Assembly (NCBI GenBank): GCA_017462565.1
Contig: JAFTQW010000001.1
Span: forward strand, 1-64,000
Source: Ruminococcus sp.
GTDB taxonomy: Bacteria; Bacillota; Clostridia; Oscillospirales; Ruminococcaceae
Length of the DNA stretch: 64,000 nt
Direction: 5' to 3'
Positions 1 through 64,000 of this stretch are shown piece by piece. Under the pieces are notes generated by a model. The model searched no databases, was not told where the DNA came from, and saw only the letters and a program-made list of their open reading frames with translations. The position numbers and the translations under genes were made by a program. Within the stretch, counting starts at the first letter, position 1. Each line of letters opens with the position of its first letter.

Positions 1-51
1 ACGACCTCTAGCGTGACAGGCTAGCGTTCTAACCAACTGAACTACCGGGCC
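1..51 (-). tRNA. tRNA-Asp (GTC), partial at window edge
   Basis: Read on the minus strand, the segment begins with the acceptor arm GGCCCGG, continues through a normal D arm, and shows an anticodon loop CTGTCAC, giving anticodon GTC (Asp). The 3' half, including the T arm and 3' acceptor strand, lies beyond the window start. It is directly downstream of tRNA-Val and shares its promoter. Confidence 0.93.
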
Positions 52-53
52 AA

Positions 54-129
54 TGGTGGGGACTACAGGGCTCGAACCTGTGACCCTCTGCTTGTAAGGC
101 AGATGCTCTCCCAGCTGAGCTAAACCCCC
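54..129 (-). tRNA. tRNA-Val (TAC)
   Basis: A complete 76-nt cloverleaf on the minus strand. The acceptor stem GGGGGTT pairs with AGTCCCC, with two G-U wobble pairs. The anticodon loop is CTTACAA (anticodon TAC, Val), the T arm holds GGTTCGAGCC, and the CCA end is encoded at 54-56. Only two bases separate it from tRNA-Asp, so the two are almost certainly one transcript. Confidence 0.96.
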
Positions 130-173
130 ACACTTTTTGCCGTTTTTGCGTCATCTCCCTGACGACGATATTA

Positions 174-202
174 ATTATATCACAACTATTTTGATTTGTC
201 AA
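174..202 (-). promoter_or_regulatory. Promoter of the tRNA-Val/tRNA-Asp unit
   Basis: On the minus strand TTGACA (197-202) and TATAAT (174-179) are separated by exactly 17 nt. It is a perfect sigma-A consensus about 45 nt upstream of mature tRNA-Val, as expected for a strong stable-RNA promoter. Confidence 0.9.
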
Positions 203-272
203 GCATTTTTTGAAATTTTTTTCAGATTTTTTTGAAAAAATTTCAAAATATCGGTATATAGGGAAACTTATA

Positions 273-464
273 TTAAAAATCATGACAGTTTCCACATTCT
301 ATTCCATTTTCTTCAAGTATTTCTACGATTTTTTCTACTGTTTCAAAATCATTACCATTATATTCTTTCAATGCAGTTTGAATATCCTGTATAATTTTGC
401 TTTCGTTAAAATTCAATTCATCTATCGCCTGACAAATTTTCATTTTAATATAATCCTTATGCAT
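273..464 (-). CDS. Small hypothetical protein (63 aa)
   Basis: A 63-residue acidic protein with no family I recognise. It has a good Shine-Dalgarno (GGAGGTG, spacing about 6) before the ATG at 464. It is predicted to be mostly alpha-helical, with repeated Glu/Ile/Lys positions in its middle and a Cys pair (ECGNC) near the C terminus. It is divergent from the HTH gene at 576, and the two starts share a region of about 110 bp. Pairing of a tiny protein with a Cro-like regulator suggests a regulatory pair, but nothing in the sequence proves this. The overlapping plus-strand reading frame is low complexity and lacks a ribosome binding site. Confidence 0.6.
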   Translation of the reverse strand: MHKDYIKMKICQAIDELNFNESKIIQDIQTALKEYNGNDFETVEKIVEILEENGIECGNCHDF

Positions 465-575
465 AATGCACCTCCAAATATCTCATTCTTAAATTATATA
501 ATGCAATGGTCTATATGTCAAGTATAAAAATGTTTTATTATCTAATTTGTAAATTATATAATAAGGAGATACGGT

Positions 576-782
576 ATGCTACAATTAAATGTAATCAAAC
601 TTCTTAAAGAAAAAGGTAAAACAAAATATTGGCTATATAAACAGCTTGGAATGAGCTACCAAAATTTTAATAAAATGATAAACAATCAAACCTCATCCAT
701 AAAGTATGAAAATATAGAAGCTATGTGTTTAATTCTTGAATGTACACCTAACGATTTATTCATTTTTACTGATGAAGATTAA
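576..782 (+). CDS. Cro/C1-type HTH transcriptional regulator (68 aa)
   Basis: A minimal one-domain DNA-binding protein. The helix-turn-helix lies at about residues 14-36 (TKYWLYKQLGMSYQNFNKMI), followed by the usual helix reading IEAMCLILECTPNDLF, typical of short phage-like Cro/YozG regulators. An AAGGAG ribosome binding site sits 8 nt before the ATG, so the start is well fixed. It has no effector domain. It ends 1 nt before the stop codon of the convergent recG gene. It is probably an autoregulator controlling itself and the divergent 63-aa gene; the target is inferred from position only. Confidence 0.85.
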   Translation: MLQLNVIKLLKEKGKTKYWLYKQLGMSYQNFNKMINNQTSSIKYENIEAMCLILECTPNDLFIFTDED

Positions 783-783
783 A

Positions 784-2820
784 TCATCCCACAATATCCT
801 TATTAAACAGCCTCATAACGTCCATTTTAAGCGCACGATTCTGCGGTTTTTCAAGATTCGGATCATCCTCCAGAAGCTCCCGCGCGCAATTCTGAGCCTT
901 GTTCATAAGCTTCATATTGCACGCAATATCGGCAATTTTCAGCGGCGGCAAACCATGCTGAGCGTTGCCGAAGAAATCTCCGGGGCCACGCATTTTCAGG
1001 TCCTCCTCGGAAATTTTAAAGCCGTCGGAAGTCGATGACATGATCTTCATACGCTTAACGCATTCGTCGGAAGTATTGTCAGTAATGAGGATGCAGGAGC
1101 TTTCAAATTCTCCGCGTCCGACACGTCCACGGAGCTGATGGAGCTGAGAAAGACCGAATCTTTCGGCATTTTCGATGACCATGACCGCCGCATTCGGAAC
1201 GTCCACCCCGACTTCGACCACGGTGGTGCAGATAAGAGCCTGAATTTCGCCGTCACGGAACTTTTTCATAGTCCTGTCCTTTTCGGCAGCGCTCATTTTT
1301 CCGTGGAGCAAAGCGGTGGAATACCCCTTCAAATTGCCGTTTGCAGCGTCCTCGGCATACGATTTAACGGCAAAAAGATCGCTCTCGCTCTCCTCAATCA
1401 TCGGACAAACCACATAAGCCTGCCGTCCCTCGTCGAGCCTGCTGCGGACGAATCCGAACGCCCTGCTCCTGAGCTTGCCTGTAACGGCGTAAGTTTTTAT
1501 CGGTTTCCTGCCTTTCGGAAGCTGAGTAATCGCCGATATATCGAGATCTCCGTAAATTATGAGAGCAAGGGTTCTCGGTATAGGAGTAGCGGACATAACG
1601 AGTTTATGCGGCGAATCGCCTTTTTCAGCAAGCGCCGCCCTCTGAGCAACTCCGAAACGGTGCTGTTCATCGGTAATGACGAGCGCAAGCGACTTATATT
1701 GAACGTCCTTTTGAATAATAGCGTGTGTACCGACAATAACGTCGATTTCGCCCGACTCGATTTTTTCCCTTACCGAAGCCTTTTTCTTTGCCGTCATCGA
1801 GCCTGTGAGCAGACAAACGCTGACGCCGAACGGTTCAAGAAAAGCGCTGAGCGTCTTGAAATGCTGCGAAGCGAGGATCTCGGTCGGAGCCATAAGTGCG
1901 GACTGAACCCCATTTTTTGCCGCAAAATAGCAAGCTGCCGCCGCAACAGCAGTCTTACCGCTGCCGACGTCGCCCTGCAAAAGACGGTTCATGGGAACAT
2001 CTCTGCACAAATCTCCGACTATCTCCCGAACTGCCCTTTGCTGATCGTCAGTCATTTCAAACGGAAGATTGTCGGTGAATTCCTCTATTTTAAGGGAAGA
2101 ATTCATTTTAAAGGCGTTGCTTCTGCGGCTTCTTGACTTCATCAAGGACATTCCAAGCTGAAGCTTTAAAAGCTCATCGAAAGCGAGCCTCCGTCTTGCG
2201 GTTTCAGCCGCCATATCGCTTTCGGGGAAGTGGATATTTTCCAGCGCCCAGACCAGCGGACAAAGCTCATACCGTCTCATGACATTATCGGGAAGAGTTT
2301 CAAAAGGCTCAGTTTTCATAAGATCGAGAGCCTGCCGCATATTGGTACGCACCATATTAACGGACAGACCTTGCGTAAGATGATAAACAGGCTGAATAAG
2401 CACTTTCTGCTCCGAACTTATATAAACCGGAGAGCTGATCTCTTTTCTTAGCAGATTACCGGTAACTTTTCCGTACATATAGTAAGTGCCGCCCTCTTTA
2501 AGCGCCTGAAAGCCGTAAATATTATTATAAACAACGATGAGAATATCGTCGATGCCGTCGGAAGCCGCCGCCTTGCAGATAACGAGTCCGCCCCTTATCC
2601 TCTGCGGAGGAAGCTTGCGGAAAACAGTGAGCTTCAGAACGTTATATTCATTCAGTTCAGCCTGACAAACCGGAACATAAGCCCGAAAATCGAGGTATGC
2701 TCTCGGAATATGATAAATCAGCTCATAAGGAGAATTTATGCCTAATTTACGATATTTCTCTCCCTTAGCCGGACCGACTCCCTTAAGATATTCAATTTCA
2801 CTGAAAAGATTAGCCGCCAT
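784..2820 (-). CDS. recG: ATP-dependent DNA helicase RecG
   Basis: A full-length RecG (678 aa), the branched-DNA helicase that remodels stalled forks and Holliday junctions. The N-terminal wedge/OB region precedes two RecA-like domains. Walker A is GDVGSGKTAVA at about residue 290, the Walker B/DEAH-type box is DEQHRFG at about 387, and SATPIPRTL is helicase motif III. The C-terminal QLRGRVGRG and GPGDFFGNAQHGLP are RecG hallmarks. The start follows GGAGGATATATC. The spoVS terminator ends only about 12 nt upstream, leaving no room for an independent promoter, so expression probably relies on read-through or a promoter inside spoVS. Confidence 0.97.
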   Translation of the reverse strand: MAANLFSEIEYLKGVGPAKGEKYRKLGINSPYELIYHIPRAYLDFRAYVPVCQAELNEYNVLKLTVFRKLPPQRIRGGLVICKAAASDGIDDILIVVYNNIYGFQALKEGGTYYMYGKVTGNLLRKEISSPVYISSEQKVLIQPVYHLTQGLSVNMVRTNMRQALDLMKTEPFETLPDNVMRRYELCPLVWALENIHFPESDMAAETARRRLAFDELLKLQLGMSLMKSRSRRSNAFKMNSSLKIEEFTDNLPFEMTDDQQRAVREIVGDLCRDVPMNRLLQGDVGSGKTAVAAAACYFAAKNGVQSALMAPTEILASQHFKTLSAFLEPFGVSVCLLTGSMTAKKKASVREKIESGEIDVIVGTHAIIQKDVQYKSLALVITDEQHRFGVAQRAALAEKGDSPHKLVMSATPIPRTLALIIYGDLDISAITQLPKGRKPIKTYAVTGKLRSRAFGFVRSRLDEGRQAYVVCPMIEESESDLFAVKSYAEDAANGNLKGYSTALLHGKMSAAEKDRTMKKFRDGEIQALICTTVVEVGVDVPNAAVMVIENAERFGLSQLHQLRGRVGRGEFESSCILITDNTSDECVKRMKIMSSTSDGFKISEEDLKMRGPGDFFGNAQHGLPPLKIADIACNMKLMNKAQNCARELLEDDPNLEKPQNRALKMDVMRLFNKDIVG

Positions 2821-2832
2821 GATATATCCTCC

Positions 2833-2862
2833 AAAAAAGAAAAGCGGACATTATCTGTCCGC
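2833..2862 (-). terminator. Intrinsic terminator after spoVS
   Basis: On the minus strand GCGGACAGATAATGTCCGC forms a 7-bp GC-rich stem followed by TTTTCTTTTTT. The T tract abuts the recG Shine-Dalgarno sequence. Confidence 0.8.
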
Positions 2863-2879
2863 CCTCAATATCATCTGAA

Positions 2880-3140
2880 TTATCTCTGCTCGCAAATCAG
2901 CTTGATAGCAGTTCTTTCTTCACCGTCGATCTGAATATTTGCAAAAGCAGGAACACATATAAGGTCTATTCCGATAGGCGCAAGATAACCTCTTGCAATT
3001 GCTATAGCCTTAATAGCCTGATTTGCAGCTCCTGCACCTACTGCCTGAACCTCAACAGCCTTCTGCTCTCTGATCACACCGGCAATTGCACCTGCAACTG
3101 AATTTGGTGATGAATGCGATGATACTTTTAAAATCTCCAT
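2880..3140 (-). CDS. spoVS: Stage V sporulation protein S
   Basis: SpoVS is an 86-aa Alba-like protein needed for late sporulation and septation control in spore formers. The protein begins MEILKVSSHSSPNSVAGAIA, matching the family from its first residue. The reading frame is open 17 codons further upstream, but AGGAGG lies 9 nt before the ATG at 3140, so that start is chosen. Its position next to ymdB is a conserved Firmicutes arrangement (rny-ymdB-spoVS elsewhere; rny is absent here). It has its own promoter and terminator. Confidence 0.96.
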   Translation of the reverse strand: MEILKVSSHSSPNSVAGAIAGVIREQKAVEVQAVGAGAANQAIKAIAIARGYLAPIGIDLICVPAFANIQIDGEERTAIKLICEQR

Positions 3141-3214
3141 AATGGTAAACCTCCTGCCAATAAATTTTGTACAATTATTAATATTTGCCATATGGCTATA
3201 GTACAGTGTATATT

Positions 3215-3243
3215 ATTATAGACCATTTTTTTTAAAAAAGCAA
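3215..3243 (-). promoter_or_regulatory. Promoter of spoVS
   Basis: On the minus strand TTGCTT (3238-3243), a 17-nt spacer and TATAAT (3215-3220) lie about 75 nt upstream of the spoVS start. It resembles a sigma-A promoter; a sporulation sigma element was not recognised. Confidence 0.65.
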
Positions 3244-3266
3244 GTACCTAAAGCAAATTTTGTGTA

Positions 3267-4037
3267 TTATCTTACAATTATTCGTTCAACTTTGTGCGTT
3301 TTGCCATCTTTTTCATCAAATGATGACACAATTCCACATAAAAAACACTCTCCATCCGCTTCTTTGAACCTTACAGGCATACGAAAACGGAGTCTGTCAA
3401 CAGCCGGCTGAATTTCAACTCCAAGGCAGGAATGCTCCGGACCTGTCATTCCGACATCGGTAATATAAGCAGTTTTACCGTTAAGAATGCATTCGTCGGC
3501 AGTCTGGACATGAGTATGGGTACCGAAAACGCCTGAAACTCTTCCGGCAAGATGATATCCCATTGCCTTTTTTTCGGAAGTAGCCTCCGCATGAAAATCA
3601 ACAAAAATATTCGGGACGGAGATCTGCTCAAGGAGCTCGTCAATTTTAGTAAAAGGATTATCAAGCGGATCCATATAAACCGTACCCATAAGGTTCACGA
3701 AAGCGACCGAGTACGCCCCCATATCGAGAATGCATACTCCCCTGCCGACGCAGCCGCCCTCAGGATAATTTGCCGGACGGATAATATAATCCTCGTCAAA
3801 AATATCAAGAGCCTCTTTCCGCCTGAAAGCGTGATTTCCGGTAGTGATGATATCCGCTCCCGCCCTGATGATAGAATCGGCGGAAGAGCGTGTGATGCCG
3901 TTTCCCTGAGCAGAATTTTCTCCGTTAACGACAGTCACATCTATATTATAAAGACGTTTTATTCCGTTCAGCTTAGATGCAAGAAAATCGCATCCTGCCT
4001 TGCCCACAACGTCTCCGATAAAAAGTAAATTTTTCAA
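3267..4037 (-). CDS. ymdB: YmdB-family metallophosphoesterase
   Basis: A 256-aa member of the YmdB family (TIGR00282), a di-metal phosphodiesterase that hydrolyses 2',3'-cyclic nucleotides and affects the biofilm and sporulation decision in Bacillus. Metal-binding motifs are visible in order: GDVVGKAG (residues 8-15), NGEN (about 39), TGNHAF (about 66), VDFHAEAT (about 147) and GTHTHVQTAD (about 172). Length matches the family (about 260 aa). The adjacent spoVS gene fits the known sporulation link. There are 7 nt between this gene and the upstream amidohydrolase stop, so they are probably cotranscribed. Confidence 0.94.
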   Translation of the reverse strand: MKNLLFIGDVVGKAGCDFLASKLNGIKRLYNIDVTVVNGENSAQGNGITRSSADSIIRAGADIITTGNHAFRRKEALDIFDEDYIIRPANYPEGGCVGRGVCILDMGAYSVAFVNLMGTVYMDPLDNPFTKIDELLEQISVPNIFVDFHAEATSEKKAMGYHLAGRVSGVFGTHTHVQTADECILNGKTAYITDVGMTGPEHSCLGVEIQPAVDRLRFRMPVRFKEADGECFLCGIVSSFDEKDGKTHKVERIIVR

Positions 4038-4044
4038 TTTTAGT

Positions 4045-4857
4045 TCACTCCTGTTCCAAAACAGAATTTATCAGCATTTCTGCATTCTTATAAAAAATAA
4101 GTTTCTTTTCCTTATTGTTAAGCGGCTGGCGGTTTATCAGGTCAATTTCATCCGCAGGGTCATCCCAGGGACAATCGCTGCCGAAAAGTACTCGTTCAAT
4201 ACCGTGCAGCTTAATAATTCTGAGGAAACGGCTGTCGTCTATATACTTCGAGACAATGCCCGTATCAAGCCAGAGATTATCGAATTTTCCGGCGATATAC
4301 TCTTCAACATCGTCCCAGAGCTTCATTCCGCCAAGGTGTGCGGCAACTATTTTCATGTTCGGAAACTGCTCTGCAACGTGAGCGAAGCTTTTCGGAGTTG
4401 CCTTAACTTCGCCTTTGCAGTACGGATCCCAGCCGCCGTGAAAGACCGCAATAAGCCCTGCTTCTGAAATTTTCTCATATATGGGAAACATTCTCTCTTC
4501 ATCGGGACAAAACATCTGATACTCCGAATGAAACTTAACTCCGCAAAGTCCGAGAGCCTTTATGCGTTCGACCTCTTCAGCAGCGTCCTCTGCATCAGGA
4601 TGAACCGATCCGCAGCAATAAATACCGTCCCCCATGATCTCCGCCGCCCAATTATTAATGTTTTTCTGCTGTTTAGGCTTTGTAGCTATGGGAAGTATCA
4701 TAGCCTTGCCAATACTTCTTTCAGCCATCAGCCGCTTTAAACCGCCCAAAGTACCGTCGGTAAAAGGCATGATCCCGCTTGTTCCGACAAGAGAACCAAC
4801 AGCTCTTTCAGCAAGCGAATCGGTAAAAGCATGAGTATGAAAATCAAAATATTCCAT
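4045..4857 (-). CDS. Amidohydrolase-family metal-dependent hydrolase
   Basis: A 270-aa TIM-barrel hydrolase of the amidohydrolase-2 group (COG2159). FDFHTHAF at the N terminus carries the first two His ligands, IAVFHGGW and VAAHLGG carry later metal or substrate residues, and FGSDCPWDDP supplies the terminal Asp. The substrate is unknown. Two starts are possible: a GTG at 4866 overlapping the arsR stop as GTGA, or the ATG at 4857. GGAG at the end of arsR lies 8 nt before the ATG, so the ATG is preferred. It is translationally coupled to the ArsR gene. Confidence 0.85.
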   Translation of the reverse strand: MEYFDFHTHAFTDSLAERAVGSLVGTSGIMPFTDGTLGGLKRLMAERSIGKAMILPIATKPKQQKNINNWAAEIMGDGIYCCGSVHPDAEDAAEEVERIKALGLCGVKFHSEYQMFCPDEERMFPIYEKISEAGLIAVFHGGWDPYCKGEVKATPKSFAHVAEQFPNMKIVAAHLGGMKLWDDVEEYIAGKFDNLWLDTGIVSKYIDDSRFLRIIKLHGIERVLFGSDCPWDDPADEIDLINRQPLNNKEKKLIFYKNAEMLINSVLEQE

Positions 4858-4862
4858 TATTT

Positions 4863-5213
4863 TCACTCCATAACGTGTTCCATAGCATGATAAAAGATAG
4901 TTTTAACATGAGCGTCGCAAAGAGAATAAAAAATCGTTTTTCCGTCTCTGCGGGTACTCACAAGCCTTGCCTGTTTCAGAACACGAAGCTGATGAGAGAT
5001 AGCGGACTGAGTCATGCCCAGAAGCTTTGCGATATCGCAGACGCACATTTCGCTCTGGCAGAGGACAAAAATTATGCGTATCCTCGTAGAATCGCCGAAA
5101 ACCTTAAGAAGCTCCGCCGCCTCGTAAAGAACCGATTCATCAGGCATGACCTTCGAGACCTTTTCTATTATTTCCTGATGCACACCGCATCCGCCGCAGA
5201 TATGTTCCTCCAT
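4863..5213 (-). CDS. ArsR/SmtB-family metal-sensing repressor, CadC-like
   Basis: A 116-aa winged-helix repressor. The recognition helix region reads CDIAKLLGMTQSAISHQLRVLK. The alpha-3 motif is CVCD (about residues 57-60), and a second Cys pair is in the N-terminal segment (CGGCGVH, residues 6-12). In CadC-type members these two Cys pairs form the alpha-3N site for Cd, Pb or Zn, so a soft-metal sensor is inferred. No metal exporter is directly adjacent; the downstream partner is the amidohydrolase. It lies 4 nt downstream of the membrane-protein gene at 5218, suggesting one operon. Confidence 0.9.
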   Translation of the reverse strand: MEEHICGGCGVHQEIIEKVSKVMPDESVLYEAAELLKVFGDSTRIRIIFVLCQSEMCVCDIAKLLGMTQSAISHQLRVLKQARLVSTRRDGKTIFYSLCDAHVKTIFYHAMEHVME

Positions 5214-5217
5214 TATA

Positions 5218-5652
5218 TCATCTCCTTAAAAAAGCTAAAAACCAGATCACAGCGCCAACTACAGTCAGACTGAAAATAAATCCGGCAATACAGGTTATCA
5301 TAGAAAACCTATCGAAAACCTTACCCCTTTTTTCGTTCAGCAAAACCCTGTACTGCTTATCCTTTTTATACATTATTCTAAATTCGCTTGGAAAAAAGCA
5401 CGGATATTCCTTTTCGCCGATCACATAAAAAGCGGATTTGAATTTCCCGTCCGACGGCTTATCAATTTTTGAAAAGACTGCATTTTTCTTTTTTGAAAAA
5501 ACAAGAGCCGCCATAAACCATAAAAATATCAAAAACATAGATATTATAATCAATCCGACAAGTCCAACGGCGGCATAAAGCAAAAAATCCGTTCCGATTC
5601 CAAAAATAATGCAGATCACACCAATAACAGCGATAACGAGAAATAATTCCAT
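5218..5652 (-). CDS. Hypothetical membrane protein (144 aa)
   Basis: I do not recognise a family. Two or three hydrophobic segments are at residues about 3-50, then a basic soluble stretch (about 52-115) and one more membrane segment near the C terminus (about 118-140). TAGGAGAAAATATAA before the ATG supports the start. It heads a likely operon with the ArsR sensor and the amidohydrolase. A structural or signalling role is possible; no catalytic motif is visible. Confidence 0.7.
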   Translation of the reverse strand: MELFLVIAVIGVICIIFGIGTDFLLYAAVGLVGLIIISMFLIFLWFMAALVFSKKKNAVFSKIDKPSDGKFKSAFYVIGEKEYPCFFPSEFRIMYKKDKQYRVLLNEKRGKVFDRFSMITCIAGFIFSLTVVGAVIWFLAFLRR

Positions 5653-5732
5653 TTATATTTTCTCCTAAAAAAATAACTATGCTAATATTATAGCATAGTT
5701 ATTCAGATTCGTCAAACAAAATCGAGACTTAT

Positions 5733-5956
5733 TACAGGGCAATAGCATTTTCTTTTTGTTATATTTATCAAGCGGACTTTGTTTCCCTGATTTCTTGCTG
5801 AAAGGAGTTATTTCCGCTTGGGCATCCTGCCCTAATCCTTACGGATACCCTTTATGGGTATCCGTAAGGATTAATACCGGGTTTCCAAAGGGACTGTACG
5901 TCCCTTTGGCAGGGGTTTAAGGGGACAGCGTCCCCTTATAATAACAGAAAAAGCAA
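5733..5956 (-). repeat. Dispersed TIR/hairpin element, copy A
   Basis: Copy of a repeat family found about nine times in this window. On the minus strand, following the ATPase stop, it shows hairpin 1 (AAGGGGAC-loop-GTCCCCTT), hairpin 2 (CCAAAGGGAC-loop-GTCCCTTTGG), hairpin 3 at 5834-5872 with 17-bp arms (AATCCTTACGGATACCC), hairpin 4 (CAAGCGGA with TCCGCTTG) and the outer end ...AACAAAAAG...TTGCCCTG. The opposite end (AACAGAAAAAGCAACCG) is a degenerate inverted copy. Hairpin 3 is nearly identical to that of copy D. Confidence 0.85.
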
Positions 5957-5974
5957 CCGCTGAGCACCTGTTTC

Positions 5975-8557
5975 TTATTTTTTCGATACCGCTTCTCTGA
6001 CCATTCTGAGAATCTGCGTTAACGCAAAGGGAATTACAGCAAGTCCGACCATCTGAGCGAGATTGACCGCCGTAAACGAATTGCTCACACTCATAAATCC
6101 GTGGAACGGAGCGATCATAAGAACGGCGACAAGCAAAACTGCTCCCAGACAGAAAGCTGCGATCGAAAACATATTTTTTGTAAATCCAAGCTTTGCGAGG
6201 GAATACTTTCCTCTGCTGTCGAATCCTTCAAAAAGACGTGCAAGGCATAATGTTCCAAAAGCCATTGTGCTTGCCATAGCCGCAGAATCGGTATAGCTCC
6301 TGCCTATCATAAAAGCTGTCATAACGCAGGCAGCAATAATAATACTATGGAAAAGAATATAGATACCTGTTTCCTTATTAAGAATGGATTCTTTTGAAGA
6401 ACGAGGCTTTTCGTTCATAACACCGTCCTGCATAGGCTCCATGCAAAGAGCAAGAGCCGGAAGCGAATCGGTGAGGAGATTTATAAATAAGAGGTGAACC
6501 GGCATAAACGGCAGCGGAAGATTGAGGACAGTTGTGAGAATAACGACTAAAATTGCCGCTGCGTTTCCTGCAAGCAGAAACTTTATAGCATTTTTGATAT
6601 TGCTGTATATGCATCTTCCGTTTGCGACCGCCTTAACTATAGTTGCAAAATTATCGTCGGCAAGAATCATTGAAGCGGCATCCTTTGAAACCTCGGTTCC
6701 TGTGATGCCCATAGCAACGCCGACGTCGGCTTTTTTCAGCGCAGGAGCGTCGTTAACGCCGTCTCCGGTCATTGAAACGACCATGTCCTTTTTCTGCCAG
6801 AGCTCGACTATTCTGATTTTATGAACGGGAGAAACTCTCGCATATACCGAAATCTTTTCCAGCTTAGCGGAAAGCTCCTCATCGGAAATCTTATCAAGCT
6901 CACTGCCGTCCATAGCCAAATCACCGTCTTTATATATGCCGATTTCTTTTGCAATAGCAACAGCTGTCAGATTATGATCTCCGGTTATCATAATAGGCTT
7001 TATTCCGGCAGAAATACACTCTGCAACAGCCGCCTTGCTCTCTTCTCTCGGAGGATCGGTCATAGCGATAAGACCGATGAAAATATAGCCGCATTCGTCC
7101 TCAAGACCGACAGGCTTGTCGCTTGAAAGGATTTTTTTAGCGAACGATAGAACTCTCATTCCGTTTTCGGAATAATTCAGATTTGCCTTTTTGATTTTTT
7201 CGATATCGTCATCATTAATGGGACGAATCCCGCCGTCTGCAAGAATAAATTCAAGTCTCGGAACAAGAACGTCCACAGCGCCCTTAGTATAGGCAGTTCT
7301 GACATCATTGAATACGTGAACGGTAGTCATAAGCTTTCTGTCGCTGTCGAAAGGAATTTCGTCCACACGGGGATTTTCTTCACGGATGCGGACATATTCA
7401 TCATTGCCGAGATAATCGGAAAGAGCTGTTTCCGTCGGATCGCCGAGCCACCCGTCGTCCGATTTTGCAGCGTCATTGCAAAGAGCCATAGCGAGAATAA
7501 GCTCGTCCTTAGCAGCTTCGCCGGGGAAGTTAAGGTCACGCACAGTCATTTTATTCTGAGTAAGAGTACCTGTTTTATCCGAGCAGATTATAGAAACGCA
7601 GCCGAGTCCCTCAACGGCTTTAAGATCTTTGATGATAGCCTTCTGCTTCGACATTTTCTGAGTTCCGATAGCGAGAGAAATTGTAATAATAGAGCTGAGA
7701 GCCTCCGGAATCGCAGCAACAGCAAGAGCAACGGCAAACATAAGAGCGTCAACGACAGGCTGTTTATTTATAAAGTAAGTCATAAGGAAAACGGCAATGC
7801 AAATTGCAATAACCGCAATTGAAAGTATCTTGCTGAATTTATCAAGACTCACCTGAAGAGGAGTTTTCTTCTTTTTGGCATTCTGCATAAGCGAAGCGAT
7901 CTTGCCTATTTCCGTATTCATTCCGACCGCCGTTACAACAGCTGTTCCACGGCCGTTTGAAATATTAGAGCCGGAATATATCATATTCACTCTGTCGCCG
8001 AGGGCAAGCTCCTCCGCTTCGATTTTGCCGGAAGATTTTACAACGTTAAGCGATTCGCCGGTAAGAGCGCTTTCATTCACCTGAAGAGAAGCAGCCTCAA
8101 GAAGTCTTCCGTCAGCCGCAGCAACGTTTCCTGCTTCTATAAGCAGAATATCGCCGACAACGACCTCCGACGCCGGAATTTCCACCTGAACGCCGTTTCT
8201 GATAACTCTTGCGCTTGGCGAACTCATAGCTTTAAGACTGTTTAGCGACTTCTGAGCCTTGATATGCTGAACGGTACCCAGAACCGCATTCATGATAAGA
8301 ACGACCAGAATAACGATAGTGCTTCCTATTTCGCCGCTTATCATAGAAATAATCGAAGCAATAATGAGAATAACGACAAGAAGATCGGCAAACTGCTCTA
8401 AAAAGACCATAAAAATACTTTTTGGCTTTTCTTCCATGATAGCGTTTTCACCGTTTTTAATACGGCTTTCATCGGCCTGCTGAGTCGTAAGACCTTTTTC
8501 GCTGTCTGAACCAAGCTCACGCAGAACATTTTCTGCATCCTGATTAAAATAATTCAT
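5975..8557 (-). CDS. P-type cation-transporting ATPase (Ca2+/Mn2+ type)
   Basis: An 860-aa P2-type ATPase. Motifs: LTGES in the actuator domain, DKTGTLTQNKM (phosphorylated Asp), TGDGVNDAPALKKADVG hinge, and M4 IPEAL. By eye against SERCA, the site II residues (Glu in IPEAL, Asn and Asp in INLLTDSLP) are kept while the site I Glu of M5 is replaced by Ala (AGNAAA), as in single-site SPCA/PMR1-type pumps that carry Ca2+ and Mn2+. The frame is open 26 codons upstream, but AGGAG precedes the ATG at 8557. The leader is a manganese-type riboswitch, which points to Mn2+ export. The substrate is inferred, not shown. Confidence 0.95.
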   Translation of the reverse strand: MNYFNQDAENVLRELGSDSEKGLTTQQADESRIKNGENAIMEEKPKSIFMVFLEQFADLLVVILIIASIISMISGEIGSTIVILVVLIMNAVLGTVQHIKAQKSLNSLKAMSSPSARVIRNGVQVEIPASEVVVGDILLIEAGNVAAADGRLLEAASLQVNESALTGESLNVVKSSGKIEAEELALGDRVNMIYSGSNISNGRGTAVVTAVGMNTEIGKIASLMQNAKKKKTPLQVSLDKFSKILSIAVIAICIAVFLMTYFINKQPVVDALMFAVALAVAAIPEALSSIITISLAIGTQKMSKQKAIIKDLKAVEGLGCVSIICSDKTGTLTQNKMTVRDLNFPGEAAKDELILAMALCNDAAKSDDGWLGDPTETALSDYLGNDEYVRIREENPRVDEIPFDSDRKLMTTVHVFNDVRTAYTKGAVDVLVPRLEFILADGGIRPINDDDIEKIKKANLNYSENGMRVLSFAKKILSSDKPVGLEDECGYIFIGLIAMTDPPREESKAAVAECISAGIKPIMITGDHNLTAVAIAKEIGIYKDGDLAMDGSELDKISDEELSAKLEKISVYARVSPVHKIRIVELWQKKDMVVSMTGDGVNDAPALKKADVGVAMGITGTEVSKDAASMILADDNFATIVKAVANGRCIYSNIKNAIKFLLAGNAAAILVVILTTVLNLPLPFMPVHLLFINLLTDSLPALALCMEPMQDGVMNEKPRSSKESILNKETGIYILFHSIIIAACVMTAFMIGRSYTDSAAMASTMAFGTLCLARLFEGFDSRGKYSLAKLGFTKNMFSIAAFCLGAVLLVAVLMIAPFHGFMSVSNSFTAVNLAQMVGLAVIPFALTQILRMVREAVSKK

Positions 8558-8633
8558 ATTCCTCTCCTTTTCCATACGAGAACAAGCTCTGTATTTCCTA
8601 TTAACGGCAGACGGAAAGTTTACGTCTGCATAC

Positions 8634-8675
8634 AAAAAAGACTTTTATTGCAGCGGAAAGCGCAATAAAAGTCTT
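8634..8675 (-). terminator. Riboswitch-controlled terminator
   Basis: On the minus strand AAGACTTTTATTGCGC pairs across a short loop with GCTGCAATAAAAGTCTT, followed by TTTTTT. The left arm is also the conserved 3' strand of the yybP-ykoY aptamer, so aptamer folding and terminator formation are mutually exclusive. Confidence 0.85.
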
Positions 8676-8791
8676 GCTAAAGCTTCACAATGAACGAATC
8701 ATTCTGAGCCTTGCCCGCCCGACGGCTTAAAGCCGTGGTTATGGCGATACGGACACTTCTTCGGCAAAGCCAAAGAGAAGCTACTCCCTTT
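8640..8791 (-). promoter_or_regulatory. yybP-ykoY (Mn2+) riboswitch
   Basis: On the minus strand the leader contains the signature AAGGGAGTAGC (8780-8790), a GGCTTTGCC helix, a variable hairpin CGGCTTTAAGCCG, GGCAAGGC, and the 3' block AGCAAGACTTTTATTGC. This order matches yybP-ykoY (RF00080), which senses Mn2+ and typically controls exporters, including P-type ATPases. The terminator overlaps the 3' block, so ligand binding would allow read-through into the ATPase gene. Confidence 0.88.
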
Positions 8792-9015
8792 TATTTTCAT
8801 ATTTATATAATAGCATTAAATTAACCGGATGTCAAGAAAAAAATGGAAAACATTTTATAGAATTATAACAATTATATAAATATTTTTCTGTGCAAAAAAG
8901 ACATTTCAAACTTCTTAATGCACATTTATCCACATAAAAAATTGTGCATAATGTTCAATTTACAGTAATTATTATAAAAATTTTATTACATTTCAGAAAC
9001 TTTTTGAATAAATAC

Positions 9016-9044
9016 TTGAAATAAGCCATAATGAGTGATATAAT
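9016..9044 (+). promoter_or_regulatory. Promoter of the lipoprotein pair
   Basis: TTGAAA (9016-9021), a 17-nt spacer and TATAAT (9039-9044), about 80 nt before the first lipoprotein start. The rest of 8792-9122 is AT-rich and shows nothing else I can support. Confidence 0.75.
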
Positions 9045-9122
9045 GGATATACGCTTATTTCAAAAATATCCGGAATAAGCCGGTATGCCATAATATAAAC
9101 AGGATTTATAAGGAGATAACTT

Positions 9123-10070
9123 ATGAAAAGAAAATTAATTGCAATTTTCGCCGCCTGTATCACGCTTACCTGTTCTCTTGCATCATGCGGAGACTCGGAC
9201 GAAAGCGAATCTGAAAAATCATCACGTAAAAAGAATTCGTCATCAGATGTATCCGATAAGGATGACATTGACGATAAAGACAGCGACAACAATGATGATG
9301 ACGATGACAGCGACGACAACAAAAAAGAAAAATCCACCAAAGATTCGGACAAAAAGGAAAATGAAAAAACAACTGCCGCATCAGATGATGACCTTGACGA
9401 TGAAGACGTAACAAAACCCGATGAGGGTGACGATTCAGATTTCGGCGGCAGCGATGAAGCTATCGGCGGCGATGTTACCGGATATTGGGAGCTTCCGGAT
9501 ACAAGCGAAGAAAAAACGGCAATGGGCTTTGACGGAAACGGCAGCGGTTCTATTTTGGTAGATGCAACGTCCATTATGCACTTCACAAGCGACCGGAAGT
9601 TTTACATGGAAGACATGGAGTTTGAAGCCGAATTCGACGGAAAAACAATAACTGTTTCAGCCGATGCAAGCGATTTCGGTACGGATGCTGACGATGTCGA
9701 TATGGATCTCACTATCCTCACGCTTGAAAGAACAGACGGATCAGACGCTTCCGGTCTGGACGGCGAATATTCTCTCACAGGCGGAATGATGGGCGAAGCT
9801 CTTGCAGGCAGCTTTTCCGAGGAATTCAACACAGAAGCAGATATTCCGGTCTATATGATAATCGAAGGTGAAAATTTCGGCGTAAAGCTCGATAAGATGT
9901 TCACATATTCTACCGACGGAAATATGCTTACAATTTCCGGACTCGACGCAATTTCAGATGAGTTGGACGGTATTGAAAGCGGAGAAGTTCCATATTCGGT
10001 AAACGGCAATAAGCTCACTATTTTTGACGATAACGGAGATATAATTACAATGCCCCGTTTTGAATATTAA
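9123..10070 (+). CDS. Acidic lipoprotein (315 aa), paralogue of next gene
   Basis: A secreted lipoprotein. The signal peptide covers residues 1-21, with lipobox LASC and the modified Cys at 22. Residues about 24-115 are a low-complexity Asp/Ser/Lys/Glu linker. The folded part begins near VTGYWELPD and contains repeated short beta-strand-like segments (TGYWELPD, HFTSDRKFYMED, LDGEYSLTGGMMGEALAGSF). The last block matches DFDGEYDVQGGYLAEAIESQ in the next gene, so the two are tandem paralogues differing mainly by the long linker. The layout resembles lipocalin-like WGTW-type lipoproteins, but no named family is claimed. AAGGAGATAACTT supports the start. 21 nt separate it from its paralogue. Confidence 0.85.
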   Translation: MKRKLIAIFAACITLTCSLASCGDSDESESEKSSRKKNSSSDVSDKDDIDDKDSDNNDDDDDSDDNKKEKSTKDSDKKENEKTTAASDDDLDDEDVTKPDEGDDSDFGGSDEAIGGDVTGYWELPDTSEEKTAMGFDGNGSGSILVDATSIMHFTSDRKFYMEDMEFEAEFDGKTITVSADASDFGTDADDVDMDLTILTLERTDGSDASGLDGEYSLTGGMMGEALAGSFSEEFNTEADIPVYMIIEGENFGVKLDKMFTYSTDGNMLTISGLDAISDELDGIESGEVPYSVNGNKLTIFDDNGDIITMPRFEY

Positions 10071-10091
10071 TTTAAAGGAGAATTTATTATT

Positions 10092-10748
10092 ATGAAAAAA
10101 TTGACTTCACTTTTTCTTGGATGCATGATGATTACCTGTGCTTTCACTTCATGCGGAGATAAGGACGAAAGCTCTTCCGAAAGGGCTGCTGAAAAGAAGG
10201 ATTCTATCGTAGGCACATGGGAAGGCGATATCGACGGCACAGCCGGAAAATACATTTTCAACGACAACGGCAAATTAACAATGTCTATGGAATGGAGCGA
10301 TTACCTTAACATGGACGGCAGCAGCTGTTATGTCGGCGGCACGGACGTTACGGAATACCTTGAATTCGATGGTTCCGAGTTTACTCTCGCAGAAGACGGC
10401 ACAGAGCTTATTTCCATGAAAAAGACTGAAAAAACCGACGCTGATGACTTTGACGGCGAATACGACGTTCAGGGCGGCTATCTTGCCGAGGCGATCGAAA
10501 GCCAGTTTGGTGACGATGAATTCAATATTTCTATTACCTTTGAGGGAAAGGTAACATATTTCAACATAAAGGACATTGCTGATTACAGCATTGACGGAGA
10601 TAAGATCACGCTTTCAAATATTCCTGAGTCAATGGCAGACGACGGCAGCACAACTGAAGAGCTTAGCTTTAAGCTTGACGGCGATTCGCTTACTCTTACC
10701 GATCCTGAGAACGAAGACGATAAGCTTGAATTTACAAGAGCAAAATAA
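10092..10748 (+). CDS. Acidic lipoprotein (218 aa), tandem paralogue
   Basis: Signal peptide with lipobox FTSC, lipid-modified Cys at 21, then a short charged spacer and a beta-rich domain starting SIVGTWEGDIDGTAG, a G-T-W opening common in lipocalin-like Firmicutes lipoproteins. The central DFDGEYDVQGGYLAEAIESQ block is shared with the upstream gene. It is cotranscribed with that gene and closed by a terminator at 10761. No enzymatic motif is visible; a surface or binding role is possible. Confidence 0.85.
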   Translation: MKKLTSLFLGCMMITCAFTSCGDKDESSSERAAEKKDSIVGTWEGDIDGTAGKYIFNDNGKLTMSMEWSDYLNMDGSSCYVGGTDVTEYLEFDGSEFTLAEDGTELISMKKTEKTDADDFDGEYDVQGGYLAEAIESQFGDDEFNISITFEGKVTYFNIKDIADYSIDGDKITLSNIPESMADDGSTTEELSFKLDGDSLTLTDPENEDDKLEFTRAK

Positions 10749-10760
10749 AAAAATATATCA

Positions 10761-10788
10761 GACCGGAATTTTTTCCGGTCTATATTTT
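10761..10788 (+). terminator. Terminator of the lipoprotein pair
   Basis: GACCGGAA-loop-TTCCGGTC followed by TATATTTT, 12 nt after the stop codon. Confidence 0.8.
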
Positions 10789-10808
10789 AAGCGCTGTCGT
10801 CAGCTTAA

Positions 10809-10916
10809 GAGATTCTGTACCTTTAATTTCTGTCAAATAGTATCCAATCATTGGCGGCAGCCATAATTATTTCAAATACCACCGGTATTTGAAATAATTA
10901 ATACCGGGTTTCCAAA
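10809..10916 (-). repeat. Dispersed element, copy B1 (first 108-bp direct repeat)
   Basis: A 108-bp segment repeated almost exactly at 11062-11169 (about four differences). It contains hairpin 3 at 10865-10899 with perfect 16-bp arms (AATTATTTCAAATACC), then the family-typical AATACCGGGTTTCCAAAGGG. Hairpin 2 here has the different arms GGGCAGCGT and CGCTGCACCC. The other flank (GAGATTCTGTACC...) is unlike copies A, C, D and E. After hairpin 2 the family similarity fades. Confidence 0.75.
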
Positions 10917-11061
10917 GGGCAGCGTGACGCTGCACCCAATCACGGGGTTACTGCCCATAAAAGATAGAAGAACACATCGCTCATGATTTACCATAATAAT
11001 AGATTTCCTAAATGGTTATCAGTCCTTGTGGGGATACAGGGAATTAATACCAAAAAGTTAC

Positions 11062-11220
11062 GAGATTTTGTACCTTGAACTTCTGTCAAATAGTATCCAA
11101 TCATTGGCGACAGCCATAATTATTTCAAATACCACCGGTATTTGAAATAATTAATACCGGGTTTCCAAATGGTTGTATAACCCTTTGGCAGGGGTTTAAG
11201 GGGACAGAGTCCCCTTAATT
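11062..11220 (-). repeat. Dispersed element, copy B2 (second direct repeat)
   Basis: Repeats the 108 bp of B1 (hairpin 3 at 11118-11152, same arms), then continues through hairpin 2 (CCAAATGGTT and AACCCTTTGG) and hairpin 1 (AAGGGGAC and GTCCCCTT). Apart from these repeats, 10917-11061 has no recognisable gene. Confidence 0.8.
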
Positions 11221-11256
11221 TGACGACATCGACACTTTAAGGAGGTGTAAATTTAA

Positions 11257-11343
11257 ATGGACGTCGGCTCTGACGGCAGTTCCCCCGGGAACAGTAGATA
11301 TATCCTTATTATATTCAGATTCGGATCACGCTATCTTTGTTAG
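11257..11343 (+). other. Candidate 28-codon upstream ORF / leader of corC
   Basis: AAGGAGG (11239-11245) lies 11 nt before an ATG opening a 28-codon frame that ends at TAG (11341-11343), 55 nt before the corC start. The peptide starts MDVGSDGSSPGNS and ends FGSRYLC. A small hairpin (TTCCCCCGGGAA) lies inside. The strong ribosome binding site suggests a translated leader peptide or a structured RNA controlling corC. I do not recognise it as a known leader. Confidence 0.4.
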
Positions 11344-11398
11344 CATAACATAATGCACGAATCAAAAAATCTATCACGAATATAATGGAGGATCTAAA

Positions 11399-12730
11399 AT
11401 GTTTACGCAGATAATTCTGCAAATTATTTTTATTGTTCTTTACGCTGTTTTCACCTGTGCGGAAACGGCAGTTATTTCTATAAACGATACTCTTCTTGAA
11501 AAACTTGCGGCAAGCGGCGGAAAAAAGGCAATACAGCTTAAAAAGGTTATTGAAAGTCCGTCGGGATTCCTGTCGTCTGTTCACACAGCTATTTCGTTTA
11601 TCGGATTTCTCGGCTCAGCGTTTGCAGCTGTTAATTTTTCAGAAAAGCTTGCCGGACTTTTCGGGAATGTCATTTCAGGAATATCCGGAACGGCTCTTCT
11701 CTATATTTCGGCAATAATCATTACGATCGCCGCATTATTTCTTACAATAGTTTTCGGCGAACTTGTTCCGAAGCGCCTTGCCATGAAAAATCCCGAAAAA
11801 ACGGCATTAAAAATGAGCGGATTCATTCTTATTGCCTCCAGGCTTTTCATGCCGATTGTATGGCTTACAAATGCCTGTTCAGGAGGTATTCTTAAAATTA
11901 TGGGAATTGACCCCACTGAAAACAAGGATGCTGTAACCGAAGAAGAAATACTTATGATGTCTGATGCAGGAGCGGAAAAGGGTACTATCGACGAGGATGA
12001 AAACCGCATCATAAAAAACGTTTTTGCTTTCGACGATCTCACTGCCGAACAGGTTTGCACCCACCGTACCGACGTATCTGTCCTCTGGAATGAAGAAAGC
12101 GTTGAGACATGGGAGGAAACCATTCACCGTACCCGACATTCCGATTTTCCTGTCTGCGGTGAAAGTGTAGACGATGTGATCGGTATACTGGACGCTAAGG
12201 ATTATTTCCGCCTTGACGATAAAAGCCGTGAAAATATAATGAAAAACGCAGTCCGTGAGCCTTGTTTCGTACACGAAAATATGAAGGCCGACAGACTTTT
12301 TGAACAAATGAAGCAAGCCGGTTCAGACCATTTTGCCATTGTAGTTGACGAATACGGCGGCATGAGCGGTATTATTACAATAACCGATCTTGTTGAAGAG
12401 CTTGTAGGAGATTTTGCCGATGATGACGATTTTGAACCATCTGCAAAGCTTGAACAGCTTAATGAAACCACTTGGATCATACCCGGAATAACTGCACTGA
12501 GCGAGGTTTGCAGCGAACTTGAAATAACGCTGCCTGCCGATAAATATGATACGTTCAGCGGCTATGTTATTGCCGAGCTTGGCGAAATTCCCAAAAACGG
12601 AACTCGGGTCAATCTTGACGCCGATAATCTTCATATTGAAGTTATAGAAGTAAATCATCACAGAATCGAGCTTTGCCGTGTTCAGAAGCTTGTAAGCAAT
12701 ATTTCAGATGACGAAAAAAATGAAGAATAA
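11399..12730 (+). CDS. HlyC/CorC (CNNM)-family transporter
   Basis: A 443-aa membrane protein of the CNNM/CorC family implicated in Mg2+ or Co2+ efflux and resistance. The DUF21/CNNM membrane domain covers about residues 1-190, with several hydrophobic helices and FGELVPKRLAMKNPE. Next is a CBS pair (about 205-330, with DFPVCGESVDDVIGILDAKD and DHFAIVVDEYGGMSGIITI), then a C-terminal CorC_HlyC domain (about 345-435). GGAGG lies 8 nt before the ATG. It stands alone as a transcription unit, with a terminator downstream and a possible leader upstream. Confidence 0.94.
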   Translation: MFTQIILQIIFIVLYAVFTCAETAVISINDTLLEKLAASGGKKAIQLKKVIESPSGFLSSVHTAISFIGFLGSAFAAVNFSEKLAGLFGNVISGISGTALLYISAIIITIAALFLTIVFGELVPKRLAMKNPEKTALKMSGFILIASRLFMPIVWLTNACSGGILKIMGIDPTENKDAVTEEEILMMSDAGAEKGTIDEDENRIIKNVFAFDDLTAEQVCTHRTDVSVLWNEESVETWEETIHRTRHSDFPVCGESVDDVIGILDAKDYFRLDDKSRENIMKNAVREPCFVHENMKADRLFEQMKQAGSDHFAIVVDEYGGMSGIITITDLVEELVGDFADDDDFEPSAKLEQLNETTWIIPGITALSEVCSELEITLPADKYDTFSGYVIAELGEIPKNGTRVNLDADNLHIEVIEVNHHRIELCRVQKLVSNISDDEKNEE

Positions 12731-12733
12731 AAA

Positions 12734-12758
12734 AAGGAGCTGAAAAACAGCTCCTTTA
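12734..12758 (-). terminator. Terminator between convergent corC and vanY-like genes (minus)
   Basis: AAAGGAGCTG-AAAA-CAGCTCCTTT. On the minus strand it is followed by TTTTATTC, so it terminates the vanY-like transcript. Confidence 0.75.
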
Positions 12759-12768
12759 AAAACTAATG

Positions 12769-12809
12769 CCGCACAAAATTCACGTCAGAATTTTGATGCG
12801 GTCTTTTTC
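12769..12809 (+). terminator. Terminator of corC (plus)
   Basis: CCGCACAAAATTC pairs with GAATTTTGATGCGG, followed by TCTTTTTC. It ends at the stop codon of the opposing vanY-like gene. Confidence 0.7.
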
Positions 12810-13940
12810 TTAATGATAATATGAGTCGATGCCGAAATATTCCTCAAGGCAAATGCCTCTTTCATAGCACTCTGTAGCAACCTTAGAACCCACATAGCGG
12901 ATATGCCATGGTTCATACTGATAGCCTGTAATATCTTCTTTGCCCTTCGGATAGCGAATAACAAAGCCGTATTCATGAGCGTGCTCAGCGAGCCAAGCAG
13001 ATTCCGGAGTATTTCCGAATGCATCGTCAATGGTATTACAGTCTATTACAAGACCTGTCTGATGCTCAGAATATCCCGGACGAGCCGAATAAGTATCAGC
13101 CATTTCAACGCCGTCCATTGCAACATAATTGTTATAAATTATTTCCTGATCCTGATAAGAGCGATAACCCGAGCCTATCCAAAGATTAAGCCCTTCCTCA
13201 GCAGCTGCGCTTGAAAGAGCCTGAAAATGTTCTGAACAAATTGGTTCAAGTCCCGGATTGAAATCAGCCGGCATACTATAGGTTTTGTTGGCAATGAGAA
13301 TACCGTCTTTATAGGTAAGCCCGTCCATATCATAAACAGGCGGAGGAGGAGCCTCAGCCAGATTAGCTGGCTGAGTTCCGTTTGTATTATTTGAAGTCTG
13401 CTGGACATTGCCGTCTGCAACGACTACCTTAACCTGAATCTCCTTAGTAGGATCTGCGGCTGATCTGAGGGTGATGTAGCACTCTCCGGCGCCTACAGCA
13501 GTGATATGTCCCCATTCGTCAACAGTTGCGACCTTTTCATCGCTTGAAGACCATCTTTCATCGGCTTCGGACGAACCTTCCGGATATTCCTGAACATAAG
13601 GCATATCAGTTCCGCCGATATCAAGATAAATACTGTATTTATCAAGCTTAAAACCGCTGTCATTGCTTCCGTCAGGATTTGTGACCGGAGCTGTAGTAGT
13701 CGATGTAGTAGTCATCGAACCGTCCTGAGTTGTTGAAGCCATTGTCGTAACGCTGTTCTTATTCTCGGTCGGCTTAGTATTTCCGCCCTTTTTCGTATCA
13801 TCCTTCGAGCAGGCTTTAGCTATGAGGAGAATGAAAATAAGCACAAGAAGAGCAATAACTCCAAGCGCAATAAGCTGTCTTTTTCTTGCTGTTTCTTTTG
13901 AAACTCTTTTTCTTGGTCTTTGGTAATTATTATTGTCCAT
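12810..13940 (-). CDS. VanY-type D-alanyl-D-alanine carboxypeptidase with Ig-like domain
   Basis: A 376-aa membrane-anchored peptidoglycan peptidase. It has a basic N terminus, one membrane helix (about residues 24-43), a Thr/Ser-rich linker, a Big_2-like domain (about 98-178, with WSSSDEKVATVDEWGHITAV), a second linker, and a peptidase M15B domain (about 205-376). Zinc ligands: SEHQTGLVID (His, Asp) and EPWHIRY (His); SGYRSYQDQ is also conserved. It trims the terminal D-Ala from stem peptides. There is no vancomycin-resistance context nearby, so a housekeeping wall role is likely. Confidence 0.93.
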   Translation of the reverse strand: MDNNNYQRPRKRVSKETARKRQLIALGVIALLVLIFILLIAKACSKDDTKKGGNTKPTENKNSVTTMASTTQDGSMTTTSTTTAPVTNPDGSNDSGFKLDKYSIYLDIGGTDMPYVQEYPEGSSEADERWSSSDEKVATVDEWGHITAVGAGECYITLRSAADPTKEIQVKVVVADGNVQQTSNNTNGTQPANLAEAPPPPVYDMDGLTYKDGILIANKTYSMPADFNPGLEPICSEHFQALSSAAAEEGLNLWIGSGYRSYQDQEIIYNNYVAMDGVEMADTYSARPGYSEHQTGLVIDCNTIDDAFGNTPESAWLAEHAHEYGFVIRYPKGKEDITGYQYEPWHIRYVGSKVATECYERGICLEEYFGIDSYYH

Positions 13941-14169
13941 ACTTGCATATTCCTTTCTTTTAATATGTATTCTTAACAGGGTTATACCCTTTTTATATTA
14001 TATCACAGCCTTAATAAAATGTCACGTACTTTTACAGCTAATTTGCAAATTTCTTGCACTTTAACATATAAATGAATAATTTTTTGTAATTTCCTACAAA
14101 TCCATTTTCAAACGCTTCATCAATCACTTAATAAACAAGGATTTTTTTATATAAAAATTGAGGAAACTA

Positions 14170-14198
14170 ATGACAAACCGGCAAATCTGTGTTATAAT
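14170..14198 (+). promoter_or_regulatory. Promoter of the flippase gene
   Basis: ATGACA (14170-14175), a 17-nt spacer and TATAAT (14193-14198). Confidence 0.7.
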
Positions 14199-14239
14199 AT
14201 AATATTATACATAAGAAAATACGGAGTGTGATAAAAAGA

Positions 14240-15661
14240 ATGAACAAATATAAAAAGCTTGCATTTAATACAATGATTTTCGCAATCGGAAGCTTCGGCT
14301 CTAAAATACTTGTTATACTGCTTACACGTTTGTATTCAAGCAATATCAGTCCGGCGGACAGCAGCACAAAAGAGCTTCTTGAAATTACCGCAAACTTCCT
14401 CCTTCCGATCTTCACATTCTCAATGACCGAAGCAATTATCCGTTTCGGTCTTGATAAAAAATACGATAAGGGTGAGGTTTTCACAACGGCAAGCTGTCTT
14501 AACGCTATCGGACTTATACTTATGTTTGTCACAGCGCCGTTCCTGAAACTGATTGATTTTATAGACGGCTATCTGATAATGCTGCTGGTATATGTCTGTA
14601 CATCTGCATTCCGTTCGCTCTGCTCTCAGTTTGTAAGAGCGAAAGGAATGGTAAAGCTTTTCTCGCTTGACGGAATACTGGCAACTCTTACCTTGTTCAT
14701 TTTCAACATCATATTTATTTCTCGTCTTCATTTCGGAGTAAAAGGATTTCTGCTTTCAGTCATTCTTTCCGATCTCTGCTCGGCGATATTCCTGTTTATA
14801 GCGGCAAATCTGAAAGAAAACCTGAATATCCGGTATTACAACAAACGTCTTGCAACAAGCATGATGAAATTTGCCGTTCCGCTCATTCCAACAGTAGTAA
14901 TGTGGGTAATAACAGGCTTCTCCGATCGTCTTTTCATTCGCTATATGCACAGCGACACAGTTACGCTTGGAAAAGACGCAGCCGGAATTTACGGTTATGC
15001 AACAAAAATCCCGAATCTTATATCAATGGTTTCAACAATTTTCTTTCAGGCATGGAATATGTCGGCTATCATGGAGAACGATTCCGAAGACCGAAGTCAG
15101 TTCTACGAAAAGGTTTACGGAGCATATGAAGCTATATTATTTATCGCTTCCGGATTCCTTATCGCCGGAGTTCAGATCATAACGCCGTTTTTCGTAAGCA
15201 CGAAAAATTTTGAAGCATACGGAGCGGTCTATAAATACACTCCCGTACTTGTAGTTGCTGCGCTGTTTATGTGCCTCGACCAGTTTCTCAGCAGCATCTA
15301 TACCGCAACCAAGCATACCAAAAACTCTTTCTGGACAAGCTTTGCCGCAAGCATGGCAAACATCGTCCTCAACTTTTTCCTCATTCCCGAATGGGGCATA
15401 CAAGGAGCCGCTATTGCAACGTTTCTCAGCTACTATCTTTGCTTCTGGGCAAGAATTATCGACGCAAGATACTACGTTCCGTTTAAATTCGATGGTATCA
15501 AATCCTTCATGAATACGACGGCGCTTCTTTTAATGTGCTGGATAATAATAGCAAAACCGGCTGTTTACGGTCTTTGGACAGTAATACTGCTTGCGTTTGT
15601 AATATGGAGCAATTATAAGGCTCTCAGCACAACGCTGAAAAAGCTTTTTAAACGAAGATAA
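14240..15661 (+). CDS. Polysaccharide/lipid-linked oligosaccharide flippase
   Basis: A 473-aa integral membrane protein of the MOP superfamily (Wzx/polysaccharide biosynthesis type), with about 12-14 hydrophobic helices. It starts KKLAFNTMIFAIGSFGSKIL, typical of RfbX-like exporters, and ends with the basic tail LKKLFKRR. A GTG at 14228 would add four residues, but its GGAG lies almost on top of it, while the same GGAG is 13 nt before the ATG at 14240; the ATG is chosen with modest confidence. No glycosyltransferases are adjacent, so the substrate is unknown. Confidence 0.88.
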   Translation: MNKYKKLAFNTMIFAIGSFGSKILVILLTRLYSSNISPADSSTKELLEITANFLLPIFTFSMTEAIIRFGLDKKYDKGEVFTTASCLNAIGLILMFVTAPFLKLIDFIDGYLIMLLVYVCTSAFRSLCSQFVRAKGMVKLFSLDGILATLTLFIFNIIFISRLHFGVKGFLLSVILSDLCSAIFLFIAANLKENLNIRYYNKRLATSMMKFAVPLIPTVVMWVITGFSDRLFIRYMHSDTVTLGKDAAGIYGYATKIPNLISMVSTIFFQAWNMSAIMENDSEDRSQFYEKVYGAYEAILFIASGFLIAGVQIITPFFVSTKNFEAYGAVYKYTPVLVVAALFMCLDQFLSSIYTATKHTKNSFWTSFAASMANIVLNFFLIPEWGIQGAAIATFLSYYLCFWARIIDARYYVPFKFDGIKSFMNTTALLLMCWIIIAKPAVYGLWTVILLAFVIWSNYKALSTTLKKLFKRR

Positions 15662-15666
15662 TAAAA

Positions 15667-15706
15667 AATAACCCGATAAGACCTTGATCTTTTCGGGTTA
15701 TTTTTA
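15667..15706 (+). terminator. Bidirectional terminator between convergent genes
   Basis: AATAACCCGATAAGA pairs with TCTTTTCGGGTTATT with T-rich runs on both sides, so it can serve the flippase (plus) and the histidine phosphatase (minus). Confidence 0.8.
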
Positions 15707-15726
15707 TCTTGCCAACAAACCGCAGT

Positions 15727-16278
15727 TCATATCAATCTCATTAATTTGCAGTTTTCTATTCCCGCACTCCAGAATTTTTCGATAGGTATACCCCTGACCT
15801 GACAAACAATGCTTGAATTCATTGCGCCATGTCCTACTATCAATATATCCTTTCCCTGACGTATCTGCGGTTCGATAATTTCCCTGAGAAATTCTCCGGT
15901 TCTTGCATACAGCTCCTCAAAGCTTTCAGCGCCTTCAACCGGAGTTTTATATTTCTCCGGCTCTTTAAAAAAGACATTTATCGGACAATCCGGAATCTGA
16001 AAACTATTTTCTATGCCTTCATACACTCCGAAACACATTTCCATCAATCTATCATCGGTTATTATCGGAATATTTCTGCCCTTCATCAGAATTTCTGCCG
16101 TTTCCTTGGCACGAATCAGCGGAGAACAATAGCACACATCAAAATGTATATCTTTATACTCATCTCTTGCCTTTTCAGCCATAAGTCTTCCTTCATCATT
16201 CAACGGAATGTCTGTTCTTCCCTGTAATTTTCGCTTAGCGTTCCATTCTGTTTTTCCGTGTCTTATTATATACAGCAT
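15727..16278 (-). CDS. Histidine phosphatase (phosphoglycerate-mutase-like)
   Basis: A 183-aa member of the histidine phosphatase superfamily. The catalytic RHG motif is IIRHGKTEWNA (residues 4-14). YCSPLIRAKETAEIL supplies the second Arg, and VGHGAMN near residue 148 the second catalytic His. Similar genes act on phosphosugars, alpha-ribazole phosphate or unspecified phosphoesters; there is no cobalamin context here, so the substrate stays open. AGGAG lies shortly before the ATG. Confidence 0.9.
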   Translation of the reverse strand: MLYIIRHGKTEWNAKRKLQGRTDIPLNDEGRLMAEKARDEYKDIHFDVCYCSPLIRAKETAEILMKGRNIPIITDDRLMEMCFGVYEGIENSFQIPDCPINVFFKEPEKYKTPVEGAESFEELYARTGEFLREIIEPQIRQGKDILIVGHGAMNSSIVCQVRGIPIEKFWSAGIENCKLMRLI

Positions 16279-16349
16279 ACTTTCTCCTCCAAAAATTCTG
16301 ATTTGTCATTAAAACAATTATAGCATCACCCCGCAAAAAAGTCAACGAT

Positions 16350-16388
16350 AAAAGAAAAGCGGCTTCCGACATATCGTCAAAAGCCGTT
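16350..16388 (-). terminator. Terminator of the 94-aa gene and upstream ABC cluster
   Basis: On the minus strand CGGCTTTTGACG-loop-GTCGGAAGCCG is followed by CTTTTCTTTT. Confidence 0.7.
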
Positions 16389-16402
16389 TTGAGATATTGC
16401 TT

Positions 16403-16687
16403 TTATTTTACGTTAAGAGCCTTTTCAAGCCATACGCTTGCGATATCGAGCGCTTCGTACAGTCCGCAGTCCTTTTCGGTATTCTTCACAAAAGCTTTCA
16501 TCGGATCAGAAGAATCCGTCGCCATCTGAATTACTCTTACCTTAGAAGCGATCTTCTCTCCGCCAGATTCTTTTGTTGAAAGTATCTGTATCCATATAAC
16601 ATACGGATCGGACATAAATCCATAATAAAGCTCGTTTCCCTTTCTAACCAGAGGATAACCCTTATACATATAAAATTTTTCGTTCAT
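16403..16687 (-). CDS. Small conserved-looking hypothetical protein (94 aa)
   Basis: I do not recognise a family. The protein opens MNEKFYMYKGYPLVRKGNEL with several Tyr residues (YYGFMSDPYVIWIQILS), followed by a helical acidic C terminus (YEALDIASVWLEKAL). Composition and codon use look like real coding sequence. It lies 45 nt downstream of the DUF4340 gene on the same strand and ahead of a terminator, so it may be the last gene of the ABC cluster. Confidence 0.7.
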   Translation of the reverse strand: MNEKFYMYKGYPLVRKGNELYYGFMSDPYVIWIQILSTKESGGEKIASKVRVIQMATDSSDPMKAFVKNTEKDCGLYEALDIASVWLEKALNVK

Positions 16688-16732
16688 TATTATACCCCCA
16701 TTTCCGGAACTTCCCGTTAAGGAAGTCTCTTA

Positions 16733-18316
16733 TTATTTCCAAGTTTTGATGAATTCTTCTCCGGTTTCAAGCTTCTTGATGTTTTCAATAAGATTTTTCA
16801 CATAGGATTTGCTTCCGAAGAATTTGCTTTCGCCGTCAACAGTTATAAGAACTGTCATAGCTGAGTAGTCGTAGAAATCAATTGCGTAAGTTTTATCGAG
16901 ATAGGTGTCGTGATATTTAAGCGAAACCATTGGCTTTTCGGATGGAACAGTCACATCTATTGCAAAATCCTCTGCATTAGCGGAAATAAGGTATGCATAA
17001 AGCTGTCTGTAGCGTTCAGCGTCGATATTCTTTCCGTTATAATCAACGACAAAATCCTCGGTTTTGCTGTCCGGACGAGCCTTATTCGGATCGATAGGAT
17101 CTATTCTGAACTTAGCGGACTCACCTGAACTGCATTCAAGGCTAAGCTCGTCTATATTCCATACGAAATTTGCGATCATGATTCTTGAAGCAATATCAAT
17201 AGGCGTAACTGTTACCCATTTTGCGTTATCAGGAGACACCTTATAAATAATGTCCGTGCCCTCAAGCACCGCATAGCAGTAACGGCTGTCCTCCTCTTCA
17301 TCGGTGATGATATCGCTGAGCAGCAGAACATATTCGTTTCCGTCATCGCAGCTCATGGTAACACGGCAGAAAGGATCAGCAAGACCTGTGTTTTTAATAT
17401 CCTCATCCGTAAAATCAAACGCATAGATTCCGGAAGCTGTAAGACCGAACATTCCATTCGTTATATCAGTCGATTTTTCGACCGTAAGATATGCGCTTAC
17501 CGGCTCGACCATTTCATGAGTAGCCGAAGTTCCTCCGGCATTGGAATCGTCGCTTGTTTTGCCGTATTCAAGAACGATATCGTAATCTAAATCCTTACGT
17601 TCAACAACAAGACTTTTAACGATCGGATAATCGTCTTCCGACGGTTCTTCGAGAATAGTTTTCTTTATAAAGTCCTTTACAGGCTTATAATAATTAGCTA
17701 TGCTTGAATTTGAAACGGTATAAACAGTATTGCTTCCCTCAACTCTGAAATAAGTTTCGCCCTTATTTGCAGGATTAACGATTCCGGCATAAAACTTTTT
17801 AACGTTGCCGGATTCATACGTCAGCTCGGCAGAGATAACCGGATCATCAAGACCGAATTTCGCCAGATTTTCGCAGTTTTCTTCAATAACAGAAGCGGCA
17901 GTAAGTCCGTTGATGTTATTGATAAGAGTAGCCACAAGAGCATTATCCAGCGGAAGATTCTCATAGCCGTCCAGAGTATACTTAGCCGCAATTGTTTCAG
18001 TCGGAGGATCTGTCATAATAATATGAAGCTTGTCGGTCTCGTTTTCAACGTCCAGACTTTTCACAGTTCCTCTTAAAGCCTGAACAGGATTTTCATCATT
18101 CGGATCAGGAGCTTCCGAAAGAGGAACAGGGAGCTTATCGCTGTCCTCAATGAGAATTATTCCCTGTCCGACAGCGTTTGAGAGCGAAATATCCGAAAGC
18201 GAAGCGCTGCTGTCTGAATTATCCTTTGGTTCGGTAAGCTTCATAGCGGCAAGACCGCCGCCAAGAACCACAAGAACTGCGCTCAGTCCGATTATTCCCT
18301 TAACCTGTTTTTTCAT
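16733..18316 (-). CDS. DUF4340 domain-containing membrane-anchored protein
   Basis: A 527-aa protein with an N-terminal membrane anchor (about residues 8-27) and a long extracytoplasmic region. The region around LAKFGLDDPVISAELTYESG, AGIVNPANKGETYFRVEG and NTVYTVSNSS is the typical repeat of DUF4340 proteins, which nearly always follow GldG-like genes. Its start overlaps the GldG-like stop by 4 nt (ATGA), so the two are coupled. The function is unknown; it is probably an accessory subunit of the ABC system encoded upstream. Confidence 0.85.
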   Translation of the reverse strand: MKKQVKGIIGLSAVLVVLGGGLAAMKLTEPKDNSDSSASLSDISLSNAVGQGIILIEDSDKLPVPLSEAPDPNDENPVQALRGTVKSLDVENETDKLHIIMTDPPTETIAAKYTLDGYENLPLDNALVATLINNINGLTAASVIEENCENLAKFGLDDPVISAELTYESGNVKKFYAGIVNPANKGETYFRVEGSNTVYTVSNSSIANYYKPVKDFIKKTILEEPSEDDYPIVKSLVVERKDLDYDIVLEYGKTSDDSNAGGTSATHEMVEPVSAYLTVEKSTDITNGMFGLTASGIYAFDFTDEDIKNTGLADPFCRVTMSCDDGNEYVLLLSDIITDEEEDSRYCYAVLEGTDIIYKVSPDNAKWVTVTPIDIASRIMIANFVWNIDELSLECSSGESAKFRIDPIDPNKARPDSKTEDFVVDYNGKNIDAERYRQLYAYLISANAEDFAIDVTVPSEKPMVSLKYHDTYLDKTYAIDFYDYSAMTVLITVDGESKFFGSKSYVKNLIENIKKLETGEEFIKTWK

Positions 18317-19911
18317 CGATTTCTTCTCCTTATCAATACAACCAATCCAACAGCCGCAACAAGAACCGGAATCACAATAATTGCAACCTTAATTCCCTTA
18401 TCCTGCTTTGCTGTAGGAGCGATAACAGCTCTCTGCAAAGCCTTTTCCGGAATAACAACTCCGCTTTCCTTTCCTGTCATCGTATTGAAAATATTCAAAA
18501 GAACGTTGGCGTTATTATAAGTGCTTGTCTGAGTAATAAGCTCCTCATCGAACATCATCGAGCTTCCTATAACAAGAACGCTGCTTGAAGTTGTTTCAAA
18601 CTGATCCTCAATGCTCTGATACGTTCTTTTTGAAAGAGCGACAACATCTCTTGCTCCAACCTCTTCCGAAGCCTGTTCGTCTTCAGTAAGAACATTAGAA
18701 ATATACGACATTGAAGAGGATTTGAGAATGGATGTAAGCTTGTTATCATTATTTTTCGTTAAAAGAGTGATCTCTCTTGAATAAGGAGCAACTATCGGAA
18801 GAGCGGAGTTAGGAACATATCCGACAGAATCGCTGTCGTTTATTGAAAGCTGAATGTTTGTAGGACTATTTCCCATTGCATAGTAAACGTCGCCTATTAT
18901 CCTGTTTTCAACCTTAATGCTCCAGTCGGCAAGGAATTCGTCAATGTTGTTAAGATTGGTGCTTGCAAGATCTGGAATATAGATCATATTCTTGCCGTAA
19001 AGCTGATTATTGTACATAAAGTCCTGAAGCTTTTCGATAATCGCTTCGGTAAAATCATACTGAGGCATCGGAATAACGATAAGGTCGTATTTTTCAGTAT
19101 CAAGCTCATCCTTAGCTATATCAATGTCGGTGCATTCATAACCGTTCTTTGCAAGAAGTGTATTTTCAAGAACGTCCACCTGCTTTTCGTAATCGGTTCT
19201 GTAAATAGACTGATCATTCATTGTTTTTACAAATGCCACGTTTACGATATGAGAATCGGTAACGTTCATGATCTCAGAGGTTATGTTGCTCTCTCCGGCG
19301 AAAACAAGCGACGGAGCATTTGACTGAAGCGTAGACTGATCGAACTGGATCATATTTATAATATCAGTTTCGCTTAATACCTTAACCTTGTCGCCTGATG
19401 AGAAAACGATATTGCTTTTTGTTATCTCTCCGTTGTAATTATCGGAATACTGCGAAATAGCGTCAGGATCGTTATTAAGGTCTACATATTTAACGTTTAT
19501 CTTTCCTTTGCCGCCCTGTTTTGAGTACATTTCATACTTTTCAAGAATAACAGGGATCATATCATAAGGAAATTCAAGGCTCATGCCGTAATAAGCCATG
19601 ATCATTCTTTCATAATATTCAGAATAGGTGTTGAAATCGTTTTTCGGCATTGTTACGAGAATATCAACATCGCTGTTAAGATTTTTAATAGCGTCGATAG
19701 TTTCATCGCTCAGGTCGTATCTTTTATCGGCAGTAAGATCGATTTTCAAAGGAGTTCTTTTCTCCATGACGGAAGCCATAACATTGATGACGACAACGAT
19801 AGCAACAACAATTGCGGTCGTAATAACCGCCATAGAACCGTATTTTACTTTTCTGAGAGCCTTCGGCTTTTTTTCAGAAGTTCCGATTTCATTATTTTTC
19901 ATCTTCATCAT
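18313..19911 (-). CDS. GldG-like ABC-type auxiliary protein
   Basis: A 532-aa protein with a membrane helix near the N terminus (about 26-48), a large external domain of the ABC_transp_aux/GldG type (KIDLTADKRYDLSDETIDAI, then VDILVTMPKNDF), and a second helix plus basic tail at the C terminus (about 505-532). The opening DLTADKRYDLSDET is diagnostic of the GldG family, first named from Bacteroidetes gliding but widespread in non-gliding bacteria. It lies between an ABC-2 permease and a DUF4340 gene. Role: the extracytoplasmic part of a GldAFG-type complex, with unknown cargo. Confidence 0.9.
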   Translation of the reverse strand: MMKMKNNEIGTSEKKPKALRKVKYGSMAVITTAIVVAIVVVINVMASVMEKRTPLKIDLTADKRYDLSDETIDAIKNLNSDVDILVTMPKNDFNTYSEYYERMIMAYYGMSLEFPYDMIPVILEKYEMYSKQGGKGKINVKYVDLNNDPDAISQYSDNYNGEITKSNIVFSSGDKVKVLSETDIINMIQFDQSTLQSNAPSLVFAGESNITSEIMNVTDSHIVNVAFVKTMNDQSIYRTDYEKQVDVLENTLLAKNGYECTDIDIAKDELDTEKYDLIVIPMPQYDFTEAIIEKLQDFMYNNQLYGKNMIYIPDLASTNLNNIDEFLADWSIKVENRIIGDVYYAMGNSPTNIQLSINDSDSVGYVPNSALPIVAPYSREITLLTKNNDNKLTSILKSSSMSYISNVLTEDEQASEEVGARDVVALSKRTYQSIEDQFETTSSSVLVIGSSMMFDEELITQTSTYNNANVLLNIFNTMTGKESGVVIPEKALQRAVIAPTAKQDKGIKVAIIVIPVLVAAVGLVVLIRRRNR

Positions 19912-19932
19912 ACCATCCTTTCAAAAAAGTTA

Positions 19933-20640
19933 TCAGCTCCAGCGTTTTTTCTCTAAAACCTTAATAGTAAAGAAATTAAAGAGAAAAGCGGTACTGATGA
20001 AGAAGAGTATGCTTCCGGCGCTGAAAACACCGGTTGTGAATTCAACATATCTTGAACGGAATGAAAGAGCTGAAAGAACATCAAGAATCTTATCGTTTGA
20101 AATTCTTCCAAGGAACATATCATCGTAAACGTAAAGAATAAGCATAACCACAAAGCTTACAACAGCGGCAGTCATCTGATTTTCTGTAAGGGAAGATACA
20201 AAAAGACCGATAGAAATAAATGCAGCTCCGAGGAAAAGCATTGCAACATAGTTGCCTATAAGAGTCTGCCAGACAACATCGCCAAGATATTTAAGGATTA
20301 TCGCATAAACAAATATAATGCTTTCAGCGATGACAAAAAGAGTAAATGCGGCTAAAAACTTACCTAAAACAAGCTCCCAAAGACTTATCGGAGCCGTAAG
20401 GAGTCCCTGATCCGTTTTGTTTTTCTTTTCCTCGCTTAAAAGTCTCATGGTAAGAACAGGGATAAGGAAAATAAAAATAATAAACATTGAAACGAACATA
20501 GGAGAAGTATCAGTCATTTTCGAGCTGAGAACATCGGTATAAAAGAAATATCCGGAAAACGCATAAAATACCGTTAAGAAAACATATCCCAGTCCTGATG
20601 TAAAAAATGCACCCATTTCACGCCTGTAAATTGCGCCCAT
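19933..20640 (-). CDS. ABC-2-type permease (GldF-like)
   Basis: A 235-aa permease with about six hydrophobic segments and cytoplasmic MRLLSEEKKNKTDQGLLTAPIS, the conserved amphipathic loop of GldF/NosY-type permeases. Its ATG overlaps the TAA stop of the ATPase gene by one base (TAATG), giving coupled translation. With the ATPase at 20640 and the GldG-like gene it forms the membrane part of one transporter. Confidence 0.92.
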   Translation of the reverse strand: MGAIYRREMGAFFTSGLGYVFLTVFYAFSGYFFYTDVLSSKMTDTSPMFVSMFIIFIFLIPVLTMRLLSEEKKNKTDQGLLTAPISLWELVLGKFLAAFTLFVIAESIIFVYAIILKYLGDVVWQTLIGNYVAMLFLGAAFISIGLFVSSLTENQMTAAVVSFVVMLILYVYDDMFLGRISNDKILDVLSALSFRSRYVEFTTGVFSAGSILFFISTAFLFNFFTIKVLEKKRWS

Positions 20641-21722
20641 TATTCATCGTCCTCCTTTTTATCCTCATCGCCGTCATCAGCGGAGTTCTCAGCGATTTCA
20701 TCTTCCGTAACAAGATTTATTACCGGACGTGGTTTGCTTTCATTCTTAGCTTTTTCGGAATCCTTTCCAAGCTCCTCACCCATAGTGATTTTAAGGAATA
20801 TATCCTCAAGAGTAAGATCTGAAAGCTGGAGCATAAGAATATTCCAGCCTTTTTCTCTGCAAAGCTGGTTGATGCTGCGGCGGACATCGGTCTGACCGTC
20901 AGTTTCAACGTCGAAATCATAGATTCCCTTTTCACGCTCCATATCGGCACGAACGTATTTCACTCCGCTGATTGCCTTTATGGCGGCAGTAATTTCAGCC
21001 TTATCGGAAGCGGTATGAGTTGCGCCTTCGATACGCAGAGTCATTTTGTGCTCGTTTGTAATATTCTTTGCGATTTCGTCAGCCGTACCGTCGGCAGCGA
21101 CAGTTCCTTTGTTGATAATGATTATTCTGTCGCAGACCGCCTGAATTTCGGGCAGAATATGTGATGAAAGAATAACGGTGTGTCTTTTTCCGAGCTTTTT
21201 GATAAGAGTTCTTATCTCGATGATCTGATTCGGGTCAAGACCGACAGTCGGCTCGTCCAGAATAAGAACGGGCGGATTATTTATAAGCGCCTGAGCAAGA
21301 CCGACTCTCTGCTTATAACCCTTTGAAAGATTTTTTATAATTCTTTTTCTAACATCCGTGATTTTACAGAGATTGCAAACATCGTTAAGATGCGCCTTTC
21401 TTGGAAGCTTACACTTCTTCAGGTCAAACATAAAATCAAGGTATGCGTCAACCGTCATATCAAGATAAAGCGGCGGGATTTCGGGAAGATAGCCGATATT
21501 AGCCTTTGCCTTTTTCGGTTCTTCAAGAATATCATTGCCGTTGATAAGAATATGTCCCTCGGTTGAGGAGATATATCCGGTAAGCATATTCATAGTCGTA
21601 GATTTTCCGGCGCCGTTAGGCCCGAGAAATCCGAGGATCTCTCCTTTTTCAACTTTAAAGCTGATATTATTTACAGCGAGCTTGTCGCCATATCTTTTTG
21701 TAAGGTTTTTAACCTCAATCAT
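20640..21722 (-). CDS. ABC transporter ATP-binding protein (GldA-like)
   Basis: A 360-aa ATPase. Walker A GPNGAGKST (about residue 34), Q-loop near GYLPEIPPLY, signature LSKGYKQRVGLAQAL, Walker B LILDEPTVGLDP, and H-loop ILSSHIL. The C-terminal third carries a regulatory domain (about 225-300) and an unusually acidic tail (EIAENSADDGDEDKKEDDE). It is the first gene of a four- or five-gene minus-strand cluster. Energising subunit; cargo unknown. Confidence 0.95.
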   Translation of the reverse strand: MIEVKNLTKRYGDKLAVNNISFKVEKGEILGFLGPNGAGKSTTMNMLTGYISSTEGHILINGNDILEEPKKAKANIGYLPEIPPLYLDMTVDAYLDFMFDLKKCKLPRKAHLNDVCNLCKITDVRKRIIKNLSKGYKQRVGLAQALINNPPVLILDEPTVGLDPNQIIEIRTLIKKLGKRHTVILSSHILPEIQAVCDRIIIINKGTVAADGTADEIAKNITNEHKMTLRIEGATHTASDKAEITAAIKAISGVKYVRADMEREKGIYDFDVETDGQTDVRRSINQLCREKGWNILMLQLSDLTLEDIFLKITMGEELGKDSEKAKNESKPRPVINLVTEDEIAENSADDGDEDKKEDDE

Positions 21723-21821
21723 CAGGTTCCCTCCTTAAATTAGGATACTGTTTGTCAATTAAAGCCATTATATATAATGATACATAATCAATGTGATAAT
21801 GCAGTGAAAGCATTACGAATA

Positions 21822-22748
21822 TTATATGTTGTCACAATTAAAATCCGTATTTAGCGGCGAATCTGCAAGAACGGACTCGACATCGGATGCGATCTGCTTT
21901 TTCAATTCGTCGAGTGAGCCGAATTTCTTTTCTTCACGGATATATTGGTAAAAGGTCAATTCGACAAAAGCACCGTAAAGATCTCCCGAAAATCCGAGAA
22001 TATGAGTTTCAGCAAGCGGCTTATCGTAGTTTCCGACAGTCGGCTTTACGCCTATGTTGGTAACGGAATCATAAAATCTTCCGTTTAACAGAGCGATCGT
22101 GTGATATACTCCACGCTTCGGAACGAGCTGTCTTTCGGCGAAATTCTGGTTAATGGTCGGGAAATTTATCGTTCTGCCGATATGATTTCCGTCAACTACC
22201 TCTGCACAGAGCGTGTAAGCGTTGCTGCTTTGATAAAGCTCATAAACCCTTCCCTCACGCAGCATATTCCTGTATTTTTCCGAAGAAAAAGCGTCCGGCG
22301 GAAGATTTATTATCCTGACCTCAAAGCCGTATTTCTCACCGAACCGGCGAAGCTCTTCAGCTCCGCAGCAGGCATTTTTCCCAAAACGAAAATTGTCTCC
22401 GCAGACCACAGCCCCTGCGTTCATTTTCCGGCAAAGAATATCACGAACGAATTCTTCGCCGTCCTTTGTCTTTATTTCGTCAAAATCAGGAGAATAAACG
22501 TACTTTGCCCCAAGCATTTCAAGATATTCAAGCTTCATGAAATTTGTATAAATATATTCAAGAGGCTTACCGTGCTTGAATCTGAGCGATTCGGCATTAA
22601 ACGTAAAAACCGCCGGAGCAAAGCCTTTTTCCGCATATTTTTCCGTCTCCGCCAGAACAAGGCGATGACCGCTGTGAAGCCCGTCGAAAAAGCCGAGAGC
22701 AACCGCCGTTTTTTCAGTAATACAGTCATTTTCTGCAATTTCGATCAA
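21822..22748 (-). CDS. ribF: Bifunctional riboflavin kinase / FAD synthetase
   Basis: A 308-aa RibF. The N-terminal nucleotidyltransferase domain has GFFDGLHSGHR (residues 19-29) and CGDNFRFGKNA. The C-terminal riboflavin-kinase domain starts near NHIGRTINFPTIN, with the PTxN motif and VTNIGVKPTVG. It makes FMN and FAD. The start codon is TTG at 22748, preceded by GAGGTG at 8 nt spacing; no in-frame ATG is near. It is the last gene of the rimP-nusA-infB operon, 16 nt after truB, a common Firmicutes order. Confidence 0.95.
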   Translation of the reverse strand: MIEIAENDCITEKTAVALGFFDGLHSGHRLVLAETEKYAEKGFAPAVFTFNAESLRFKHGKPLEYIYTNFMKLEYLEMLGAKYVYSPDFDEIKTKDGEEFVRDILCRKMNAGAVVCGDNFRFGKNACCGAEELRRFGEKYGFEVRIINLPPDAFSSEKYRNMLREGRVYELYQSSNAYTLCAEVVDGNHIGRTINFPTINQNFAERQLVPKRGVYHTIALLNGRFYDSVTNIGVKPTVGNYDKPLAETHILGFSGDLYGAFVELTFYQYIREEKKFGSLDELKKQIASDVESVLADSPLNTDFNCDNI

Positions 22749-22764
22749 GTTGTAATCACCTCGT

Positions 22765-23658
22765 TTATGAAAGATTCTTTCCTATTCTTAAAATACCGTT
22801 TTCCCAATCGGGATAAGCCGTTCCGATAAAAGCTCCGTCAAAGCCGCATATTCTGTATAAGCTGTACTCACGGTTTAAATTGTTGACTCTTGCAAGATCG
22901 AGCTTTACTCCGTTGCGGTACATTCTTGTCTGAGCTTCATTCAGCCGCAGCTTCGGGAGCGTCTCAAAAACACGTTCTATCGGCAGAATAAGCTCCTCCA
23001 GCCTGTCGCTGTCTCTTGCCTGCTGAATCTGTTCAAATGTAAAGCAGTCGTCAAGGGTAAATCCGCCGGAGCTTGTCCGTATAAGGGAGGTCATAATACC
23101 TCCGCAGCCGAGTTTTTCTCCGATATCATTGATAATAGTGCGGATATAAGTACCCTTTCCGCATTTTATTTCAAGCTTTCCCTCGCGTTTTTCCTCATCG
23201 TATTCAACAATATTTACGCCGCTTACCTCTATTTCTCTGGGAGTTCTTTCAACCTCGACGCCTTTTCTGGCAAGGTCGTATAAACGCTGTCCGTTTACCT
23301 GAACCGCAGAATACATCGGAGGAAGCTGCATGATCTTCCCCGTAAACTGAGGAATTATCTCTTTCAGCATTTCAAAGCTTACTGCTGTATCCGATCCGGA
23401 CAGAATTTCACCCGTGATATCCTGAGTATCGGAAGTTTTTCCAAGCTGAAATCCGGCAAGATAGCTTTTTGAATTATCGGGCATAATATCGCAGGCTTTC
23501 GTTGCATTTCCGACGAAAACCGGAAGAACTCCCGTTGCCATAGGATCAAGAGTTCCGCCGTGACCGAGACGTTTTATTTTAAGGATGCCTCTGAGCTTTG
23601 CTATAACGTCAAACGACGTAAATCCGCTTGGTTTGTTTACGCACAATATTCCGTTCAT
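22765..23658 (-). CDS. truB: tRNA pseudouridine(55) synthase
   Basis: A 297-aa TruB, which converts U55 of the tRNA T loop to pseudouridine. The catalytic motif GHGGTLDPMATGVLPV (about residues 33-48) holds the nucleophilic Asp. KSYLAGFQLGKTSDTQDITG and CGKGTYIRTIINDIG are family hallmarks. The start overlaps the nrnA stop by 4 nt. The C-terminal PUA-like part (about 240-297) is present. Confidence 0.96.
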   Translation of the reverse strand: MNGILCVNKPSGFTSFDVIAKLRGILKIKRLGHGGTLDPMATGVLPVFVGNATKACDIMPDNSKSYLAGFQLGKTSDTQDITGEILSGSDTAVSFEMLKEIIPQFTGKIMQLPPMYSAVQVNGQRLYDLARKGVEVERTPREIEVSGVNIVEYDEEKREGKLEIKCGKGTYIRTIINDIGEKLGCGGIMTSLIRTSSGGFTLDDCFTFEQIQQARDSDRLEELILPIERVFETLPKLRLNEAQTRMYRNGVKLDLARVNNLNREYSLYRICGFDGAFIGTAYPDWENGILRIGKNLS

Positions 23659-24608
23659 GAGCCGAGCGCCTTTTCAACAATTTCAACAAGCTGCTTTTTG
23701 ATATCTGAAATATCGCCGCTTACCGTACATCCGGCAGCCTTTGCATGACCGCCTCCGCCAATCCTCTGACATATTTCGGAAACGTTGATATCGTTTGCCG
23801 AGCGGAACGAGCATTTGAAAACTCCGTCCTCACGCTCACGCATAAGGATTCCGACTTCGCTTTCTTCAAGCTGGATAGTAAGCGGAGCAAAGCCCTCAAG
23901 CTCTTCCATAGCAACGCCCATTTCCTTCATCATATCCTGAGTTACAGCAACAATATTGAGCTTTCCGCCGAGATAGCTTTCCATAAGCTCGTTCAGACGG
24001 CTTTCAAGCAGCATTCTTCCCTTGGATTTAACATCGAACATATAGCGGTTGATTCTCGAAAAATTGATATCGTATTTACGCATCATTTCAGCGGCTATCT
24101 CATGTGCTCTCGGAGTAGTGCAGTCATACTTGAAGCATCCGGAATCAGTAGCGATACCCGTATAAAGGCACATAGCGCAGTGTCTTGAAATATCAGCCCC
24201 CATAAACTGAGCGAGATCGTAAATAACCTCGCAGGCAGCAGCAGCGTCCCCACGAAGAAGAGTTTTCTCCGCATAATCCTTGTTCGAGATATGATGATCT
24301 ATACAAAGCTGAATTTTGTCGCCATAAACGGCTTCATACCGTCCCATAAGCTTTTTATCGGCAATATCGACTGAAATAAACGATTTCGGCTCAAAATCCT
24401 CGCCTGCTCCGACATTTGTCAGAAAATCGAAACGCTTCGGAAACTCGTCGCTGCAAACCACCCTGCTTCTGATTCCGAGTTCTGCGAGAATATCCTTCAG
24501 GGCAAAACCCGAACCGATGCAGTCGCCGTCCGGATTCTGGTGAGTAACGATAACGGCGTCCTCACAGTTTCTGAGAAAAAGTTCGGCTTCACGGAAGTCA
24601 ATATACAT
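23655..24608 (-). CDS. nrnA: DHH-family oligoribonuclease / pAp phosphatase
   Basis: A 317-aa NrnA/DHH phosphoesterase that degrades nano-RNA and dephosphorylates pAp. VTHQNPDGDCIGSG (about 20-33), CIDHHISNKDYAE (the DHH box, about 107) and the DHHA1 motif RIGGGGHAKAAGCTV near the C terminus are all present. An upstream GTG at 24614 overlaps the rbfA stop, but GGAGG lies 7 nt before the ATG at 24608, which is preferred. It sits between rbfA and truB as in many Firmicutes. Confidence 0.94.
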   Translation of the reverse strand: MYIDFREAELFLRNCEDAVIVTHQNPDGDCIGSGFALKDILAELGIRSRVVCSDEFPKRFDFLTNVGAGEDFEPKSFISVDIADKKLMGRYEAVYGDKIQLCIDHHISNKDYAEKTLLRGDAAAACEVIYDLAQFMGADISRHCAMCLYTGIATDSGCFKYDCTTPRAHEIAAEMMRKYDINFSRINRYMFDVKSKGRMLLESRLNELMESYLGGKLNIVAVTQDMMKEMGVAMEELEGFAPLTIQLEESEVGILMREREDGVFKCSFRSANDINVSEICQRIGGGGHAKAAGCTVSGDISDIKKQLVEIVEKALGS

Positions 24609-24610
24609 GG

Positions 24611-24961
24611 TCACTCCTCCTCATCGATAAGCCTGCTGAGCTTTTTGCTTATTTCTGCGCTTCTTTCGATAGAATTATCGGCAATGAAGGTAAGCTCAGG
24701 CGATTTGCGCATTTTAAGTCTGTGGAAAAGCTCTCTGCGGATAAATCCCGATGCGCTTTTGAGTCCCTGAACGGATTCTCTGGTTTTTTCGATGCCCTCA
24801 AAGCTCGAAACGTAAATTTTACAAGCCGACATATCTCCCGACAGATCGGTTCTTACAATTGTGAGCATCTTGTCGATTCTCGGATCTTTAAGCTCACGCA
24901 GAATCGCAGTCATTTCTCTTTTAATATCCTCTGCCATCCGGCTGTTTTTAAAATTCGGCAT
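24611..24961 (-). CDS. rbfA: 30S ribosome-binding factor A
   Basis: A 116-aa RbfA, needed for 16S rRNA 5' helix maturation and 30S assembly. Family features: NSRMAEDIKREMTAILRELK at the N terminus, TIVRTDLSGDMSACKIYVS with the K/C-x-V strand, and FHRLKMRKSPELTFIADNSI near the C terminus. It lies in the infB-rbfA-nrnA-truB-ribF order, although one extra gene separates it from infB. Confidence 0.95.
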   Translation of the reverse strand: MPNFKNSRMAEDIKREMTAILRELKDPRIDKMLTIVRTDLSGDMSACKIYVSSFEGIEKTRESVQGLKSASGFIRRELFHRLKMRKSPELTFIADNSIERSAEISKKLSRLIDEEE

Positions 24962-24987
24962 ATTTTCCTTTCCTTGCGCAATTGCAT

Positions 24988-25476
24988 TTATATATTAACG
25001 GTAAAGCTTTCCTTGCCGTTCTGTTTTTTGTCTGTTTTATCAGGCTTTTCCGCCGTTTCGTCTCCGGACTTGCTCTCCGGCGGCAAATCGGCAGTTTCAT
25101 ATTTTCCTTTGTTCTTGCCACCGTCGTTTTTATCCGGCTGTTCATCGAAAAAGCCCTCGCCGAATGCAACGGACGAAAAAGCTTCGTCCTCATCGCTGCG
25201 GCTGTAATCGGGAATATCATCGTCGCCCTCTTCGCCGTAATAGATATCGGCATATTTATCATAATCAGGCTCAAGCTCCGTATCGCTTACCGGACGCTCG
25301 ATTCCCATAAGATCGTCTATAACCTCTTCCGGTTCTTCCATTGCACTGCACTGACCGAGAAGAATTTTTTTCACAGATTCAAAAAAGTAAATATCAATCG
25401 GGCCAAAATCATCCCATGCCAACGCTTCATTGCAGTACTGAAGCATATCGGCTGTACTCATTCTGCTGTTATCCAT
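24988..25476 (-). CDS. Hypothetical acidic protein between infB and rbfA (162 aa)
   Basis: I do not recognise this protein. Residues 1-50 look folded (helical, MSTADMLQYCNEALAWDDFG, IYFFESVKKILLGQC). From about 55 on it is acidic and disordered (DDLMGIERPVSDTEL, GEEGDDDIPDYS), ending with a Lys/Glu/Asp-rich tail. It interrupts the usually direct infB-rbfA junction and is on the same strand with small gaps on either side, so it is cotranscribed with translation factors. A small translation-linked accessory is possible; no motif supports a specific role. Confidence 0.75.
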   Translation of the reverse strand: MDNSRMSTADMLQYCNEALAWDDFGPIDIYFFESVKKILLGQCSAMEEPEEVIDDLMGIERPVSDTELEPDYDKYADIYYGEEGDDDIPDYSRSDEDEAFSSVAFGEGFFDEQPDKNDGGKNKGKYETADLPPESKSGDETAEKPDKTDKKQNGKESFTVNI

Positions 25477-25551
25477 AGTTTAACTCCCCCTGTTTTTATT
25501 TAACCGAAACGTATTTACTGATATACGGCAAATACGTTTCGGAAAACGAAT

Positions 25552-28218
25552 TTAATCCTCACGATATTCTTCTACGACATAAGTTTCAAAGATATCGCCT
25601 TCCTTAACGTCGCTGAACTTCTCCAGACTGATGCCGCACTCGTATCCGTCGGAAACTTCCTTAACATCGTCCTTGAATCTTTTAAGACCGGCTATCTTAT
25701 CGTCAGCAATAATGATTCCGTCACGAACGACACGAACCTGACATCCCCTTGTCGCCTTGCCGCTGAGAACGTAGCTTCCCGCAACCATGCCGACGTTCGA
25801 GATCTTGTAAACCTGACGAACCTCAACTCTTCCAAGCTCAACGTCTCTGAACTTAGGAGCGAGCATTCCCTTCATAGCCGTAGAGATCTCCTCGATAGCG
25901 TCGTAAATTATTCTGTAAAGACGTATATCAACGCCGTCTCTTTCAGCATTTTCAGCAGCAACGGGATCAGGTCTTACGTTGAATCCGACAATAATAGCGT
26001 TTGAAGCGCTTGCGAGCATAACGTCGCTTTCCTTAACGGCTCCGACTGCTCCGTGAATAACTCTTACTCTTACTTCGTTGTTTGAAAGCTTTTCAAGCGA
26101 CTGCTTAACAGCCTCAACAGAACCCTGTACGTCGGCTTTTACGATAATAGGAAGTTCTTTTATCTCGCCCTCTGCGATCTGACTGAAGAGATTATCGAGA
26201 GTAACCTTTCTGTAAGCGTTGAACTGCTCCTGCTTAGCCTCGTGCTTTCTCTTTTCAACAAGCTCTCTTGCGAGTCTTTCATCCTCAACGGCATTGAAGA
26301 TATCTCCTGCGCTCGGTACGTCTGCAAGACCTGTTATCTCAACAGGAACAGAAGGACCTGCGGACTTAACTGTTCTTCCCTTATCGTTTGTCATAACACG
26401 AACTCTTCCGACGGATGTTCCCGCAATAAGCACATCGCCCTGTTTAAGAGTACCGTTCTGAACGAGAAGCGTTGCAATAGGACCTCTTCCCTTATCGAGA
26501 CGAGCCTCGATGACCGTACCCTTTGCAAGACGCTCCGGATTCGCTTTAAGTTCCTTGACCTCGGCAACGAGCAGAACGTTTTCGAGAAGCTCGTCAATGC
26601 CCTCGCCCGTTTTAGCGGAAACGGGAACGCAGATAACATCGCCGCCCCAATCCTCGCATACAAGATCATATTTAGTAAGCTCTTCCTTGATTCGATCGGG
26701 ATTTGCGCCCTCTTTATCCATTTTATTGATAGCGACTATAATTGAAACTCCGGCAGCCTTGGCATGGTTGATAGACTCAACAGTCTGCGGCATGATACCG
26801 TCGTCTGCGGCAACAACAAGGATAGCGATATCGGTGATGTTAGCACCTCTTGCTCGCATTGATGTAAACGCTTCGTGTCCGGGAGTATCGAGGAAAGTAA
26901 TGTCCTGACCGTCGATATTTACCTGATATGCACCGATATGCTGAGTAATTCCGCCGGCTTCACCTGCGGCAACATGAGCGTTTCTGATGCGGTCGAGAAT
27001 AGAAGTCTTACCGTGGTCAACGTGTCCCATAACTACAACTACAGGACATCTTGGTTCAAGGTTTGTATCGTCATCGTCGCTGTCGTCGATAAGACGCTCT
27101 TCAATGGTGACGATAACTTCCTTTTCGACCTTTGCTCCAAGCTCTTCTGCAACGAGAGAAGCCGTATCGAAGTCGATCTCCTGATTGATAGAAGCCATAA
27201 TTCCAAGTCCCATAAGCTTCTTTATAACGTCAGTAGCAGTAACTTTGAGACGTGAAGCAAGCTCTCCTACGGTTATCTCATCGGGGATAAGAACCTTGAG
27301 CTGCTGCTTTCTTGCACGTTCAAGTTCAAGGCGCTTGAGCTTTTCAGCTTCTGTTTCCTTTTTGGAATACTGCTGACGGTTTCTCTGAGCGGATTTCTGA
27401 TTGATCTTCTGCTTCTTAGAAGAATAATTATCGTTCTTGTGCTTATTTACAGGAGCGATCTGTTCATATCGCTCGTTATACTTATCGAGATCTACATAGC
27501 TTCCTCTTGTATCGACGGTTCTGCGCTGAGTAGAAGTCTGAGCCGTTTCAGAGCTGAATCCGGAATTGAACTTAGTACGCTCTCCTCTTTCCTGAGCCTT
27601 GGCCTGCGGCTTATCTTTCCTGTCGTTCTTTTTATTTTTAGGCTGAGCTGTATTCTGCTGCTGTTTTGCAGGCTCTGCCTTTACAGGTTCGGTTTTAACG
27701 GGTTCCGCCTTTTTCACGTCGGGCTTAGCTGCCTGATTTCCGGTATTCTGCTGCTTATTATTATTCTCTTTACGGTTAGCCAAATTCTGCTCTTCTTTCT
27801 TTTCATTTATTGCGGGAGCTTCATTTTTAGCCGGCTGCTGTTTTTTAACGGCCTGCTCCGGAGCGCTGTTTTTTTCGGGCTTTTTATCAGGACTTTTCTG
27901 AGCTTCCTGCTTTGCGCCTGTCTTTTTCTCAGCCGGTTTCTTTTTCGGAGCTTTTGCCTGTGCCGGCTTATTTTCCTTTTCCGCAGCCTCTGTTTTCTTT
28001 TCAGGCTTAGGATCGTTCTTGGAAGCGAAATATCCGTCGAACGAGCTTACTTCGTTTGACTTTGTATAATGCTCGAGAAGAAGATTCATTTCCTCTTCCG
28101 TAAGCGCAGAGCCTGCCTTTTTCTTTGTATCGCCCTTATCAGCGAAGTAATTGATGATTTCCTGCGAGGTAACGCTGAGATCTTTAGCAGCGTCGCTTAA
28201 CTTTATCTTTTTTGCCAT
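25552..28218 (-). CDS. infB: Translation initiation factor IF-2
   Basis: An 888-aa IF-2, the GTPase that delivers initiator tRNA to the 30S subunit. An N-terminal IF2_N domain is followed by a long Lys/Gln/Pro-rich linker (about 65-290) and a second IF2_N ([15 protein letters not shown]). The G domain has [11 protein letters not shown] (G1), DTPGHEAF (G3) and NKMDK (G4), followed by domains II to IV. The upstream frame is open for six more codons, but GGAGG overlaps that putative start and lies 10-11 nt before the ATG at 28218, which is used here. Confidence 0.97.
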
Positions 28219-28289
28219 AGGCTGTAATACCTCCATCTGTTTCTGCCGTATACACCGGCAATATTATTCAGAACTTATATATCAACACA

Positions 28290-28604
28290 TTAACCTGTGA
28301 TTATTTTTTCAAATCCTCCTGCAAACCCACTGTCGCAGACTGCGATAACAGCAGTGCTTTTACCGCAAAGCGTTCTGATCTCTTCCTTTGAAAGCTCCGA
28401 GCCAAGAAGCGGAACATTATATTTATCACAGAAAAAAGCAGTTTCCTTAACGGTTTTTTCCGAAGCGTCCGACGCTGTTATAACGCATTTTGCAGTATTG
28501 CTTTTAACGGCTTCAACGGCGCTGTCGAATCCCTTAACGTCTTTTCCGGCTTTAAAGCAAATTGTAAGCAGATCAGCCGTTCTGCGTTTCTTTTCCGAGC
28601 TCAT
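28290..28604 (-). CDS. ylxQ: L7Ae/L30e-family RNA-binding protein YlxQ
   Basis: A 104-aa L7Ae-like kink-turn RNA-binding protein. Motifs: RTADLLTICFKAGKDVKGFD at the N terminus, then KCVITASDASEKT and NVPLLGSELSKEEIRTLCGK, which match the L7Ae core. It overlaps ylxR by 32 nt in a different frame, and lies between nusA-ylxR and infB, the normal order in Firmicutes. Confidence 0.92.
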   Translation of the reverse strand: MSSEKKRRTADLLTICFKAGKDVKGFDSAVEAVKSNTAKCVITASDASEKTVKETAFFCDKYNVPLLGSELSKEEIRTLCGKSTAVIAVCDSGFAGGFEKIITG

Positions 28605-28851
28605 CCGCCATCACCTCGTAAACGCTTTCTTCTATTTTACATGAGAATGATTTTTCAAATCGTCTGCCTTTTCTTGCCTTTTCAAAGCACTCGGTATTCC
28701 GGCAGATATAAGCTCCTCTTCCGGATTTTTTTCCCGTAAAATCGAGACTTATCTCGCCCTCGGGAGATTTCACCGCACGGATAAGTTCTTTTTTCGGCTT
28801 CATTTCATTGCATCCAAGGCACATTCTCATAGGAATTTTTTTCGGTTTCAT
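28573..28851 (-). CDS. ylxR: YlxR (RnpM-like) nucleic-acid-binding protein
   Basis: A 92-aa DUF448/YlxR protein. The signature RMCLGCNEMKPKKELIRAVK (residues 8-27) and GRGAYICRNTECFEKARK (about 43-60) are clear. YlxR-family proteins bind RNA and have been linked to RNase P in Bacillus. It is directly downstream of nusA with 3 nt between them. Confidence 0.95.
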   Translation of the reverse strand: MKPKKIPMRMCLGCNEMKPKKELIRAVKSPEGEISLDFTGKKSGRGAYICRNTECFEKARKGRRFEKSFSCKIEESVYEVMADELGKETQNG

Positions 28852-28854
28852 AAA

Positions 28855-30114
28855 TTATTCCTCTTGTTCAGATTTTTCCTCTTCTGTTACGGAAACTGTC
28901 TCCTCTTCGGAAGATACTTCCTCTTCCGGAATTTCAGCAGCGGTTTCTGTCGTTTCAGATACCGTATCTTCGATCGAAGTCTCTTCATCGGCAGTTTCTT
29001 CAGGAACGATCTCTCTCTCCGGGAGCTTGAAATCCGGACTAAGCTCCGGAGCTTCTTCATTGGTGATAGTATCAAACTGCGGCTTTATGTCTATCTTAAA
29101 ACCTGTGAGCTTAGCGGCAAGCTTAGCGTTCTGTCCCTTGTTTCCGATAGCCAGTGAGAGCTGATTGTTCGGAACGATAACAGTGCAGGTTTTTTCTTCG
29201 GGTGAAGTGATGACCGTTTTCAGAACTTCTGCCGGAGCAAGAGCCTTTGCGATAAACTCCTCGGGCACTTCGCTCCATGGGATAATATCTATCTTTTCAC
29301 CGTTAAGCTCGTTTACCACAGCCGATATTCTTGAACGCTTTGCGCCGATGCAGGCTCCTACAGCGTCAACGTTTGCGTCCTTGGACCAAACGGCAATTTT
29401 TGTTCTCGAACCTGCTTCACGGGAAATTGACTTGACTTCAACAGTTCCGTCATAAATTTCGGGAACTTCAAGCTCAAAAATTCTCTTAACGAGGTCTTTG
29501 TGAGTTCTGGAAATTTTCACGATAGGCTTCTTGGTTTTTCCGACGATACCTGTTATATAAACCTTGATAGATTTTCCCTCTTCAAAGGTTTCGCCTGGGA
29601 TCTGCTCGTTTCTGAAAAGATAAAGCTCCGTACCCTGATAATCGACGGTAACAGTACCTCTTCCCGGCTCTATCTGAGAAACCTTAACCGTAATGCACTC
29701 ATGCTCTTTCGACTCAAAACGGCTGAGCATCTGTTCACGGTTTATTTCTCTCAGATCGCCCTTGATAGACTGTTTTGCGGAAAGAGCAGCCATTCTTCCG
29801 AGCTTTGAAATATCGATCTCTTTAAGGATAGTTCCGCCTACATAAGCATTCGGATCGATAGTTTTTGCAACTTCGATATTAACCTCGTTTTCGTCGATAG
29901 GATAATCGTCGATAACCTCCTGAACGATATACATTTCAAATTTTTTTGTTGCCGGGTCTATCTCAACTCTTATGTTTTCCTCGCTGTGGGGATAAGCCTT
30001 TCTTGCCGCTTTAAGCATTGCTGACTTTACCTTTTCAATAAGAAGCTCCGTTTCAACGCTGTTTTCCTCGCCGAGAGATTCAAGAGCCTTGAAAAAGTCG
30101 TTATTCTTGTTCAT
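28855..30114 (-). CDS. nusA: Transcription termination/antitermination factor NusA
   Basis: A 419-aa NusA, which binds RNA polymerase and nascent RNA to control pausing and termination. The N-terminal RNAP-binding domain (1-125), S1 domain (about 135-200, ISRTHKDLVKRIFELEVPEI just after) and two KH domains (AVGACIGAKRSRI and LAIGNKGQNAKLAAKLTG) are intact. The C-terminal about 70 residues are a highly acidic Glu/Thr/Ser tail instead of the AR repeats of enterobacteria. It lies in the rimP operon. Confidence 0.97.
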   Translation of the reverse strand: MNKNNDFFKALESLGEENSVETELLIEKVKSAMLKAARKAYPHSEENIRVEIDPATKKFEMYIVQEVIDDYPIDENEVNIEVAKTIDPNAYVGGTILKEIDISKLGRMAALSAKQSIKGDLREINREQMLSRFESKEHECITVKVSQIEPGRGTVTVDYQGTELYLFRNEQIPGETFEEGKSIKVYITGIVGKTKKPIVKISRTHKDLVKRIFELEVPEIYDGTVEVKSISREAGSRTKIAVWSKDANVDAVGACIGAKRSRISAVVNELNGEKIDIIPWSEVPEEFIAKALAPAEVLKTVITSPEEKTCTVIVPNNQLSLAIGNKGQNAKLAAKLTGFKIDIKPQFDTITNEEAPELSPDFKLPEREIVPEETADEETSIEDTVSETTETAAEIPEEEVSSEEETVSVTEEEKSEQEE

Positions 30115-30143
30115 TTCTGTTAATTCCTCCGATATTTTTTGTT

Positions 30144-30620
30144 TTATTCAAATTCCATATAAAGCTTTACAAAAGCAATATCTGAAAGGGGATAAATTTT
30201 TTCTTCTCCGCTGTCGTCAACAACGGAAACGCCGTCTTTTCCCGCATCCTGCAAAACGGCAGTGATCTCTTTTTCGCCGTCCACGCTTCTTATAAAGCGT
30301 ATGCGAACCTTATCTCCTCTGCAAATCTCAAAATGATCTTCCTTTAAAAGCTCTCTTTCAAGACCAGCCGAGCCGACCTCAAGCACATAGCTCTGAGCTA
30401 TGGGGTCTGTTTCATCCAGTATTTTATTGATAGGAGCGGTTGCTCTTTCGCAGTCGTCAATACTGATTCCCTCATCCTGATCGATAAATATTCTCAGATA
30501 CCACATTGCGCCTTCTTTTTCATAGCAGACATCCCAGAGATAATATCCAAGCTCATCGGTAACAGGTCTGATAAGATCGTATATTTTCTGTTCAGTTGCG
30601 CCGAATTTTTTAAACTTCAT
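30144..30620 (-). CDS. rimP: Ribosome maturation factor RimP
   Basis: A 158-aa RimP required for 30S subunit maturation. Diagnostic segments: LGYYLWDVCYEKEGAMWYLR (about 25-44), IFIDQDEGISIDDCERAT (about 46-63), and YVLEVGSAGLERELLKEDHF. It is the first gene of the operon running to ribF. A hairpin about 55-80 nt upstream may be a leader attenuator. Confidence 0.96.
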   Translation of the reverse strand: MKFKKFGATEQKIYDLIRPVTDELGYYLWDVCYEKEGAMWYLRIFIDQDEGISIDDCERATAPINKILDETDPIAQSYVLEVGSAGLERELLKEDHFEICRGDKVRIRFIRSVDGEKEITAVLQDAGKDGVSVVDDSGEEKIYPLSDIAFVKLYMEFE

Positions 30621-30673
30621 AAATCCTGATCATTCTCCTTTCTATTGATGTATCAATAGTCCATATACAAACG

Positions 30674-30698
30674 AAAGACCGGAATGCTCCGGTCTTTT
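30674..30698 (-). promoter_or_regulatory. Hairpin upstream of rimP, possible leader attenuator
   Basis: AAAGACCGGA-ATGC-TCCGGTCTTT forms a 10-bp perfect stem. On the minus strand it is followed by CGTTTG rather than a long T tract. It sits upstream of the first gene of the operon and no plus-strand gene precedes it, so a role in the rimP leader is plausible. Leader terminators before rimP are known in other Firmicutes. Confidence 0.5.
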
Positions 30699-30810
30699 GC
30701 TTAAACTATCATCATTTAGTATTATAACACCGTTTTACATAAAAATCAAGTCTTTTTTGAAATTTTTCCATATTATTCAATAAATTCATATTTAAAGAGG
30801 TATAATGCTA

Positions 30811-30839
30811 TTGAAATTCACGGAAAATCATGGTATAAT
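30811..30839 (+). promoter_or_regulatory. Promoter of the PHP-pth unit
   Basis: TTGAAA (30811-30816), a 17-nt spacer and TATAAT (30834-30839), about 45 nt before the ATG. Confidence 0.8.
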
Positions 30840-30882
30840 CTGTTAAGACGAATTAAAATTTGCTTTGAAAGGAGAAAATAAA

Positions 30883-31677
30883 ATGCTTGCCAATTATCAC
30901 ACCCACACTTTCCGCTGCCGTCATGCCTATGGCGAAGACAGAGAATATGTCGAACACGCAATCGTTCATGGAATGAAAGTTCTCGGCTTTTCCGATCACT
31001 GCCCATGGGTTTTCGGAGACGGCTTTGTTTCGGGAACAAGAATGCTTCCAACACAGCTTGACGATTATTTTTCATCGCTTACAGCTCTTAAAAAGGAATA
31101 TGCATCCGATATTACTATATATATTGGTTTTGAAGCGGAATATATTCCCGAACTTATGAAAGCGCAGAACAAGCTGCTTTCGGATTATCCCGTAGACTAC
31201 ATGATACTCGGCGAGCATTTTACTGCAAGAGAGCCTTATTCAGACTATGTAGGATTTGAAACAACCGATGAAGTCTTTTTTAAAAATTATATTGATCTCG
31301 TCATTGAGGGCATGGAAACCGGAAAATATAAATATACGGCTCATCCCGACCTGTTTAATTTTGTCGGTGACAACGATGTTTATTACAAACAGTATTCAAG
31401 ACTTTGCCGCTGTTTCAAATCAAAAAATATCCCTATTGAGATAAATCTTCTCGGCTTGAACGATAATCGCCACTATCCGTCTGATAAATTCCTGAAAATA
31501 GCCGGAGAAATCGGCTGCTCTGCAATAATCGGCTGCGACGCACATACTCCGGACGTACTTTCATGCTCTGAGAAAATTGAAAAATGCTGTGAAACGGCAA
31601 AAAAATACGGTCTTGAGCTTATAGACTATCTTCCGGGGCTTGAACCTGAAATTAATTGCAAAGGAGAACTTTTATGA
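30883..31677 (+). CDS. PHP-domain histidinol-phosphatase-like protein
   Basis: A 264-aa PHP-domain phosphatase (HisJ/HisK type). Metal ligands in order: NYHTHTFRCRHA (residues 4-15), GFSDHCP (about 39), YIGFEAEY (about 86), GEHFTA (about 113), TAHPDLFNF (about 157) and GCDAHTP (about 220). The ATG at 30883 is preceded by AGGAG. No other his genes are near, so either orphan HisJ or another phosphoester hydrolase is possible. Its stop overlaps the pth start (ATGA), giving translational coupling. Confidence 0.88.
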   Translation: MLANYHTHTFRCRHAYGEDREYVEHAIVHGMKVLGFSDHCPWVFGDGFVSGTRMLPTQLDDYFSSLTALKKEYASDITIYIGFEAEYIPELMKAQNKLLSDYPVDYMILGEHFTAREPYSDYVGFETTDEVFFKNYIDLVIEGMETGKYKYTAHPDLFNFVGDNDVYYKQYSRLCRCFKSKNIPIEINLLGLNDNRHYPSDKFLKIAGEIGCSAIIGCDAHTPDVLSCSEKIEKCCETAKKYGLELIDYLPGLEPEINCKGELL

Positions 31678-32300
31678 GTATTTTTGATATCTTCGACAGA
31701 ATTTCCTCCGATTCTTCCCGTACAGGAGGTAAAATAGAATATATAATAGCCGGACTCGGTAATCCGGGAATGGAATACGACAACACCCGTCATAACGCAG
31801 GCTTCAACGTACTCGATACCCTTGCTTCACAGCTCGGCGAAAATATAAACCGACTGAAATTCAAGGGCAAAACCGCCGAAGCTTCAATTGCCGGCAAACG
31901 CTGTCTGCTTCTTAAACCGACAACCTATATGAACAACAGCGGCGAATCCATAGTTCAGGCAATGGAATTCTACAAGATCGGCATCGACCATGTTATAATT
32001 GTCTGCGACGATATTTCTCTTGATACGGGAAAGCTCCGCATACGCAGAAAGGGAAGTCACGGCGGTCATAACGGTCTGCGGAGCATCTGCGAGCTTACAG
32101 GCAGCGACGATTTTCCACGTATTAAAATAGGAGTCGGCAAAAAGCCTCACCCCGATTATGACCTTGCAAAATGGGTTCTCGGCAAATTCGGCAAAGAGGA
32201 TTCTGAAAAGATGAAAAAATCCGCCGAAAATGCCTGTGAATGCATAAAACTCATGGTTCAGGAAAAAACAGACGAAGCCATGAATAAATATAATAGTTGA
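31674..32300 (+). CDS. pth: Peptidyl-tRNA hydrolase
   Basis: Pth (208 aa) recycles peptidyl-tRNAs released by stalled ribosomes. AGLGNPGMEYDNTRHNAGF (about 26-44) carries the conserved Asn and catalytic His; LKPTTYMNNSGESI, CDDISLDTGKLRIRRKGSHG and GHNGLRSI follow. A roughly 20-residue N-terminal extension (MSIFDIFDRISSDSSRTGG) precedes the usual start, but AGGAG supports the ATG at 31674. The pth-mfd order is conserved in Firmicutes. Confidence 0.96.
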   Translation: MSIFDIFDRISSDSSRTGGKIEYIIAGLGNPGMEYDNTRHNAGFNVLDTLASQLGENINRLKFKGKTAEASIAGKRCLLLKPTTYMNNSGESIVQAMEFYKIGIDHVIIVCDDISLDTGKLRIRRKGSHGGHNGLRSICELTGSDDFPRIKIGVGKKPHPDYDLAKWVLGKFGKEDSEKMKKSAENACECIKLMVQEKTDEAMNKYNS

Positions 32301-32301
32301 T

Positions 32302-32548
32302 CAAGGTATCAGTTTTACTTTTATTGAAGTTTACGAAGGGGACGCTGTCCCCTTAACCCCCTGCCAAAGGGGAGTACATCCCCTTTGGAATTCCGGTATT
32401 AATTCTCACAGATACCCATAAAGGATATCTGTGAGAATTAGGGCAGATTGCCCAAGCAACAATAACCGCTTTCAGCATAAAATCAAGAAAACAACTGTCT
32501 GCTTCATATACTCAGTAAAACAAATACTGATTTCTTAAACAATTCGAT
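32302..32548 (+). repeat. Dispersed TIR/hairpin element, copy C
   Basis: Begins immediately after the pth stop. Hairpin 1 GGGGACGCTGTCCCC; hairpin 2 CCAAAGGGGA-loop-TCCCCTTTGG; hairpin 3 at 32401-32439 with arms AATTCTCACAGATA and TATCTGTGAGAATT; then GGGC-loop-GCCC. The ends (AGGTATCAGTTTTACTTTTA on the left, CAGTAAAACAAATACTGATT on the right) are inverted repeats of each other. It fills the pth-mfd gap. Confidence 0.85.
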
Positions 32549-32567
32549 TATTTACGGAGATAATAAA

Positions 32568-35500
32568 ATGTACCTATTCAAACAACTTTTCAGCGAGCTT
32601 TCCAGCTTTAAAAGCGTCACGGAAGCTATAAATAAAAAAATCTCGCCTGTTTCCGTAACAGGTCTTTCGCACATACACAGAGCTAACCTTATTTACGCTC
32701 TTTCAGGAGACAAGATCAACCTTGTTATAACCGGTTCGGAAGCCGAGGCTAAAAAGCTCTGCGACGATATCAATATGATGTCGGGAACGGAAACAGCCGT
32801 GCTTTTTCCGTCAAAAGAACTTGTTCTCACTCCCGTAGACAGCTCCAACCACGAATATGAGCATATGCGTATCGCCGCTCTCAGCAAGGCGATGCGAAAT
32901 CAATGCGGAGTCATATGCGCAAGCATCGAAGCCATTATGCAGCCGGTAATTCCGGTCGGAGTTCTTATCGCCGCAGGAAAAGAACTTTCTGTCGGTCAGG
33001 AAATAGACCTTACCGCTTTCTGCTCGGAGCTTTCAAGAAGCGGCTATCAGCGCTGCGAAAAGGTAGAGGGAGCTTCACAGTTTTCAGTCAGAGGCTCTAT
33101 TCTCGATATTTTCCCCGTTCAGTGCGACAAGCCTGTAAGAATAGAGCTTTTCGGCGACGAGATCGACAGCATATCGGAATTTGAAATAGACTCGCAGAGA
33201 CGTACCGATTCCCTCGGCAAAATCGAAATTTCTCCGGCGAGCGAAATCCTTTACGACTGTCGGGAGCTTGCGGAAAAAATTGAAGCTCTCGGCAAAAAAG
33301 TGCGTGGAAAGCGTATGGAGCTCGTCCGTGAAAGACTGGATTCAGATATACAGCGTCTGGAAAACGGTGAAATTCTTGCTCACAGCGTTAAATATTACCC
33401 CCTTATCTACGGCGAGCCTTCGACAATTTTCGACTATATTGACGGAACCGTTCTTTTCAGCGATTTTTCCGACGTTATGGACAATTCCGCCGGAGTTGTA
33501 TCACGCTATAACGAGGATGTGAAAATTCTTATTGAGGACGGACAGCTCTGCAAAGGACTTGACGGATATATACTTGAACTTCCGGTTATTCAGAATTTAG
33601 CCGATAAGCACGTCTGTCTCTACATGAGCAGCTTTATGCAGGGCGGCGAACGCATTGATTTCCGCCGTCTTGTAAGCTTTGAAGCCATGCAGACTGCTCC
33701 ATGGAGCGGAGAAATGAAACAGCTTATCGAAGATCTTCATTCGTTCAGAGAACGCGGCTATCGTATGATACTTGCGGCGGGAAGCGAAAAAACTCTCTCT
33801 ATTATTCAAAGCGATATCGCAGAAGAAGGCATCCCATGCGATATTGCGTCCGATGAAATAAAACCGGAAAGCGGACGCGTTTGTCTTATGTCCGGAAGCT
33901 TCGGCGGTGGATTTGAATACCCCGAAAATAAAACCGTTCTCATAACTCAGGGACGTTCAATGGATTCGGCAAGGAAAAAACGCCGCAAAAAGAAAAATAA
34001 AGCCGAGGAAATACGCAGCCTTGCCGATATCACAGAGGGCGACCTCGTCGTTCACTCCGGACACGGCATCGGACGATTTGTAGGTATACGCAAGCTCGAA
34101 TTCGACGGCGTTACCAAGGACTACATCACGATTCAGTATGCCGGAACGGATAAGCTCTATATTCCCGTAACACAGCTCGATATGGTTTCAAAATATATCG
34201 GTCCGAGGGATAATTCCGGAGTAAGGCTCAACAAGCTCTCTTCAAACGAGTGGCAGAAAACGAGGAGCAACGTCAAGCGTGCTGTCAAGGATATGGCTCA
34301 TGAACTTATCGCTCTTTATGCGAAAAGAGAAAAGAGCAAGGGATTTGCATTTTTCCCAGATGATGAGCTTCAGCGTGACTTTGAAGAACGTTTTCCATAT
34401 GCCGAAACGGACGATCAGCTCCAGTCTATCGCCGAAATAAAAGCCGATATGGAGCGTCCGAGACCTATGGAAAGACTTCTTTGCGGTGACGTCGGATTTG
34501 GAAAAACCGAGGTTGCGCTTCGTGCTGCAATGAAATGCGTTATTTCAGGAAAGCAGTGCGCCATTCTTGCTCCGACAACTGTTCTTGCCTATCAGCATTA
34601 CCAGACCGCTCTCCGCCGATTCGAGCATTTTCCTGTTAACATCGAACTCCTTTCACGTTACCGCAGTCCGAAACAACAGGAAGAGATAATCAAAAAGCTC
34701 AAACAGGGACGAATTGACATCCTTATCGGAACGCATAAAATAATCCAGAAAAGCGTGGTGTTCAAGGATCTGGGTCTTGCTATCATAGACGAAGAACAGC
34801 GTTTCGGAGTTGCTCACAAGGAAAAATTCAAAGAAAATTTCAACGGAGTCGATGTTCTTATGCTTTCCGCAACGCCGATTCCGAGAACCCTTAATATGGC
34901 TATGAGCGGAATCCGTGATATGTCGGTAATTGAAGAACCGCCGCAGGACAGACATCCTGTTCAGACATACGTTATCGAATATAATGCCGGAACGATAATT
35001 CAGGCTATCGTCAGAGAACTTCGCCGAGGAGGGCAGGTCTACTATATCCATAACCGTGTGGAAACAATTCAGGCCTGTGCCGCAAGACTTCAGGAATTTC
35101 TTCCCGAAGCAAGGATAGCCTATGCTCACGGTCAGATGAGCGAGGACGAAATGTCCGACATCTGGGAGCAGCTCGTCGAACACGAAATAGACATTCTCGT
35201 CTGCACCACCATTATTGAAACGGGAGTCGACGTCCCTAACGTAAATACCCTCGTTATCGAGGATTCCGACCGTTTCGGACTCTCTCAGCTGTATCAGCTC
35301 CGTGGAAGAGTTGGACGTTCCAACCGGAGAGGCTACGCTTATTTTACATACCAGCGTGACAAAGTCCTCACGGAAATTGCAACGAAACGTCTTAACGCAA
35401 TGAAAGAATTTACTCAGTTCGGAAGCGGATTCCGCATCGCCCTGCGTGACCTCGAAATAAGAGGCGCAGGAAGCATTCTTGGCGGCAGGCAGCACGGTCA

Positions 35501-36029
35501 TATGGAAGCAGTCGGCTACGATATGTATTTACAGCTCCTTTCGGAAGCCATCGCAGAGGAAAAAGGCGAACAGCCGGAGAAGATTCCGGAATGTCTTGTG
35601 GATATCCAAATCGACGCTCATATTCCGGAAAAGTATATCTCAAGCCTTAATCAGCGTATTGACATCTACAGAAAGATAATGACCGTCAATCACGATGACG
35701 ATAAAACCGATCTCATCGACGAGCTTATCGACCGTTACGGCGAGCCTCCTAAATCCGTTATCGGACTTATCGACGTTTCACTTCTCAGGAACAAGGCGGC
35801 TCATCTCGGAATCACTGAAATATCGCAGAAAAACGGTTCCATGTATTTCTATACTGAATATATGAACACCGATCAGATAGCTGCTCTTTCAAAAACTTAT
35901 AAAGGAAAGATCACATTTAACGGTCTTGGAAAATCCTACGTTTCAGTTAAGATCTCATCAAGAATACGTCCGTTTGACATGATGAAAGAAACGGTCGAGC
36001 TTATTTACGAGCACCGGAACAAGCAATAA
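32568..36029 (+). CDS. mfd: Transcription-repair coupling factor Mfd
   Basis: A full-length Mfd (1153 aa), which removes stalled RNA polymerase and recruits UvrA. The N-terminal UvrB-homology region is at about 15-350 (SVRGSILDIFP at about 168). The RNAP-interaction domain is at about 485-550 (GDLVVHSGHGIGRFVGI). RecG-like translocase motifs are GDVGFGKTEVALRA (about 640), DEEQRFGV and SATPIPRTL. LRGRVGRSNRRGYAYF and RGAGSILGGRQHGHMEAVGY follow, with the TRCF C-terminal domain last. Confidence 0.97.
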   Translation: MYLFKQLFSELSSFKSVTEAINKKISPVSVTGLSHIHRANLIYALSGDKINLVITGSEAEAKKLCDDINMMSGTETAVLFPSKELVLTPVDSSNHEYEHMRIAALSKAMRNQCGVICASIEAIMQPVIPVGVLIAAGKELSVGQEIDLTAFCSELSRSGYQRCEKVEGASQFSVRGSILDIFPVQCDKPVRIELFGDEIDSISEFEIDSQRRTDSLGKIEISPASEILYDCRELAEKIEALGKKVRGKRMELVRERLDSDIQRLENGEILAHSVKYYPLIYGEPSTIFDYIDGTVLFSDFSDVMDNSAGVVSRYNEDVKILIEDGQLCKGLDGYILELPVIQNLADKHVCLYMSSFMQGGERIDFRRLVSFEAMQTAPWSGEMKQLIEDLHSFRERGYRMILAAGSEKTLSIIQSDIAEEGIPCDIASDEIKPESGRVCLMSGSFGGGFEYPENKTVLITQGRSMDSARKKRRKKKNKAEEIRSLADITEGDLVVHSGHGIGRFVGIRKLEFDGVTKDYITIQYAGTDKLYIPVTQLDMVSKYIGPRDNSGVRLNKLSSNEWQKTRSNVKRAVKDMAHELIALYAKREKSKGFAFFPDDELQRDFEERFPYAETDDQLQSIAEIKADMERPRPMERLLCGDVGFGKTEVALRAAMKCVISGKQCAILAPTTVLAYQHYQTALRRFEHFPVNIELLSRYRSPKQQEEIIKKLKQGRIDILIGTHKIIQKSVVFKDLGLAIIDEEQRFGVAHKEKFKENFNGVDVLMLSATPIPRTLNMAMSGIRDMSVIEEPPQDRHPVQTYVIEYNAGTIIQAIVRELRRGGQVYYIHNRVETIQACAARLQEFLPEARIAYAHGQMSEDEMSDIWEQLVEHEIDILVCTTIIETGVDVPNVNTLVIEDSDRFGLSQLYQLRGRVGRSNRRGYAYFTYQRDKVLTEIATKRLNAMKEFTQFGSGFRIALRDLEIRGAGSILGGRQHGHMEAVGYDMYLQLLSEAIAEEKGEQPEKIPECLVDIQIDAHIPEKYISSLNQRIDIYRKIMTVNHDDDKTDLIDELIDRYGEPPKSVIGLIDVSLLRNKAAHLGITEISQKNGSMYFYTEYMNTDQIAALSKTYKGKITFNGLGKSYVSVKISSRIRPFDMMKETVELIYEHRNKQ

Positions 36030-36141
36030 AAACTCTGCAAAATATGCATAAATTATACGTACACGCAATTTATAGGATAAAATGTGCGGTATGCATACAT
36101 AGAATTGTGTAAGTTTGTTTAAATTGCTAATTTACTTTATC

Positions 36142-36247
36142 TTTATTTTGTGATAGAATAATGATATAATATTATAAGGTGCGGCGGATCATAGAACAAT
36201 AATAGGCTCTGATTCCGCTAAGCGCTTAAAGTTAGGAGTTTTTAATT
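36142..36247 (+). promoter_or_regulatory. Promoter and structured leader of the surface-protein gene
   Basis: TTTATT (36142-36147), a 17-nt spacer and TATAAT (36165-36170). The transcript would start near 36177 and carry an imperfect hairpin with arms GCGGATCATAG and CTCTGATTCCGC, then AGGAG 10 nt before the ATG. The 5' UTR of about 70 nt does not match a riboswitch I know. Confidence 0.5.
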
Positions 36248-37030
36248 ATGAAAATGAATAAGATTCTTGCAACTGTTGCTGCATCTGCACTTTCACTGTC
36301 CGCTCTCGCAGCAATGAGTTTTTCAGCAAGCGCAGCTGTCACTGAGATTCCATATACTCAGTCTGAGGATTCTCTCTCAACCGATAATGATGGTCGTTCA
36401 CTCAGAAGAAATATTTACAATGTGTGGACCACACCAAACACAGCTGATATTGATGGTGCAAAAACTACAATTGAGGACAACGTTACAGTTGAATTCACTG
36501 TAAGCGGTATCGGCGATGCTTCAACTACAGACGATGGAACTCAGCTTAAAGCATGGCTTGCCGGAAGCATTGCCGGCAATTCCGTATGGTCTCTTAATGA
36601 TGCTGGAGAAGCTGCAATCGATATTAATGGAGACGGCACATATACAGCTACATGGGCACTTGAAGGCTCTGAAAATGTTGATTGTCTTATTGTTCAAACT
36701 AACATAAACATCTACTCTTTCGGCAACAATGTTACAGGCATTGACGATACGACAGCTAATATTACTGTAAATAAAATTTATACCGGTAAGGAAGATGCTC
36801 CTGCTGAAACAACAACTACAACCGAAGCTCCCGCCGGAGACACAACAACAACTACAACAGCTAAACCGGCTGCAGGAGGCACAACAACTGCCAAGCCGGC
36901 TGCAGGCGGCACAACTACTACAGCTAAGAAAGAAGCTTCCGCTGCTACAGGCGATATGGGCGTAGGTCTTGCCGTTGCTGCTATTGCAGTTGCCGGAGCT
37001 GCTGCATTCGTTTCAAGAAAAAGGGACTAA
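36248..37030 (+). CDS. Secreted surface protein with Thr-rich linker and sorting-signal-like C terminus
   Basis: A 260-aa protein. It has a signal peptide (about residues 1-29, ending SFSASA-A), an unrecognised beta-rich domain (about 30-180) and a linker of Thr runs with a repeated TAKPAAGGTT unit. The C-terminal tripartite tail is ATGD, a hydrophobic helix (VGLAVAAIAVAGAAAFV) and SRKRD. This resembles a sortase signal with a degenerate xxxTGD motif rather than LPXTG. It has its own promoter and terminator. Likely a wall- or membrane-attached surface protein; the ligand is unknown. Confidence 0.85.
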   Translation: MKMNKILATVAASALSLSALAAMSFSASAAVTEIPYTQSEDSLSTDNDGRSLRRNIYNVWTTPNTADIDGAKTTIEDNVTVEFTVSGIGDASTTDDGTQLKAWLAGSIAGNSVWSLNDAGEAAIDINGDGTYTATWALEGSENVDCLIVQTNINIYSFGNNVTGIDDTTANITVNKIYTGKEDAPAETTTTTEAPAGDTTTTTTAKPAAGGTTTAKPAAGGTTTTAKKEASAATGDMGVGLAVAAIAVAGAAAFVSRKRD

Positions 37031-37059
37031 TCTAAGTTCTGATAATTGCAATTTATATA

Positions 37060-37088
37060 ATGCCCTCTGATTTCAGGGGGCATTTAAT
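37060..37088 (+). terminator. Terminator after the surface-protein gene
   Basis: ATGCCCTCTG-ATTT-CAGGGGGCAT followed by TTAATAACTT. The T tract is weak. Confidence 0.6.
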
Positions 37089-37157
37089 AACTTATTCTCA
37101 TAGAATATTGTACGCATGATCTCTATGAGAACAGGTTCTGATTTAAAGGAGTTTTCA

Positions 37158-37973
37158 ATGAATTTCAAAAAAATCCAATCGGCAGCTGCTGCGCTGATCT
37201 TTGTTTCCTGTCTGGCATCATGCGCCGGAAAAAACAGCTCGGATTCATCTGATACCGCCGTTACGACAGCTTCCGGAACAGAGGACGATTTTCAGCCGAT
37301 CGAAGTAACTTCCGAAGAGCTTGTTCCTCCAGCCCCGGCAGAATCGACCGACCCTAATGCCGTAACCTTTGATGACGATGATTTCTCTTTCGCCTATATT
37401 CAAGATCAGGATCCGGATTCGGCTAAGGGAACGCTTGCAATTGCCGAAGTTCAAGGAAATAAAATGCTTAAATTTGACGACGATTTCTCCGTTCCAACCA
37501 AGGGAAAGGTTCAGAAAATCATTATCAATGCCGCAGCGCTCCTTGGGACAGATAATCTTTCTAAAGTAAGAAGCATCGAATTTGATATGTACGCCGATGC
37601 AGAAACGGACGCTTATATCAACGAGGACGGCGAAAATGTTAAAGTCCCCGGAACAATAAGCGGCGGCGGCGGTACTGTAACCGCTAAAACCGACAGCGAG
37701 GGAAACGGAAGATGGTACGATTTCGATGAATTTGAAGGCGGCGAATATAATTTTGATATGTCCGGAGCCGTTCACGCAGAATTCAAATTTCTCCTTTCAG
37801 CAAGCGGATTATGCTGGTCGTCCGAAATGGAGGATGCAAATTTCCTTATTATGCGATGGGGTTCTGAAAACGATTCCAATTTGTACATTGACAACATCGT
37901 TTTCTATGACGAAAACGGCGAGTCCATCCCTCTTATTGACCGTTCAGCCGAACCGACCGAGGAAACAACATAA
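37158..37973 (+). CDS. Lipoprotein with carbohydrate-binding-like domain
   Basis: A 271-aa lipoprotein. The ATG at 37158 follows AAAGGAG; the frame is open 14 codons upstream but without a binding site. Lipobox LASC, Cys at 22; acidic Thr/Ser linker to about 75; then a beta-sandwich-looking domain with VTFDDDDFSFAYI, KMLKFDDDF, KVRSIEFDMYADAET and a C-terminal LYIDNIVFYDENG. The motif IDNIVFYDENG is typical of carbohydrate-binding modules of the jelly-roll type. A role in binding plant glycans at the surface is inferred from this and from the GH enzymes in the window. Confidence 0.8.
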   Translation: MNFKKIQSAAAALIFVSCLASCAGKNSSDSSDTAVTTASGTEDDFQPIEVTSEELVPPAPAESTDPNAVTFDDDDFSFAYIQDQDPDSAKGTLAIAEVQGNKMLKFDDDFSVPTKGKVQKIIINAAALLGTDNLSKVRSIEFDMYADAETDAYINEDGENVKVPGTISGGGGTVTAKTDSEGNGRWYDFDEFEGGEYNFDMSGAVHAEFKFLLSASGLCWSSEMEDANFLIMRWGSENDSNLYIDNIVFYDENGESIPLIDRSAEPTEETT

Positions 37974-38016
37974 AATAAACCCGAAAAGAATTTCAGCGTT
38001 CTTTTCGGGTTATTTT
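37974..38016 (+). terminator. Terminator between convergent genes
   Basis: AATAAACCCGAAAAGAA pairs with TTCTTTTCGGGTTATTTT; T-rich on the plus side. Confidence 0.8.
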
Positions 38017-38037
38017 AATAATATGAAATTTATGGGC

Positions 38038-38490
38038 TTATTTCGAGAACTGCTCATAGGCAATATTTTTTTTTTCACGAAGCCTTTGATAGTCTTCCTC
38101 GCCGCTTATAACGCCATAGCAGGGTTTATCATCATCTATGCAGCAGCTTCCATAATCATTGAAATAATTATCGCCATTATAATAAAATTCAACAAACGGC
38201 AATATGTCCTCACGAATATCTTCATCCCACAATTTACCGTCACAGTTTTTAAGCAGATACTCAGTACCGCTCATCTGCCCGTTTCTTACTTTACCGCAGT
38301 CCTCTTCGTCAGCGTCCTCGCCCTCAAAGCCGTGTTCTATTATCCACCTTAAAAACAATCCGATATGATTGCCTGCAAAAAGCCAGATACTCTCTTCCTG
38401 TTCATCCGTAAGATCTCCCGTAATATTGCAGTTTTTGCGGTAAAGCTCTTCAGCGCTTTCCCAATGCCAGTCTGCTCTGTCTATTGCCAT
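38038..38490 (-). CDS. DUF7832-like hypothetical protein (150 aa)
   Basis: The opening DRADWHWESAEEL and the segment AGNHIGLFLRWIIEHGF resemble the family now called DUF7832 (ADWH near the start, then THIGMFLAW), small cytosolic proteins sometimes found with toxin-immunity genes. The C-terminal part (YYNGDNYFNDYGSC, DYQRLREKKNIAYEQFSK) is acidic. No polymorphic toxin is adjacent here. The assignment is by memory of motif spacing, so moderate confidence; the function is unknown. Confidence 0.65.
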   Translation of the reverse strand: MAIDRADWHWESAEELYRKNCNITGDLTDEQEESIWLFAGNHIGLFLRWIIEHGFEGEDADEEDCGKVRNGQMSGTEYLLKNCDGKLWDEDIREDILPFVEFYYNGDNYFNDYGSCCIDDDKPCYGVISGEEDYQRLREKKNIAYEQFSK

Positions 38491-38530
38491 AAAATCAATC
38501 CATTCCTTTCATGTAAATAAGAATCATTAA

Positions 38531-38702
38531 GGAACCACTGAATAAATCACGCCTGACGGCTCAGCACGCATCTTGCTTGCATATTTTCCGTCATCTTGCA
38601 CAGAAATTTCTTGATAGGCGACAGCCTGCCTGCGAAATTTCTATACAATCTGACGAAAAATCTGACTGCGCAACCTACGCACTGGATTTAATCAGCGCTT
38701 CC
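38531..38702. mobile_element. MITE-like element with TTAA target duplication
   Basis: 172 bp bounded by inverted ends GGAACCACTGAATAAATC and (inverted) GGAAGCGCTGATTAAATC, flanked by TTAA at 38527-38530 and 38703-38706. The interior is a long imperfect palindrome (CCGTCATCTTG with CAATCTGACG; AGAAATTTC with GAAATTTCT). It encodes nothing. The right TTAA supplies the stop codon of the DUF2130 gene. Probably a non-autonomous derivative of an IS absent from this window. Confidence 0.8.
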
Positions 38703-40259
38703 TTAACTCTCATCGTTATCAAGCTCTGAAAACATTTCAAGCATTGTCGGATTGTCCTTTGTAAGCTTTTTTATTGATATATCGTCTAACTTGTTGTTTG
38801 CTTTTTTAAAATGATCTATGCTTAAGAGAAGATTATCCCTAACACTTTCAAGAGTTTTGATGGTCTTGTTAATTTCAGCAATTGCCTTATCAAAACTATT
38901 GTTAGCGTTTTTATAATGCTTTAAAAAAACGTCCTTGTAAGAATTTAATTTGCTTTCAAAATTCGTGATATCAATACTTTGATTCTCTAATTCTTTTACT
39001 CTTCTTTTATATTCTATTGCGTTTGAAGCGGCATTACGAAGTATTGAGATAATTGTAAGAAAACATTGCGGACGTACAACGTACATTTTCTCATATTGTT
39101 CATCAGAAACGTCAACTATCCCCTGATTATAATATTCATTATCCGCTTCAAGAAGAGTCACCAGAACAGCATATTCACATTTTTTCAGCCGTCTGTCTTT
39201 GTCAAGCTCTTTAAAGAAGTCTTCATTCTTATGCTTCGCAGCGGTGGTGTCCATTTCGTTTTTCATTTCAAACATAATAGATATGAGTTCATTTCCGTAT
39301 TCATCAAGCTCCCGATAAATAAAATCTCCCTTACTATTATTCCTGACATCATTATCCTTGCCAAATGAAACTCGTCCTGCCGGAAAATATCCCTGAATTT
39401 TCCTGAACTCGTTTTCACAGTGCTTTTCAAGACTTTCACCAACCATTTTGGTAGACAATCTGGCTTTAAAATCCTTGTAATATTCAACCAGTTCTCTTTG
39501 CTGTTTAAGTTCGGCTTCATATTCAGCTTTTTGTGCGTCACGTTCTTGTTTGATTTTAGAAACTTCCGTTTGAATCGCAAGGTCTTTTTCTAACGATTTT
39601 TTACTTAATTCAGAATTAAGACTCTGTATATCAATATTTAATTTGTTTATCTCTTCGTTCTTTTGCGAAACAGCTTTTGCAACCTCTGAATCAATTTCCA
39701 AATTATGGGATTTTTTCATATTCTCTATCTGCTGTTCGAGCATTGCAATTTCTGTTTCTTTTTCGCTTACCGACTGCTTTAATTCTGAAGAATGCTGCTG
39801 TTCAGAGTTTTCTAACTCAGCTTTCAGCTTTTCAATATCAATATTTAATCTGTTTATCTCTTCAATTTTTTGTGAAAGAGCTTTCGTAACTGCCGATTCA
39901 ATTTCCGAACTATGAGATTGATTCATATTCTCTATCTGCTGTTCAAGCATTGCAATTTCTGTTTCTTTTTCGCTTACAGACTGCTGCAATTCTAAAGAAT
40001 GCTGTTTTTCAGCGCTTTCCGACTCGGCTTTAAGCTTCTCAATGTCAATTTTCAGTTTACTTATTTCACTGTCCTTAAAAGCTTTTACTTCGTTAAGCTT
40101 TATTTCCGTATCCTTGAAATACTGCTTTTCATATTCGGACATACGTTTCTCAATTTCCTTGTCAAATTCCTTAGTGCGAACCTGACTGAGAATTGCTGAA
40201 AAACCGGCTTCATCCACAGTAAATAATTGTCCGCAGTTAGGACACTTGATCTCATTCAT
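38703..40259 (-). CDS. DUF2130 domain-containing coiled-coil protein
   Basis: A 518-aa protein. The N-terminal zinc-ribbon half (EIKCPNCGQLFTVDE) is followed by a long coiled coil (about 30-265) with a tandem duplication of about 66 residues (each with SVSEKETEIAMLEQQIENM). Then comes the DUF2130 domain (ESLEKHCENEFRKIQGYFPA, SKGDFIYRE, ISIMFEMKNE), whose D...E-x-K pattern recalls PD-(D/E)XK nucleases, and a second helical tail. AGGAAG supports the ATG at 40259. Family function is not established; a nucleic-acid role is inferred. The MITE abuts its stop codon. Confidence 0.88.
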   Translation of the reverse strand: MNEIKCPNCGQLFTVDEAGFSAILSQVRTKEFDKEIEKRMSEYEKQYFKDTEIKLNEVKAFKDSEISKLKIDIEKLKAESESAEKQHSLELQQSVSEKETEIAMLEQQIENMNQSHSSEIESAVTKALSQKIEEINRLNIDIEKLKAELENSEQQHSSELKQSVSEKETEIAMLEQQIENMKKSHNLEIDSEVAKAVSQKNEEINKLNIDIQSLNSELSKKSLEKDLAIQTEVSKIKQERDAQKAEYEAELKQQRELVEYYKDFKARLSTKMVGESLEKHCENEFRKIQGYFPAGRVSFGKDNDVRNNSKGDFIYRELDEYGNELISIMFEMKNEMDTTAAKHKNEDFFKELDKDRRLKKCEYAVLVTLLEADNEYYNQGIVDVSDEQYEKMYVVRPQCFLTIISILRNAASNAIEYKRRVKELENQSIDITNFESKLNSYKDVFLKHYKNANNSFDKAIAEINKTIKTLESVRDNLLLSIDHFKKANNKLDDISIKKLTKDNPTMLEMFSELDNDES

Positions 40260-40350
40260 AAAACCGCTTCCTTTCCATTCCGGCAAAATGATAATATTCA
40301 ATCACCCCCGCCATATGACGAGGGTGAAAACAATCTTTCTGAAAATTCAA

Positions 40351-42747
40351 TTAACCCAAAGCGACAGAGATCTCATTCACATCGCCAAGCATATCAGCGG
40401 GAACGTAGCATCCGTCGATTTTTTCGCCGTTTAGAACGATCTGTTTAACGCCGGATTCAACGTGAGCGGAGTTATCGACAGTGATATTGAGCTTCTTGCC
40501 ACGGAAGTTCTTTTCAATCTTAAATCCGTCCCACTCGGAAGGAATTGACGGAGAAATTGTAATTCCGTCAGCGTCGGGACGCATACCGCAGATACCCTCA
40601 ACGCATCCGACCATGACTGTCGAAGCCGTACCGGTGAGCCAGTGAACATGAGAACGTCCCTCGTATGGAGAAGCCTTGGATTCAGTGAACTGACCGTGAA
40701 CGTAAGGCTCCATAACACGAATCTCAGCCTTGTCGTTCATAGCGGCAGGAGAGCTTTCCATGAAATACTCGAACGCTCTGTTTCCATGACCGAGAAGCGA
40801 TTCGGCAAGAATAAGCCAGCCCTGCGACTGTGAGAATATACCGCCGTTTTCCTTGGTATCGGCATTGAAAATATGCATAAGAGCTCCGTCGAAATAATGA
40901 TCCTTGTAAGGCGGTTCAAGAAGCTTTGCTCCGTATGGAGTGTTCAGGATATCGTGAACGCTGTTCATAGCCTTTTCCGCCTGTTCGTCGGACGCAAATC
41001 TGGAGATAACGCTCCATGACTGCGGATTGAGCCACATATTTGCTTCGGGATCTTTCTTAGCTCCGACGATAACTCCGTCCTCACGGATTCCACGGATAAA
41101 TCTATCCTCGTCCCAGCACTTTTCAAGAGCTTCGGCAAGCTTGCCCTGAACATCGTCAATATAAGCGATATAGTCGGTATCGTTCTTTAAAACTGCCATT
41201 TCCTTGATAGTAGTCATTGCATAGTAAAGCTGGAAAGCGACAAAAGTCGATTCGCCCTTAGCTCCCAAACGGAGACAGTCGTTCCAGTCGGCATGAAGTC
41301 CCGCAGGCATATCGTGATCGCCGAGACGCTCCATAGAGAATCTGATAGCATTTTTAAGATGATCGTAAACCGTTGCCTCGCCGCCGTTTGCATAAACGAT
41401 AACCTCATCGAGGAAGCCTGTGTTTCCGCTTTCTCCGATATATTTAACAATAGTCGGGAACAGCCAGAGAGCGTCGTCTGCACGGTATGAAGGATGACCT
41501 GTTTCCTTAACGTAATCGGGATCGTCGGGAGTATTTTCGTGACCGGCATTGTGATTGAACTTAACAAGCGGAAGTCCGCCGCCGTTGTCTACCTGAGCGG
41601 AGAGCATAAATCTTATCTTCTCGGCAGCCATTTCCGGATCGAGATGGATAATTCCCTGAATGTCCTGAACCGTATCACGGTAGCCGTAACCGTTTCTGAG
41701 TCCGCAGTAAATGAACGAAGCCGCTCTTGACCAGATAAATGTGATGAAGCACTGATAAGCGTTCCAGACGTTGATCATATTGTTGAATTCCTCCGAAGGA
41801 GTTTCAACCTTGAAGTTAGAGAGCTGACCGTGCCAGTAATCCTTGAGCTGCTTGATTTCAGCGTCAACCCTGCCTGCTTCCTTGTATTCATTAAGGATAG
41901 CCGTTGCCTGAACGTTGTCCTTCTGACCGAGAATGTAGATAAGCTCGGCAGTTTCGCCCGGTTTGAGAGTTATATCGGACTGGAGCGCTCCGCAGGAATT
42001 GCTGTTGAAGTTCATAGCGTTATTGCATTTTCCGGATTCAACGGCAATCGGATTCGAGTATGTTCTGTAAGGTCCTATAAAGTCGCTGAGAGAACCGTTG
42101 TATGCGGAAATATCTGCTCCGACCATGCCGAAAAATCTTTCCTGATGATTAGAACCCGATTCGTCACGTCCGGAATTTTCGTTTATGTGCTGAACGATCT
42201 TATTCTCCTCAAAGCTTGTGCGGGTGATGAAAAGGGTGTACTGAAGATTTACCTGATCCTGCTCGTAATTGTTCTCGTTTGTAAATTCAACAAAGCCAAA
42301 AACTGAAAGTTTGCGCTCCTTATCGCTGTTGTTGGTAATTTTTTCACGCCATACCTCGTATGTTTTTCCATAGGGAACGTAATATGTTGCCTCCGACCTG
42401 ATATCTGCATATTCTGCGGATATCACCGTGTAAGCCGTACCGTGGCGGCACTCCGACTTATACTTGTCAAGCGGCTTGCCCACAGGCTGCCATGAAGCCG
42501 ACCAGTAATCGCTTGTTTCGTTGTCACGGATGTAGATGTAGCGTCCCGGCAGAGCCATTTCAGAGTTGAAGCGGAAACGTGAGATTCTTCCGTTTGCTCC
42601 CGACTTAACAAAGCTGTAGCCTGCTGCATTATTCGAGATCATTGCACCGTATTCAGGATCGCCAAGGTAGTTTGCCCATGGTGCAGGGGTCGCTGGATTT
42701 GTTATTACATATTCCTTGTTTTTCAGGTCAAAATGTCCGTACTGCAT
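40351..42747 (-). CDS. GH94 disaccharide phosphorylase, cellobiose phosphorylase type
   Basis: A 798-aa cytosolic glycoside phosphorylase of family GH94, close to the usual length of cellobiose phosphorylases. It starts MQYGHFDLKNKEYVITNPATP with WANYLGD, as in that group. The (alpha/alpha)6 barrel contains RNGYGYRDTVQD and LHADWNDCLRLG, where the Asp is the general acid. The active-site segment GGIFSQSQGWLILAES differs from cellobiose phosphorylases as I remember them, so chitobiose- or laminaribiose-type specificity cannot be excluded. Reaction: disaccharide plus phosphate gives sugar-1-phosphate plus sugar. AGGAG precedes the ATG. It is divergent from secG, with copy D between. Confidence 0.92.
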   Translation of the reverse strand: MQYGHFDLKNKEYVITNPATPAPWANYLGDPEYGAMISNNAAGYSFVKSGANGRISRFRFNSEMALPGRYIYIRDNETSDYWSASWQPVGKPLDKYKSECRHGTAYTVISAEYADIRSEATYYVPYGKTYEVWREKITNNSDKERKLSVFGFVEFTNENNYEQDQVNLQYTLFITRTSFEENKIVQHINENSGRDESGSNHQERFFGMVGADISAYNGSLSDFIGPYRTYSNPIAVESGKCNNAMNFNSNSCGALQSDITLKPGETAELIYILGQKDNVQATAILNEYKEAGRVDAEIKQLKDYWHGQLSNFKVETPSEEFNNMINVWNAYQCFITFIWSRAASFIYCGLRNGYGYRDTVQDIQGIIHLDPEMAAEKIRFMLSAQVDNGGGLPLVKFNHNAGHENTPDDPDYVKETGHPSYRADDALWLFPTIVKYIGESGNTGFLDEVIVYANGGEATVYDHLKNAIRFSMERLGDHDMPAGLHADWNDCLRLGAKGESTFVAFQLYYAMTTIKEMAVLKNDTDYIAYIDDVQGKLAEALEKCWDEDRFIRGIREDGVIVGAKKDPEANMWLNPQSWSVISRFASDEQAEKAMNSVHDILNTPYGAKLLEPPYKDHYFDGALMHIFNADTKENGGIFSQSQGWLILAESLLGHGNRAFEYFMESSPAAMNDKAEIRVMEPYVHGQFTESKASPYEGRSHVHWLTGTASTVMVGCVEGICGMRPDADGITISPSIPSEWDGFKIEKNFRGKKLNITVDNSAHVESGVKQIVLNGEKIDGCYVPADMLGDVNEISVALG

Positions 42748-42857
42748 ATTTTTTCTCCTTTTGTGCTGATAAACGGCAGTGCTATTCCGTAACAGCGTAA
42801 TAATAGTAGTTTTATTATACCATTTTTTTCAATTTATTTCAAGTACTTTAACAATAT

Positions 42858-43101
42858 TTTATCACGGCAACAGCATTTATTTTTTTACATATTAAGGGGA
42901 CGCTGTCCCCTTAAACCCCTGCCAAAGGGACGTAAAGTCCCTTTGGAAACCCGGTATTAATCCTTACGGATACCCTTTATGGGTATCCGTAAGGATTAGG
43001 GCAGGACGCCCAAGCGAAAATAACTCCTTTCAGCAAGAAATCAGAGAAACAAAGTCCGCTTGATAAACATAACAAAAAGTAAATATTGTTGCCCTGGATA
43101 A
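42858..43101 (+). repeat. Dispersed TIR/hairpin element, copy D (most complete)
   Basis: Best-preserved copy. Left end ATCACGGCAACAGCATTTAT, right end (inverted) ATCCAGGGCAACAATATTTA. Between them: hairpin 1 (AAGGGGACGCTGTCCCCTT), hairpin 2 (CCAAAGGGAC and GTCCCTTTGG), hairpin 3 at 42959-42997 (arms AATCCTTACGGATACCC), GGGC/GCCC, and a longer CAAGCG...CGCTTG pairing. It sits between divergently transcribed GH94 and secG. The remaining sequence of 42748-43269 is AT-rich with the secG promoter. Confidence 0.88.
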
Positions 43102-43195
43102 TTTATGAAAATTTTTGAATTAAAATCAGGAGATAAGTTGTACAATTCCAACAATTTTTTTCAGAAAAAACCGCTTGTTTTTTACTCGTAAATAC

Positions 43196-43224
43196 TTGAA
43201 ACATAAAAAAAAATATGATATAAT
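43196..43224 (+). promoter_or_regulatory. Promoter of secG
   Basis: TTGAAA (43196-43201), a 17-nt spacer and TATAAT (43219-43224), about 46 nt before the ATG. Confidence 0.8.
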
Positions 43225-43269
43225 AATAGAGATATTTGAATTCGTGTATTCTAATGGAGGTATTTTATT

Positions 43270-43527
43270 ATGTCAACGCTTGAAATCGTCGGAGGAGTGG
43301 TTCTCCTTATCATAAGTGCTCTTGTTATCATTCTTTGTCTTTCACAGGAACAGAAATCACAGGATAGTATGTCTGCCGCTCTTACAGGAGCAAGCAGCGA
43401 TTCTTTCTACGGAAAAAACGAAGGCAGAACTAAGGAAGCTATTCTCAATAAGATTACAAGAACTCTTGGAATTATAATGTTCATTATTGTTCTTGCAATT
43501 AATTTAATTCCAATTTTATCCAAGTAA
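43270..43527 (+). CDS. secG: Preprotein translocase subunit SecG
   Basis: An 85-aa SecG with two membrane helices (about 5-25 and 64-82) and the family motif LSQEQKSQDSMSAALTGAS in the connecting loop. GGAGG lies 11 nt before the ATG. secG followed by rnr is a conserved Firmicutes order. Confidence 0.95.
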   Translation: MSTLEIVGGVVLLIISALVIILCLSQEQKSQDSMSAALTGASSDSFYGKNEGRTKEAILNKITRTLGIIMFIIVLAINLIPILSK

Positions 43528-43537
43528 TCAGAATCAG

Positions 43538-43569
43538 CCCTGTGACTTAGTCATGGGGTTTATTTTTTA
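43538..43569 (+). terminator. Terminator between secG and rnr
   Basis: CCCTGTGAC-TTA-GTCATGGGG is a 9-bp stem with two G-U wobble pairs, followed by TTTATTTTTT. It lies directly before the rnr ribosome binding site, so it may set the secG:rnr ratio by partial read-through. Confidence 0.65.
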
Positions 43570-43582
43570 AAGCGAGGTAATT

Positions 43583-45751
43583 ATGCCAGAAAAAAGAAAA
43601 AAGAAATCTGCTGCAAAAAAATCAAACAGTTTATGCAGCGTGGAAAGCTATAAAAACAAAATCGTAACATTCCTTAAAGCTTACGGGAAAAAACTTATGC
43701 CCCTCAGCGAACTTGAAGCCAAGTGCCGTACTAAAAAACAAGGCAGAGATAATTTTGTCTCCGCCTTTGATGAACTGCGTACAGAAGGCGTTATCACTGT
43801 AAAAAAAGGGATGAAAGCCGGTCTTTGCTCACGTCTGGGAATAGTGTGCGGAACGGTTTCACGTCTCAGCCGTACTTTCGGTTTCGCTGTTTCGGATGAC
43901 GGAACAGAATACTTCATTCCCGGAAAATATATGCTCGGAGCAATGCCGGAAGATCGTGTGCTCATCGCCGGCATCGCCTCACGTTCAGGCGAACCGGAGG
44001 GCGAAATAATTGATATTATCAGCTTCGGAAGCTCGCAGATGACGGGAAATATTGAATTTGCCGACGGGAAACCGTATCTCGTTCCGGATAACGCCTCAAA
44101 AAATCATATTATAATATCTGAAAACGAAAGCGTTCCTTTCAATAACGGCGACAAAGTTCTTGCGGAAATCGTTTACCGTGGCCGCCGTCATGCCGAGCAT
44201 AGAGTTAAAATAACAGGAGTTTTCGGAAGCTCCGACTACGCTTCTTCCTGTGCGGCTTCTATCCTTATCTCTCACGGCGCACCAATTGAATTTCCTGAGG
44301 ACGCTCTTAAAGAAGCAAGAAAGATCTCCGAGGGAGGCATTCAGGATTATTCATTCAACAATCGTGAAGACCTGCGGCATCTTAATATTTTCACTATCGA
44401 CGGAGCTGAATCAAAAGACCTCGATGACGCTGTTTCGCTTTCCAAAACGGATAAAGGTTATCTTCTTGGAGTCCATATTGCCGATGTTTCGCACTATGTC
44501 AAGGGAAACAGCGCTCTCGACAAAGAAGCTCTGAAACGTGGAACAAGCATATATTACGCCGATAAAGTGATTCCAATGCTCCCAAAAGAGCTTTCCAACG
44601 GCATCTGCTCGCTTAATCCTGACGAGGACAGGCTCACTCTTTCCGCCTTTATCGAGCTGGACAGCGAGGGTGAAATGCTCTCATACCGATTCTGCAAAAG
44701 TGCGATACGTTCAAGAGTCAAGGGAGTTTACTCGGAGATAAATTCGATTATTTCCGGTTCCGCAACCGATGAGATCAGCGAGAAATACGCTCATGTACGC
44801 AGCGAGATCGAGCTTATGAACGAACTTGCCGATATTCTTATCGCTAAAAAGGCTCGGAGGAACGCTCCGGAAATCGAAACGACCGAAAGCAAGCTGATAA
44901 TTGACGAAAACGGTATATGCTGCGGTATCGCCGCAAGAGAGCGTGGAAAAGCTGAACGCATTATCGAGGAATTCATGCTCACCGCAAACGAGGCAGCCGC
45001 AAAGCTTGCAAGAGATAAAAAAGTCCCGTTCGTTTATCGTATTCACGAAGCTCCGCCGGAAGCCAAAACGGAAAATCTTCGTGAAACGCTTATAAGGCTT
45101 GGCATAGAATGTCCGCCTTTTACGGAATTCAAGCCGTATCATGCAGCAAAAATTCTCGAAAATGCTCGTGGTACGGATAAATATGAAGCCGTAAACCTGA
45201 TGGTTCTCCGCTCAATGGCAAAAGCGAAATATTCTCCGGAGCCGCTTGGGCATTTCGGACTTGTTCTTGACGACTATGCCCATTTCACCTCCCCTATCCG
45301 CCGCTATCCCGACCTTGCAATCCATAGAATAATTACGGATATTCTTGCCGGATATGGAAACGAGTGGATGAACAAACGTTACTCCGGATTCGCCGTAAAC
45401 GCTTCCGAACGCTCTTCAGCCGCTGAAATACGTGCCGTTTCTATTGAGCGTGAATGCGAGGACTGCTACAAAGCGGAGTTCATGCGTCCGCATATCGGAG
45501 AGGTTTTCGACGCACGAATCTCAGGCGTTACAGAATTCGGATTCTACGCTCAGCTTCCGAACACAGTCGAAGGACTTGTTCACATAAGAACTCTGCCGGA
45601 GGGCGAATACGATTATTCCGAGCCAATCTCGCTTACGGAAAAATTCAGCGGAACTTCATATACTCTCGGTCAGGCAGTTCAGGTGATCTGCGCCGCAGTC
45701 AATGTCAGCGACGGAACGATTGATTTCGTCCTGAACAGCGATGACGAATAG
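43583..45751 (+). CDS. rnr: Ribonuclease R
   Basis: A 722-aa RNase II/R-family 3'-5' exoribonuclease. Lys-rich N terminus (KKKSAAKK), winged-helix and cold-shock domains (about 60-210), and the RNB domain with the catalytic Asp cluster IDGAESKDLDDAVSLSKT (about 272-289). ADVSHYV and FTSPIRRYPDLAIHRII follow, with a C-terminal S1 domain (RISGVTEFGFYAQLPNTVEG). It degrades structured RNA and takes part in trans-translation quality control. smpB/ssrA are not in the window. Confidence 0.96.
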   Translation: MPEKRKKKSAAKKSNSLCSVESYKNKIVTFLKAYGKKLMPLSELEAKCRTKKQGRDNFVSAFDELRTEGVITVKKGMKAGLCSRLGIVCGTVSRLSRTFGFAVSDDGTEYFIPGKYMLGAMPEDRVLIAGIASRSGEPEGEIIDIISFGSSQMTGNIEFADGKPYLVPDNASKNHIIISENESVPFNNGDKVLAEIVYRGRRHAEHRVKITGVFGSSDYASSCAASILISHGAPIEFPEDALKEARKISEGGIQDYSFNNREDLRHLNIFTIDGAESKDLDDAVSLSKTDKGYLLGVHIADVSHYVKGNSALDKEALKRGTSIYYADKVIPMLPKELSNGICSLNPDEDRLTLSAFIELDSEGEMLSYRFCKSAIRSRVKGVYSEINSIISGSATDEISEKYAHVRSEIELMNELADILIAKKARRNAPEIETTESKLIIDENGICCGIAARERGKAERIIEEFMLTANEAAAKLARDKKVPFVYRIHEAPPEAKTENLRETLIRLGIECPPFTEFKPYHAAKILENARGTDKYEAVNLMVLRSMAKAKYSPEPLGHFGLVLDDYAHFTSPIRRYPDLAIHRIITDILAGYGNEWMNKRYSGFAVNASERSSAAEIRAVSIERECEDCYKAEFMRPHIGEVFDARISGVTEFGFYAQLPNTVEGLVHIRTLPEGEYDYSEPISLTEKFSGTSYTLGQAVQVICAAVNVSDGTIDFVLNSDDE

Positions 45752-45766
45752 GAGGATTAAATTATC

Positions 45767-46582
45767 ATGAGAAAAAAATTTACAGTCGCATTCCTTTTTG
45801 CCGCCTCTTTGCTTGTTATATCGGGATGCTCAAAAAAGGCGGAAAAAACTTCTGAAACAATTTCCGAGTCAAACGCTTCGCAGAGCGAGACTACTCTCCA
45901 GCCTGATCCGCTTTCTACCACAGAAGTAAGCACTGAGACGTATTCTGATGAAGATTCAACAACAGTATCATCGTCAACCGCTCCGGCAGAAACAACCGTT
46001 ACAACCGCCGCTGTAACTCAGCAAGCCGATCCCCAGGGCAGCGGAGCTTTTTCCTATGACGATAACGGAGCGGTCAGCTTTAATACGGATATTTCCCAGC
46101 AGGACGACCGTACCCTGATTGCCGCAGCACAGGCTCTTTTTGAATCCGCCTGCCGTACTCAATGGGATTATACCGTCGGATGCCCGTACGATGTCGACTC
46201 CGGCGATATTGTCGAAAATCAATTTGGATGGCAGTTCTGCCGCATTACAAACAGTGGAATAAATTCTCTCAGCGACGTTGAAAATGATTACTATAAAGTT
46301 TTCAGCAGCAGATACCCGAATCAGCTTGGCGACCTGTATATGGAGCAGAACGGCTCTGTTTACGTTACAAGCGGAGCAAGAGGTATGGATCTTTATTACT
46401 CCAGTTCTCAGATAACCGGAATCGAATCCCGAACCGATGACGAGATTTTTTTCACCGTCGAAAATTTTTACACCGGTACTGATTTCAACAGTTCCGAAGC
46501 CTATTCCCAGACAGATACTTTTTCAGTCGTTATCGACGACAGCGGAACTTGGAAAGCCGGTCAGTTCAAATTGCCTTACTGA
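45767..46582 (+). CDS. Thr/Ser-rich lipoprotein (271 aa)
   Basis: Lipobox ISGC, Cys at 21; a Ser/Thr/Glu linker to about 95; then a folded domain (about 96-271) with RTLIAAAQALFESACRTQW, NDYYKVFSSRYPNQLGD and YVTSGARGMDLYY. The layout (helix, Y-x-x-F, Y-x-x-x-G-x-G-x-x) is reminiscent of IseA-type inhibitors or NTF2-like folds; I would not name it. AGGAGG lies 11 nt before the ATG, directly downstream of rnr (15 nt), so it is cotranscribed. Confidence 0.8.
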   Translation: MRKKFTVAFLFAASLLVISGCSKKAEKTSETISESNASQSETTLQPDPLSTTEVSTETYSDEDSTTVSSSTAPAETTVTTAAVTQQADPQGSGAFSYDDNGAVSFNTDISQQDDRTLIAAAQALFESACRTQWDYTVGCPYDVDSGDIVENQFGWQFCRITNSGINSLSDVENDYYKVFSSRYPNQLGDLYMEQNGSVYVTSGARGMDLYYSSSQITGIESRTDDEIFFTVENFYTGTDFNSSEAYSQTDTFSVVIDDSGTWKAGQFKLPY

Positions 46583-46589
46583 CGTTTAT

Positions 46590-46815
46590 TATTTGCGGGG
46601 ACTCTGTCCCCACACCCCTGCCAAAGGGATATTCCTCCCAACGGTCGCCCGTCCCCTCTGTCGGCAAGCCGACATCTCCCCACACTGTGGGGAGTCACCC
46701 TTTGAAAACCCATAATTAATAAATAAAAATACCCCATAAAGGGGTCTTTTTATTTATTAGGATGAAATGTCCAATAGCGTAACAACACTTGACAAGAAGT
46801 ATAAGAAACAGAATC
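46590..46815 (+). repeat. Dispersed element, copy H, carrying a nested insertion
   Basis: Starts just after the lipoprotein stop. Hairpin 1 is GGGGACTCTGTCCCC. Hairpin 2 arms (CCAAAGGG and CCCTTTGA) are split by about 65 bp that contain two extra perfect hairpins (TGTCGGC-AA-GCCGACA and CTCCCCAC-ACT-GTGGGGAG), suggesting a second repeat nested in the loop. Hairpin 3 at 46717-46759 has arms TAATAAATAAAAATACCCC and GGGGTCTTTTTATTTATTA. The right end is degenerate. Confidence 0.75.
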
Positions 46816-46851
46816 CGCATTAATACACTCAATGTGGCAAATTCAAACTGC

Positions 46852-47379
46852 TCAGTTTCTCTCGCAGACGGAAACTACAAATTTTCCATTCTGCAAAATA
46901 TACTGCCTGAAACGGAATCCTTCGGGATGAACGAAGATTTCGTCCCCGTCGAGGATAAATTCTGCTTTCGTCAGCGGATAAGATAGTCCTGTTCCGAGCG
47001 CCTTTATATAAGATTCCTTTAGCGTCCACAGGCGAAAAAAAAGCAGATCTTTTTCGCTTTCTTCCATATTTTCTATAAGAGCTTTTTCCGCTTCGGAAAA
47101 GACTCTTTTTACTACATTGACGTGGTATGTCCGAACCCGTTCGCAGTCTATTCCGCATTCTTTTTCTCCGACAATACAAGCGGCAATGCCGTCTCCGTGA
47201 GAAAGATTATATTGTATTTCAGGGTGCTCCGCAAGAGAAGGCTTCCCATGTTTTCCCTTGATAATCGGAGTAGACTCGCTGTAGTTCACTCCAAAACGTT
47301 TAAGACATTCTCTGAGCAGCTTATGAGCGTGGGTATGCTGTTCTTTTTTATTCAATTCGATTAATGAAATTGCTGTCAT
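46852..47379 (-). CDS. 4'-phosphopantetheinyl transferase (Sfp type)
   Basis: A 175-aa PPTase that transfers phosphopantetheine from CoA to carrier-protein serines. Motifs: NLSHGDG (about residue 63), GIDCERVR (about 80), and RLWTLKESYIKALGTGLSYPL (about 120-140), the WxxKE-x-KxxG core. The upstream frame is open for 23 more codons, but AGGTG precedes the ATG at 47379. No carrier protein, NRPS or PKS gene is nearby, so it is either a fatty-acid PPTase or serves a remote cluster. Confidence 0.93.
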   Translation of the reverse strand: MTAISLIELNKKEQHTHAHKLLRECLKRFGVNYSESTPIIKGKHGKPSLAEHPEIQYNLSHGDGIAACIVGEKECGIDCERVRTYHVNVVKRVFSEAEKALIENMEESEKDLLFFRLWTLKESYIKALGTGLSYPLTKAEFILDGDEIFVHPEGFRFRQYILQNGKFVVSVCERN

Positions 47380-47412
47380 ATTATCACCTGCGAATATTAT
47401 AACAGATATCCG

Positions 47413-47444
47413 GAAAAAAAGCAATCCCCGGTTTTTCCGGGGAT
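47413..47444 (-). terminator. Terminator of the 181-aa lipoprotein
   Basis: On the minus strand ATCCCCGG-AAAAA-CCGGGGAT followed by TGCTTTTTTTCC. Confidence 0.8.
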
Positions 47445-47451
47445 TCATATA

Positions 47452-47997
47452 TTATGTATTTTCTGATACAACCTGTTCATAAACTTCGTCAAATGACATA
47501 TCATCAAATTCATAAGGCGAGTCATCCACTTCATTCAATTCATCAGGCGAAATAAACTGTCCGTCAGACAAGGACGGTGCGTCAAAATGCCCGATAAATT
47601 TATTATCATCTGCTTTTATATACGTTGATTCACACTTACCATTTTCGATAACCGCAAACCACTCTATTGCGTCAATATTAGTATAGAAATCATGCATATC
47701 GGAATAAAATTTATCATCAATTCCTTCAGCGTTGACGTTTTTTTCTGTATCCGAACAAACTATCACTGTTTTGTCGCTTTCGAGAATATCGGACATTCTT
47801 TCTTCTTCATCCGCACAAGACAAAACGGTGTTCGCTGCATTGCATACAGATTTAGCGGAAGATCTTGATTCAGCCAATTGTTTATTATTGCCTTTATCAG
47901 ATGAAGATCCCTTATCGCTGTCACCACAGGCAGTCATAGTTCCAAGCATACTCAGAGTCATTAAGACAGCAATAGCAAATTTAAGCTTCTTTTTCAT
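47452..47997 (-). CDS. Small acidic lipoprotein (181 aa)
   Basis: Signal peptide with lipobox MTAC (Cys at 24), a short Ser/Lys/Asp linker, then a domain with SRSSAKSVCNAANTVLSCADEEER (helical, like the stem after a pilin-type helix) and a beta-rich acidic C terminus (GHFDAPSLSDGQFISPDEL). I do not recognise the family. AAAGGATG supports the start, and it has its own terminator. Monocistronic. Confidence 0.78.
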   Translation of the reverse strand: MKKKLKFAIAVLMTLSMLGTMTACGDSDKGSSSDKGNNKQLAESRSSAKSVCNAANTVLSCADEEERMSDILESDKTVIVCSDTEKNVNAEGIDDKFYSDMHDFYTNIDAIEWFAVIENGKCESTYIKADDNKFIGHFDAPSLSDGQFISPDELNEVDDSPYEFDDMSFDEVYEQVVSENT

Positions 47998-48071
47998 TGT
48001 ATCATCCTTTCAATTAAACTTATATCATTATATCACATTAAATCGAAAAAGTCAATAAATTTATGAAATTC

Positions 48072-48318
48072 AATAAGGTCAACAGCATTTACTTTTTGTT
48101 ATGTTTATCAAGTGGACCTTGTCTCTTAAATTTCTTGCTGAACGGTATATTTTCTTTTGGGTATTTCTTCTAAATTATTACAAATACCCCTTTATGGGGT
48201 ATTTGTAATAATTTAATTGTGGGTTTCCAAAGGGGATGTACTCCCCTTTGGCAGGGGTATAAGGGGACAGCGTCCCCTTAATAACTAACAAAAAAAGTAA
48301 ATACTATTGCCGTGGAAA
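48072..48318 (-). repeat. Dispersed TIR/hairpin element, copy E
   Basis: Clear ends: AAGGTCAACAGCATTTACTT on the left and, inverted, CACGGCAATAGTATTTACTT on the right. Hairpin 1 AAGGGGAC/GTCCCCTT; hairpin 2 CCAAAGGGGA/TCCCCTTTGG; hairpin 3 at 48172-48214 with perfect 19-bp arms (AAATTATTACAAATACCCC). It lies downstream of PFOR and its terminator, upstream of the lipoprotein at 47997. Confidence 0.87.
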
Positions 48319-48324
48319 TTAAAT

Positions 48325-48366
48325 AAAAAACCTGCCGCACTTTCATGCGGCAGGCAATTTTATTTA
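48325..48366 (-). terminator. Terminator of the PFOR gene
   Basis: On the minus strand CCTGCCGCA-TGAAAG-TGCGGCAGG followed by TTTTTTATTT. Confidence 0.9.
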
Positions 48367-48374
48367 TTCAAAGA

Positions 48375-51300
48375 TCAGTCCTGACCATAAAGCGTTGTAA
48401 GCTTAGTAAGATAATCGTATCTGTCCTTAGCGTTAGCAACAGCTGTATCAAAGAGTTTTGCAGCTCTTTCAGGATTCTGACGAGCGAGAGAGTTGTAACG
48501 AACCTCGCCCATGAGGAAGTTCTTATACTCGTCCGTATTAGGAGCCTTGGAATCAAGAATAAACGGATTCTTTCCGGCTTCTTTGAGTGCAGGATTATAT
48601 CTGTAAAGATGCCAGTAACCAGCCTCAACAGCCTTCTTCTCCTCTGCCTGAGCAGTAGCCATACCTGTCTTGATACCGTGGTTGATACAAGGAGCATAAG
48701 CGATAACGATTGAAGGTCCGTCATAAGCCTCAGCCTCGGCAAATGCCTTGATGCACTGATTCATATTTGCGCCCATAGCAACATGAGCAACATAAACGTA
48801 GCCATAGCTCATTGCGATACCTGCCAGATCCTTCTTCTTCATAACCTTACCGGCAGCGGCAAACTGTGCGATAGCGCCTGTAGGTGTAGACTTAGAAGCC
48901 TGTCCGCCTGTATTTGAGTAAACCTCTGTATCGAATACGAGGATATTAACGTTCTTGCCGGAAGCGATTACATGGTCGAGACCGCCGAAACCGATATCGT
49001 AAGCCCAGCCGTCGCCGCCGAAGATCCACTGAGACTTCTTGCTGAGGTAATCTTTTTCAGCGAGAATAGCCTTAGCGTCGTCGCATCCGCAGGCTTCCAG
49101 TGCAGCCACAAGCTTATCTGTAGCGTCAGCGTTCTTAGCTCCGTCGTTGAATGTGTCGAAATACTCAGCAATTGCAGCCTTTACTTCAGGCTTTTCAGCC
49201 TTTTCTTCAAGAGCCTTTACCTTGTCTGATACTCTCTTACGGAGCGTTTCCTGAGCAAGATACATACCGTAACCAAATTCAGCGTTATCCTCGAAGAGTG
49301 AGTTCTGCCATGCAGGACCTCTGCCCTTCTTGTTTACTGTGTAAGGAGTTGAAGGTGCGCTGCCGCCCCAGATAGAAGAACATCCTGTAGCGTTAGCAAT
49401 GAGCATTCTGTCGCCGAAGAGCTGTGTAACGAGCTTAGCGTAAGGAGTTTCGCCGCATCCTGCGCAAGCGCCAGAGAATTCGAGAAGCGGCTGTCTGAAC
49501 TGTGAGCCCTTAACTGTTTCAGCCTTGAACTTAGCGGCAACCTCTGGCTTTTCGTCAATAGTAACACCGTAGTTGAATACTTCCTGCTGATCCATCTGAG
49601 AAGCGATAGGCTCCATAACGAGAGCTTTCTCCTTAGCAGGACAGACATTAGCGCAGACTCCGCAGCCTGTACAATCGAGAGTAGAAACTGTCATAGTGAA
49701 CTTGAGTCCGGTCATAGCAGGCTTGAAATCAACGATCTTTGCAGCAGCCGGAGCAGCTTCTGCTTCTGCCTCTGAAAGCGCAACAGGTCTGATTACAGCG
49801 TGCGGACAAACGTATGCGCACTGGTTACACTGAATACAATTTTCAGCGATCCAGTTCGGAACCTTAACAGCGATACCTCTCTTTTCAAAAGCAGCGGAAC
49901 CCTGTGGGAAAGTACCGTCAGCCATATCAACGAATGTTGAAACAGGAAGGCTGTCGCCCTTCTGAGCGTTGCATGGGATCTGAATATTGTTTACATAGTC
50001 CTGAAGCTTCTTGTCATCGCAGGTAACGGCAGCCATACCAACCTGAGTGTCGGCAGCGTCAGCCCATGAAGCGGGAACATCGATCTTAACGATATTCTGG
50101 TGACCTGCGTCGATAGCGTTCCAGTTCTTTTCAACAACATCCTGACCCTTCTTGCTGTATGAAGCCTCAGCAGCAGCCTTCATATATTTAAGAGCGTCCT
50201 CGAAAGGAATGATATTTGCAAGCTTGAAGAAGGCGGACTGGAGAATTGTGTTGATTCTTGTACCCATTCCTGTTTCTTCGCCGAGCTTAACGCCGTTTAT
50301 GATATAGAAGTTGATATTATTCTGAGCAATATATCTCTTGACCTGTCCCGGAAGATTAGCATCAAGCTCTTCAGGACTCCAGATAGTGTTAAGGAGGAAT
50401 GTTCCGCCCGGCTTGATATCGGAAACCATATCGTATTTGTCGATATAACTCTGGTTATGACAAGCTACAAAGTCTGCTTTGTTTATAAGGTAAGTTGACT
50501 TGATAGGAGTCTTACCGAAACGGAGGTGAGAAATTGTAACACCGCCGGATTTCTTTGAGTCGTATGCAAAGTAAGCCTGAGCGTAAAGGTCTGTGTGGTC
50601 GCCGATGATCTTGATAGAATTCTTGTTAGCGCCGACAGTACCGTCTGAACCGAGTCCCCAGAACTTGCAGGCAGTAGTTCCGGCAGGAGCTGAATCGGGG
50701 TTTTCCTCAAGAGGAAGCGAAAGATTTGTAACGTCGTCCTCGATACCGATAGTAAATCTCTTCTTGGAATCGTTCTTGAATACGGCAACGATCTGAGCGG
50801 GAACTGTGTCCTTTGAACCGAGACCGTAACGTCCTGTAAATACAGGAACATTGTTGAACTTAGTGTCCTTGAGAGCAGCAACAACATCGAGGTAAAGCGG
50901 TTCGCCGAGCGAACCCGGCTCCTTTGTTCTGTCGAGAACTGAGATTCTCTTAACACTGTCCGGAATAGCTTCAACAAGCTTGTCTGCAACGAAAGGTCTG
51001 TAAAGACGAACCTTAACAAGACCGTACTTGCCGCCGTTAGCGTTAAGGTAGTCGATAGTTTCTTCAATTGTATCGTTTACAGAGCCCATAGCAATGATAA
51101 CGTGTTCAGCGTCGGTAGCTCCGTAATAGTTAAAGAGCTTGTAATCCGTACCGATAAGGTCATTAACCTTATTCATGTATTCTTCAACGATATCCGGAAG
51201 AGCATCATAATACTTATTGCAAGCCTCACGAGCCTGGAAGAAGATATCAGGGTTCTGAGCCGAACCACGGAGAACAGGTCTTTCAGGGTGAAGAGCGCCG

Positions 51301-51920
51301 TCTCTGAATCTCTGAGCAGCGTCTTTATCGAGAAGATCATAAAGGGTAGCGTCATCCCATGTTTCGATCTTCTGAATTTCGTGAGAAGTACGGAATCCAT
51401 CGAAGAAATGGAGGAAAGGAACTCTGCCCTTGATCGTTGAAAGATGAGCTACAGCGCCAAGATCCATAACTTCCTGAGCATTGGAAGAACAGAGCATAGC
51501 ATAACCTGTCTGACGGCAGGCATAAATATCGGAATGGTCGCCGAAAATGTTAAGGGCGTGTGAAGAAACGCATCTTGCGGAAACGTGAATAACGTTAGGA
51601 AGAAGCTCTCCTGCGATCTTATACATATTAGGAATCATAAGGAGAAGTCCCTGTGAAGCCGTGTATGTAGTCGTAAGAGCGCCTGCTGCGAGAGAACCGT
51701 GAACAGTACCGGCAGCACCGGCTTCAGACTGCATTTCTGCAACAGTAACAGGCTGTCCGAAAAGATTCTTTTTATCTTTAGCAGACCAGCTGTCCGTAAC
51801 CTCAGCCATAACTGATGAAGGTGTGATCGGATAAATAGCAGCAACATCTGTAAATGGATATGAAACCCAAGCGGCGGCGTTATTGCCGTCCATGGTTTTC
51901 ATTTTTCTTTTGATTGCCAT
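48375..51920 (-). CDS. nifJ: Pyruvate:ferredoxin (flavodoxin) oxidoreductase
   Basis: A single-chain PFOR (1181 aa) that oxidises pyruvate with CoA to acetyl-CoA, CO2 and reduced ferredoxin. Domains in order: the N-terminal pyrimidine-binding domain (DGNNAAAWVSYPFTDVAAIYP, YPITPSSVMAE), domain II, a gamma domain (GGVTISHLRFGKTPIKSTYL), and a 2x[4Fe-4S] ferredoxin domain (CIQCNQCAYVCP, CTGCGVCANVCP). The TPP domain follows, with SGACAGCGETPYAKL and GGDGWAYDIGFGGLDHV. AGGAGG precedes the ATG. A strong promoter and a terminator make it a one-gene unit. Confidence 0.98.
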   Translation of the reverse strand: MAIKRKMKTMDGNNAAAWVSYPFTDVAAIYPITPSSVMAEVTDSWSAKDKKNLFGQPVTVAEMQSEAGAAGTVHGSLAAGALTTTYTASQGLLLMIPNMYKIAGELLPNVIHVSARCVSSHALNIFGDHSDIYACRQTGYAMLCSSNAQEVMDLGAVAHLSTIKGRVPFLHFFDGFRTSHEIQKIETWDDATLYDLLDKDAAQRFRDGALHPERPVLRGSAQNPDIFFQAREACNKYYDALPDIVEEYMNKVNDLIGTDYKLFNYYGATDAEHVIIAMGSVNDTIEETIDYLNANGGKYGLVKVRLYRPFVADKLVEAIPDSVKRISVLDRTKEPGSLGEPLYLDVVAALKDTKFNNVPVFTGRYGLGSKDTVPAQIVAVFKNDSKKRFTIGIEDDVTNLSLPLEENPDSAPAGTTACKFWGLGSDGTVGANKNSIKIIGDHTDLYAQAYFAYDSKKSGGVTISHLRFGKTPIKSTYLINKADFVACHNQSYIDKYDMVSDIKPGGTFLLNTIWSPEELDANLPGQVKRYIAQNNINFYIINGVKLGEETGMGTRINTILQSAFFKLANIIPFEDALKYMKAAAEASYSKKGQDVVEKNWNAIDAGHQNIVKIDVPASWADAADTQVGMAAVTCDDKKLQDYVNNIQIPCNAQKGDSLPVSTFVDMADGTFPQGSAAFEKRGIAVKVPNWIAENCIQCNQCAYVCPHAVIRPVALSEAEAEAAPAAAKIVDFKPAMTGLKFTMTVSTLDCTGCGVCANVCPAKEKALVMEPIASQMDQQEVFNYGVTIDEKPEVAAKFKAETVKGSQFRQPLLEFSGACAGCGETPYAKLVTQLFGDRMLIANATGCSSIWGGSAPSTPYTVNKKGRGPAWQNSLFEDNAEFGYGMYLAQETLRKRVSDKVKALEEKAEKPEVKAAIAEYFDTFNDGAKNADATDKLVAALEACGCDDAKAILAEKDYLSKKSQWIFGGDGWAYDIGFGGLDHVIASGKNVNILVFDTEVYSNTGGQASKSTPTGAIAQFAAAGKVMKKKDLAGIAMSYGYVYVAHVAMGANMNQCIKAFAEAEAYDGPSIVIAYAPCINHGIKTGMATAQAEEKKAVEAGYWHLYRYNPALKEAGKNPFILDSKAPNTDEYKNFLMGEVRYNSLARQNPERAAKLFDTAVANAKDRYDYLTKLTTLYGQD

Positions 51921-52001
51921 AGGAATGACCTCCTGAAAAATAAATTTAATGGGTTATATATTGGTAAGAGAAAACATTAACCAAGTATAACTGCTTTTTA
52001 T

Positions 52002-52030
52002 ATTATAACATAAAAACTAAAATTTGTAAA
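52002..52030 (-). promoter_or_regulatory. Promoter of the PFOR gene
   Basis: On the minus strand TTTACA (52025-52030), a 17-nt spacer and TATAAT (52002-52007), about 80 nt before the ATG. Confidence 0.78.
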
Positions 52031-52192
52031 CACCTTTTTGTAATTATAGTAGAAATTTATATATATAATTTTTTACGTCTTAGAACCTGAAAAAAAGAGT
52101 TGCAATTTTGTGAATATTGTAAATTAGCTCGGTTGATTATTGTGCAAGATTACAGAAATTTGACAAAGAATGGATTTTTTTCTTTATTTCCC

Positions 52193-52221
52193 TTGACGAA
52201 ACGGCAGAAATGCGATATAAT
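52193..52221 (+). promoter_or_regulatory. Strong plus-strand promoter with no ORF downstream
   Basis: TTGACG (52193-52198), exactly 17 nt, TATAAT (52216-52221). No plus-strand coding frame follows; the next sequence is the candidate small RNA. Confidence 0.85.
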
Positions 52222-52227
52222 AACTAT

Positions 52228-52345
52228 AGTGTTAAATAATCTTTAATTATTAACACTCGTTTTGTTGTCTCCTTTCTTTTGTTCTACACATATTTAGTTT
52301 TATTTGTTTGTGTTAAGCAGGGCAGTTGCCCTGCTTATTTTTTTA
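52228..52345 (+). ncRNA. Candidate small RNA (about 118 nt)
   Basis: Transcription from the 52193-52221 promoter would give about 118 nt. It has a 5' hairpin (AGTGTTAAATAAT with ATTATTAACACT), a single-stranded pyrimidine-rich middle containing GTCTCCTTTCTTTTG, and a perfect 10-bp terminator stem (AAGCAGGGCA-GT-TGCCCTGCTT) followed by ATTTTTTT. The TCTCCTTTC core is complementary to Shine-Dalgarno sequences of the GAAAGGAGA type, which several genes here use. No ORF with a binding site is inside. I do not recognise a known RNA family. Confidence 0.65.
52315..52345 (+). terminator. Terminator of the candidate small RNA
   Basis: A 10-bp stem with T7 run on the plus strand. The minus strand lacks a T tract, so it belongs to the plus transcript rather than to the PFOR side. 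Confidence 0.85.
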
Positions 52346-52780
52346 TTGAAAGAAATAATAGATCAGACCGTAAACTACTGATGCTGAACATCCATAAAGT
52401 ATTACAGGTCCGGCAATCGTAAAAATTTTTGCTCCGACTCCAAGAATAAATCCCTCGGATTTAGCCTCTATCGCAGAAGAGCTGATAGCGTTTGAAAAGC
52501 CTGTTATGGGGACGAGAGTTCCGGCGCCGGCGTGTTTGGCGAGCCTTTCATACAATCCGAATCCGGTCAGAAGAGCGCTTAGCCCCACGAGGATTATAGA
52601 AGTCCATGTTCCGGCAGAGAGTTTATCAAGCCCGTAATTTTCCAGAATGGCGGAGATGATCTGTCCAATAGCGCATATTGCTCCTCCGGTGCAGAATGCA
52701 ACCGGAACATTTACTATCGCTCTTGATTTAGGCGAAGCCTGACGGCTCATTTCGCTGTATAATTCAGGTGTTATATTCAT
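52343..52780 (-). CDS. spoVAC: Stage V sporulation protein AC
   Basis: A 145-aa SpoVA-family membrane protein involved in dipicolinic acid movement in spores. Family segments: PVAFCTGGAICAIGQIISAIL (helix 1), a second helix SIILVGLSALLTGFGLYERL, then the signature AGAGTLVPITGFSNAISSSAIEAKSEGFILGVGAKIF and a final helix. Length and the N-terminal soluble part fit SpoVAC rather than the shorter SpoVAE. It stands alone here, apart from other spoVA genes. GGAGG is 9 nt before the ATG. Confidence 0.88.
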   Translation of the reverse strand: MNITPELYSEMSRQASPKSRAIVNVPVAFCTGGAICAIGQIISAILENYGLDKLSAGTWTSIILVGLSALLTGFGLYERLAKHAGAGTLVPITGFSNAISSSAIEAKSEGFILGVGAKIFTIAGPVILYGCSASVVYGLIYYFFQ

Positions 52781-52855
52781 GAGATGTTTCCTCCTTTTCT
52801 TTTTATTTTATTATTAACAGCAAATACAAATTTATTCGTTTATTTTTTTCACAGC

Positions 52856-52897
52856 AAAAAGAGCCGCCGCACCAAAGTGCAGCAGCTCCTTTTTTAT
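52856..52897 (-). terminator. Bidirectional terminator after ppdK
   Basis: GAGCCGCCGCAC-CAAA-GTGCAGCAGCTC with T runs on both strands; serves ppdK on the minus strand. Confidence 0.75.
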
Positions 52898-52929
52898 CTT
52901 TCGGACATTATATTATAAATCAATAAGAA

Positions 52930-55557
52930 TTATTTCTGGTTAGCAATTGCAGCCTGTGCAGCAGCAAGACGAGCAATCGGAACACGGAAAGGTGAGCAAG
53001 ATACATAGTCAAGACCGATCTTGTGGCAGAACTCAACAGAAGTCGGGTCGCCGCCGTGCTCGCCGCAGATACCGATATGGAGTTTCGGATTTACAGGCTT
53101 ACCGAGCTGGATAGCCATTTCCATAAGCTTACCAACACCAGTCTGATCGAGCTTAGCGAAAGGATCGTTCTCGAATATCTTTTTGTCATAGTAAGCGTCG
53201 AGGAACTTACCAGCGTCGTCTCTTGAGAAGCCGTAAGTCATCTGTGTAAGATCGTTTGTACCGAAGCAGAAGAAGTCAGCGTTAGCAGCGATCTCGTCAG
53301 CTGTAAGAGCAGCTCTTGGGATCTCGATCATTGTACCAACTTCATACTTGAGGTCAGAACCAGCCTCAGCGATAACAGCGTCAGCAGTCTCAACAACAAC
53401 CTTCTTAACGTATTTAAGCTCCTTAACATCGCCTACAAGAGGAATCATGATCTCAGGAACGATAGACCAGTCAGGATGAGCGTTCTTAACGTTGATAGCA
53501 GCCTTGATAACAGCCTTTGTCTGCATTTTAGCGATCTCAGGATATGTTACAGCAAGACGGCATCCTCTGTGACCCATCATCGGGTTGAATTCGTGGAGCG
53601 AATCAATAATAGCCTTGATAGTCTCAACGGGCTTGCCCTGAGCTTCAGCGAGAGCCTTGATATCAGCTTCTTCAGTAGGAACGAATTCGTGGAGAGGAGG
53701 ATCGAGGAATCTGATAGTAACAGGGCAGCCCTCAAGAGCCTCATAAAGAGCCTCAAAGTCAGCCTGCTGCATTGGTTCGATCTTAGCAAGAGCAGCTTCT
53801 CTCTCTTCAACAGTATCAGAGCAGATCATCTCACGGAAAGCAGCGATTCTGTCAGGATCGAAGAACATATGCTCAGTACGGCAGAGACCGATACCTTCAG
53901 CGCCGAGTTCTCTTGCCTTCTTAGCGTCAGCAGGAGTATCAGCATTTGTTCTTACCTTAAGAGTTCTGTACTTATCTGCCCAACCCATGATTCTGCCGAA
54001 TGTACCAGCGATCTGAGCGTCAACAGTAGGAATGATGCCATCGTAGATATTACCTGTAGTACCGTCGATTGAGATATAATCGCCCTCGTTGAAAACTTTT
54101 CCGCCGAGTTCAAATTTCTTGTTAGCTTCGTCCATCTTGATATCGCCGCAGCCTGATACACAGCATTCGCCCATACCACGTGCAACAACAGCAGCGTGTG
54201 AAGTCATACCGCCACGAACTGTAAGAATACCCTGTGCAGCCTTCATACCTGTGATATCCTCAGGTGAAGTTTCAAGACGAACAAGAACAACCTTTTCGCC
54301 CTTAGCAGCCCAAGCCTCAGCGTCGTCAGCAGTAAATACAACCTTACCGCAAGCAGCACCTGGTGAAGCGCCAAGACCCTTGCCCATAGGAGTTGCAGCC
54401 TTAAGAGCAGCAGTATCAAACTGTGGGTGGAGAAGCGTATCGAGGTTTCTTGGGTCGATCATAGCAACAGCTTCCTGCTCTGTCTTCATGCCCTCGTCAA
54501 CGAGGTCGCAAGCGATCTGGAGAGCAGCCTGAGCAGTTCTCTTACCGTTTCTTGTCTGGAGCATATAGAGCTTCTTGTTTTCAACAGTAAATTCCATATC
54601 CTGCATATCGTGATAGTGATTTTCGAGAGTTTTGCAAACTTCAACGAACTGTGCATAAGCCTCCGGGAATGTCTCTTCCATCTGAGCGATAGGCATAGGA
54701 GTTCTTACACCGGCAACAACGTCTTCGCCCTGTGCGTTTGTAAGGAATTCTCCCATGAGCTTCTTTTCGCCTGTAGCAGGGTCACGGGTAAATGCAACGC
54801 CAGTACCGCAGTCGTCGCCCATGTTGCCGAATGCCATTGACTGAACGTTAACAGCAGTACCCCATGAGAAAGGAATATCATTATCTCTTCTGTAAACGTT
54901 AGCTCTTGGGTTGTCCCATGAACGGAATACAGCCTTGATAGCGCCCATGAGCTGCTCCTTAGGATCGGTCGGGAAATCTGTGCCGATCTTAGCCTTATAT
55001 TCAGCCTTGAACTGTGAAGCGAGTTCCTTGAGGTCGTCAGCGTCAAGCTCAACGTCCTGAGTAACGCCCTTCTTTGCCTTCATTTCGTCGATAAGCTCTT
55101 CAAAATACTTCTTACCAACTTCCATAACTACGTCGGAATACATCTGGATGAATCTTCTGTAGCAGTCCCAAGCCCATCTTGCATTGCCGGACTTAGCAGC
55201 GATTGTTTCAACAACAGTTTCATTAAGACCGAGGTTAAGGATTGTATCCATCATGCCGGGCATAGAAGCTCTTGCGCCTGAACGAACAGAAACGAGAAGC
55301 GGGTTCTCCTTATCGCCGAACTTCTTGCCTGTGATCTCTTCCATTTTAACGATATATTCGTTGATTTCAGCCTGAATCTCTTCACTGATGCCGCCGTCCT
55401 CATAATACTGAGTACAAGCCTCTGTAGTGATAGTGAAGCCCTGAGGAACAGGGAGACCGATGTTAGTCATCTCAGCGAGGTTAGCGCCCTTACCGCCGAG
55501 AAGTTCTCTCATGTTGGCATTACCTTCAGAAAAAAGGTAACAATACTTATTAGCCAT
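52930..55557 (-). CDS. ppdK: Pyruvate, phosphate dikinase
   Basis: A full-length PPDK (875 aa) that interconverts pyruvate + ATP + Pi and PEP + AMP + PPi. The N-terminal ATP-grasp domain starts MRELLGGKGANLAEMTNIGLPVP. The swivelling domain carries the phospho-His in GGMTSHAAVVARGMG (about 453). The C-terminal PEP/pyruvate barrel has RTEHMFFD, LDPPLHEF, GTMIEIPRAALTAD and FFCFGTNDLTQMTYGFSRDD with the catalytic GICGEHGGDP. In saccharolytic anaerobes it often works in the glycolytic direction using PPi. GGAGG precedes the ATG. Confidence 0.98.
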   Translation of the reverse strand: MANKYCYLFSEGNANMRELLGGKGANLAEMTNIGLPVPQGFTITTEACTQYYEDGGISEEIQAEINEYIVKMEEITGKKFGDKENPLLVSVRSGARASMPGMMDTILNLGLNETVVETIAAKSGNARWAWDCYRRFIQMYSDVVMEVGKKYFEELIDEMKAKKGVTQDVELDADDLKELASQFKAEYKAKIGTDFPTDPKEQLMGAIKAVFRSWDNPRANVYRRDNDIPFSWGTAVNVQSMAFGNMGDDCGTGVAFTRDPATGEKKLMGEFLTNAQGEDVVAGVRTPMPIAQMEETFPEAYAQFVEVCKTLENHYHDMQDMEFTVENKKLYMLQTRNGKRTAQAALQIACDLVDEGMKTEQEAVAMIDPRNLDTLLHPQFDTAALKAATPMGKGLGASPGAACGKVVFTADDAEAWAAKGEKVVLVRLETSPEDITGMKAAQGILTVRGGMTSHAAVVARGMGECCVSGCGDIKMDEANKKFELGGKVFNEGDYISIDGTTGNIYDGIIPTVDAQIAGTFGRIMGWADKYRTLKVRTNADTPADAKKARELGAEGIGLCRTEHMFFDPDRIAAFREMICSDTVEEREAALAKIEPMQQADFEALYEALEGCPVTIRFLDPPLHEFVPTEEADIKALAEAQGKPVETIKAIIDSLHEFNPMMGHRGCRLAVTYPEIAKMQTKAVIKAAINVKNAHPDWSIVPEIMIPLVGDVKELKYVKKVVVETADAVIAEAGSDLKYEVGTMIEIPRAALTADEIAANADFFCFGTNDLTQMTYGFSRDDAGKFLDAYYDKKIFENDPFAKLDQTGVGKLMEMAIQLGKPVNPKLHIGICGEHGGDPTSVEFCHKIGLDYVSCSPFRVPIARLAAAQAAIANQK

Positions 55558-55783
55558 TGGTATATACCTCCAGTTTTAAACATTACCGGAAAGGGTCAAA
55601 AACAATGCCCCTCCGACTTATAATTATTATAACACATTTCGGAAAGAATTACCATATATAATATAAGAAAAATTAATCGTTGATTTTGTAGCACATTTCA
55701 CAAAAAAATACATTAATACAGGTTATTAAGAAGAAACTGCTGTGAATTTTGTTAATAAAACATCAAAAAAATCAGGCAAGAAT

Positions 55784-55835
55784 CAAAAAACAACGGCTTT
55801 CATTGGCGTCCTCTCAAAAGCCAATGAAAGCCGTT
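55784..55835 (-). terminator. Long minus-strand terminator hairpin without a known gene
   Basis: AACGGCTTTCATTGGC and its exact inverse (55792-55807 and 55820-55835) form a 16-bp stem, followed on the minus strand by GTTTTTTGATT. The nearest upstream minus-strand gene ends 750 nt away and has its own terminator. Confidence 0.75.
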
Positions 55836-56548
55836 ATCACAAAGCACAAATGCGCACCCTCTATACGCATCCGCAGCTACGGCAGGCGCAATATCCGAAG
55901 CGCCTTATGATTCTTTTGTTACAGTATAGTTCCTGATATAATGTTTCAAATGTCTTGAAGCTGATTTAGGCGATTAAACATATTATAGGCATTAATGTTT
56001 AATAACAGCTCTTTTGCAAATAAGTTTAGTAGAACCAATGATACAATAAATCCGGCGGAGTTTAAACCGGATAAACAAAAATGTAATCATAATCTGCCGA
56101 TTTTTACAGGATACAAAAAGTATCTGAATGTAATTATGCTTTGGAGCGAAAGCCGATATATCGACGATTTCCGCATCCAACAATTGTATTATAAAACAAA
56201 CCGGAGCGATAATCAATTGAAAATATTGCTTATTTTTAGCACTATATTGCTATTGCTTTTTCAAATATTTAAATTAACAAATCGTTTATAAATTATTTAT
56301 TATAATATATACATATTTCATTGAAATTATATTAATTAAACAAAGTATGTATATATTAAAATATAATTTGAATTTGATTTTACAGCAAAATACAGGCAAT
56401 ATTTCAACCGGATATCAATTTTTTCATTTTAAAGCTAACACATTCAGCTATCCGATTGCAGCAAAAAATCATCCGGCTCATTCTTACAGTAAAATAAATT
56501 TATCAACTGGTCATCTGAAAAAAGCACAAAAATTTTTCCGGACAACAT

Positions 56549-56582
56549 AAAAAGGCTGCCGCATTTTCTATGCAGCAGCCAT
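56549..56582 (-). terminator. Terminator of the 235-aa gene
   Basis: On the minus strand GGCTGCTGCAT-loop-ATGCGGCAGCC followed by TTTTTATG. Confidence 0.8.
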
Positions 56583-56592
56583 AATTTGTTGG

Positions 56593-57300
56593 TCAGATAA
56601 TTCCCTGTGCGGCTTCCTGAATACATTTTTCGTAATAATCCCTGCTCCAGCTAAATTCAAATTCGCTGAAAAGTCTGAGGCAGGCAGACGTACTTTCAAC
56701 AGCCGCTTCAAGTCCCTCTTCGTCGCCTGAACAGGCAAGCAGATAGACTCCGGTTATCATAATTTCAAGCAGTTTAGTATCATTTTTGCCCTGCGGTCTG
56801 TAGCCGAATTTCATAAGCTTGAACGCCTGATTGTAATGTTTTGCGGCACAGTCGGTAAGAGCAAGAGCAATAAACATATCCGCCTGCTGCTGAAGCGGTC
56901 TTTTCTGCGAATAATTCTGCATAAAATTTATATTTTCAGTCCTGAAATCTTCAGCGTCACGCCAATGGCCAAGCTTACTTTCAGTTTTAAGCATTTCAAT
57001 ACAGTAGTAGAATTTCTCATCGCCGCCGAGTTTCTTTTCAGCAAGCATATCAAGATAGAACGAAGCGCTTTTATTATCGTGTATTTTATCATAAAGATCG
57101 GCAAGCTGAATTATATCCTCGCTTGCAGGCTTTTTGGCATTGTCCACAAAAAAGTCGGCATATTCTTCACACAGATTCTTAGTATAGCCTTCCTCGGCGA
57201 AAATCCTGTAAATTTCTTCATATTTTTTCATTTCTGCCCCGAAAGATGGTTTTAAAGATTTAGCAAAATTAATTTTTTTACGTTCAGACGGCGATAGCAT
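56593..57300 (-). CDS. Alpha-helical hypothetical protein, TPR-like (235 aa)
   Basis: I do not recognise a named family. Helical pairs such as YEEIYRIFAEEGYTKNLCEE, IIQLADLYDKIHDNKSASFY and QADMFIALALTDCAAKHYNQ have TPR-like spacing of Ala/Tyr/Leu, suggesting a scaffold or peptide-binding solenoid. No signal peptide or membrane segment. GGAGGG lies 9 nt before the ATG at 57300. Monocistronic and divergent from the response regulator. Confidence 0.8.
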   Translation of the reverse strand: MLSPSERKKINFAKSLKPSFGAEMKKYEEIYRIFAEEGYTKNLCEEYADFFVDNAKKPASEDIIQLADLYDKIHDNKSASFYLDMLAEKKLGGDEKFYYCIEMLKTESKLGHWRDAEDFRTENINFMQNYSQKRPLQQQADMFIALALTDCAAKHYNQAFKLMKFGYRPQGKNDTKLLEIMITGVYLLACSGDEEGLEAAVESTSACLRLFSEFEFSWSRDYYEKCIQEAAQGII

Positions 57301-57542
57301 GAAAAATGTCCCTCCCCATACGCAGTAATATATTTTAAGTTCTATACTTACTGAATAATTCTAACACAAATTTAATAATTAGTCAATATTTTGATGTTGA
57401 ATTCCTCCAAAACCGTTGATATGCACAAAAAACAAGGCAAAAATTTTCTTAATCAATTCATTGAACTATATACTTTTTTAAGACTATTTCAACTATTTAT
57501 GATATAATTAGAATAAATCATAGTTCTGAAAGGAGAAAATAT

Positions 57543-58211
57543 ATGAAACTGCTTGTTGTTGAAGACGAAATTCAGCTCGCCGACGCTCTTACCGAAATAC
57601 TTAAAAGGAACCGATATAACGTTGATACGGCCTATAACGGCATAGACGGTCTCGATAACGCTCTTACAGGCGTTTATGACTGTATTATTCTCGACATAAT
57701 GCTTCCGGGAATGAGCGGAACGGAAATTCTCCGCAATATACGTCAGGAAAAGATAAACACTCCTGTTCTGCTGCTCACGGCAAGAAGCGAAATAGAGGAT
57801 AAGATAAACGGTCTTGATATGGGTGCGGACGATTATCTTACCAAACCTTTCGTCACAGGCGAACTTCTTGCCAGAGTAAGGGCGCTGACCAGACGCAAGG
57901 GCGAGATCGTTGACGAAAACAAGATAGACTACAACGGATTGCAATTAAATAAAAAAACCTGCAGCGTAATATGGAAAGACAGCGACGTCAAGCTTAGTCT
58001 TAAAGAATATCAGATAATGGAGCTTCTTATCATGAATCCCCGCCAGATTCTTCCGAAAGAACGTATTATTGAGAAAATATGGGGATATGAAAGCGATGTT
58101 GAATATAACAACATCGAAGTTTACATATCTTTTTTAAGGAAAAAGCTTTCAGTAATTTCCGCTCCTGTTCAGATAAAAACCGCCCGTGGAATCGGCTATT
58201 CGCTTGAGTAA
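57543..58211 (+). CDS. OmpR-family response regulator
   Basis: A 222-aa two-domain regulator. The receiver domain (1-118) has VVEDE acidic pocket, the phospho-acceptor Asp in CIILDIMLPGMSG (Asp 51), TARSE, and the Lys in DDYLTKPF. The OmpR/PhoB winged helix (about 130-222) ends with IETVRGIGYSL-like KTARGIGYSLE. AAAGGAG precedes the ATG. The cognate kinase follows 264 bp downstream, separated by repeat copy F. Confidence 0.96.
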   Translation: MKLLVVEDEIQLADALTEILKRNRYNVDTAYNGIDGLDNALTGVYDCIILDIMLPGMSGTEILRNIRQEKINTPVLLLTARSEIEDKINGLDMGADDYLTKPFVTGELLARVRALTRRKGEIVDENKIDYNGLQLNKKTCSVIWKDSDVKLSLKEYQIMELLIMNPRQILPKERIIEKIWGYESDVEYNNIEVYISFLRKKLSVISAPVQIKTARGIGYSLE

Positions 58212-58213
58212 AA

Positions 58214-58460
58214 AAGAAGAGCAGCAGCTTTTATTTTTATCAAAAATTATAAAGGGGGCTCTGTCCCCTTAAACCCATGCCAAAGGGTAAATTCACCCTT
58301 TGAAAACCCGATATTAATTATTTTCATTACCTCTTTACGAGGTAATGAAAATAATTAGGACAGGATGCCCGAACGGAAATAACTCCGTTTCACAAGAAAT
58401 TAAAGAAACAAAGTCCACTTGGTAAACATAACAAAAAGTAAATGCTGTTGCTTTGGGTAA
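58214..58460 (+). repeat. Dispersed TIR/hairpin element, copy F, inside a two-component locus
   Basis: Fills the gap between the response-regulator stop and the kinase start. Hairpin 1 GGGGGCTCTGTCCCC; hairpin 2 CCAAAGGGTA/CACCCTTTGA; hairpin 3 at 58316-58356 (arms AATTATTTTCATTACCTC and GAGGTAATGAAAATAATT). The right end AACAAAAAGTAAATGCTGTT is well kept; the left end (GCAGCAGCTTTTATTTTTAT) is degenerate. Confidence 0.83.
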
Positions 58461-58475
58461 GAAAGGAGCGGCTTA

Positions 58476-60293
58476 ATGTTCAGAAAAGCTCAGCTTAAAT
58501 TTTTTTCAATAATAATAAGTATATTGCTCGTTATTTTTACGGCTATTCTCGGTTCGATAAATATTATTATGAAAGTTGTGATGGAAAGTCAGTCGAGAAC
58601 AGTTTTAAAACAGATCGCCGCCGGAGTTGAATATGATGACGCAACTTCAACATTTACATACATTCACCCCGATTTCGACGATCCAGACCACAACAAACAC
58701 ATCGAAGAACCTCCGCCAAAGCAAAATGAAGAACCTTCCGAGAAAAATACCAAACCGTCCGATGAAAAAACAGAACCGTCGTCCGAGGAAGATACTACAA
58801 GCGAAACGTCTACAGCGCCTGCGCAGGATACGACGGATAAGCCTGCGGATTCTTCCGGCGAAAACCGGAATTCTCCGCCTGACTCAACAATTCATACCAC
58901 TTCACCGCCCACTGAAAACAATGTCGTCACAACAACCTCTGCCATACATGAAAATCCAACGTCAACTACGTTCCCTCCGGAGCAGATTCCGCCGGAGCAC
59001 GGCTGGCAGCCTCCTGACGACGAGCATCAAAGACCGGATCCTCCGCCCGATGACTGGGACTGGCACGATGAAAACCCCGTTTATCCTCCATTTGATTGGA
59101 GACCGTGGCGGGAGGAAGATCAGAATAACGATTCTTATTCCGAAACCGCATATACAGACGGATTCTGCGGCGGCAGCATAATTCAGCTCGGAAATACTAC
59201 AACAACTGCTCCTCCGAAAGAGGAAAAAGAACCTCCTGTTTCGGAGAAAAAATGGAATCCTTCGGATATTCGTCCGGGGGCGGAGGCTGTTCCTAAATCG
59301 CTTGGTTCTATCGACTTTTTTATTGTTATGGCTGATAAGCAGGGACAATATCTTGCAACGCTTAATAACGAAGACCTTTCCGCAGATACTGCCCAGAGCT
59401 ATATAACCGGCGTTCTAAATACGAAAGCAGAAACGGGAACGCTTAATAATTTTCAGTTCTATCAGCTTCCGAAAGACAACGGAACTCTCATGGTTTTTAC
59501 CGATAAAAGAGCGGAACTCGATATGCTCAGCAAACTAATGCGTACTACAATTACAATAGGTATAGCGGCTTTCCTGATTTTGTCCGTTGCAGCATATTTT
59601 CTCAGCCGTCAGGTCATGAAGCCTCTGAAAACCGCCTTTGAAAAGCAGAAACAGTTCGTTTCAGACGCAAGTCACGAGCTTAAAACTCCCGTTACGGTAA
59701 TTTCCGCAAACGCCGACGTCCTTGCAGATGAAATCGGCGAAAATAAGTGGCTCACCTATATCAAATCACAAACCGAAAGAATGAACGTCCTTGTAAACGA
59801 TCTGCTGAATCTCACACGTCTTGAAAACAATACCGCCGATTTTGTCAAGACCGATTTCGACCTTAGCAAAGCAATTGTAAACACGGCTCTTCCATTTGAA
59901 TGTCAGGCTTTTGAGACCAACAAAAAATTTGAACTCGACATCGAAGAGGATATCTCTCTTAACGGAAGCGAACGTCATATCAAGCAGATGGCAGCTATTT
60001 TTATTGACAATGCCCTAAAATATTCCTGTGACGGAGGAATTGTCCGTGTTACGCTGAAAAAGTCGGGCGATAAGCGGTTATTGTCAATATATAATACAGG
60101 AAAGGGCGTTAAGGATTCGGAAAAGGATAAGATTTTCGAGCGTTTCTACCGCAGCGACGAATCACGCAACCGTGCGACCGGCGGCTACGGTCTCGGACTC
60201 GCTATTGCAAAATCTATCATCGACCGCCATAAGTTCAAAATCAGCGTTGAAAACATCGAGGGCAAAAGCATTTGCTTCATCATTACAATGTAA
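58476..60293 (+). CDS. Sensor histidine kinase with long Pro/Thr-rich extracellular region
   Basis: A 605-aa membrane kinase. TM1 is at about 8-31, TM2 at about 363-384. The extracellular part (about 32-360) is mostly disordered and rich in Pro, Thr, Glu and Asp, with Trp/Pro blocks (PPDDWDWHDENPVYPPFDW), then a small globular region next to TM2. The HisKA phospho-site is FVSDASHELKTPVTVI. The ATPase domain has IFIDNALKYS, the G1 box as NTGKG (Asn instead of the usual Asp), and GGYGLGLAIAKSI. AGGAG precedes the ATG. Its partner is the upstream regulator; the ligand is unknown. Confidence 0.95.
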   Translation: MFRKAQLKFFSIIISILLVIFTAILGSINIIMKVVMESQSRTVLKQIAAGVEYDDATSTFTYIHPDFDDPDHNKHIEEPPPKQNEEPSEKNTKPSDEKTEPSSEEDTTSETSTAPAQDTTDKPADSSGENRNSPPDSTIHTTSPPTENNVVTTTSAIHENPTSTTFPPEQIPPEHGWQPPDDEHQRPDPPPDDWDWHDENPVYPPFDWRPWREEDQNNDSYSETAYTDGFCGGSIIQLGNTTTTAPPKEEKEPPVSEKKWNPSDIRPGAEAVPKSLGSIDFFIVMADKQGQYLATLNNEDLSADTAQSYITGVLNTKAETGTLNNFQFYQLPKDNGTLMVFTDKRAELDMLSKLMRTTITIGIAAFLILSVAAYFLSRQVMKPLKTAFEKQKQFVSDASHELKTPVTVISANADVLADEIGENKWLTYIKSQTERMNVLVNDLLNLTRLENNTADFVKTDFDLSKAIVNTALPFECQAFETNKKFELDIEEDISLNGSERHIKQMAAIFIDNALKYSCDGGIVRVTLKKSGDKRLLSIYNTGKGVKDSEKDKIFERFYRSDESRNRATGGYGLGLAIAKSIIDRHKFKISVENIEGKSICFIITM

Positions 60294-60295
60294 GA

Positions 60296-60475
60296 GGGGG
60301 ACTCTGTCCCCCTTTACCCCCTGCCAAAGGGTTATTCAACCCTTTGGAAACCCAGTATTAATTAACTTAAATACCCACAAAGGGCATTTAAGTTAATTAT
60401 GGCTGAAAGCCATAGAATAAAAACACCTGTAACAAGAAGTAAAGGAGAACAAATTCCCTCTTTATATGCAAGAAA
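60296..60475 (+). repeat. Dispersed TIR/hairpin element, copy G
   Basis: Starts right after the kinase stop. Hairpin 1 AGGGGGAC/GTCCCCCT (both arms changed together relative to other copies); hairpin 2 CCAAAGGGTT/AACCCTTTGG; hairpin 3 at 60360-60398 (arms AATTAACTTAAAT and ATTTAAGTTAATT). The distal end is degenerate. Confidence 0.8.
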
Positions 60476-60478
60476 AGC

Positions 60479-60515
60479 AAAACTGCTGTACGACTTATGT
60501 ACAGCAGTTTTTTCG
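60479..60515 (-). terminator. Bidirectional terminator between copy G and the XRE genes
   Basis: AAAACTGCTGTAC-GACTTAT-GTACAGCAGTTTT with TT/T-rich flanks on both strands; it closes the minus-strand XRE unit and could also stop the kinase transcript. Confidence 0.8.
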
Positions 60516-60537
60516 TTAAGAATAAATTCCTTTTAAA

Positions 60538-60876
60538 TTAAGTCTCGTTTTCTCTTTTGCTATTAAACTCGGCAAGAGTCATAGCTGTTCCAATAACCTT
60601 GCCTTTATCTATGTCATGTAACTCATTATAATATGTAAGAAGTTCCTGTTCATCAGCGGTCAAATTAACTGTTGAAGAGTTTTTTTCTTTGCCAATAAGA
60701 AGATAGTCAATGCTAATCCCGAAAAATTCTGATAACAGAATCAAAACAGAAGCACTTGGCAACGAACCGTTCTTCCAAGCAGTTAATTTAGATGTACTTA
60801 TTTTTAATTTCTGAAGTGTTGCAGTCGGAGAAATATCTCTTTCATAGCATAATTTAGTAAAATTCTCATAAAACAT
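60538..60876 (-). CDS. XRE-family transcriptional regulator (112 aa)
   Basis: HTH_XRE at about residues 4-60: ENFTKLCYERDISPTATLQK, then STSKLTAWKNGSLPSASVLI (recognition helix) and SEFFGISIDYLLIGKE. The C-terminal about 45 residues are helical (LTADEQELLTYYNEL, then KGKVIGTAMTLAEF), typical of phage-type repressors without a peptidase domain. AGGAGG lies 6 nt before the ATG at 60876. A TATAAT on the minus strand (60895-60900) immediately upstream may give it a second promoter with a very short leader. Confidence 0.88.
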   Translation of the reverse strand: MFYENFTKLCYERDISPTATLQKLKISTSKLTAWKNGSLPSASVLILLSEFFGISIDYLLIGKEKNSSTVNLTADEQELLTYYNELHDIDKGKVIGTAMTLAEFNSKRENET

Positions 60877-60932
60877 AGCGAACCTCCTTGTGCAATTATA
60901 CAAAATCATTGGATACTTAAATAGATGTTATG

Positions 60933-61283
60933 TTATTTTTCACTTAATTCTTCTATAAGGTTCATAACTTTAACTTTATCCGAAAAGCTTAGTTTGGAAA
61001 ATGCCTCCAATACCTGATTAGCAGTTTCGTCATATTGTTTTTCATGATTCGATTCCATGATATTTGTTGTGTCATTTTCTTCTCTTCCTAAAAGGTAATC
61101 TACGGAACAATTAAGATAATCAGCGATTTTATATATGGTTTGCGTGGTAACATCAGCACCAGAAGCAATTTTAGAAACCGTATTTGGACCTAAAGAACAA
61201 TCTTTAAGCAGTTTCTTAATAGTAGTATGCTGTTTTTGGACTTGAATTTTTATATTTTCTGCTATTATTTGTGTATTTTTCAT
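60933..61283 (-). CDS. XRE-family transcriptional regulator (116 aa)
   Basis: HTH at about residues 8-68: IKIQVQKQHTTIKKLLKDC, GPNTVSKIASGADVTTQTI (turn and recognition helix), and ADYLNCSVDYLLGREEN. The tail ends FSDKVKVMNLIEELSEK. GAGGTG precedes the ATG at 61283; an open frame five codons longer lacks a binding site. It is the first gene read from the minus-strand promoter at 61412-61440 and lies 56 nt ahead of the second XRE gene. Confidence 0.88.
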   Translation of the reverse strand: MKNTQIIAENIKIQVQKQHTTIKKLLKDCSLGPNTVSKIASGADVTTQTIYKIADYLNCSVDYLLGREENDTTNIMESNHEKQYDETANQVLEAFSKLSFSDKVKVMNLIEELSEK

Positions 61284-61318
61284 AATAACACACCTCATTT
61301 TTGTTTATTACGACAAAT

Positions 61319-61361
61319 TCAACCTTTAAAGGTTGACAATAACCTTGTAAGGTTGTATAAT
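61319..61361 (+). promoter_or_regulatory. Plus promoter with two palindromic operators
   Basis: TTGACA (61333-61338), 17 nt, TATAAT (61356-61361). Operator 1, TCAACCTTTAAAGGTTGA (61319-61336), is a perfect 18-bp palindrome overlapping the -35. Operator 2, AACCTTGTAAGGTT (61341-61354), sits in the spacer. The centres are exactly 20 bp apart, on the same face of the helix, as expected for two repressor dimers. Confidence 0.85.
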
Positions 61362-61411
61362 AACTGTAGTAAGATTTAAATGATATAAAATGGAAAATGA
61401 TATACAAAATT

Positions 61412-61440
61412 ATTATATCACATAAATTAGCCACAGTCAA
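61412..61440 (-). promoter_or_regulatory. Minus promoter of the XRE pair, facing the plus promoter
   Basis: On the minus strand TTGACT (61435-61440), 17 nt, TATAAT (61412-61417). Its transcript would start near 61405 and run through the opposing promoter and both operators before reaching the XRE gene at 61283. Confidence 0.85.
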
Positions 61441-61505
61441 TATAAATAGGCTACACATAAGTAAATAATCCGAAGTATAATCATACTAAAGGAGATGTTA
61501 GACAA

Positions 61506-61817
61506 ATGAACTATATTGGCGAACGAATATCGCATATCAGAAAGGCTCGTGGATATTCTCAAAAAAGACTGGCTGATTTAGCTGGTATTTCAGTTCAGTT
61601 TCTTTCCGATATTGAGAACAATAAGAAAGGTATGACTGTGACAACACTAAAGCATATAGCTGAAATTCTCAATGTTACCACAGATTACATTATTTATGGC
61701 ATAGAAACGGAAAATAGAAACTGTATAATTGACACTGCTCTTGATATTTTCTCTAATGCAGAGAAAAATAAAATTAAATATATACTTGAGATTTTCATAA
61801 GCACTATCCTCCAATAA
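61506..61817 (+). CDS. XRE-family transcriptional regulator (103 aa)
   Basis: HTH_XRE domain at residues 5-62 with ISHIRKARGYSQKRLADLAG, ISVQFLSDIENNKKGMTVTT and AEILNVTTDYIIYG, a textbook Cro/C1 fold. The C-terminal helix (AEKNKIKYILEIFISTIL) may dimerise. AAGGAGATG lies 8 nt before the ATG. It is read from the operator-bearing promoter at 61333, with a 5' UTR of about 137 nt, and divergent from the XRE pair. Likely one arm of a two-state switch; no integrase or toxin gene is visible alongside. Confidence 0.9.
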   Translation: MNYIGERISHIRKARGYSQKRLADLAGISVQFLSDIENNKKGMTVTTLKHIAEILNVTTDYIIYGIETENRNCIIDTALDIFSNAEKNKIKYILEIFISTILQ

Positions 61818-61821
61818 TTCA

Positions 61822-61850
61822 TTGACATTGTTACAATAATATGATATAAT
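61822..61850 (+). promoter_or_regulatory. Promoter of the 363-aa lipoprotein gene
   Basis: TTGACA (61822-61827), a 17-nt spacer and TATAAT (61845-61850). It gives a short leader of about 25 nt that carries GGAGG. Confidence 0.85.
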
Positions 61851-61881
61851 TATATTATCTTAATTATTGGAGGTTTACACC

Positions 61882-62973
61882 ATGAAAAAATTACTCGCAT
61901 TTCTTACCGCATTCACTTCAGCAGCTGCGCTTTTTGTCGGCTGCGGCAAAACCGACGATTCCGACGATAAAGAAAAATCCTCCGATTCTTCGGGCTACGA
62001 GGAAGCTGTTCAGGATATGGTCGACGCTATCAACAATAAAGATGTGAATAAAATCATGGAATTATCCATGCCCGATGACGCCGCCGGATTTGTTGTTGAT
62101 ATACTCGAAGCGACCGGAAACGATATGGGCGAAGTTCTGGATGAAGAATTCGGCGGAGTCAAACTCATCAGCGTTGAAAAAACAGGAGATGTTGACGAAG
62201 AAACTCTTATGATGCTTGAAAAAGTCTTTTCCATATTAATTGACGTCGGAGAATATATGGACGAAAACGACCTCAGCTTTGAAGACCTGATGGAATTTGA
62301 CGAAAGCGAGCTTGAGGATACTCCCTTTGCATATCTGAAGGATATCGACTCCGAAGAGGATCTCAAAAAAGTCGAATCAAGATTCACTATAGCAGATTGC
62401 CTTCTTGCCAACGTTACTCTTGAAGACGAGGACGGCGAACAGGAATCTATGGAAATTCCGCTTTATAAAATAAAAGGCGAGGGCTGGAACACCGACTTGA
62501 TAATGTATCCTGCTATGATAGGATATGTCAAGAAGTCGAAGCAGGCTTCTCTTAACTCATATGCAAATACATTATCTAAAGCAGCTATGGCAGCTCTTAC
62601 AGACATGGACGAAGAGGGCTATGATATAGACGGAACCTTTATTATCAGTTCTGATGAAAGCCTGAATTATAATGTAAACAGCGATTTTGACGTTGATATG
62701 TTCAAAGAAAATGCAGAAAATTATTTCGGCGATATCACTAAGACAGATTATTTCGTTGTTATAAGCGAGGGAAGCTGCGTATATTCGGCTTGCATCCGGA
62801 ATGAGGATGAAGAGTATATCGGAACATACCCCATTCAGGCACGTCCCGACCGCTTTGAGTATAAGTCTTATCTTGAAACAGAATCCATTGAAGGCTCGGA
62901 ATATACCCTCGAGGAACTTTACAATATGGCTGTCGATGCGATCGACAACATGGATTATGAGGACATGGAATAA
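61882..62973 (+). CDS. Acidic lipoprotein (363 aa)
   Basis: Lipobox FVGC with Cys at 21, short Asp/Ser/Lys linker, then YEEAVQDMVDAINNKDVNKIMEL, a helical opening like DUF4878/DUF5105-type (NTF2-like) lipoproteins, and a long acidic body. The second half (KQASLNSYANTLSKAAMAAL, then GSCVYSACIRNEDEEYIGTY) resembles the structured tail of pilin-like lipoproteins seen elsewhere in this window. GGAGG is 8 nt before the ATG at 61882; an upstream in-frame TTG overlaps that site and is less likely. Function unknown. Confidence 0.83.
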   Translation: MKKLLAFLTAFTSAAALFVGCGKTDDSDDKEKSSDSSGYEEAVQDMVDAINNKDVNKIMELSMPDDAAGFVVDILEATGNDMGEVLDEEFGGVKLISVEKTGDVDEETLMMLEKVFSILIDVGEYMDENDLSFEDLMEFDESELEDTPFAYLKDIDSEEDLKKVESRFTIADCLLANVTLEDEDGEQESMEIPLYKIKGEGWNTDLIMYPAMIGYVKKSKQASLNSYANTLSKAAMAALTDMDEEGYDIDGTFIISSDESLNYNVNSDFDVDMFKENAENYFGDITKTDYFVVISEGSCVYSACIRNEDEEYIGTYPIQARPDRFEYKSYLETESIEGSEYTLEELYNMAVDAIDNMDYEDME

Positions 62974-62979
62974 AAAATT

Positions 62980-63008
62980 AACGGCAGTCTTTAGGGCTGC
63001 CGTTTTCA
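62980..63008 (+). terminator. Terminator after the 363-aa lipoprotein
   Basis: AACGGCAGTC-TTTAG-GGCTGCCGTT followed by TTCACTTTATTTT. Confidence 0.75.
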
Positions 63009-63029
63009 CTTTATTTTCACAAAAATTTG

Positions 63030-63058
63030 TTGACATTCCAATGCAAGTATGCTACAAT
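63030..63058 (+). promoter_or_regulatory. Promoter of the GH74 gene
   Basis: TTGACA (63030-63035), a 17-nt spacer and TACAAT (63053-63058), about 70 nt before the ATG. Confidence 0.8.
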
Positions 63059-63128
63059 AAATTTATAAAAAATATTTGCATATTGTTCTCATAGACTGAG
63101 AACAAATTAATTTAAGGAGTGAAATTAT

Positions 63129-64000
63129 ATGACTTTATTCAAAAAGACATTGGCAGGTCTTTTTGCTCTTTGTATCGGAACTGTTAGCATTCCGGTTTCA
63201 GATTCTTTTATAAATAATAAAATTTCTGTATCGGCAGCTGAAGATATCTCGTCAAAAATGGAATGGGATACTATGAAAATCGGCGGCGGCGGTTTCGTTT
63301 CAGGCATCGTTACCGGTCAGAAAGAAATGTACCTCCGTACAGACGTCGGCGGTGCGTACAAATTCGACTACAAACAGAACAGATGGGTACAGCTTTTTGA
63401 CTTTCTCAATGAAGAAGAAAGAGGACTTTTAAGCGTCAAGGGCATGGCTATAGACCCAAATGATGATGATACCGTTTATTTCCTTTGCGGCTGTGCCTAC
63501 TTCTCAGGTGCAAGAACTGTCATTTACAAGACTACCGACGGCGGTGAGACTTTCACAGCGGCTGATGTTACAGACATGATTCAGGTACACGGCAACGGCG
63601 ACGGACGTGAATGCTGTGAACCTATCGCTATAAATCCCGACGACCCGGATACCATCTATGCGGGCGGCGACGTCACGGCAGGTGATTCCGCACTTATCAA
63701 GTCAACGGACGGCGGTAAAACATGGAATCCCGTAAAGGGTTACGATGATTTGGGACTGTTTGACTATTCCATGAAATATCCTTTCTGGACAGACCATATT
63801 GCCCGTGGCTGTGAGGATAAGGGCGAACAGGGCTATAATCAGCAGAACGGTATTGGTACTATCCATATTGAGGGCGGTAAGGTATATGTCGGAACATCTG
63901 TAACAGGTCAGACAAATATCCACGTTGCTGATGTTAAGGACGATAAATTTACCGAGCTTTCAGCAGATCTTCCAAACGCTAACTATCCGCTTTCAATAAC
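63129..64000 (+). CDS. Secreted GH74 xyloglucanase, 5' part only
   Basis: The frame is open to the window end (about 290 residues shown). A signal peptide (about 1-35, MTLFKKTLAGLFALCIG, ending near SVSAAED) precedes a GH74 seven-bladed propeller: MKIGGGGFVSGIVTG, then YLRTDVGGAYKFD, where the family keeps a catalytic Asp. Later repeats YKTTDGGETF and KSTDGGKTWNPV are Asp-box-like propeller strands. GH74 enzymes cut the beta-1,4-glucan backbone of xyloglucan. AAGGAG supports the start. The second catalytic Asp, and any dockerin or CBM at the C terminus, lie outside the window. Confidence 0.93.
   Translation, partial: MTLFKKTLAGLFALCIGTVSIPVSDSFINNKISVSAAEDISSKMEWDTMKIGGGGFVSGIVTGQKEMYLRTDVGGAYKFDYKQNRWVQLFDFLNEEERGLLSVKGMAIDPNDDDTVYFLCGCAYFSGARTVIYKTTDGGETFTAADVTDMIQVHGNGDGRECCEPIAINPDDPDTIYAGGDVTAGDSALIKSTDGGKTWNPVKGYDDLGLFDYSMKYPFWTDHIARGCEDKGEQGYNQQNGIGTIHIEGGKVYVGTSVTGQTNIHVADVKDDKFTELSADLPNANYPLSI

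Follow-up and report, generated by a model that had tools for sequence, protein, structure and literature searches.

A high-copy hairpin MITE in a Ruminococcus genome and an ISAs1-type insertion sequence with matching ends

Introduction

Several gaps between genes in the window, by which we mean the whole analysed stretch of 64,000 nucleotides, hold copies of one hairpin repeat, and the question is whether this repeat is a mobile DNA element or a structured RNA. We find that it is a MITE (miniature inverted-repeat transposable element) with at least 140 copies in the host genome. Our best explanation as a whole, to which we give a probability of roughly 0.8, is an ISAs1-linked MITE whose interior palindromes were shaped by DNA template switching and by recombination of cores. 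The family, seen in the host genome and in a related Ruminococcus flavefaciens MAG (NALB_7963_3, hereafter G031), would then be a high-copy, non-coding MITE superfamily.

This would be a large mobile-element family in a gut and rumen genus; in a PubMed Central subset (titles and starts of abstracts) we found no name for it and nothing on this hairpin-repeat family. Covariation is usually taken to prove that an RNA is conserved, and mobile DNA palindromes can produce it too. Flipped loops together with missing wobble offer a way to separate DNA-made from RNA-selected covariation. If our reading is true, the family preserves, in more than 100 natural copies, the traces of a process which by standard tests would count as proof of a functional RNA.

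Results

Copies in the window and size of the family

We searched the 2.63 Mb Ruminococcus assembly with a covariance model of the hairpin core. The model gave exactly nine core matches in the window, and all nine copies of the original prediction were present at their places (Table 1). Genome-wide there were 150 core matches, which are those that were scored, and the family is thus larger than had been reported. The weakest of these matches are shortened cores or cores fused to other repeats. Three matches were lost at contig ends (leaving 147) and three overlapping opposite-strand matches were removed (leaving 144). An exact hairpin 2 pattern occurred 95 times in the genome and 0 times for the reversed control, and the end sequence GGCAACAGCATTTACTTTTT with at most 3 mismatches occurred 85 times compared to 2 for its control, a count that takes in the ends of the partner insertion sequence too. 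These counts indicate that the family is not due to chance.

Full copies had been put at about 240 bp. Among the six window copies with a fixed extent this holds for A, C, D, E and F (234-240 bp) but not for B2 (187 bp). B1 and B2 are similar to each other, and B1 is in part another repeat. A length of 240 bp is too short for any 90-codon frame.

Table 1. Element copies in the window and their parts, with positions counted from the first nucleotide of the window
Feature	Position	Strand	Description
Copy A	5735..5970	-	core 5820-5937; hairpin 3 loop CATAAAG; degenerate 5' end, type I 3' end; flanks 6/10 alike
Copy B1	10852..10935	-	partial core, first part swapped for another repeat; coordinates are those of the core only
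Copy B2	11045..11231	-	core 11105-11216; diverged type II ends; flanks 2/10, target duplication not recognisable
Copy C	32302..32537	+	core 32336-32453; both ends degenerate; flanks 5/10 alike
Copy D	42863..43096	+	core 42894-43011; type I ends CACGGCAACAGC...GTTGCCCTG; missing from the syntenic site in G031
D, left 10-bp target duplication	42853..42862		AATATTTTAT
D, right 10-bp target duplication	43097..43106		GATAATTTAT, 8/10
D, hairpin 1	42894..42912	+	AAGGGGACGCTGTCCCCTT
D, hairpin 2	42922..42946	+	CCAAAGGG...CCCTTTGG
D, hairpin 3	42958..42998	+	perfect palindrome; loop CTTTATG, the inverted loop of copy A
Copy H	46586..46800 (approximate extent)	+	core 46676-46772; GC-rich insert nested in hairpin 2
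Copy E	48075..48314	-	core 48159-48279; type I ends; duplication 9/10 at 48065-48074 and 48315-48324
Copy F	58217..58455	+	core 58252-58370; flanked by two co-directional genes; hairpin 3 loop CTTTACG (inverted form)
F, left target duplication	58207..58216		AGTAAAAAAG
F, right target duplication	58456..58465		GGTAAGAAAG, 8/10; directly before the start of the next gene
Copy G	60260..60460 (approximate extent)	+	core 60295-60412; ends not recognised

The core matches scored in G031 numbered 61. Long inverted ends were absent from the 7 core matches inspected in other genomes of the genus. Across an order-wide sample of 295 genomes, 8 including the host gave a match at E ≤ 1e-6; the other 7 reached just 43-59 bits, and because the 8 loci inspected in them were without long inverted ends we did not count these genomes as members. 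Membership of a known RNA family had been named as a possible refutation, and no Rfam family exceeded its threshold for the whole window; a permissive search of copy D returned one microRNA family at 23.6 bits (threshold 119). Carriage by phages was rejected, as one scan of viral contigs gave 0 exact matches to one hairpin 2 pattern.

Ends, target duplications and empty sites

The element was expected to have a single end consensus. We observed two unlike end types around one common core. Type I, the type that had been predicted, was present at both ends in 14 of the 144 non-overlapping copies; in a further 27 just one end was of this type and the other was not recognised. Type II ends (CAATGCCAACAACTTAAG) were found at both ends of 24 copies, and for 52, about a third, neither type was recognisable. 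The proposed consensus therefore describes a part of the family only.

Host copies with recognisable ends carry 10-bp target duplications. For type I (n = 14) the identity between the two 10-bp flanks was 0.557 compared to 0.378 (sd 0.049) in shuffled pairs, and for type II (n = 24) it was 0.575 compared to 0.281 (sd 0.036). We tested lengths from 3 to 13 and 10 scored highest for both types alike. In G031, 23 of 41 cores were without a recognised end, and for the 10 cores with both ends the flanks agreed at just 2-6 of 10 positions, so that a clear duplication was absent there. A preference for palindromic targets was hinted at by a few copies and was not upheld (p = 0.17 for type I, 0.22 for type II). 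When the two ends of each of 143 copies were compared with ends taken from its nearest relative, a copy's own ends fitted better in 80 cases and worse in 51, with 12 ties; as this advantage is weak and comes partly from flanking palindromes, we do not claim that ends covary within a copy.

Empty sites were sought in G031, one of 80 genomes of the genus. Across the 20 kb compared, which hold five copies, D and F (2/5) were precisely absent at the syntenic sites, each with one copy of the target, and the syntenic pieces around them were 87-93% identical. G and H were shared, and copy E lies within a 906-bp segment missing from G031. The MITE-like origin that had been suggested is supported on three counts: the target duplications, the sites that are empty in the relative, and an insertion sequence whose ends match those of the element.

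A probable partner insertion sequence of the ISAs1 family

A transposase element with matching ends was found for type I. A multicopy insertion sequence in the host genome has the same ends (CACGGCAACAGCATTTAC) and the same 10-bp duplications as the type I copies. Its first 18-23 bases are identical to those of the type I element, and beyond ∼23 bases the two differ. The insertion-sequence end was present at 19 of the 20 contig ends that we fetched, which we assigned to left or right by reading the end sequences since a pattern script did not separate them. Six pairs of contig ends had a duplication in common (five 10/10 and one 9/10), and every other pair agreed at 6 positions or fewer. The host contigs stop ∼115-160 bases into the insertion sequence, and its transposase is visible for the first 30 codons only. 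A complete relative with matching ends is present in genome G026, where the transposase scores 368 bits to NF033564 (cut-off 70). Judged by these 30 codons of the host gene and by this relative, the partner of the type I elements appears to be an ISAs1-family (NCBIfam NF033564) insertion sequence. On sequence grounds, one of the two end types, type I, is tied to a transposase family, and the element most likely borrows the transposase of the ISAs1-type insertion sequence. The ISAs1-family DDE transposase would act in trans on the element ends and would move or copy the element to new sites, most of them between genes.

For type II ends no such insertion sequence turned up, with clear ends recovered at just 5 of 13 ISAs1 loci. 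G031 gave no match to the left end of the insertion sequence, and its ISAs1 consists of a broken fragment alone, below the NF033564 cut-off.

Relation to known repeats

The REP/BIME sequences with RAYT are short palindromes adjoining a Y1 transposase. To our knowledge, the Correia elements and NIMEs of Neisseria are without the three-hairpin core. Type I copies share ends and 10-bp duplications with ISAs1 insertion sequences but are elements without a transposase gene. Also close are MITEs moved by insertion sequences, such as Nezha with ISNpu3-like elements (PMC3049150): these too are short, non-coding and tightly folding, with terminal inverted repeats and target duplications, and have a coding relative whose ends are the same. 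In contrast to the Nezha type, the Ruminococcus family combines two unlike end types with a single hairpin core, its cores can be unlike or inverted at shared loci, and its core copies number at least 144 in 2.6 Mb. By description only, the family also resembles BOX, RUP and SPRITE of Streptococcus pneumoniae, which PMC3049150 presents as dispersed folded repeats with MITE features, BOX being modular; they are termed currently dormant there, whereas the Ruminococcus insertions differ between relatives. Correia elements and NIMEs, again compared by description only, are alike in being composite intergenic repeats, and Correia elements have 26-bp inverted ends (PMC3049150).

Hairpin structure and covariation

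Hairpins 1, 2 and 3 were paired in 98-99% of cells, whereas the proposed GGGC/GCCC stem was paired in just 51% and is not a family-wide feature. The covariation was strong: both sides were changed in 72 cells compared to 21.5 in shuffles, and 93.6% of cells were paired compared to 83.2% in shuffles. Further pair types numbered 30 compared to 26.4, a value that 25 of 500 shuffles attained. Such covariation, like the fixed hairpin order and the conserved hairpin 2 sequence, would be expected from a regulatory or small RNA dispersed over the genome, with selection on the RNA keeping the hairpins. We nevertheless consider this highly improbable, given the result of the Rfam search, the absence of copies or the unlike cores at loci shared with G031, and the three observations that follow.

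Hairpin 3 was found in 107 of the 144 copies with 60 distinct 15-nt arms, 77 of the hairpins being perfect. Its pairs comprised 1567 Watson-Crick, 21 A.C, 9 G.T and 8 other pairs, so that on the element strand there was no excess of G.U among the non-Watson-Crick pairs. The loop lay one way in 36 copies and was flipped in 7, a count that leaves out the CCATTGG and CCAATGG loops, which are one base apart. Copies A and D have the same hairpin 3 arms and near-identical cores with opposite loops. Relative to the neighbouring genes, 15 copies were sense and 16 antisense, thus there is no strand preference. Wobble that is not enriched, loops in both orientations and the even gene orientation together point to DNA template switching and not to a selected RNA.

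Template switching homogenises arms and inverts spacers, according to two papers (PMC8604942; PMC8794818). The interior chain of hairpins 1-3 would form DNA hairpins during replication, and a polymerase switching templates would copy one arm off the other and leave matched changes and loop flips. The matching of the hairpin arms looks like a product of DNA copying and not of a working RNA. The proposal of a structured RNA or DNA element is right about the structure; on the RNA part, however, the evidence favours upkeep of palindromes at the DNA level. Template switching gives no explanation for the single sequence kept by the outer stem of hairpin 2.

Cores at loci shared with G031

We fetched 40 G031 regions, 20 of which had both flanks matched to a host locus. 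After leaving out L275, L281, L292 and L298 (reasons: a deleted hairpin, two cores, a nested insert and a long gap) 16 were used; L273 and L299 have two host cores, and there we took the core in the same orientation. At 6 of the 12 same-orientation loci the two cores differed as much as those of unrelated copies do. Recombination between members of this large family would swap cores in this way. The unlike cores could instead stem from independent insertions of different copies into one site in each lineage. Target reuse does happen: GTCCCCTTAA, located inside other copies, recurs as the target of type II copies. At L282/L146 the 5' part of the element differs as well, and the 3' flank was matched in a fixed window at just 3 of the 6 loci. 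However, at five of the six (L270, L273, L289, L290 and L301) the shared sequence continues past the 5' edge of the element and covers at least hairpin 1, L301 and L273 share the 3' part of the element too, BLAST matches both flanks at 6/6 and a general preference for palindromic targets is absent. We regard independent insertion as unlikely.

At the remaining 4 of the 16 loci the core had the opposite orientation between the same flanks. This would also be seen if a site-specific recombinase worked the interior as an invertible cassette, i.e. a phase-variation switch, and L280/L158 has identical hairpin 3 arms with cores 0.88 alike. The cores of L293 and L294 are unlike too (0.80 and 0.73), which fits independent insertion or replacement as well, and L274 has a type II copy nested in the element. 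A switch of this kind is in our view the least probable of the readings. A flip of hairpin 3 alone was not seen at 7 shared loci with kept arms.

Returning to covariation made by mutation and not by selection, where template switching would rewrite arms and flip loops and recombination would swap or invert cores between loci, we put the odds of this part of our explanation at about even. With copies at shared loci, the idea of template switching can be put to the test in bacteria. The H locus in G031 lacks 46620-46697 (the insert and most of the 5' arm); we do not take it to show that the nested insert is mobile, because a deletion in G031 at a CACCC microhomology fits equally.

Genomic context

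Out of 61 copies examined (of 144), 59 lay outside any frame of at least 150 codons, and among the 51 copies with both neighbours called 14 were in convergent and 6 in divergent gaps. We scanned D-H for terminator-like sites, meaning a GC-rich stem with a T run after it, and found them on both strands of H and on the minus strand of F. Both results would suit bidirectional terminators or insulators that are useful to the host and spread by their benefit between genes. Yet selection against harmful insertions yields the same context, presence varies between relatives, F sits between two co-directional ORFs 264 bp apart and there was no terminator-like site within D, E and G, which also suggests that the similarity of the copies is not confined to generic terminators. 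A benefit of this kind seems improbable to us as the cause of the spread. At copy G, an ORF ending at 60293 has its stop codon inside the presumed 5' end of the element.

Copies and structure of the hairpin core

All nine predicted window copies of the dispersed hairpin element (A, B1, B2, C, D, E, F, G and H) were found in place. We aligned the cores, the inner part of the element with hairpins 1, 2 and 3, of 18 genome copies picked by similarity together with window copy G, derived a consensus structure and counted the pairs. Across these 19 cores 93.6% of the cells were paired compared to 83.2% in shuffles, both sides had changed in 72 cells compared to 21.5, and the pairing dropped sharply once the partner columns were slid by one. 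Hairpins 1, 2 and 3 of the original prediction hold, whereas its GGGC/GCCC stem was paired in only 51% of cells. The proposed covariance model, built from the aligned cores, gave at least 150 matches in the 2.63 Mb assembly of the own genome, with 150 of 1486 first-look candidates scored, and further copies may exist. Without three matches at contig ends and three overlapping ones, 144 copies remained. The exact pattern of hairpin 2 occurs 95 times in this genome and the reversed control 0 times.

Ends, target duplications and a probable partner insertion sequence

Type I ends (CACGGCAACAGCATTTAC) flank 14 own copies on both sides and type II ends (CAATGCCAACAACTTAAG) flank 24, and a 10 bp duplication was seen in both sets. 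Some type II copies are hosted by the target GTCCCCTTAA inside hairpin 1 of other copies; the one at C39:55426 shows a duplication of 10 of 10 there. One core copy, C52:25966, bears sequences like CACGGAAATCAATTTTG on both sides (3 and 5 mismatches), so a single core occurs beneath two, perhaps three, kinds of ends.

Many matches to the type I end lie ∼116-157 bases from contig ends, and at 19 of 20 fetched contig ends we found a multicopy insertion sequence with type I ends that opens with the open frame MKIERLTERLSELTDPRRTRYGNIRHKLED. Six contig-end pairs have a duplication in common (10 of 10 in five, 9 of 10 in one). A complete relative, bounded on either side by these ends, is present in another genome, G026; the transposase of this relative matched NF033564, the ISAs1 model, with 368 bits. 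The suggested search for an insertion sequence with matching ends led to a multicopy ISAs1-type element as the probable partner. A second own ISAs1 gene (C6:19-930) lies in an element with ends CACGGAAATCAATTTTG, read by eye. No partner for type II ends was found among 13 ISAs1 loci, only 5 of which had clearly legible ends. Partner copies also lie ∼9-10 bases past the end of a MITE copy at the end of C49 and the start of C58, and the complete insertion sequence of G026 adjoins CRISPR-like repeats (ATTTCAATCCACGCCCCCTGTGAGAGGGCGAAA).

Empty sites and distribution

The window segment 42693-60873 is syntenic with C11:377476-394157 of G031, the Ruminococcus flavefaciens MAG NALB_7963_3, in five pieces of one order with 87-93% identity. 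Copies D and F are absent from their G031 sites, and since the target is single there and double in the own genome, both read as gains in the own lineage. Copy G is common to both genomes; H is also present in G031, but without the nested insert and one arm. Copy E decides nothing on gain as it lies in a 906-bp segment missing from G031. Inverted ends and 10 bp duplications in the own genome, the empty sites of D and F and the partner insertion sequence support the MITE-like origin that had been proposed. The own genome gives good support for MITE identity, and the family forms a MITE superfamily with an unusual interior, most likely driven by ISAs1. Our search, covering part of the literature, found no account of this hairpin family.

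At E 0.001 the core model matched 24 of 60 genomes, namely the own genome and 23 others out of 36 of the same genus, and 0 of 24 from other families. In an order-wide sample 8 of 295 genomes matched at 1e-6, the own one included; the other seven were weak, and long inverted ends were absent from the 8 loci viewed in them. Of 398 genomes from the phylum, two contain the exact hairpin 2 pattern, one of them being the own genome. One collection scan gave G031 as a carrier. The own genome and G031 both showed the end-bearing form (of 41 G031 cores, 3 have type I and 7 type II at both ends), which was absent from seven viewed loci of other genus members. Clear duplications were not found in G031, where ten both-ended copies give 2-6 of 10; these copies may be older, or the end calls one base off, as at locus L303.

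Probable core exchange at shared loci

Around the G031 cores we fetched 40 regions, matched their flanks to own copies and compared 16 loci. Core orientation was the same at 12 and opposite at four. Core identity at the 12 was two-peaked: six loci reached 0.92-0.97 and six fell to 0.73-0.77, the level of unrelated copies (0.75, sd 0.07). At these low-identity loci similarity was 0.82-1.0 in the 5' flank and in the 50-base stretch that precedes the core, which is itself largely flank; on the 3' side a fixed window gave alike flanks at three loci (0.84-0.93) and had lost register at the other three (0.53-0.58). In the alignments at L270, L273, L289, L290 and L301 the shared sequence extends into the element at least across hairpin 1, and at L301 and L273 the 3' part of the element is common as well. 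Independent insertions in each lineage may account for L282, because the 5' part of the element differs there. Of the four opposite-orientation loci only L280/L158 also kept its arms and is therefore the sole good case of core inversion. Core exchange, like template switching between the hairpin arms, would be the best reading of the comparative data.

What keeps the hairpins matched

A 15-nt hairpin 3 was present in 107 of 144 copies, with 60 distinct arms and 77 perfect hairpins; 11 matches were reached in 2 of 117 shuffled cores. Selection on RNA of the element strand could maintain such pairing and predicts more G.U than A.C, but the pairs comprised 1567 Watson-Crick, 21 A.C, 9 G.T and 8 other. 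For an RNA read from the opposite strand, A.C would count as wobble. The surplus of A.C (21 compared to 9) is small, however, and the copies do not represent independent observations; we claim only that a wobble excess is absent on the element strand.

Hairpin 3 loops read CATAAAG or CGTAAAG in 36 cases and their reverse complements in 7, over arms of several families, and window copies A and D combine identical arms with opposite loops. The shorter stems of hairpins 1 and 2 showed few loop flips (2 and 1). Matched arms with flipped loops are the expected outcome of template switching between inverted arms, a process that makes the arms alike and turns the spacer round, as PMC8604942 describes. 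In PMC8794818, loop inversion accompanied by a compensatory change is taken as the strongest evidence for this process, and such cases were extremely rare in the rRNA data of that study. Template switching does not account for the constancy of the outer stem of hairpin 2, and a lone hairpin 3 flip was not seen at the 7 loci shared with G031 that kept their arms.

Gene context and other repeats

We examined 61 copies, one from each region retrieved with 600 bases of flank; 59 of them lay outside any frame of at least 150 codons. Where both neighbours were called (51 copies; approximate calls taking the longest open frame each side), 15 copies were sense, 16 antisense, 14 convergent and 6 divergent. 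The even strand distribution and the rarity in divergent gaps are as expected for insertions filtered by selection. A terminator scan of window 42000-61000 placed sites in H and F; D, E and G contained none.

Several copies have, in or beside hairpin 2 or 1, a nested GC-rich repeat (CCCAACGGTCGCCCGTCCCC...GTCACTTCGTGAC...CCCCACACTGTGGGGA) that seems to be a hairpin repeat family of its own. Further repeats mingle with the cores, and mirror-image copies are pairs of opposite-strand core matches with one hairpin 3 in common.

Coordinates of additional features
Feature	Sequence	Positions	Remark
GC-rich nested repeat	window	46620-46697	within this interval
GC-rich nested repeat	C54	14922-15100	L065
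GC-rich nested repeat			L030
GC-rich nested repeat			L050
ATGAGCGATGTGTTCT...GGGTGCAGCGTCACGCTGCC and CACGCTGTCCTTTTCGGGGCTCTGCCCCGATACCCC	window	10852-10935	also several loci of C19, C28, C39
Mirror-image copy	C19	8732-8908	
Mirror-image copy	C19	26797-26971	
Mirror-image copy	C52	47692-47862	
Segment missing from G031	window	47426-48331	with ORF 47452-47997
Complete insertion sequence	G026:C6	13634-16770	positions of locus L104, which holds it
Partner copy	C49 end		L041
Partner copy	C58 start		L043
Two tandem 207-nt repeats	window	39606-40019	83% alike, within ORF 38703-40301
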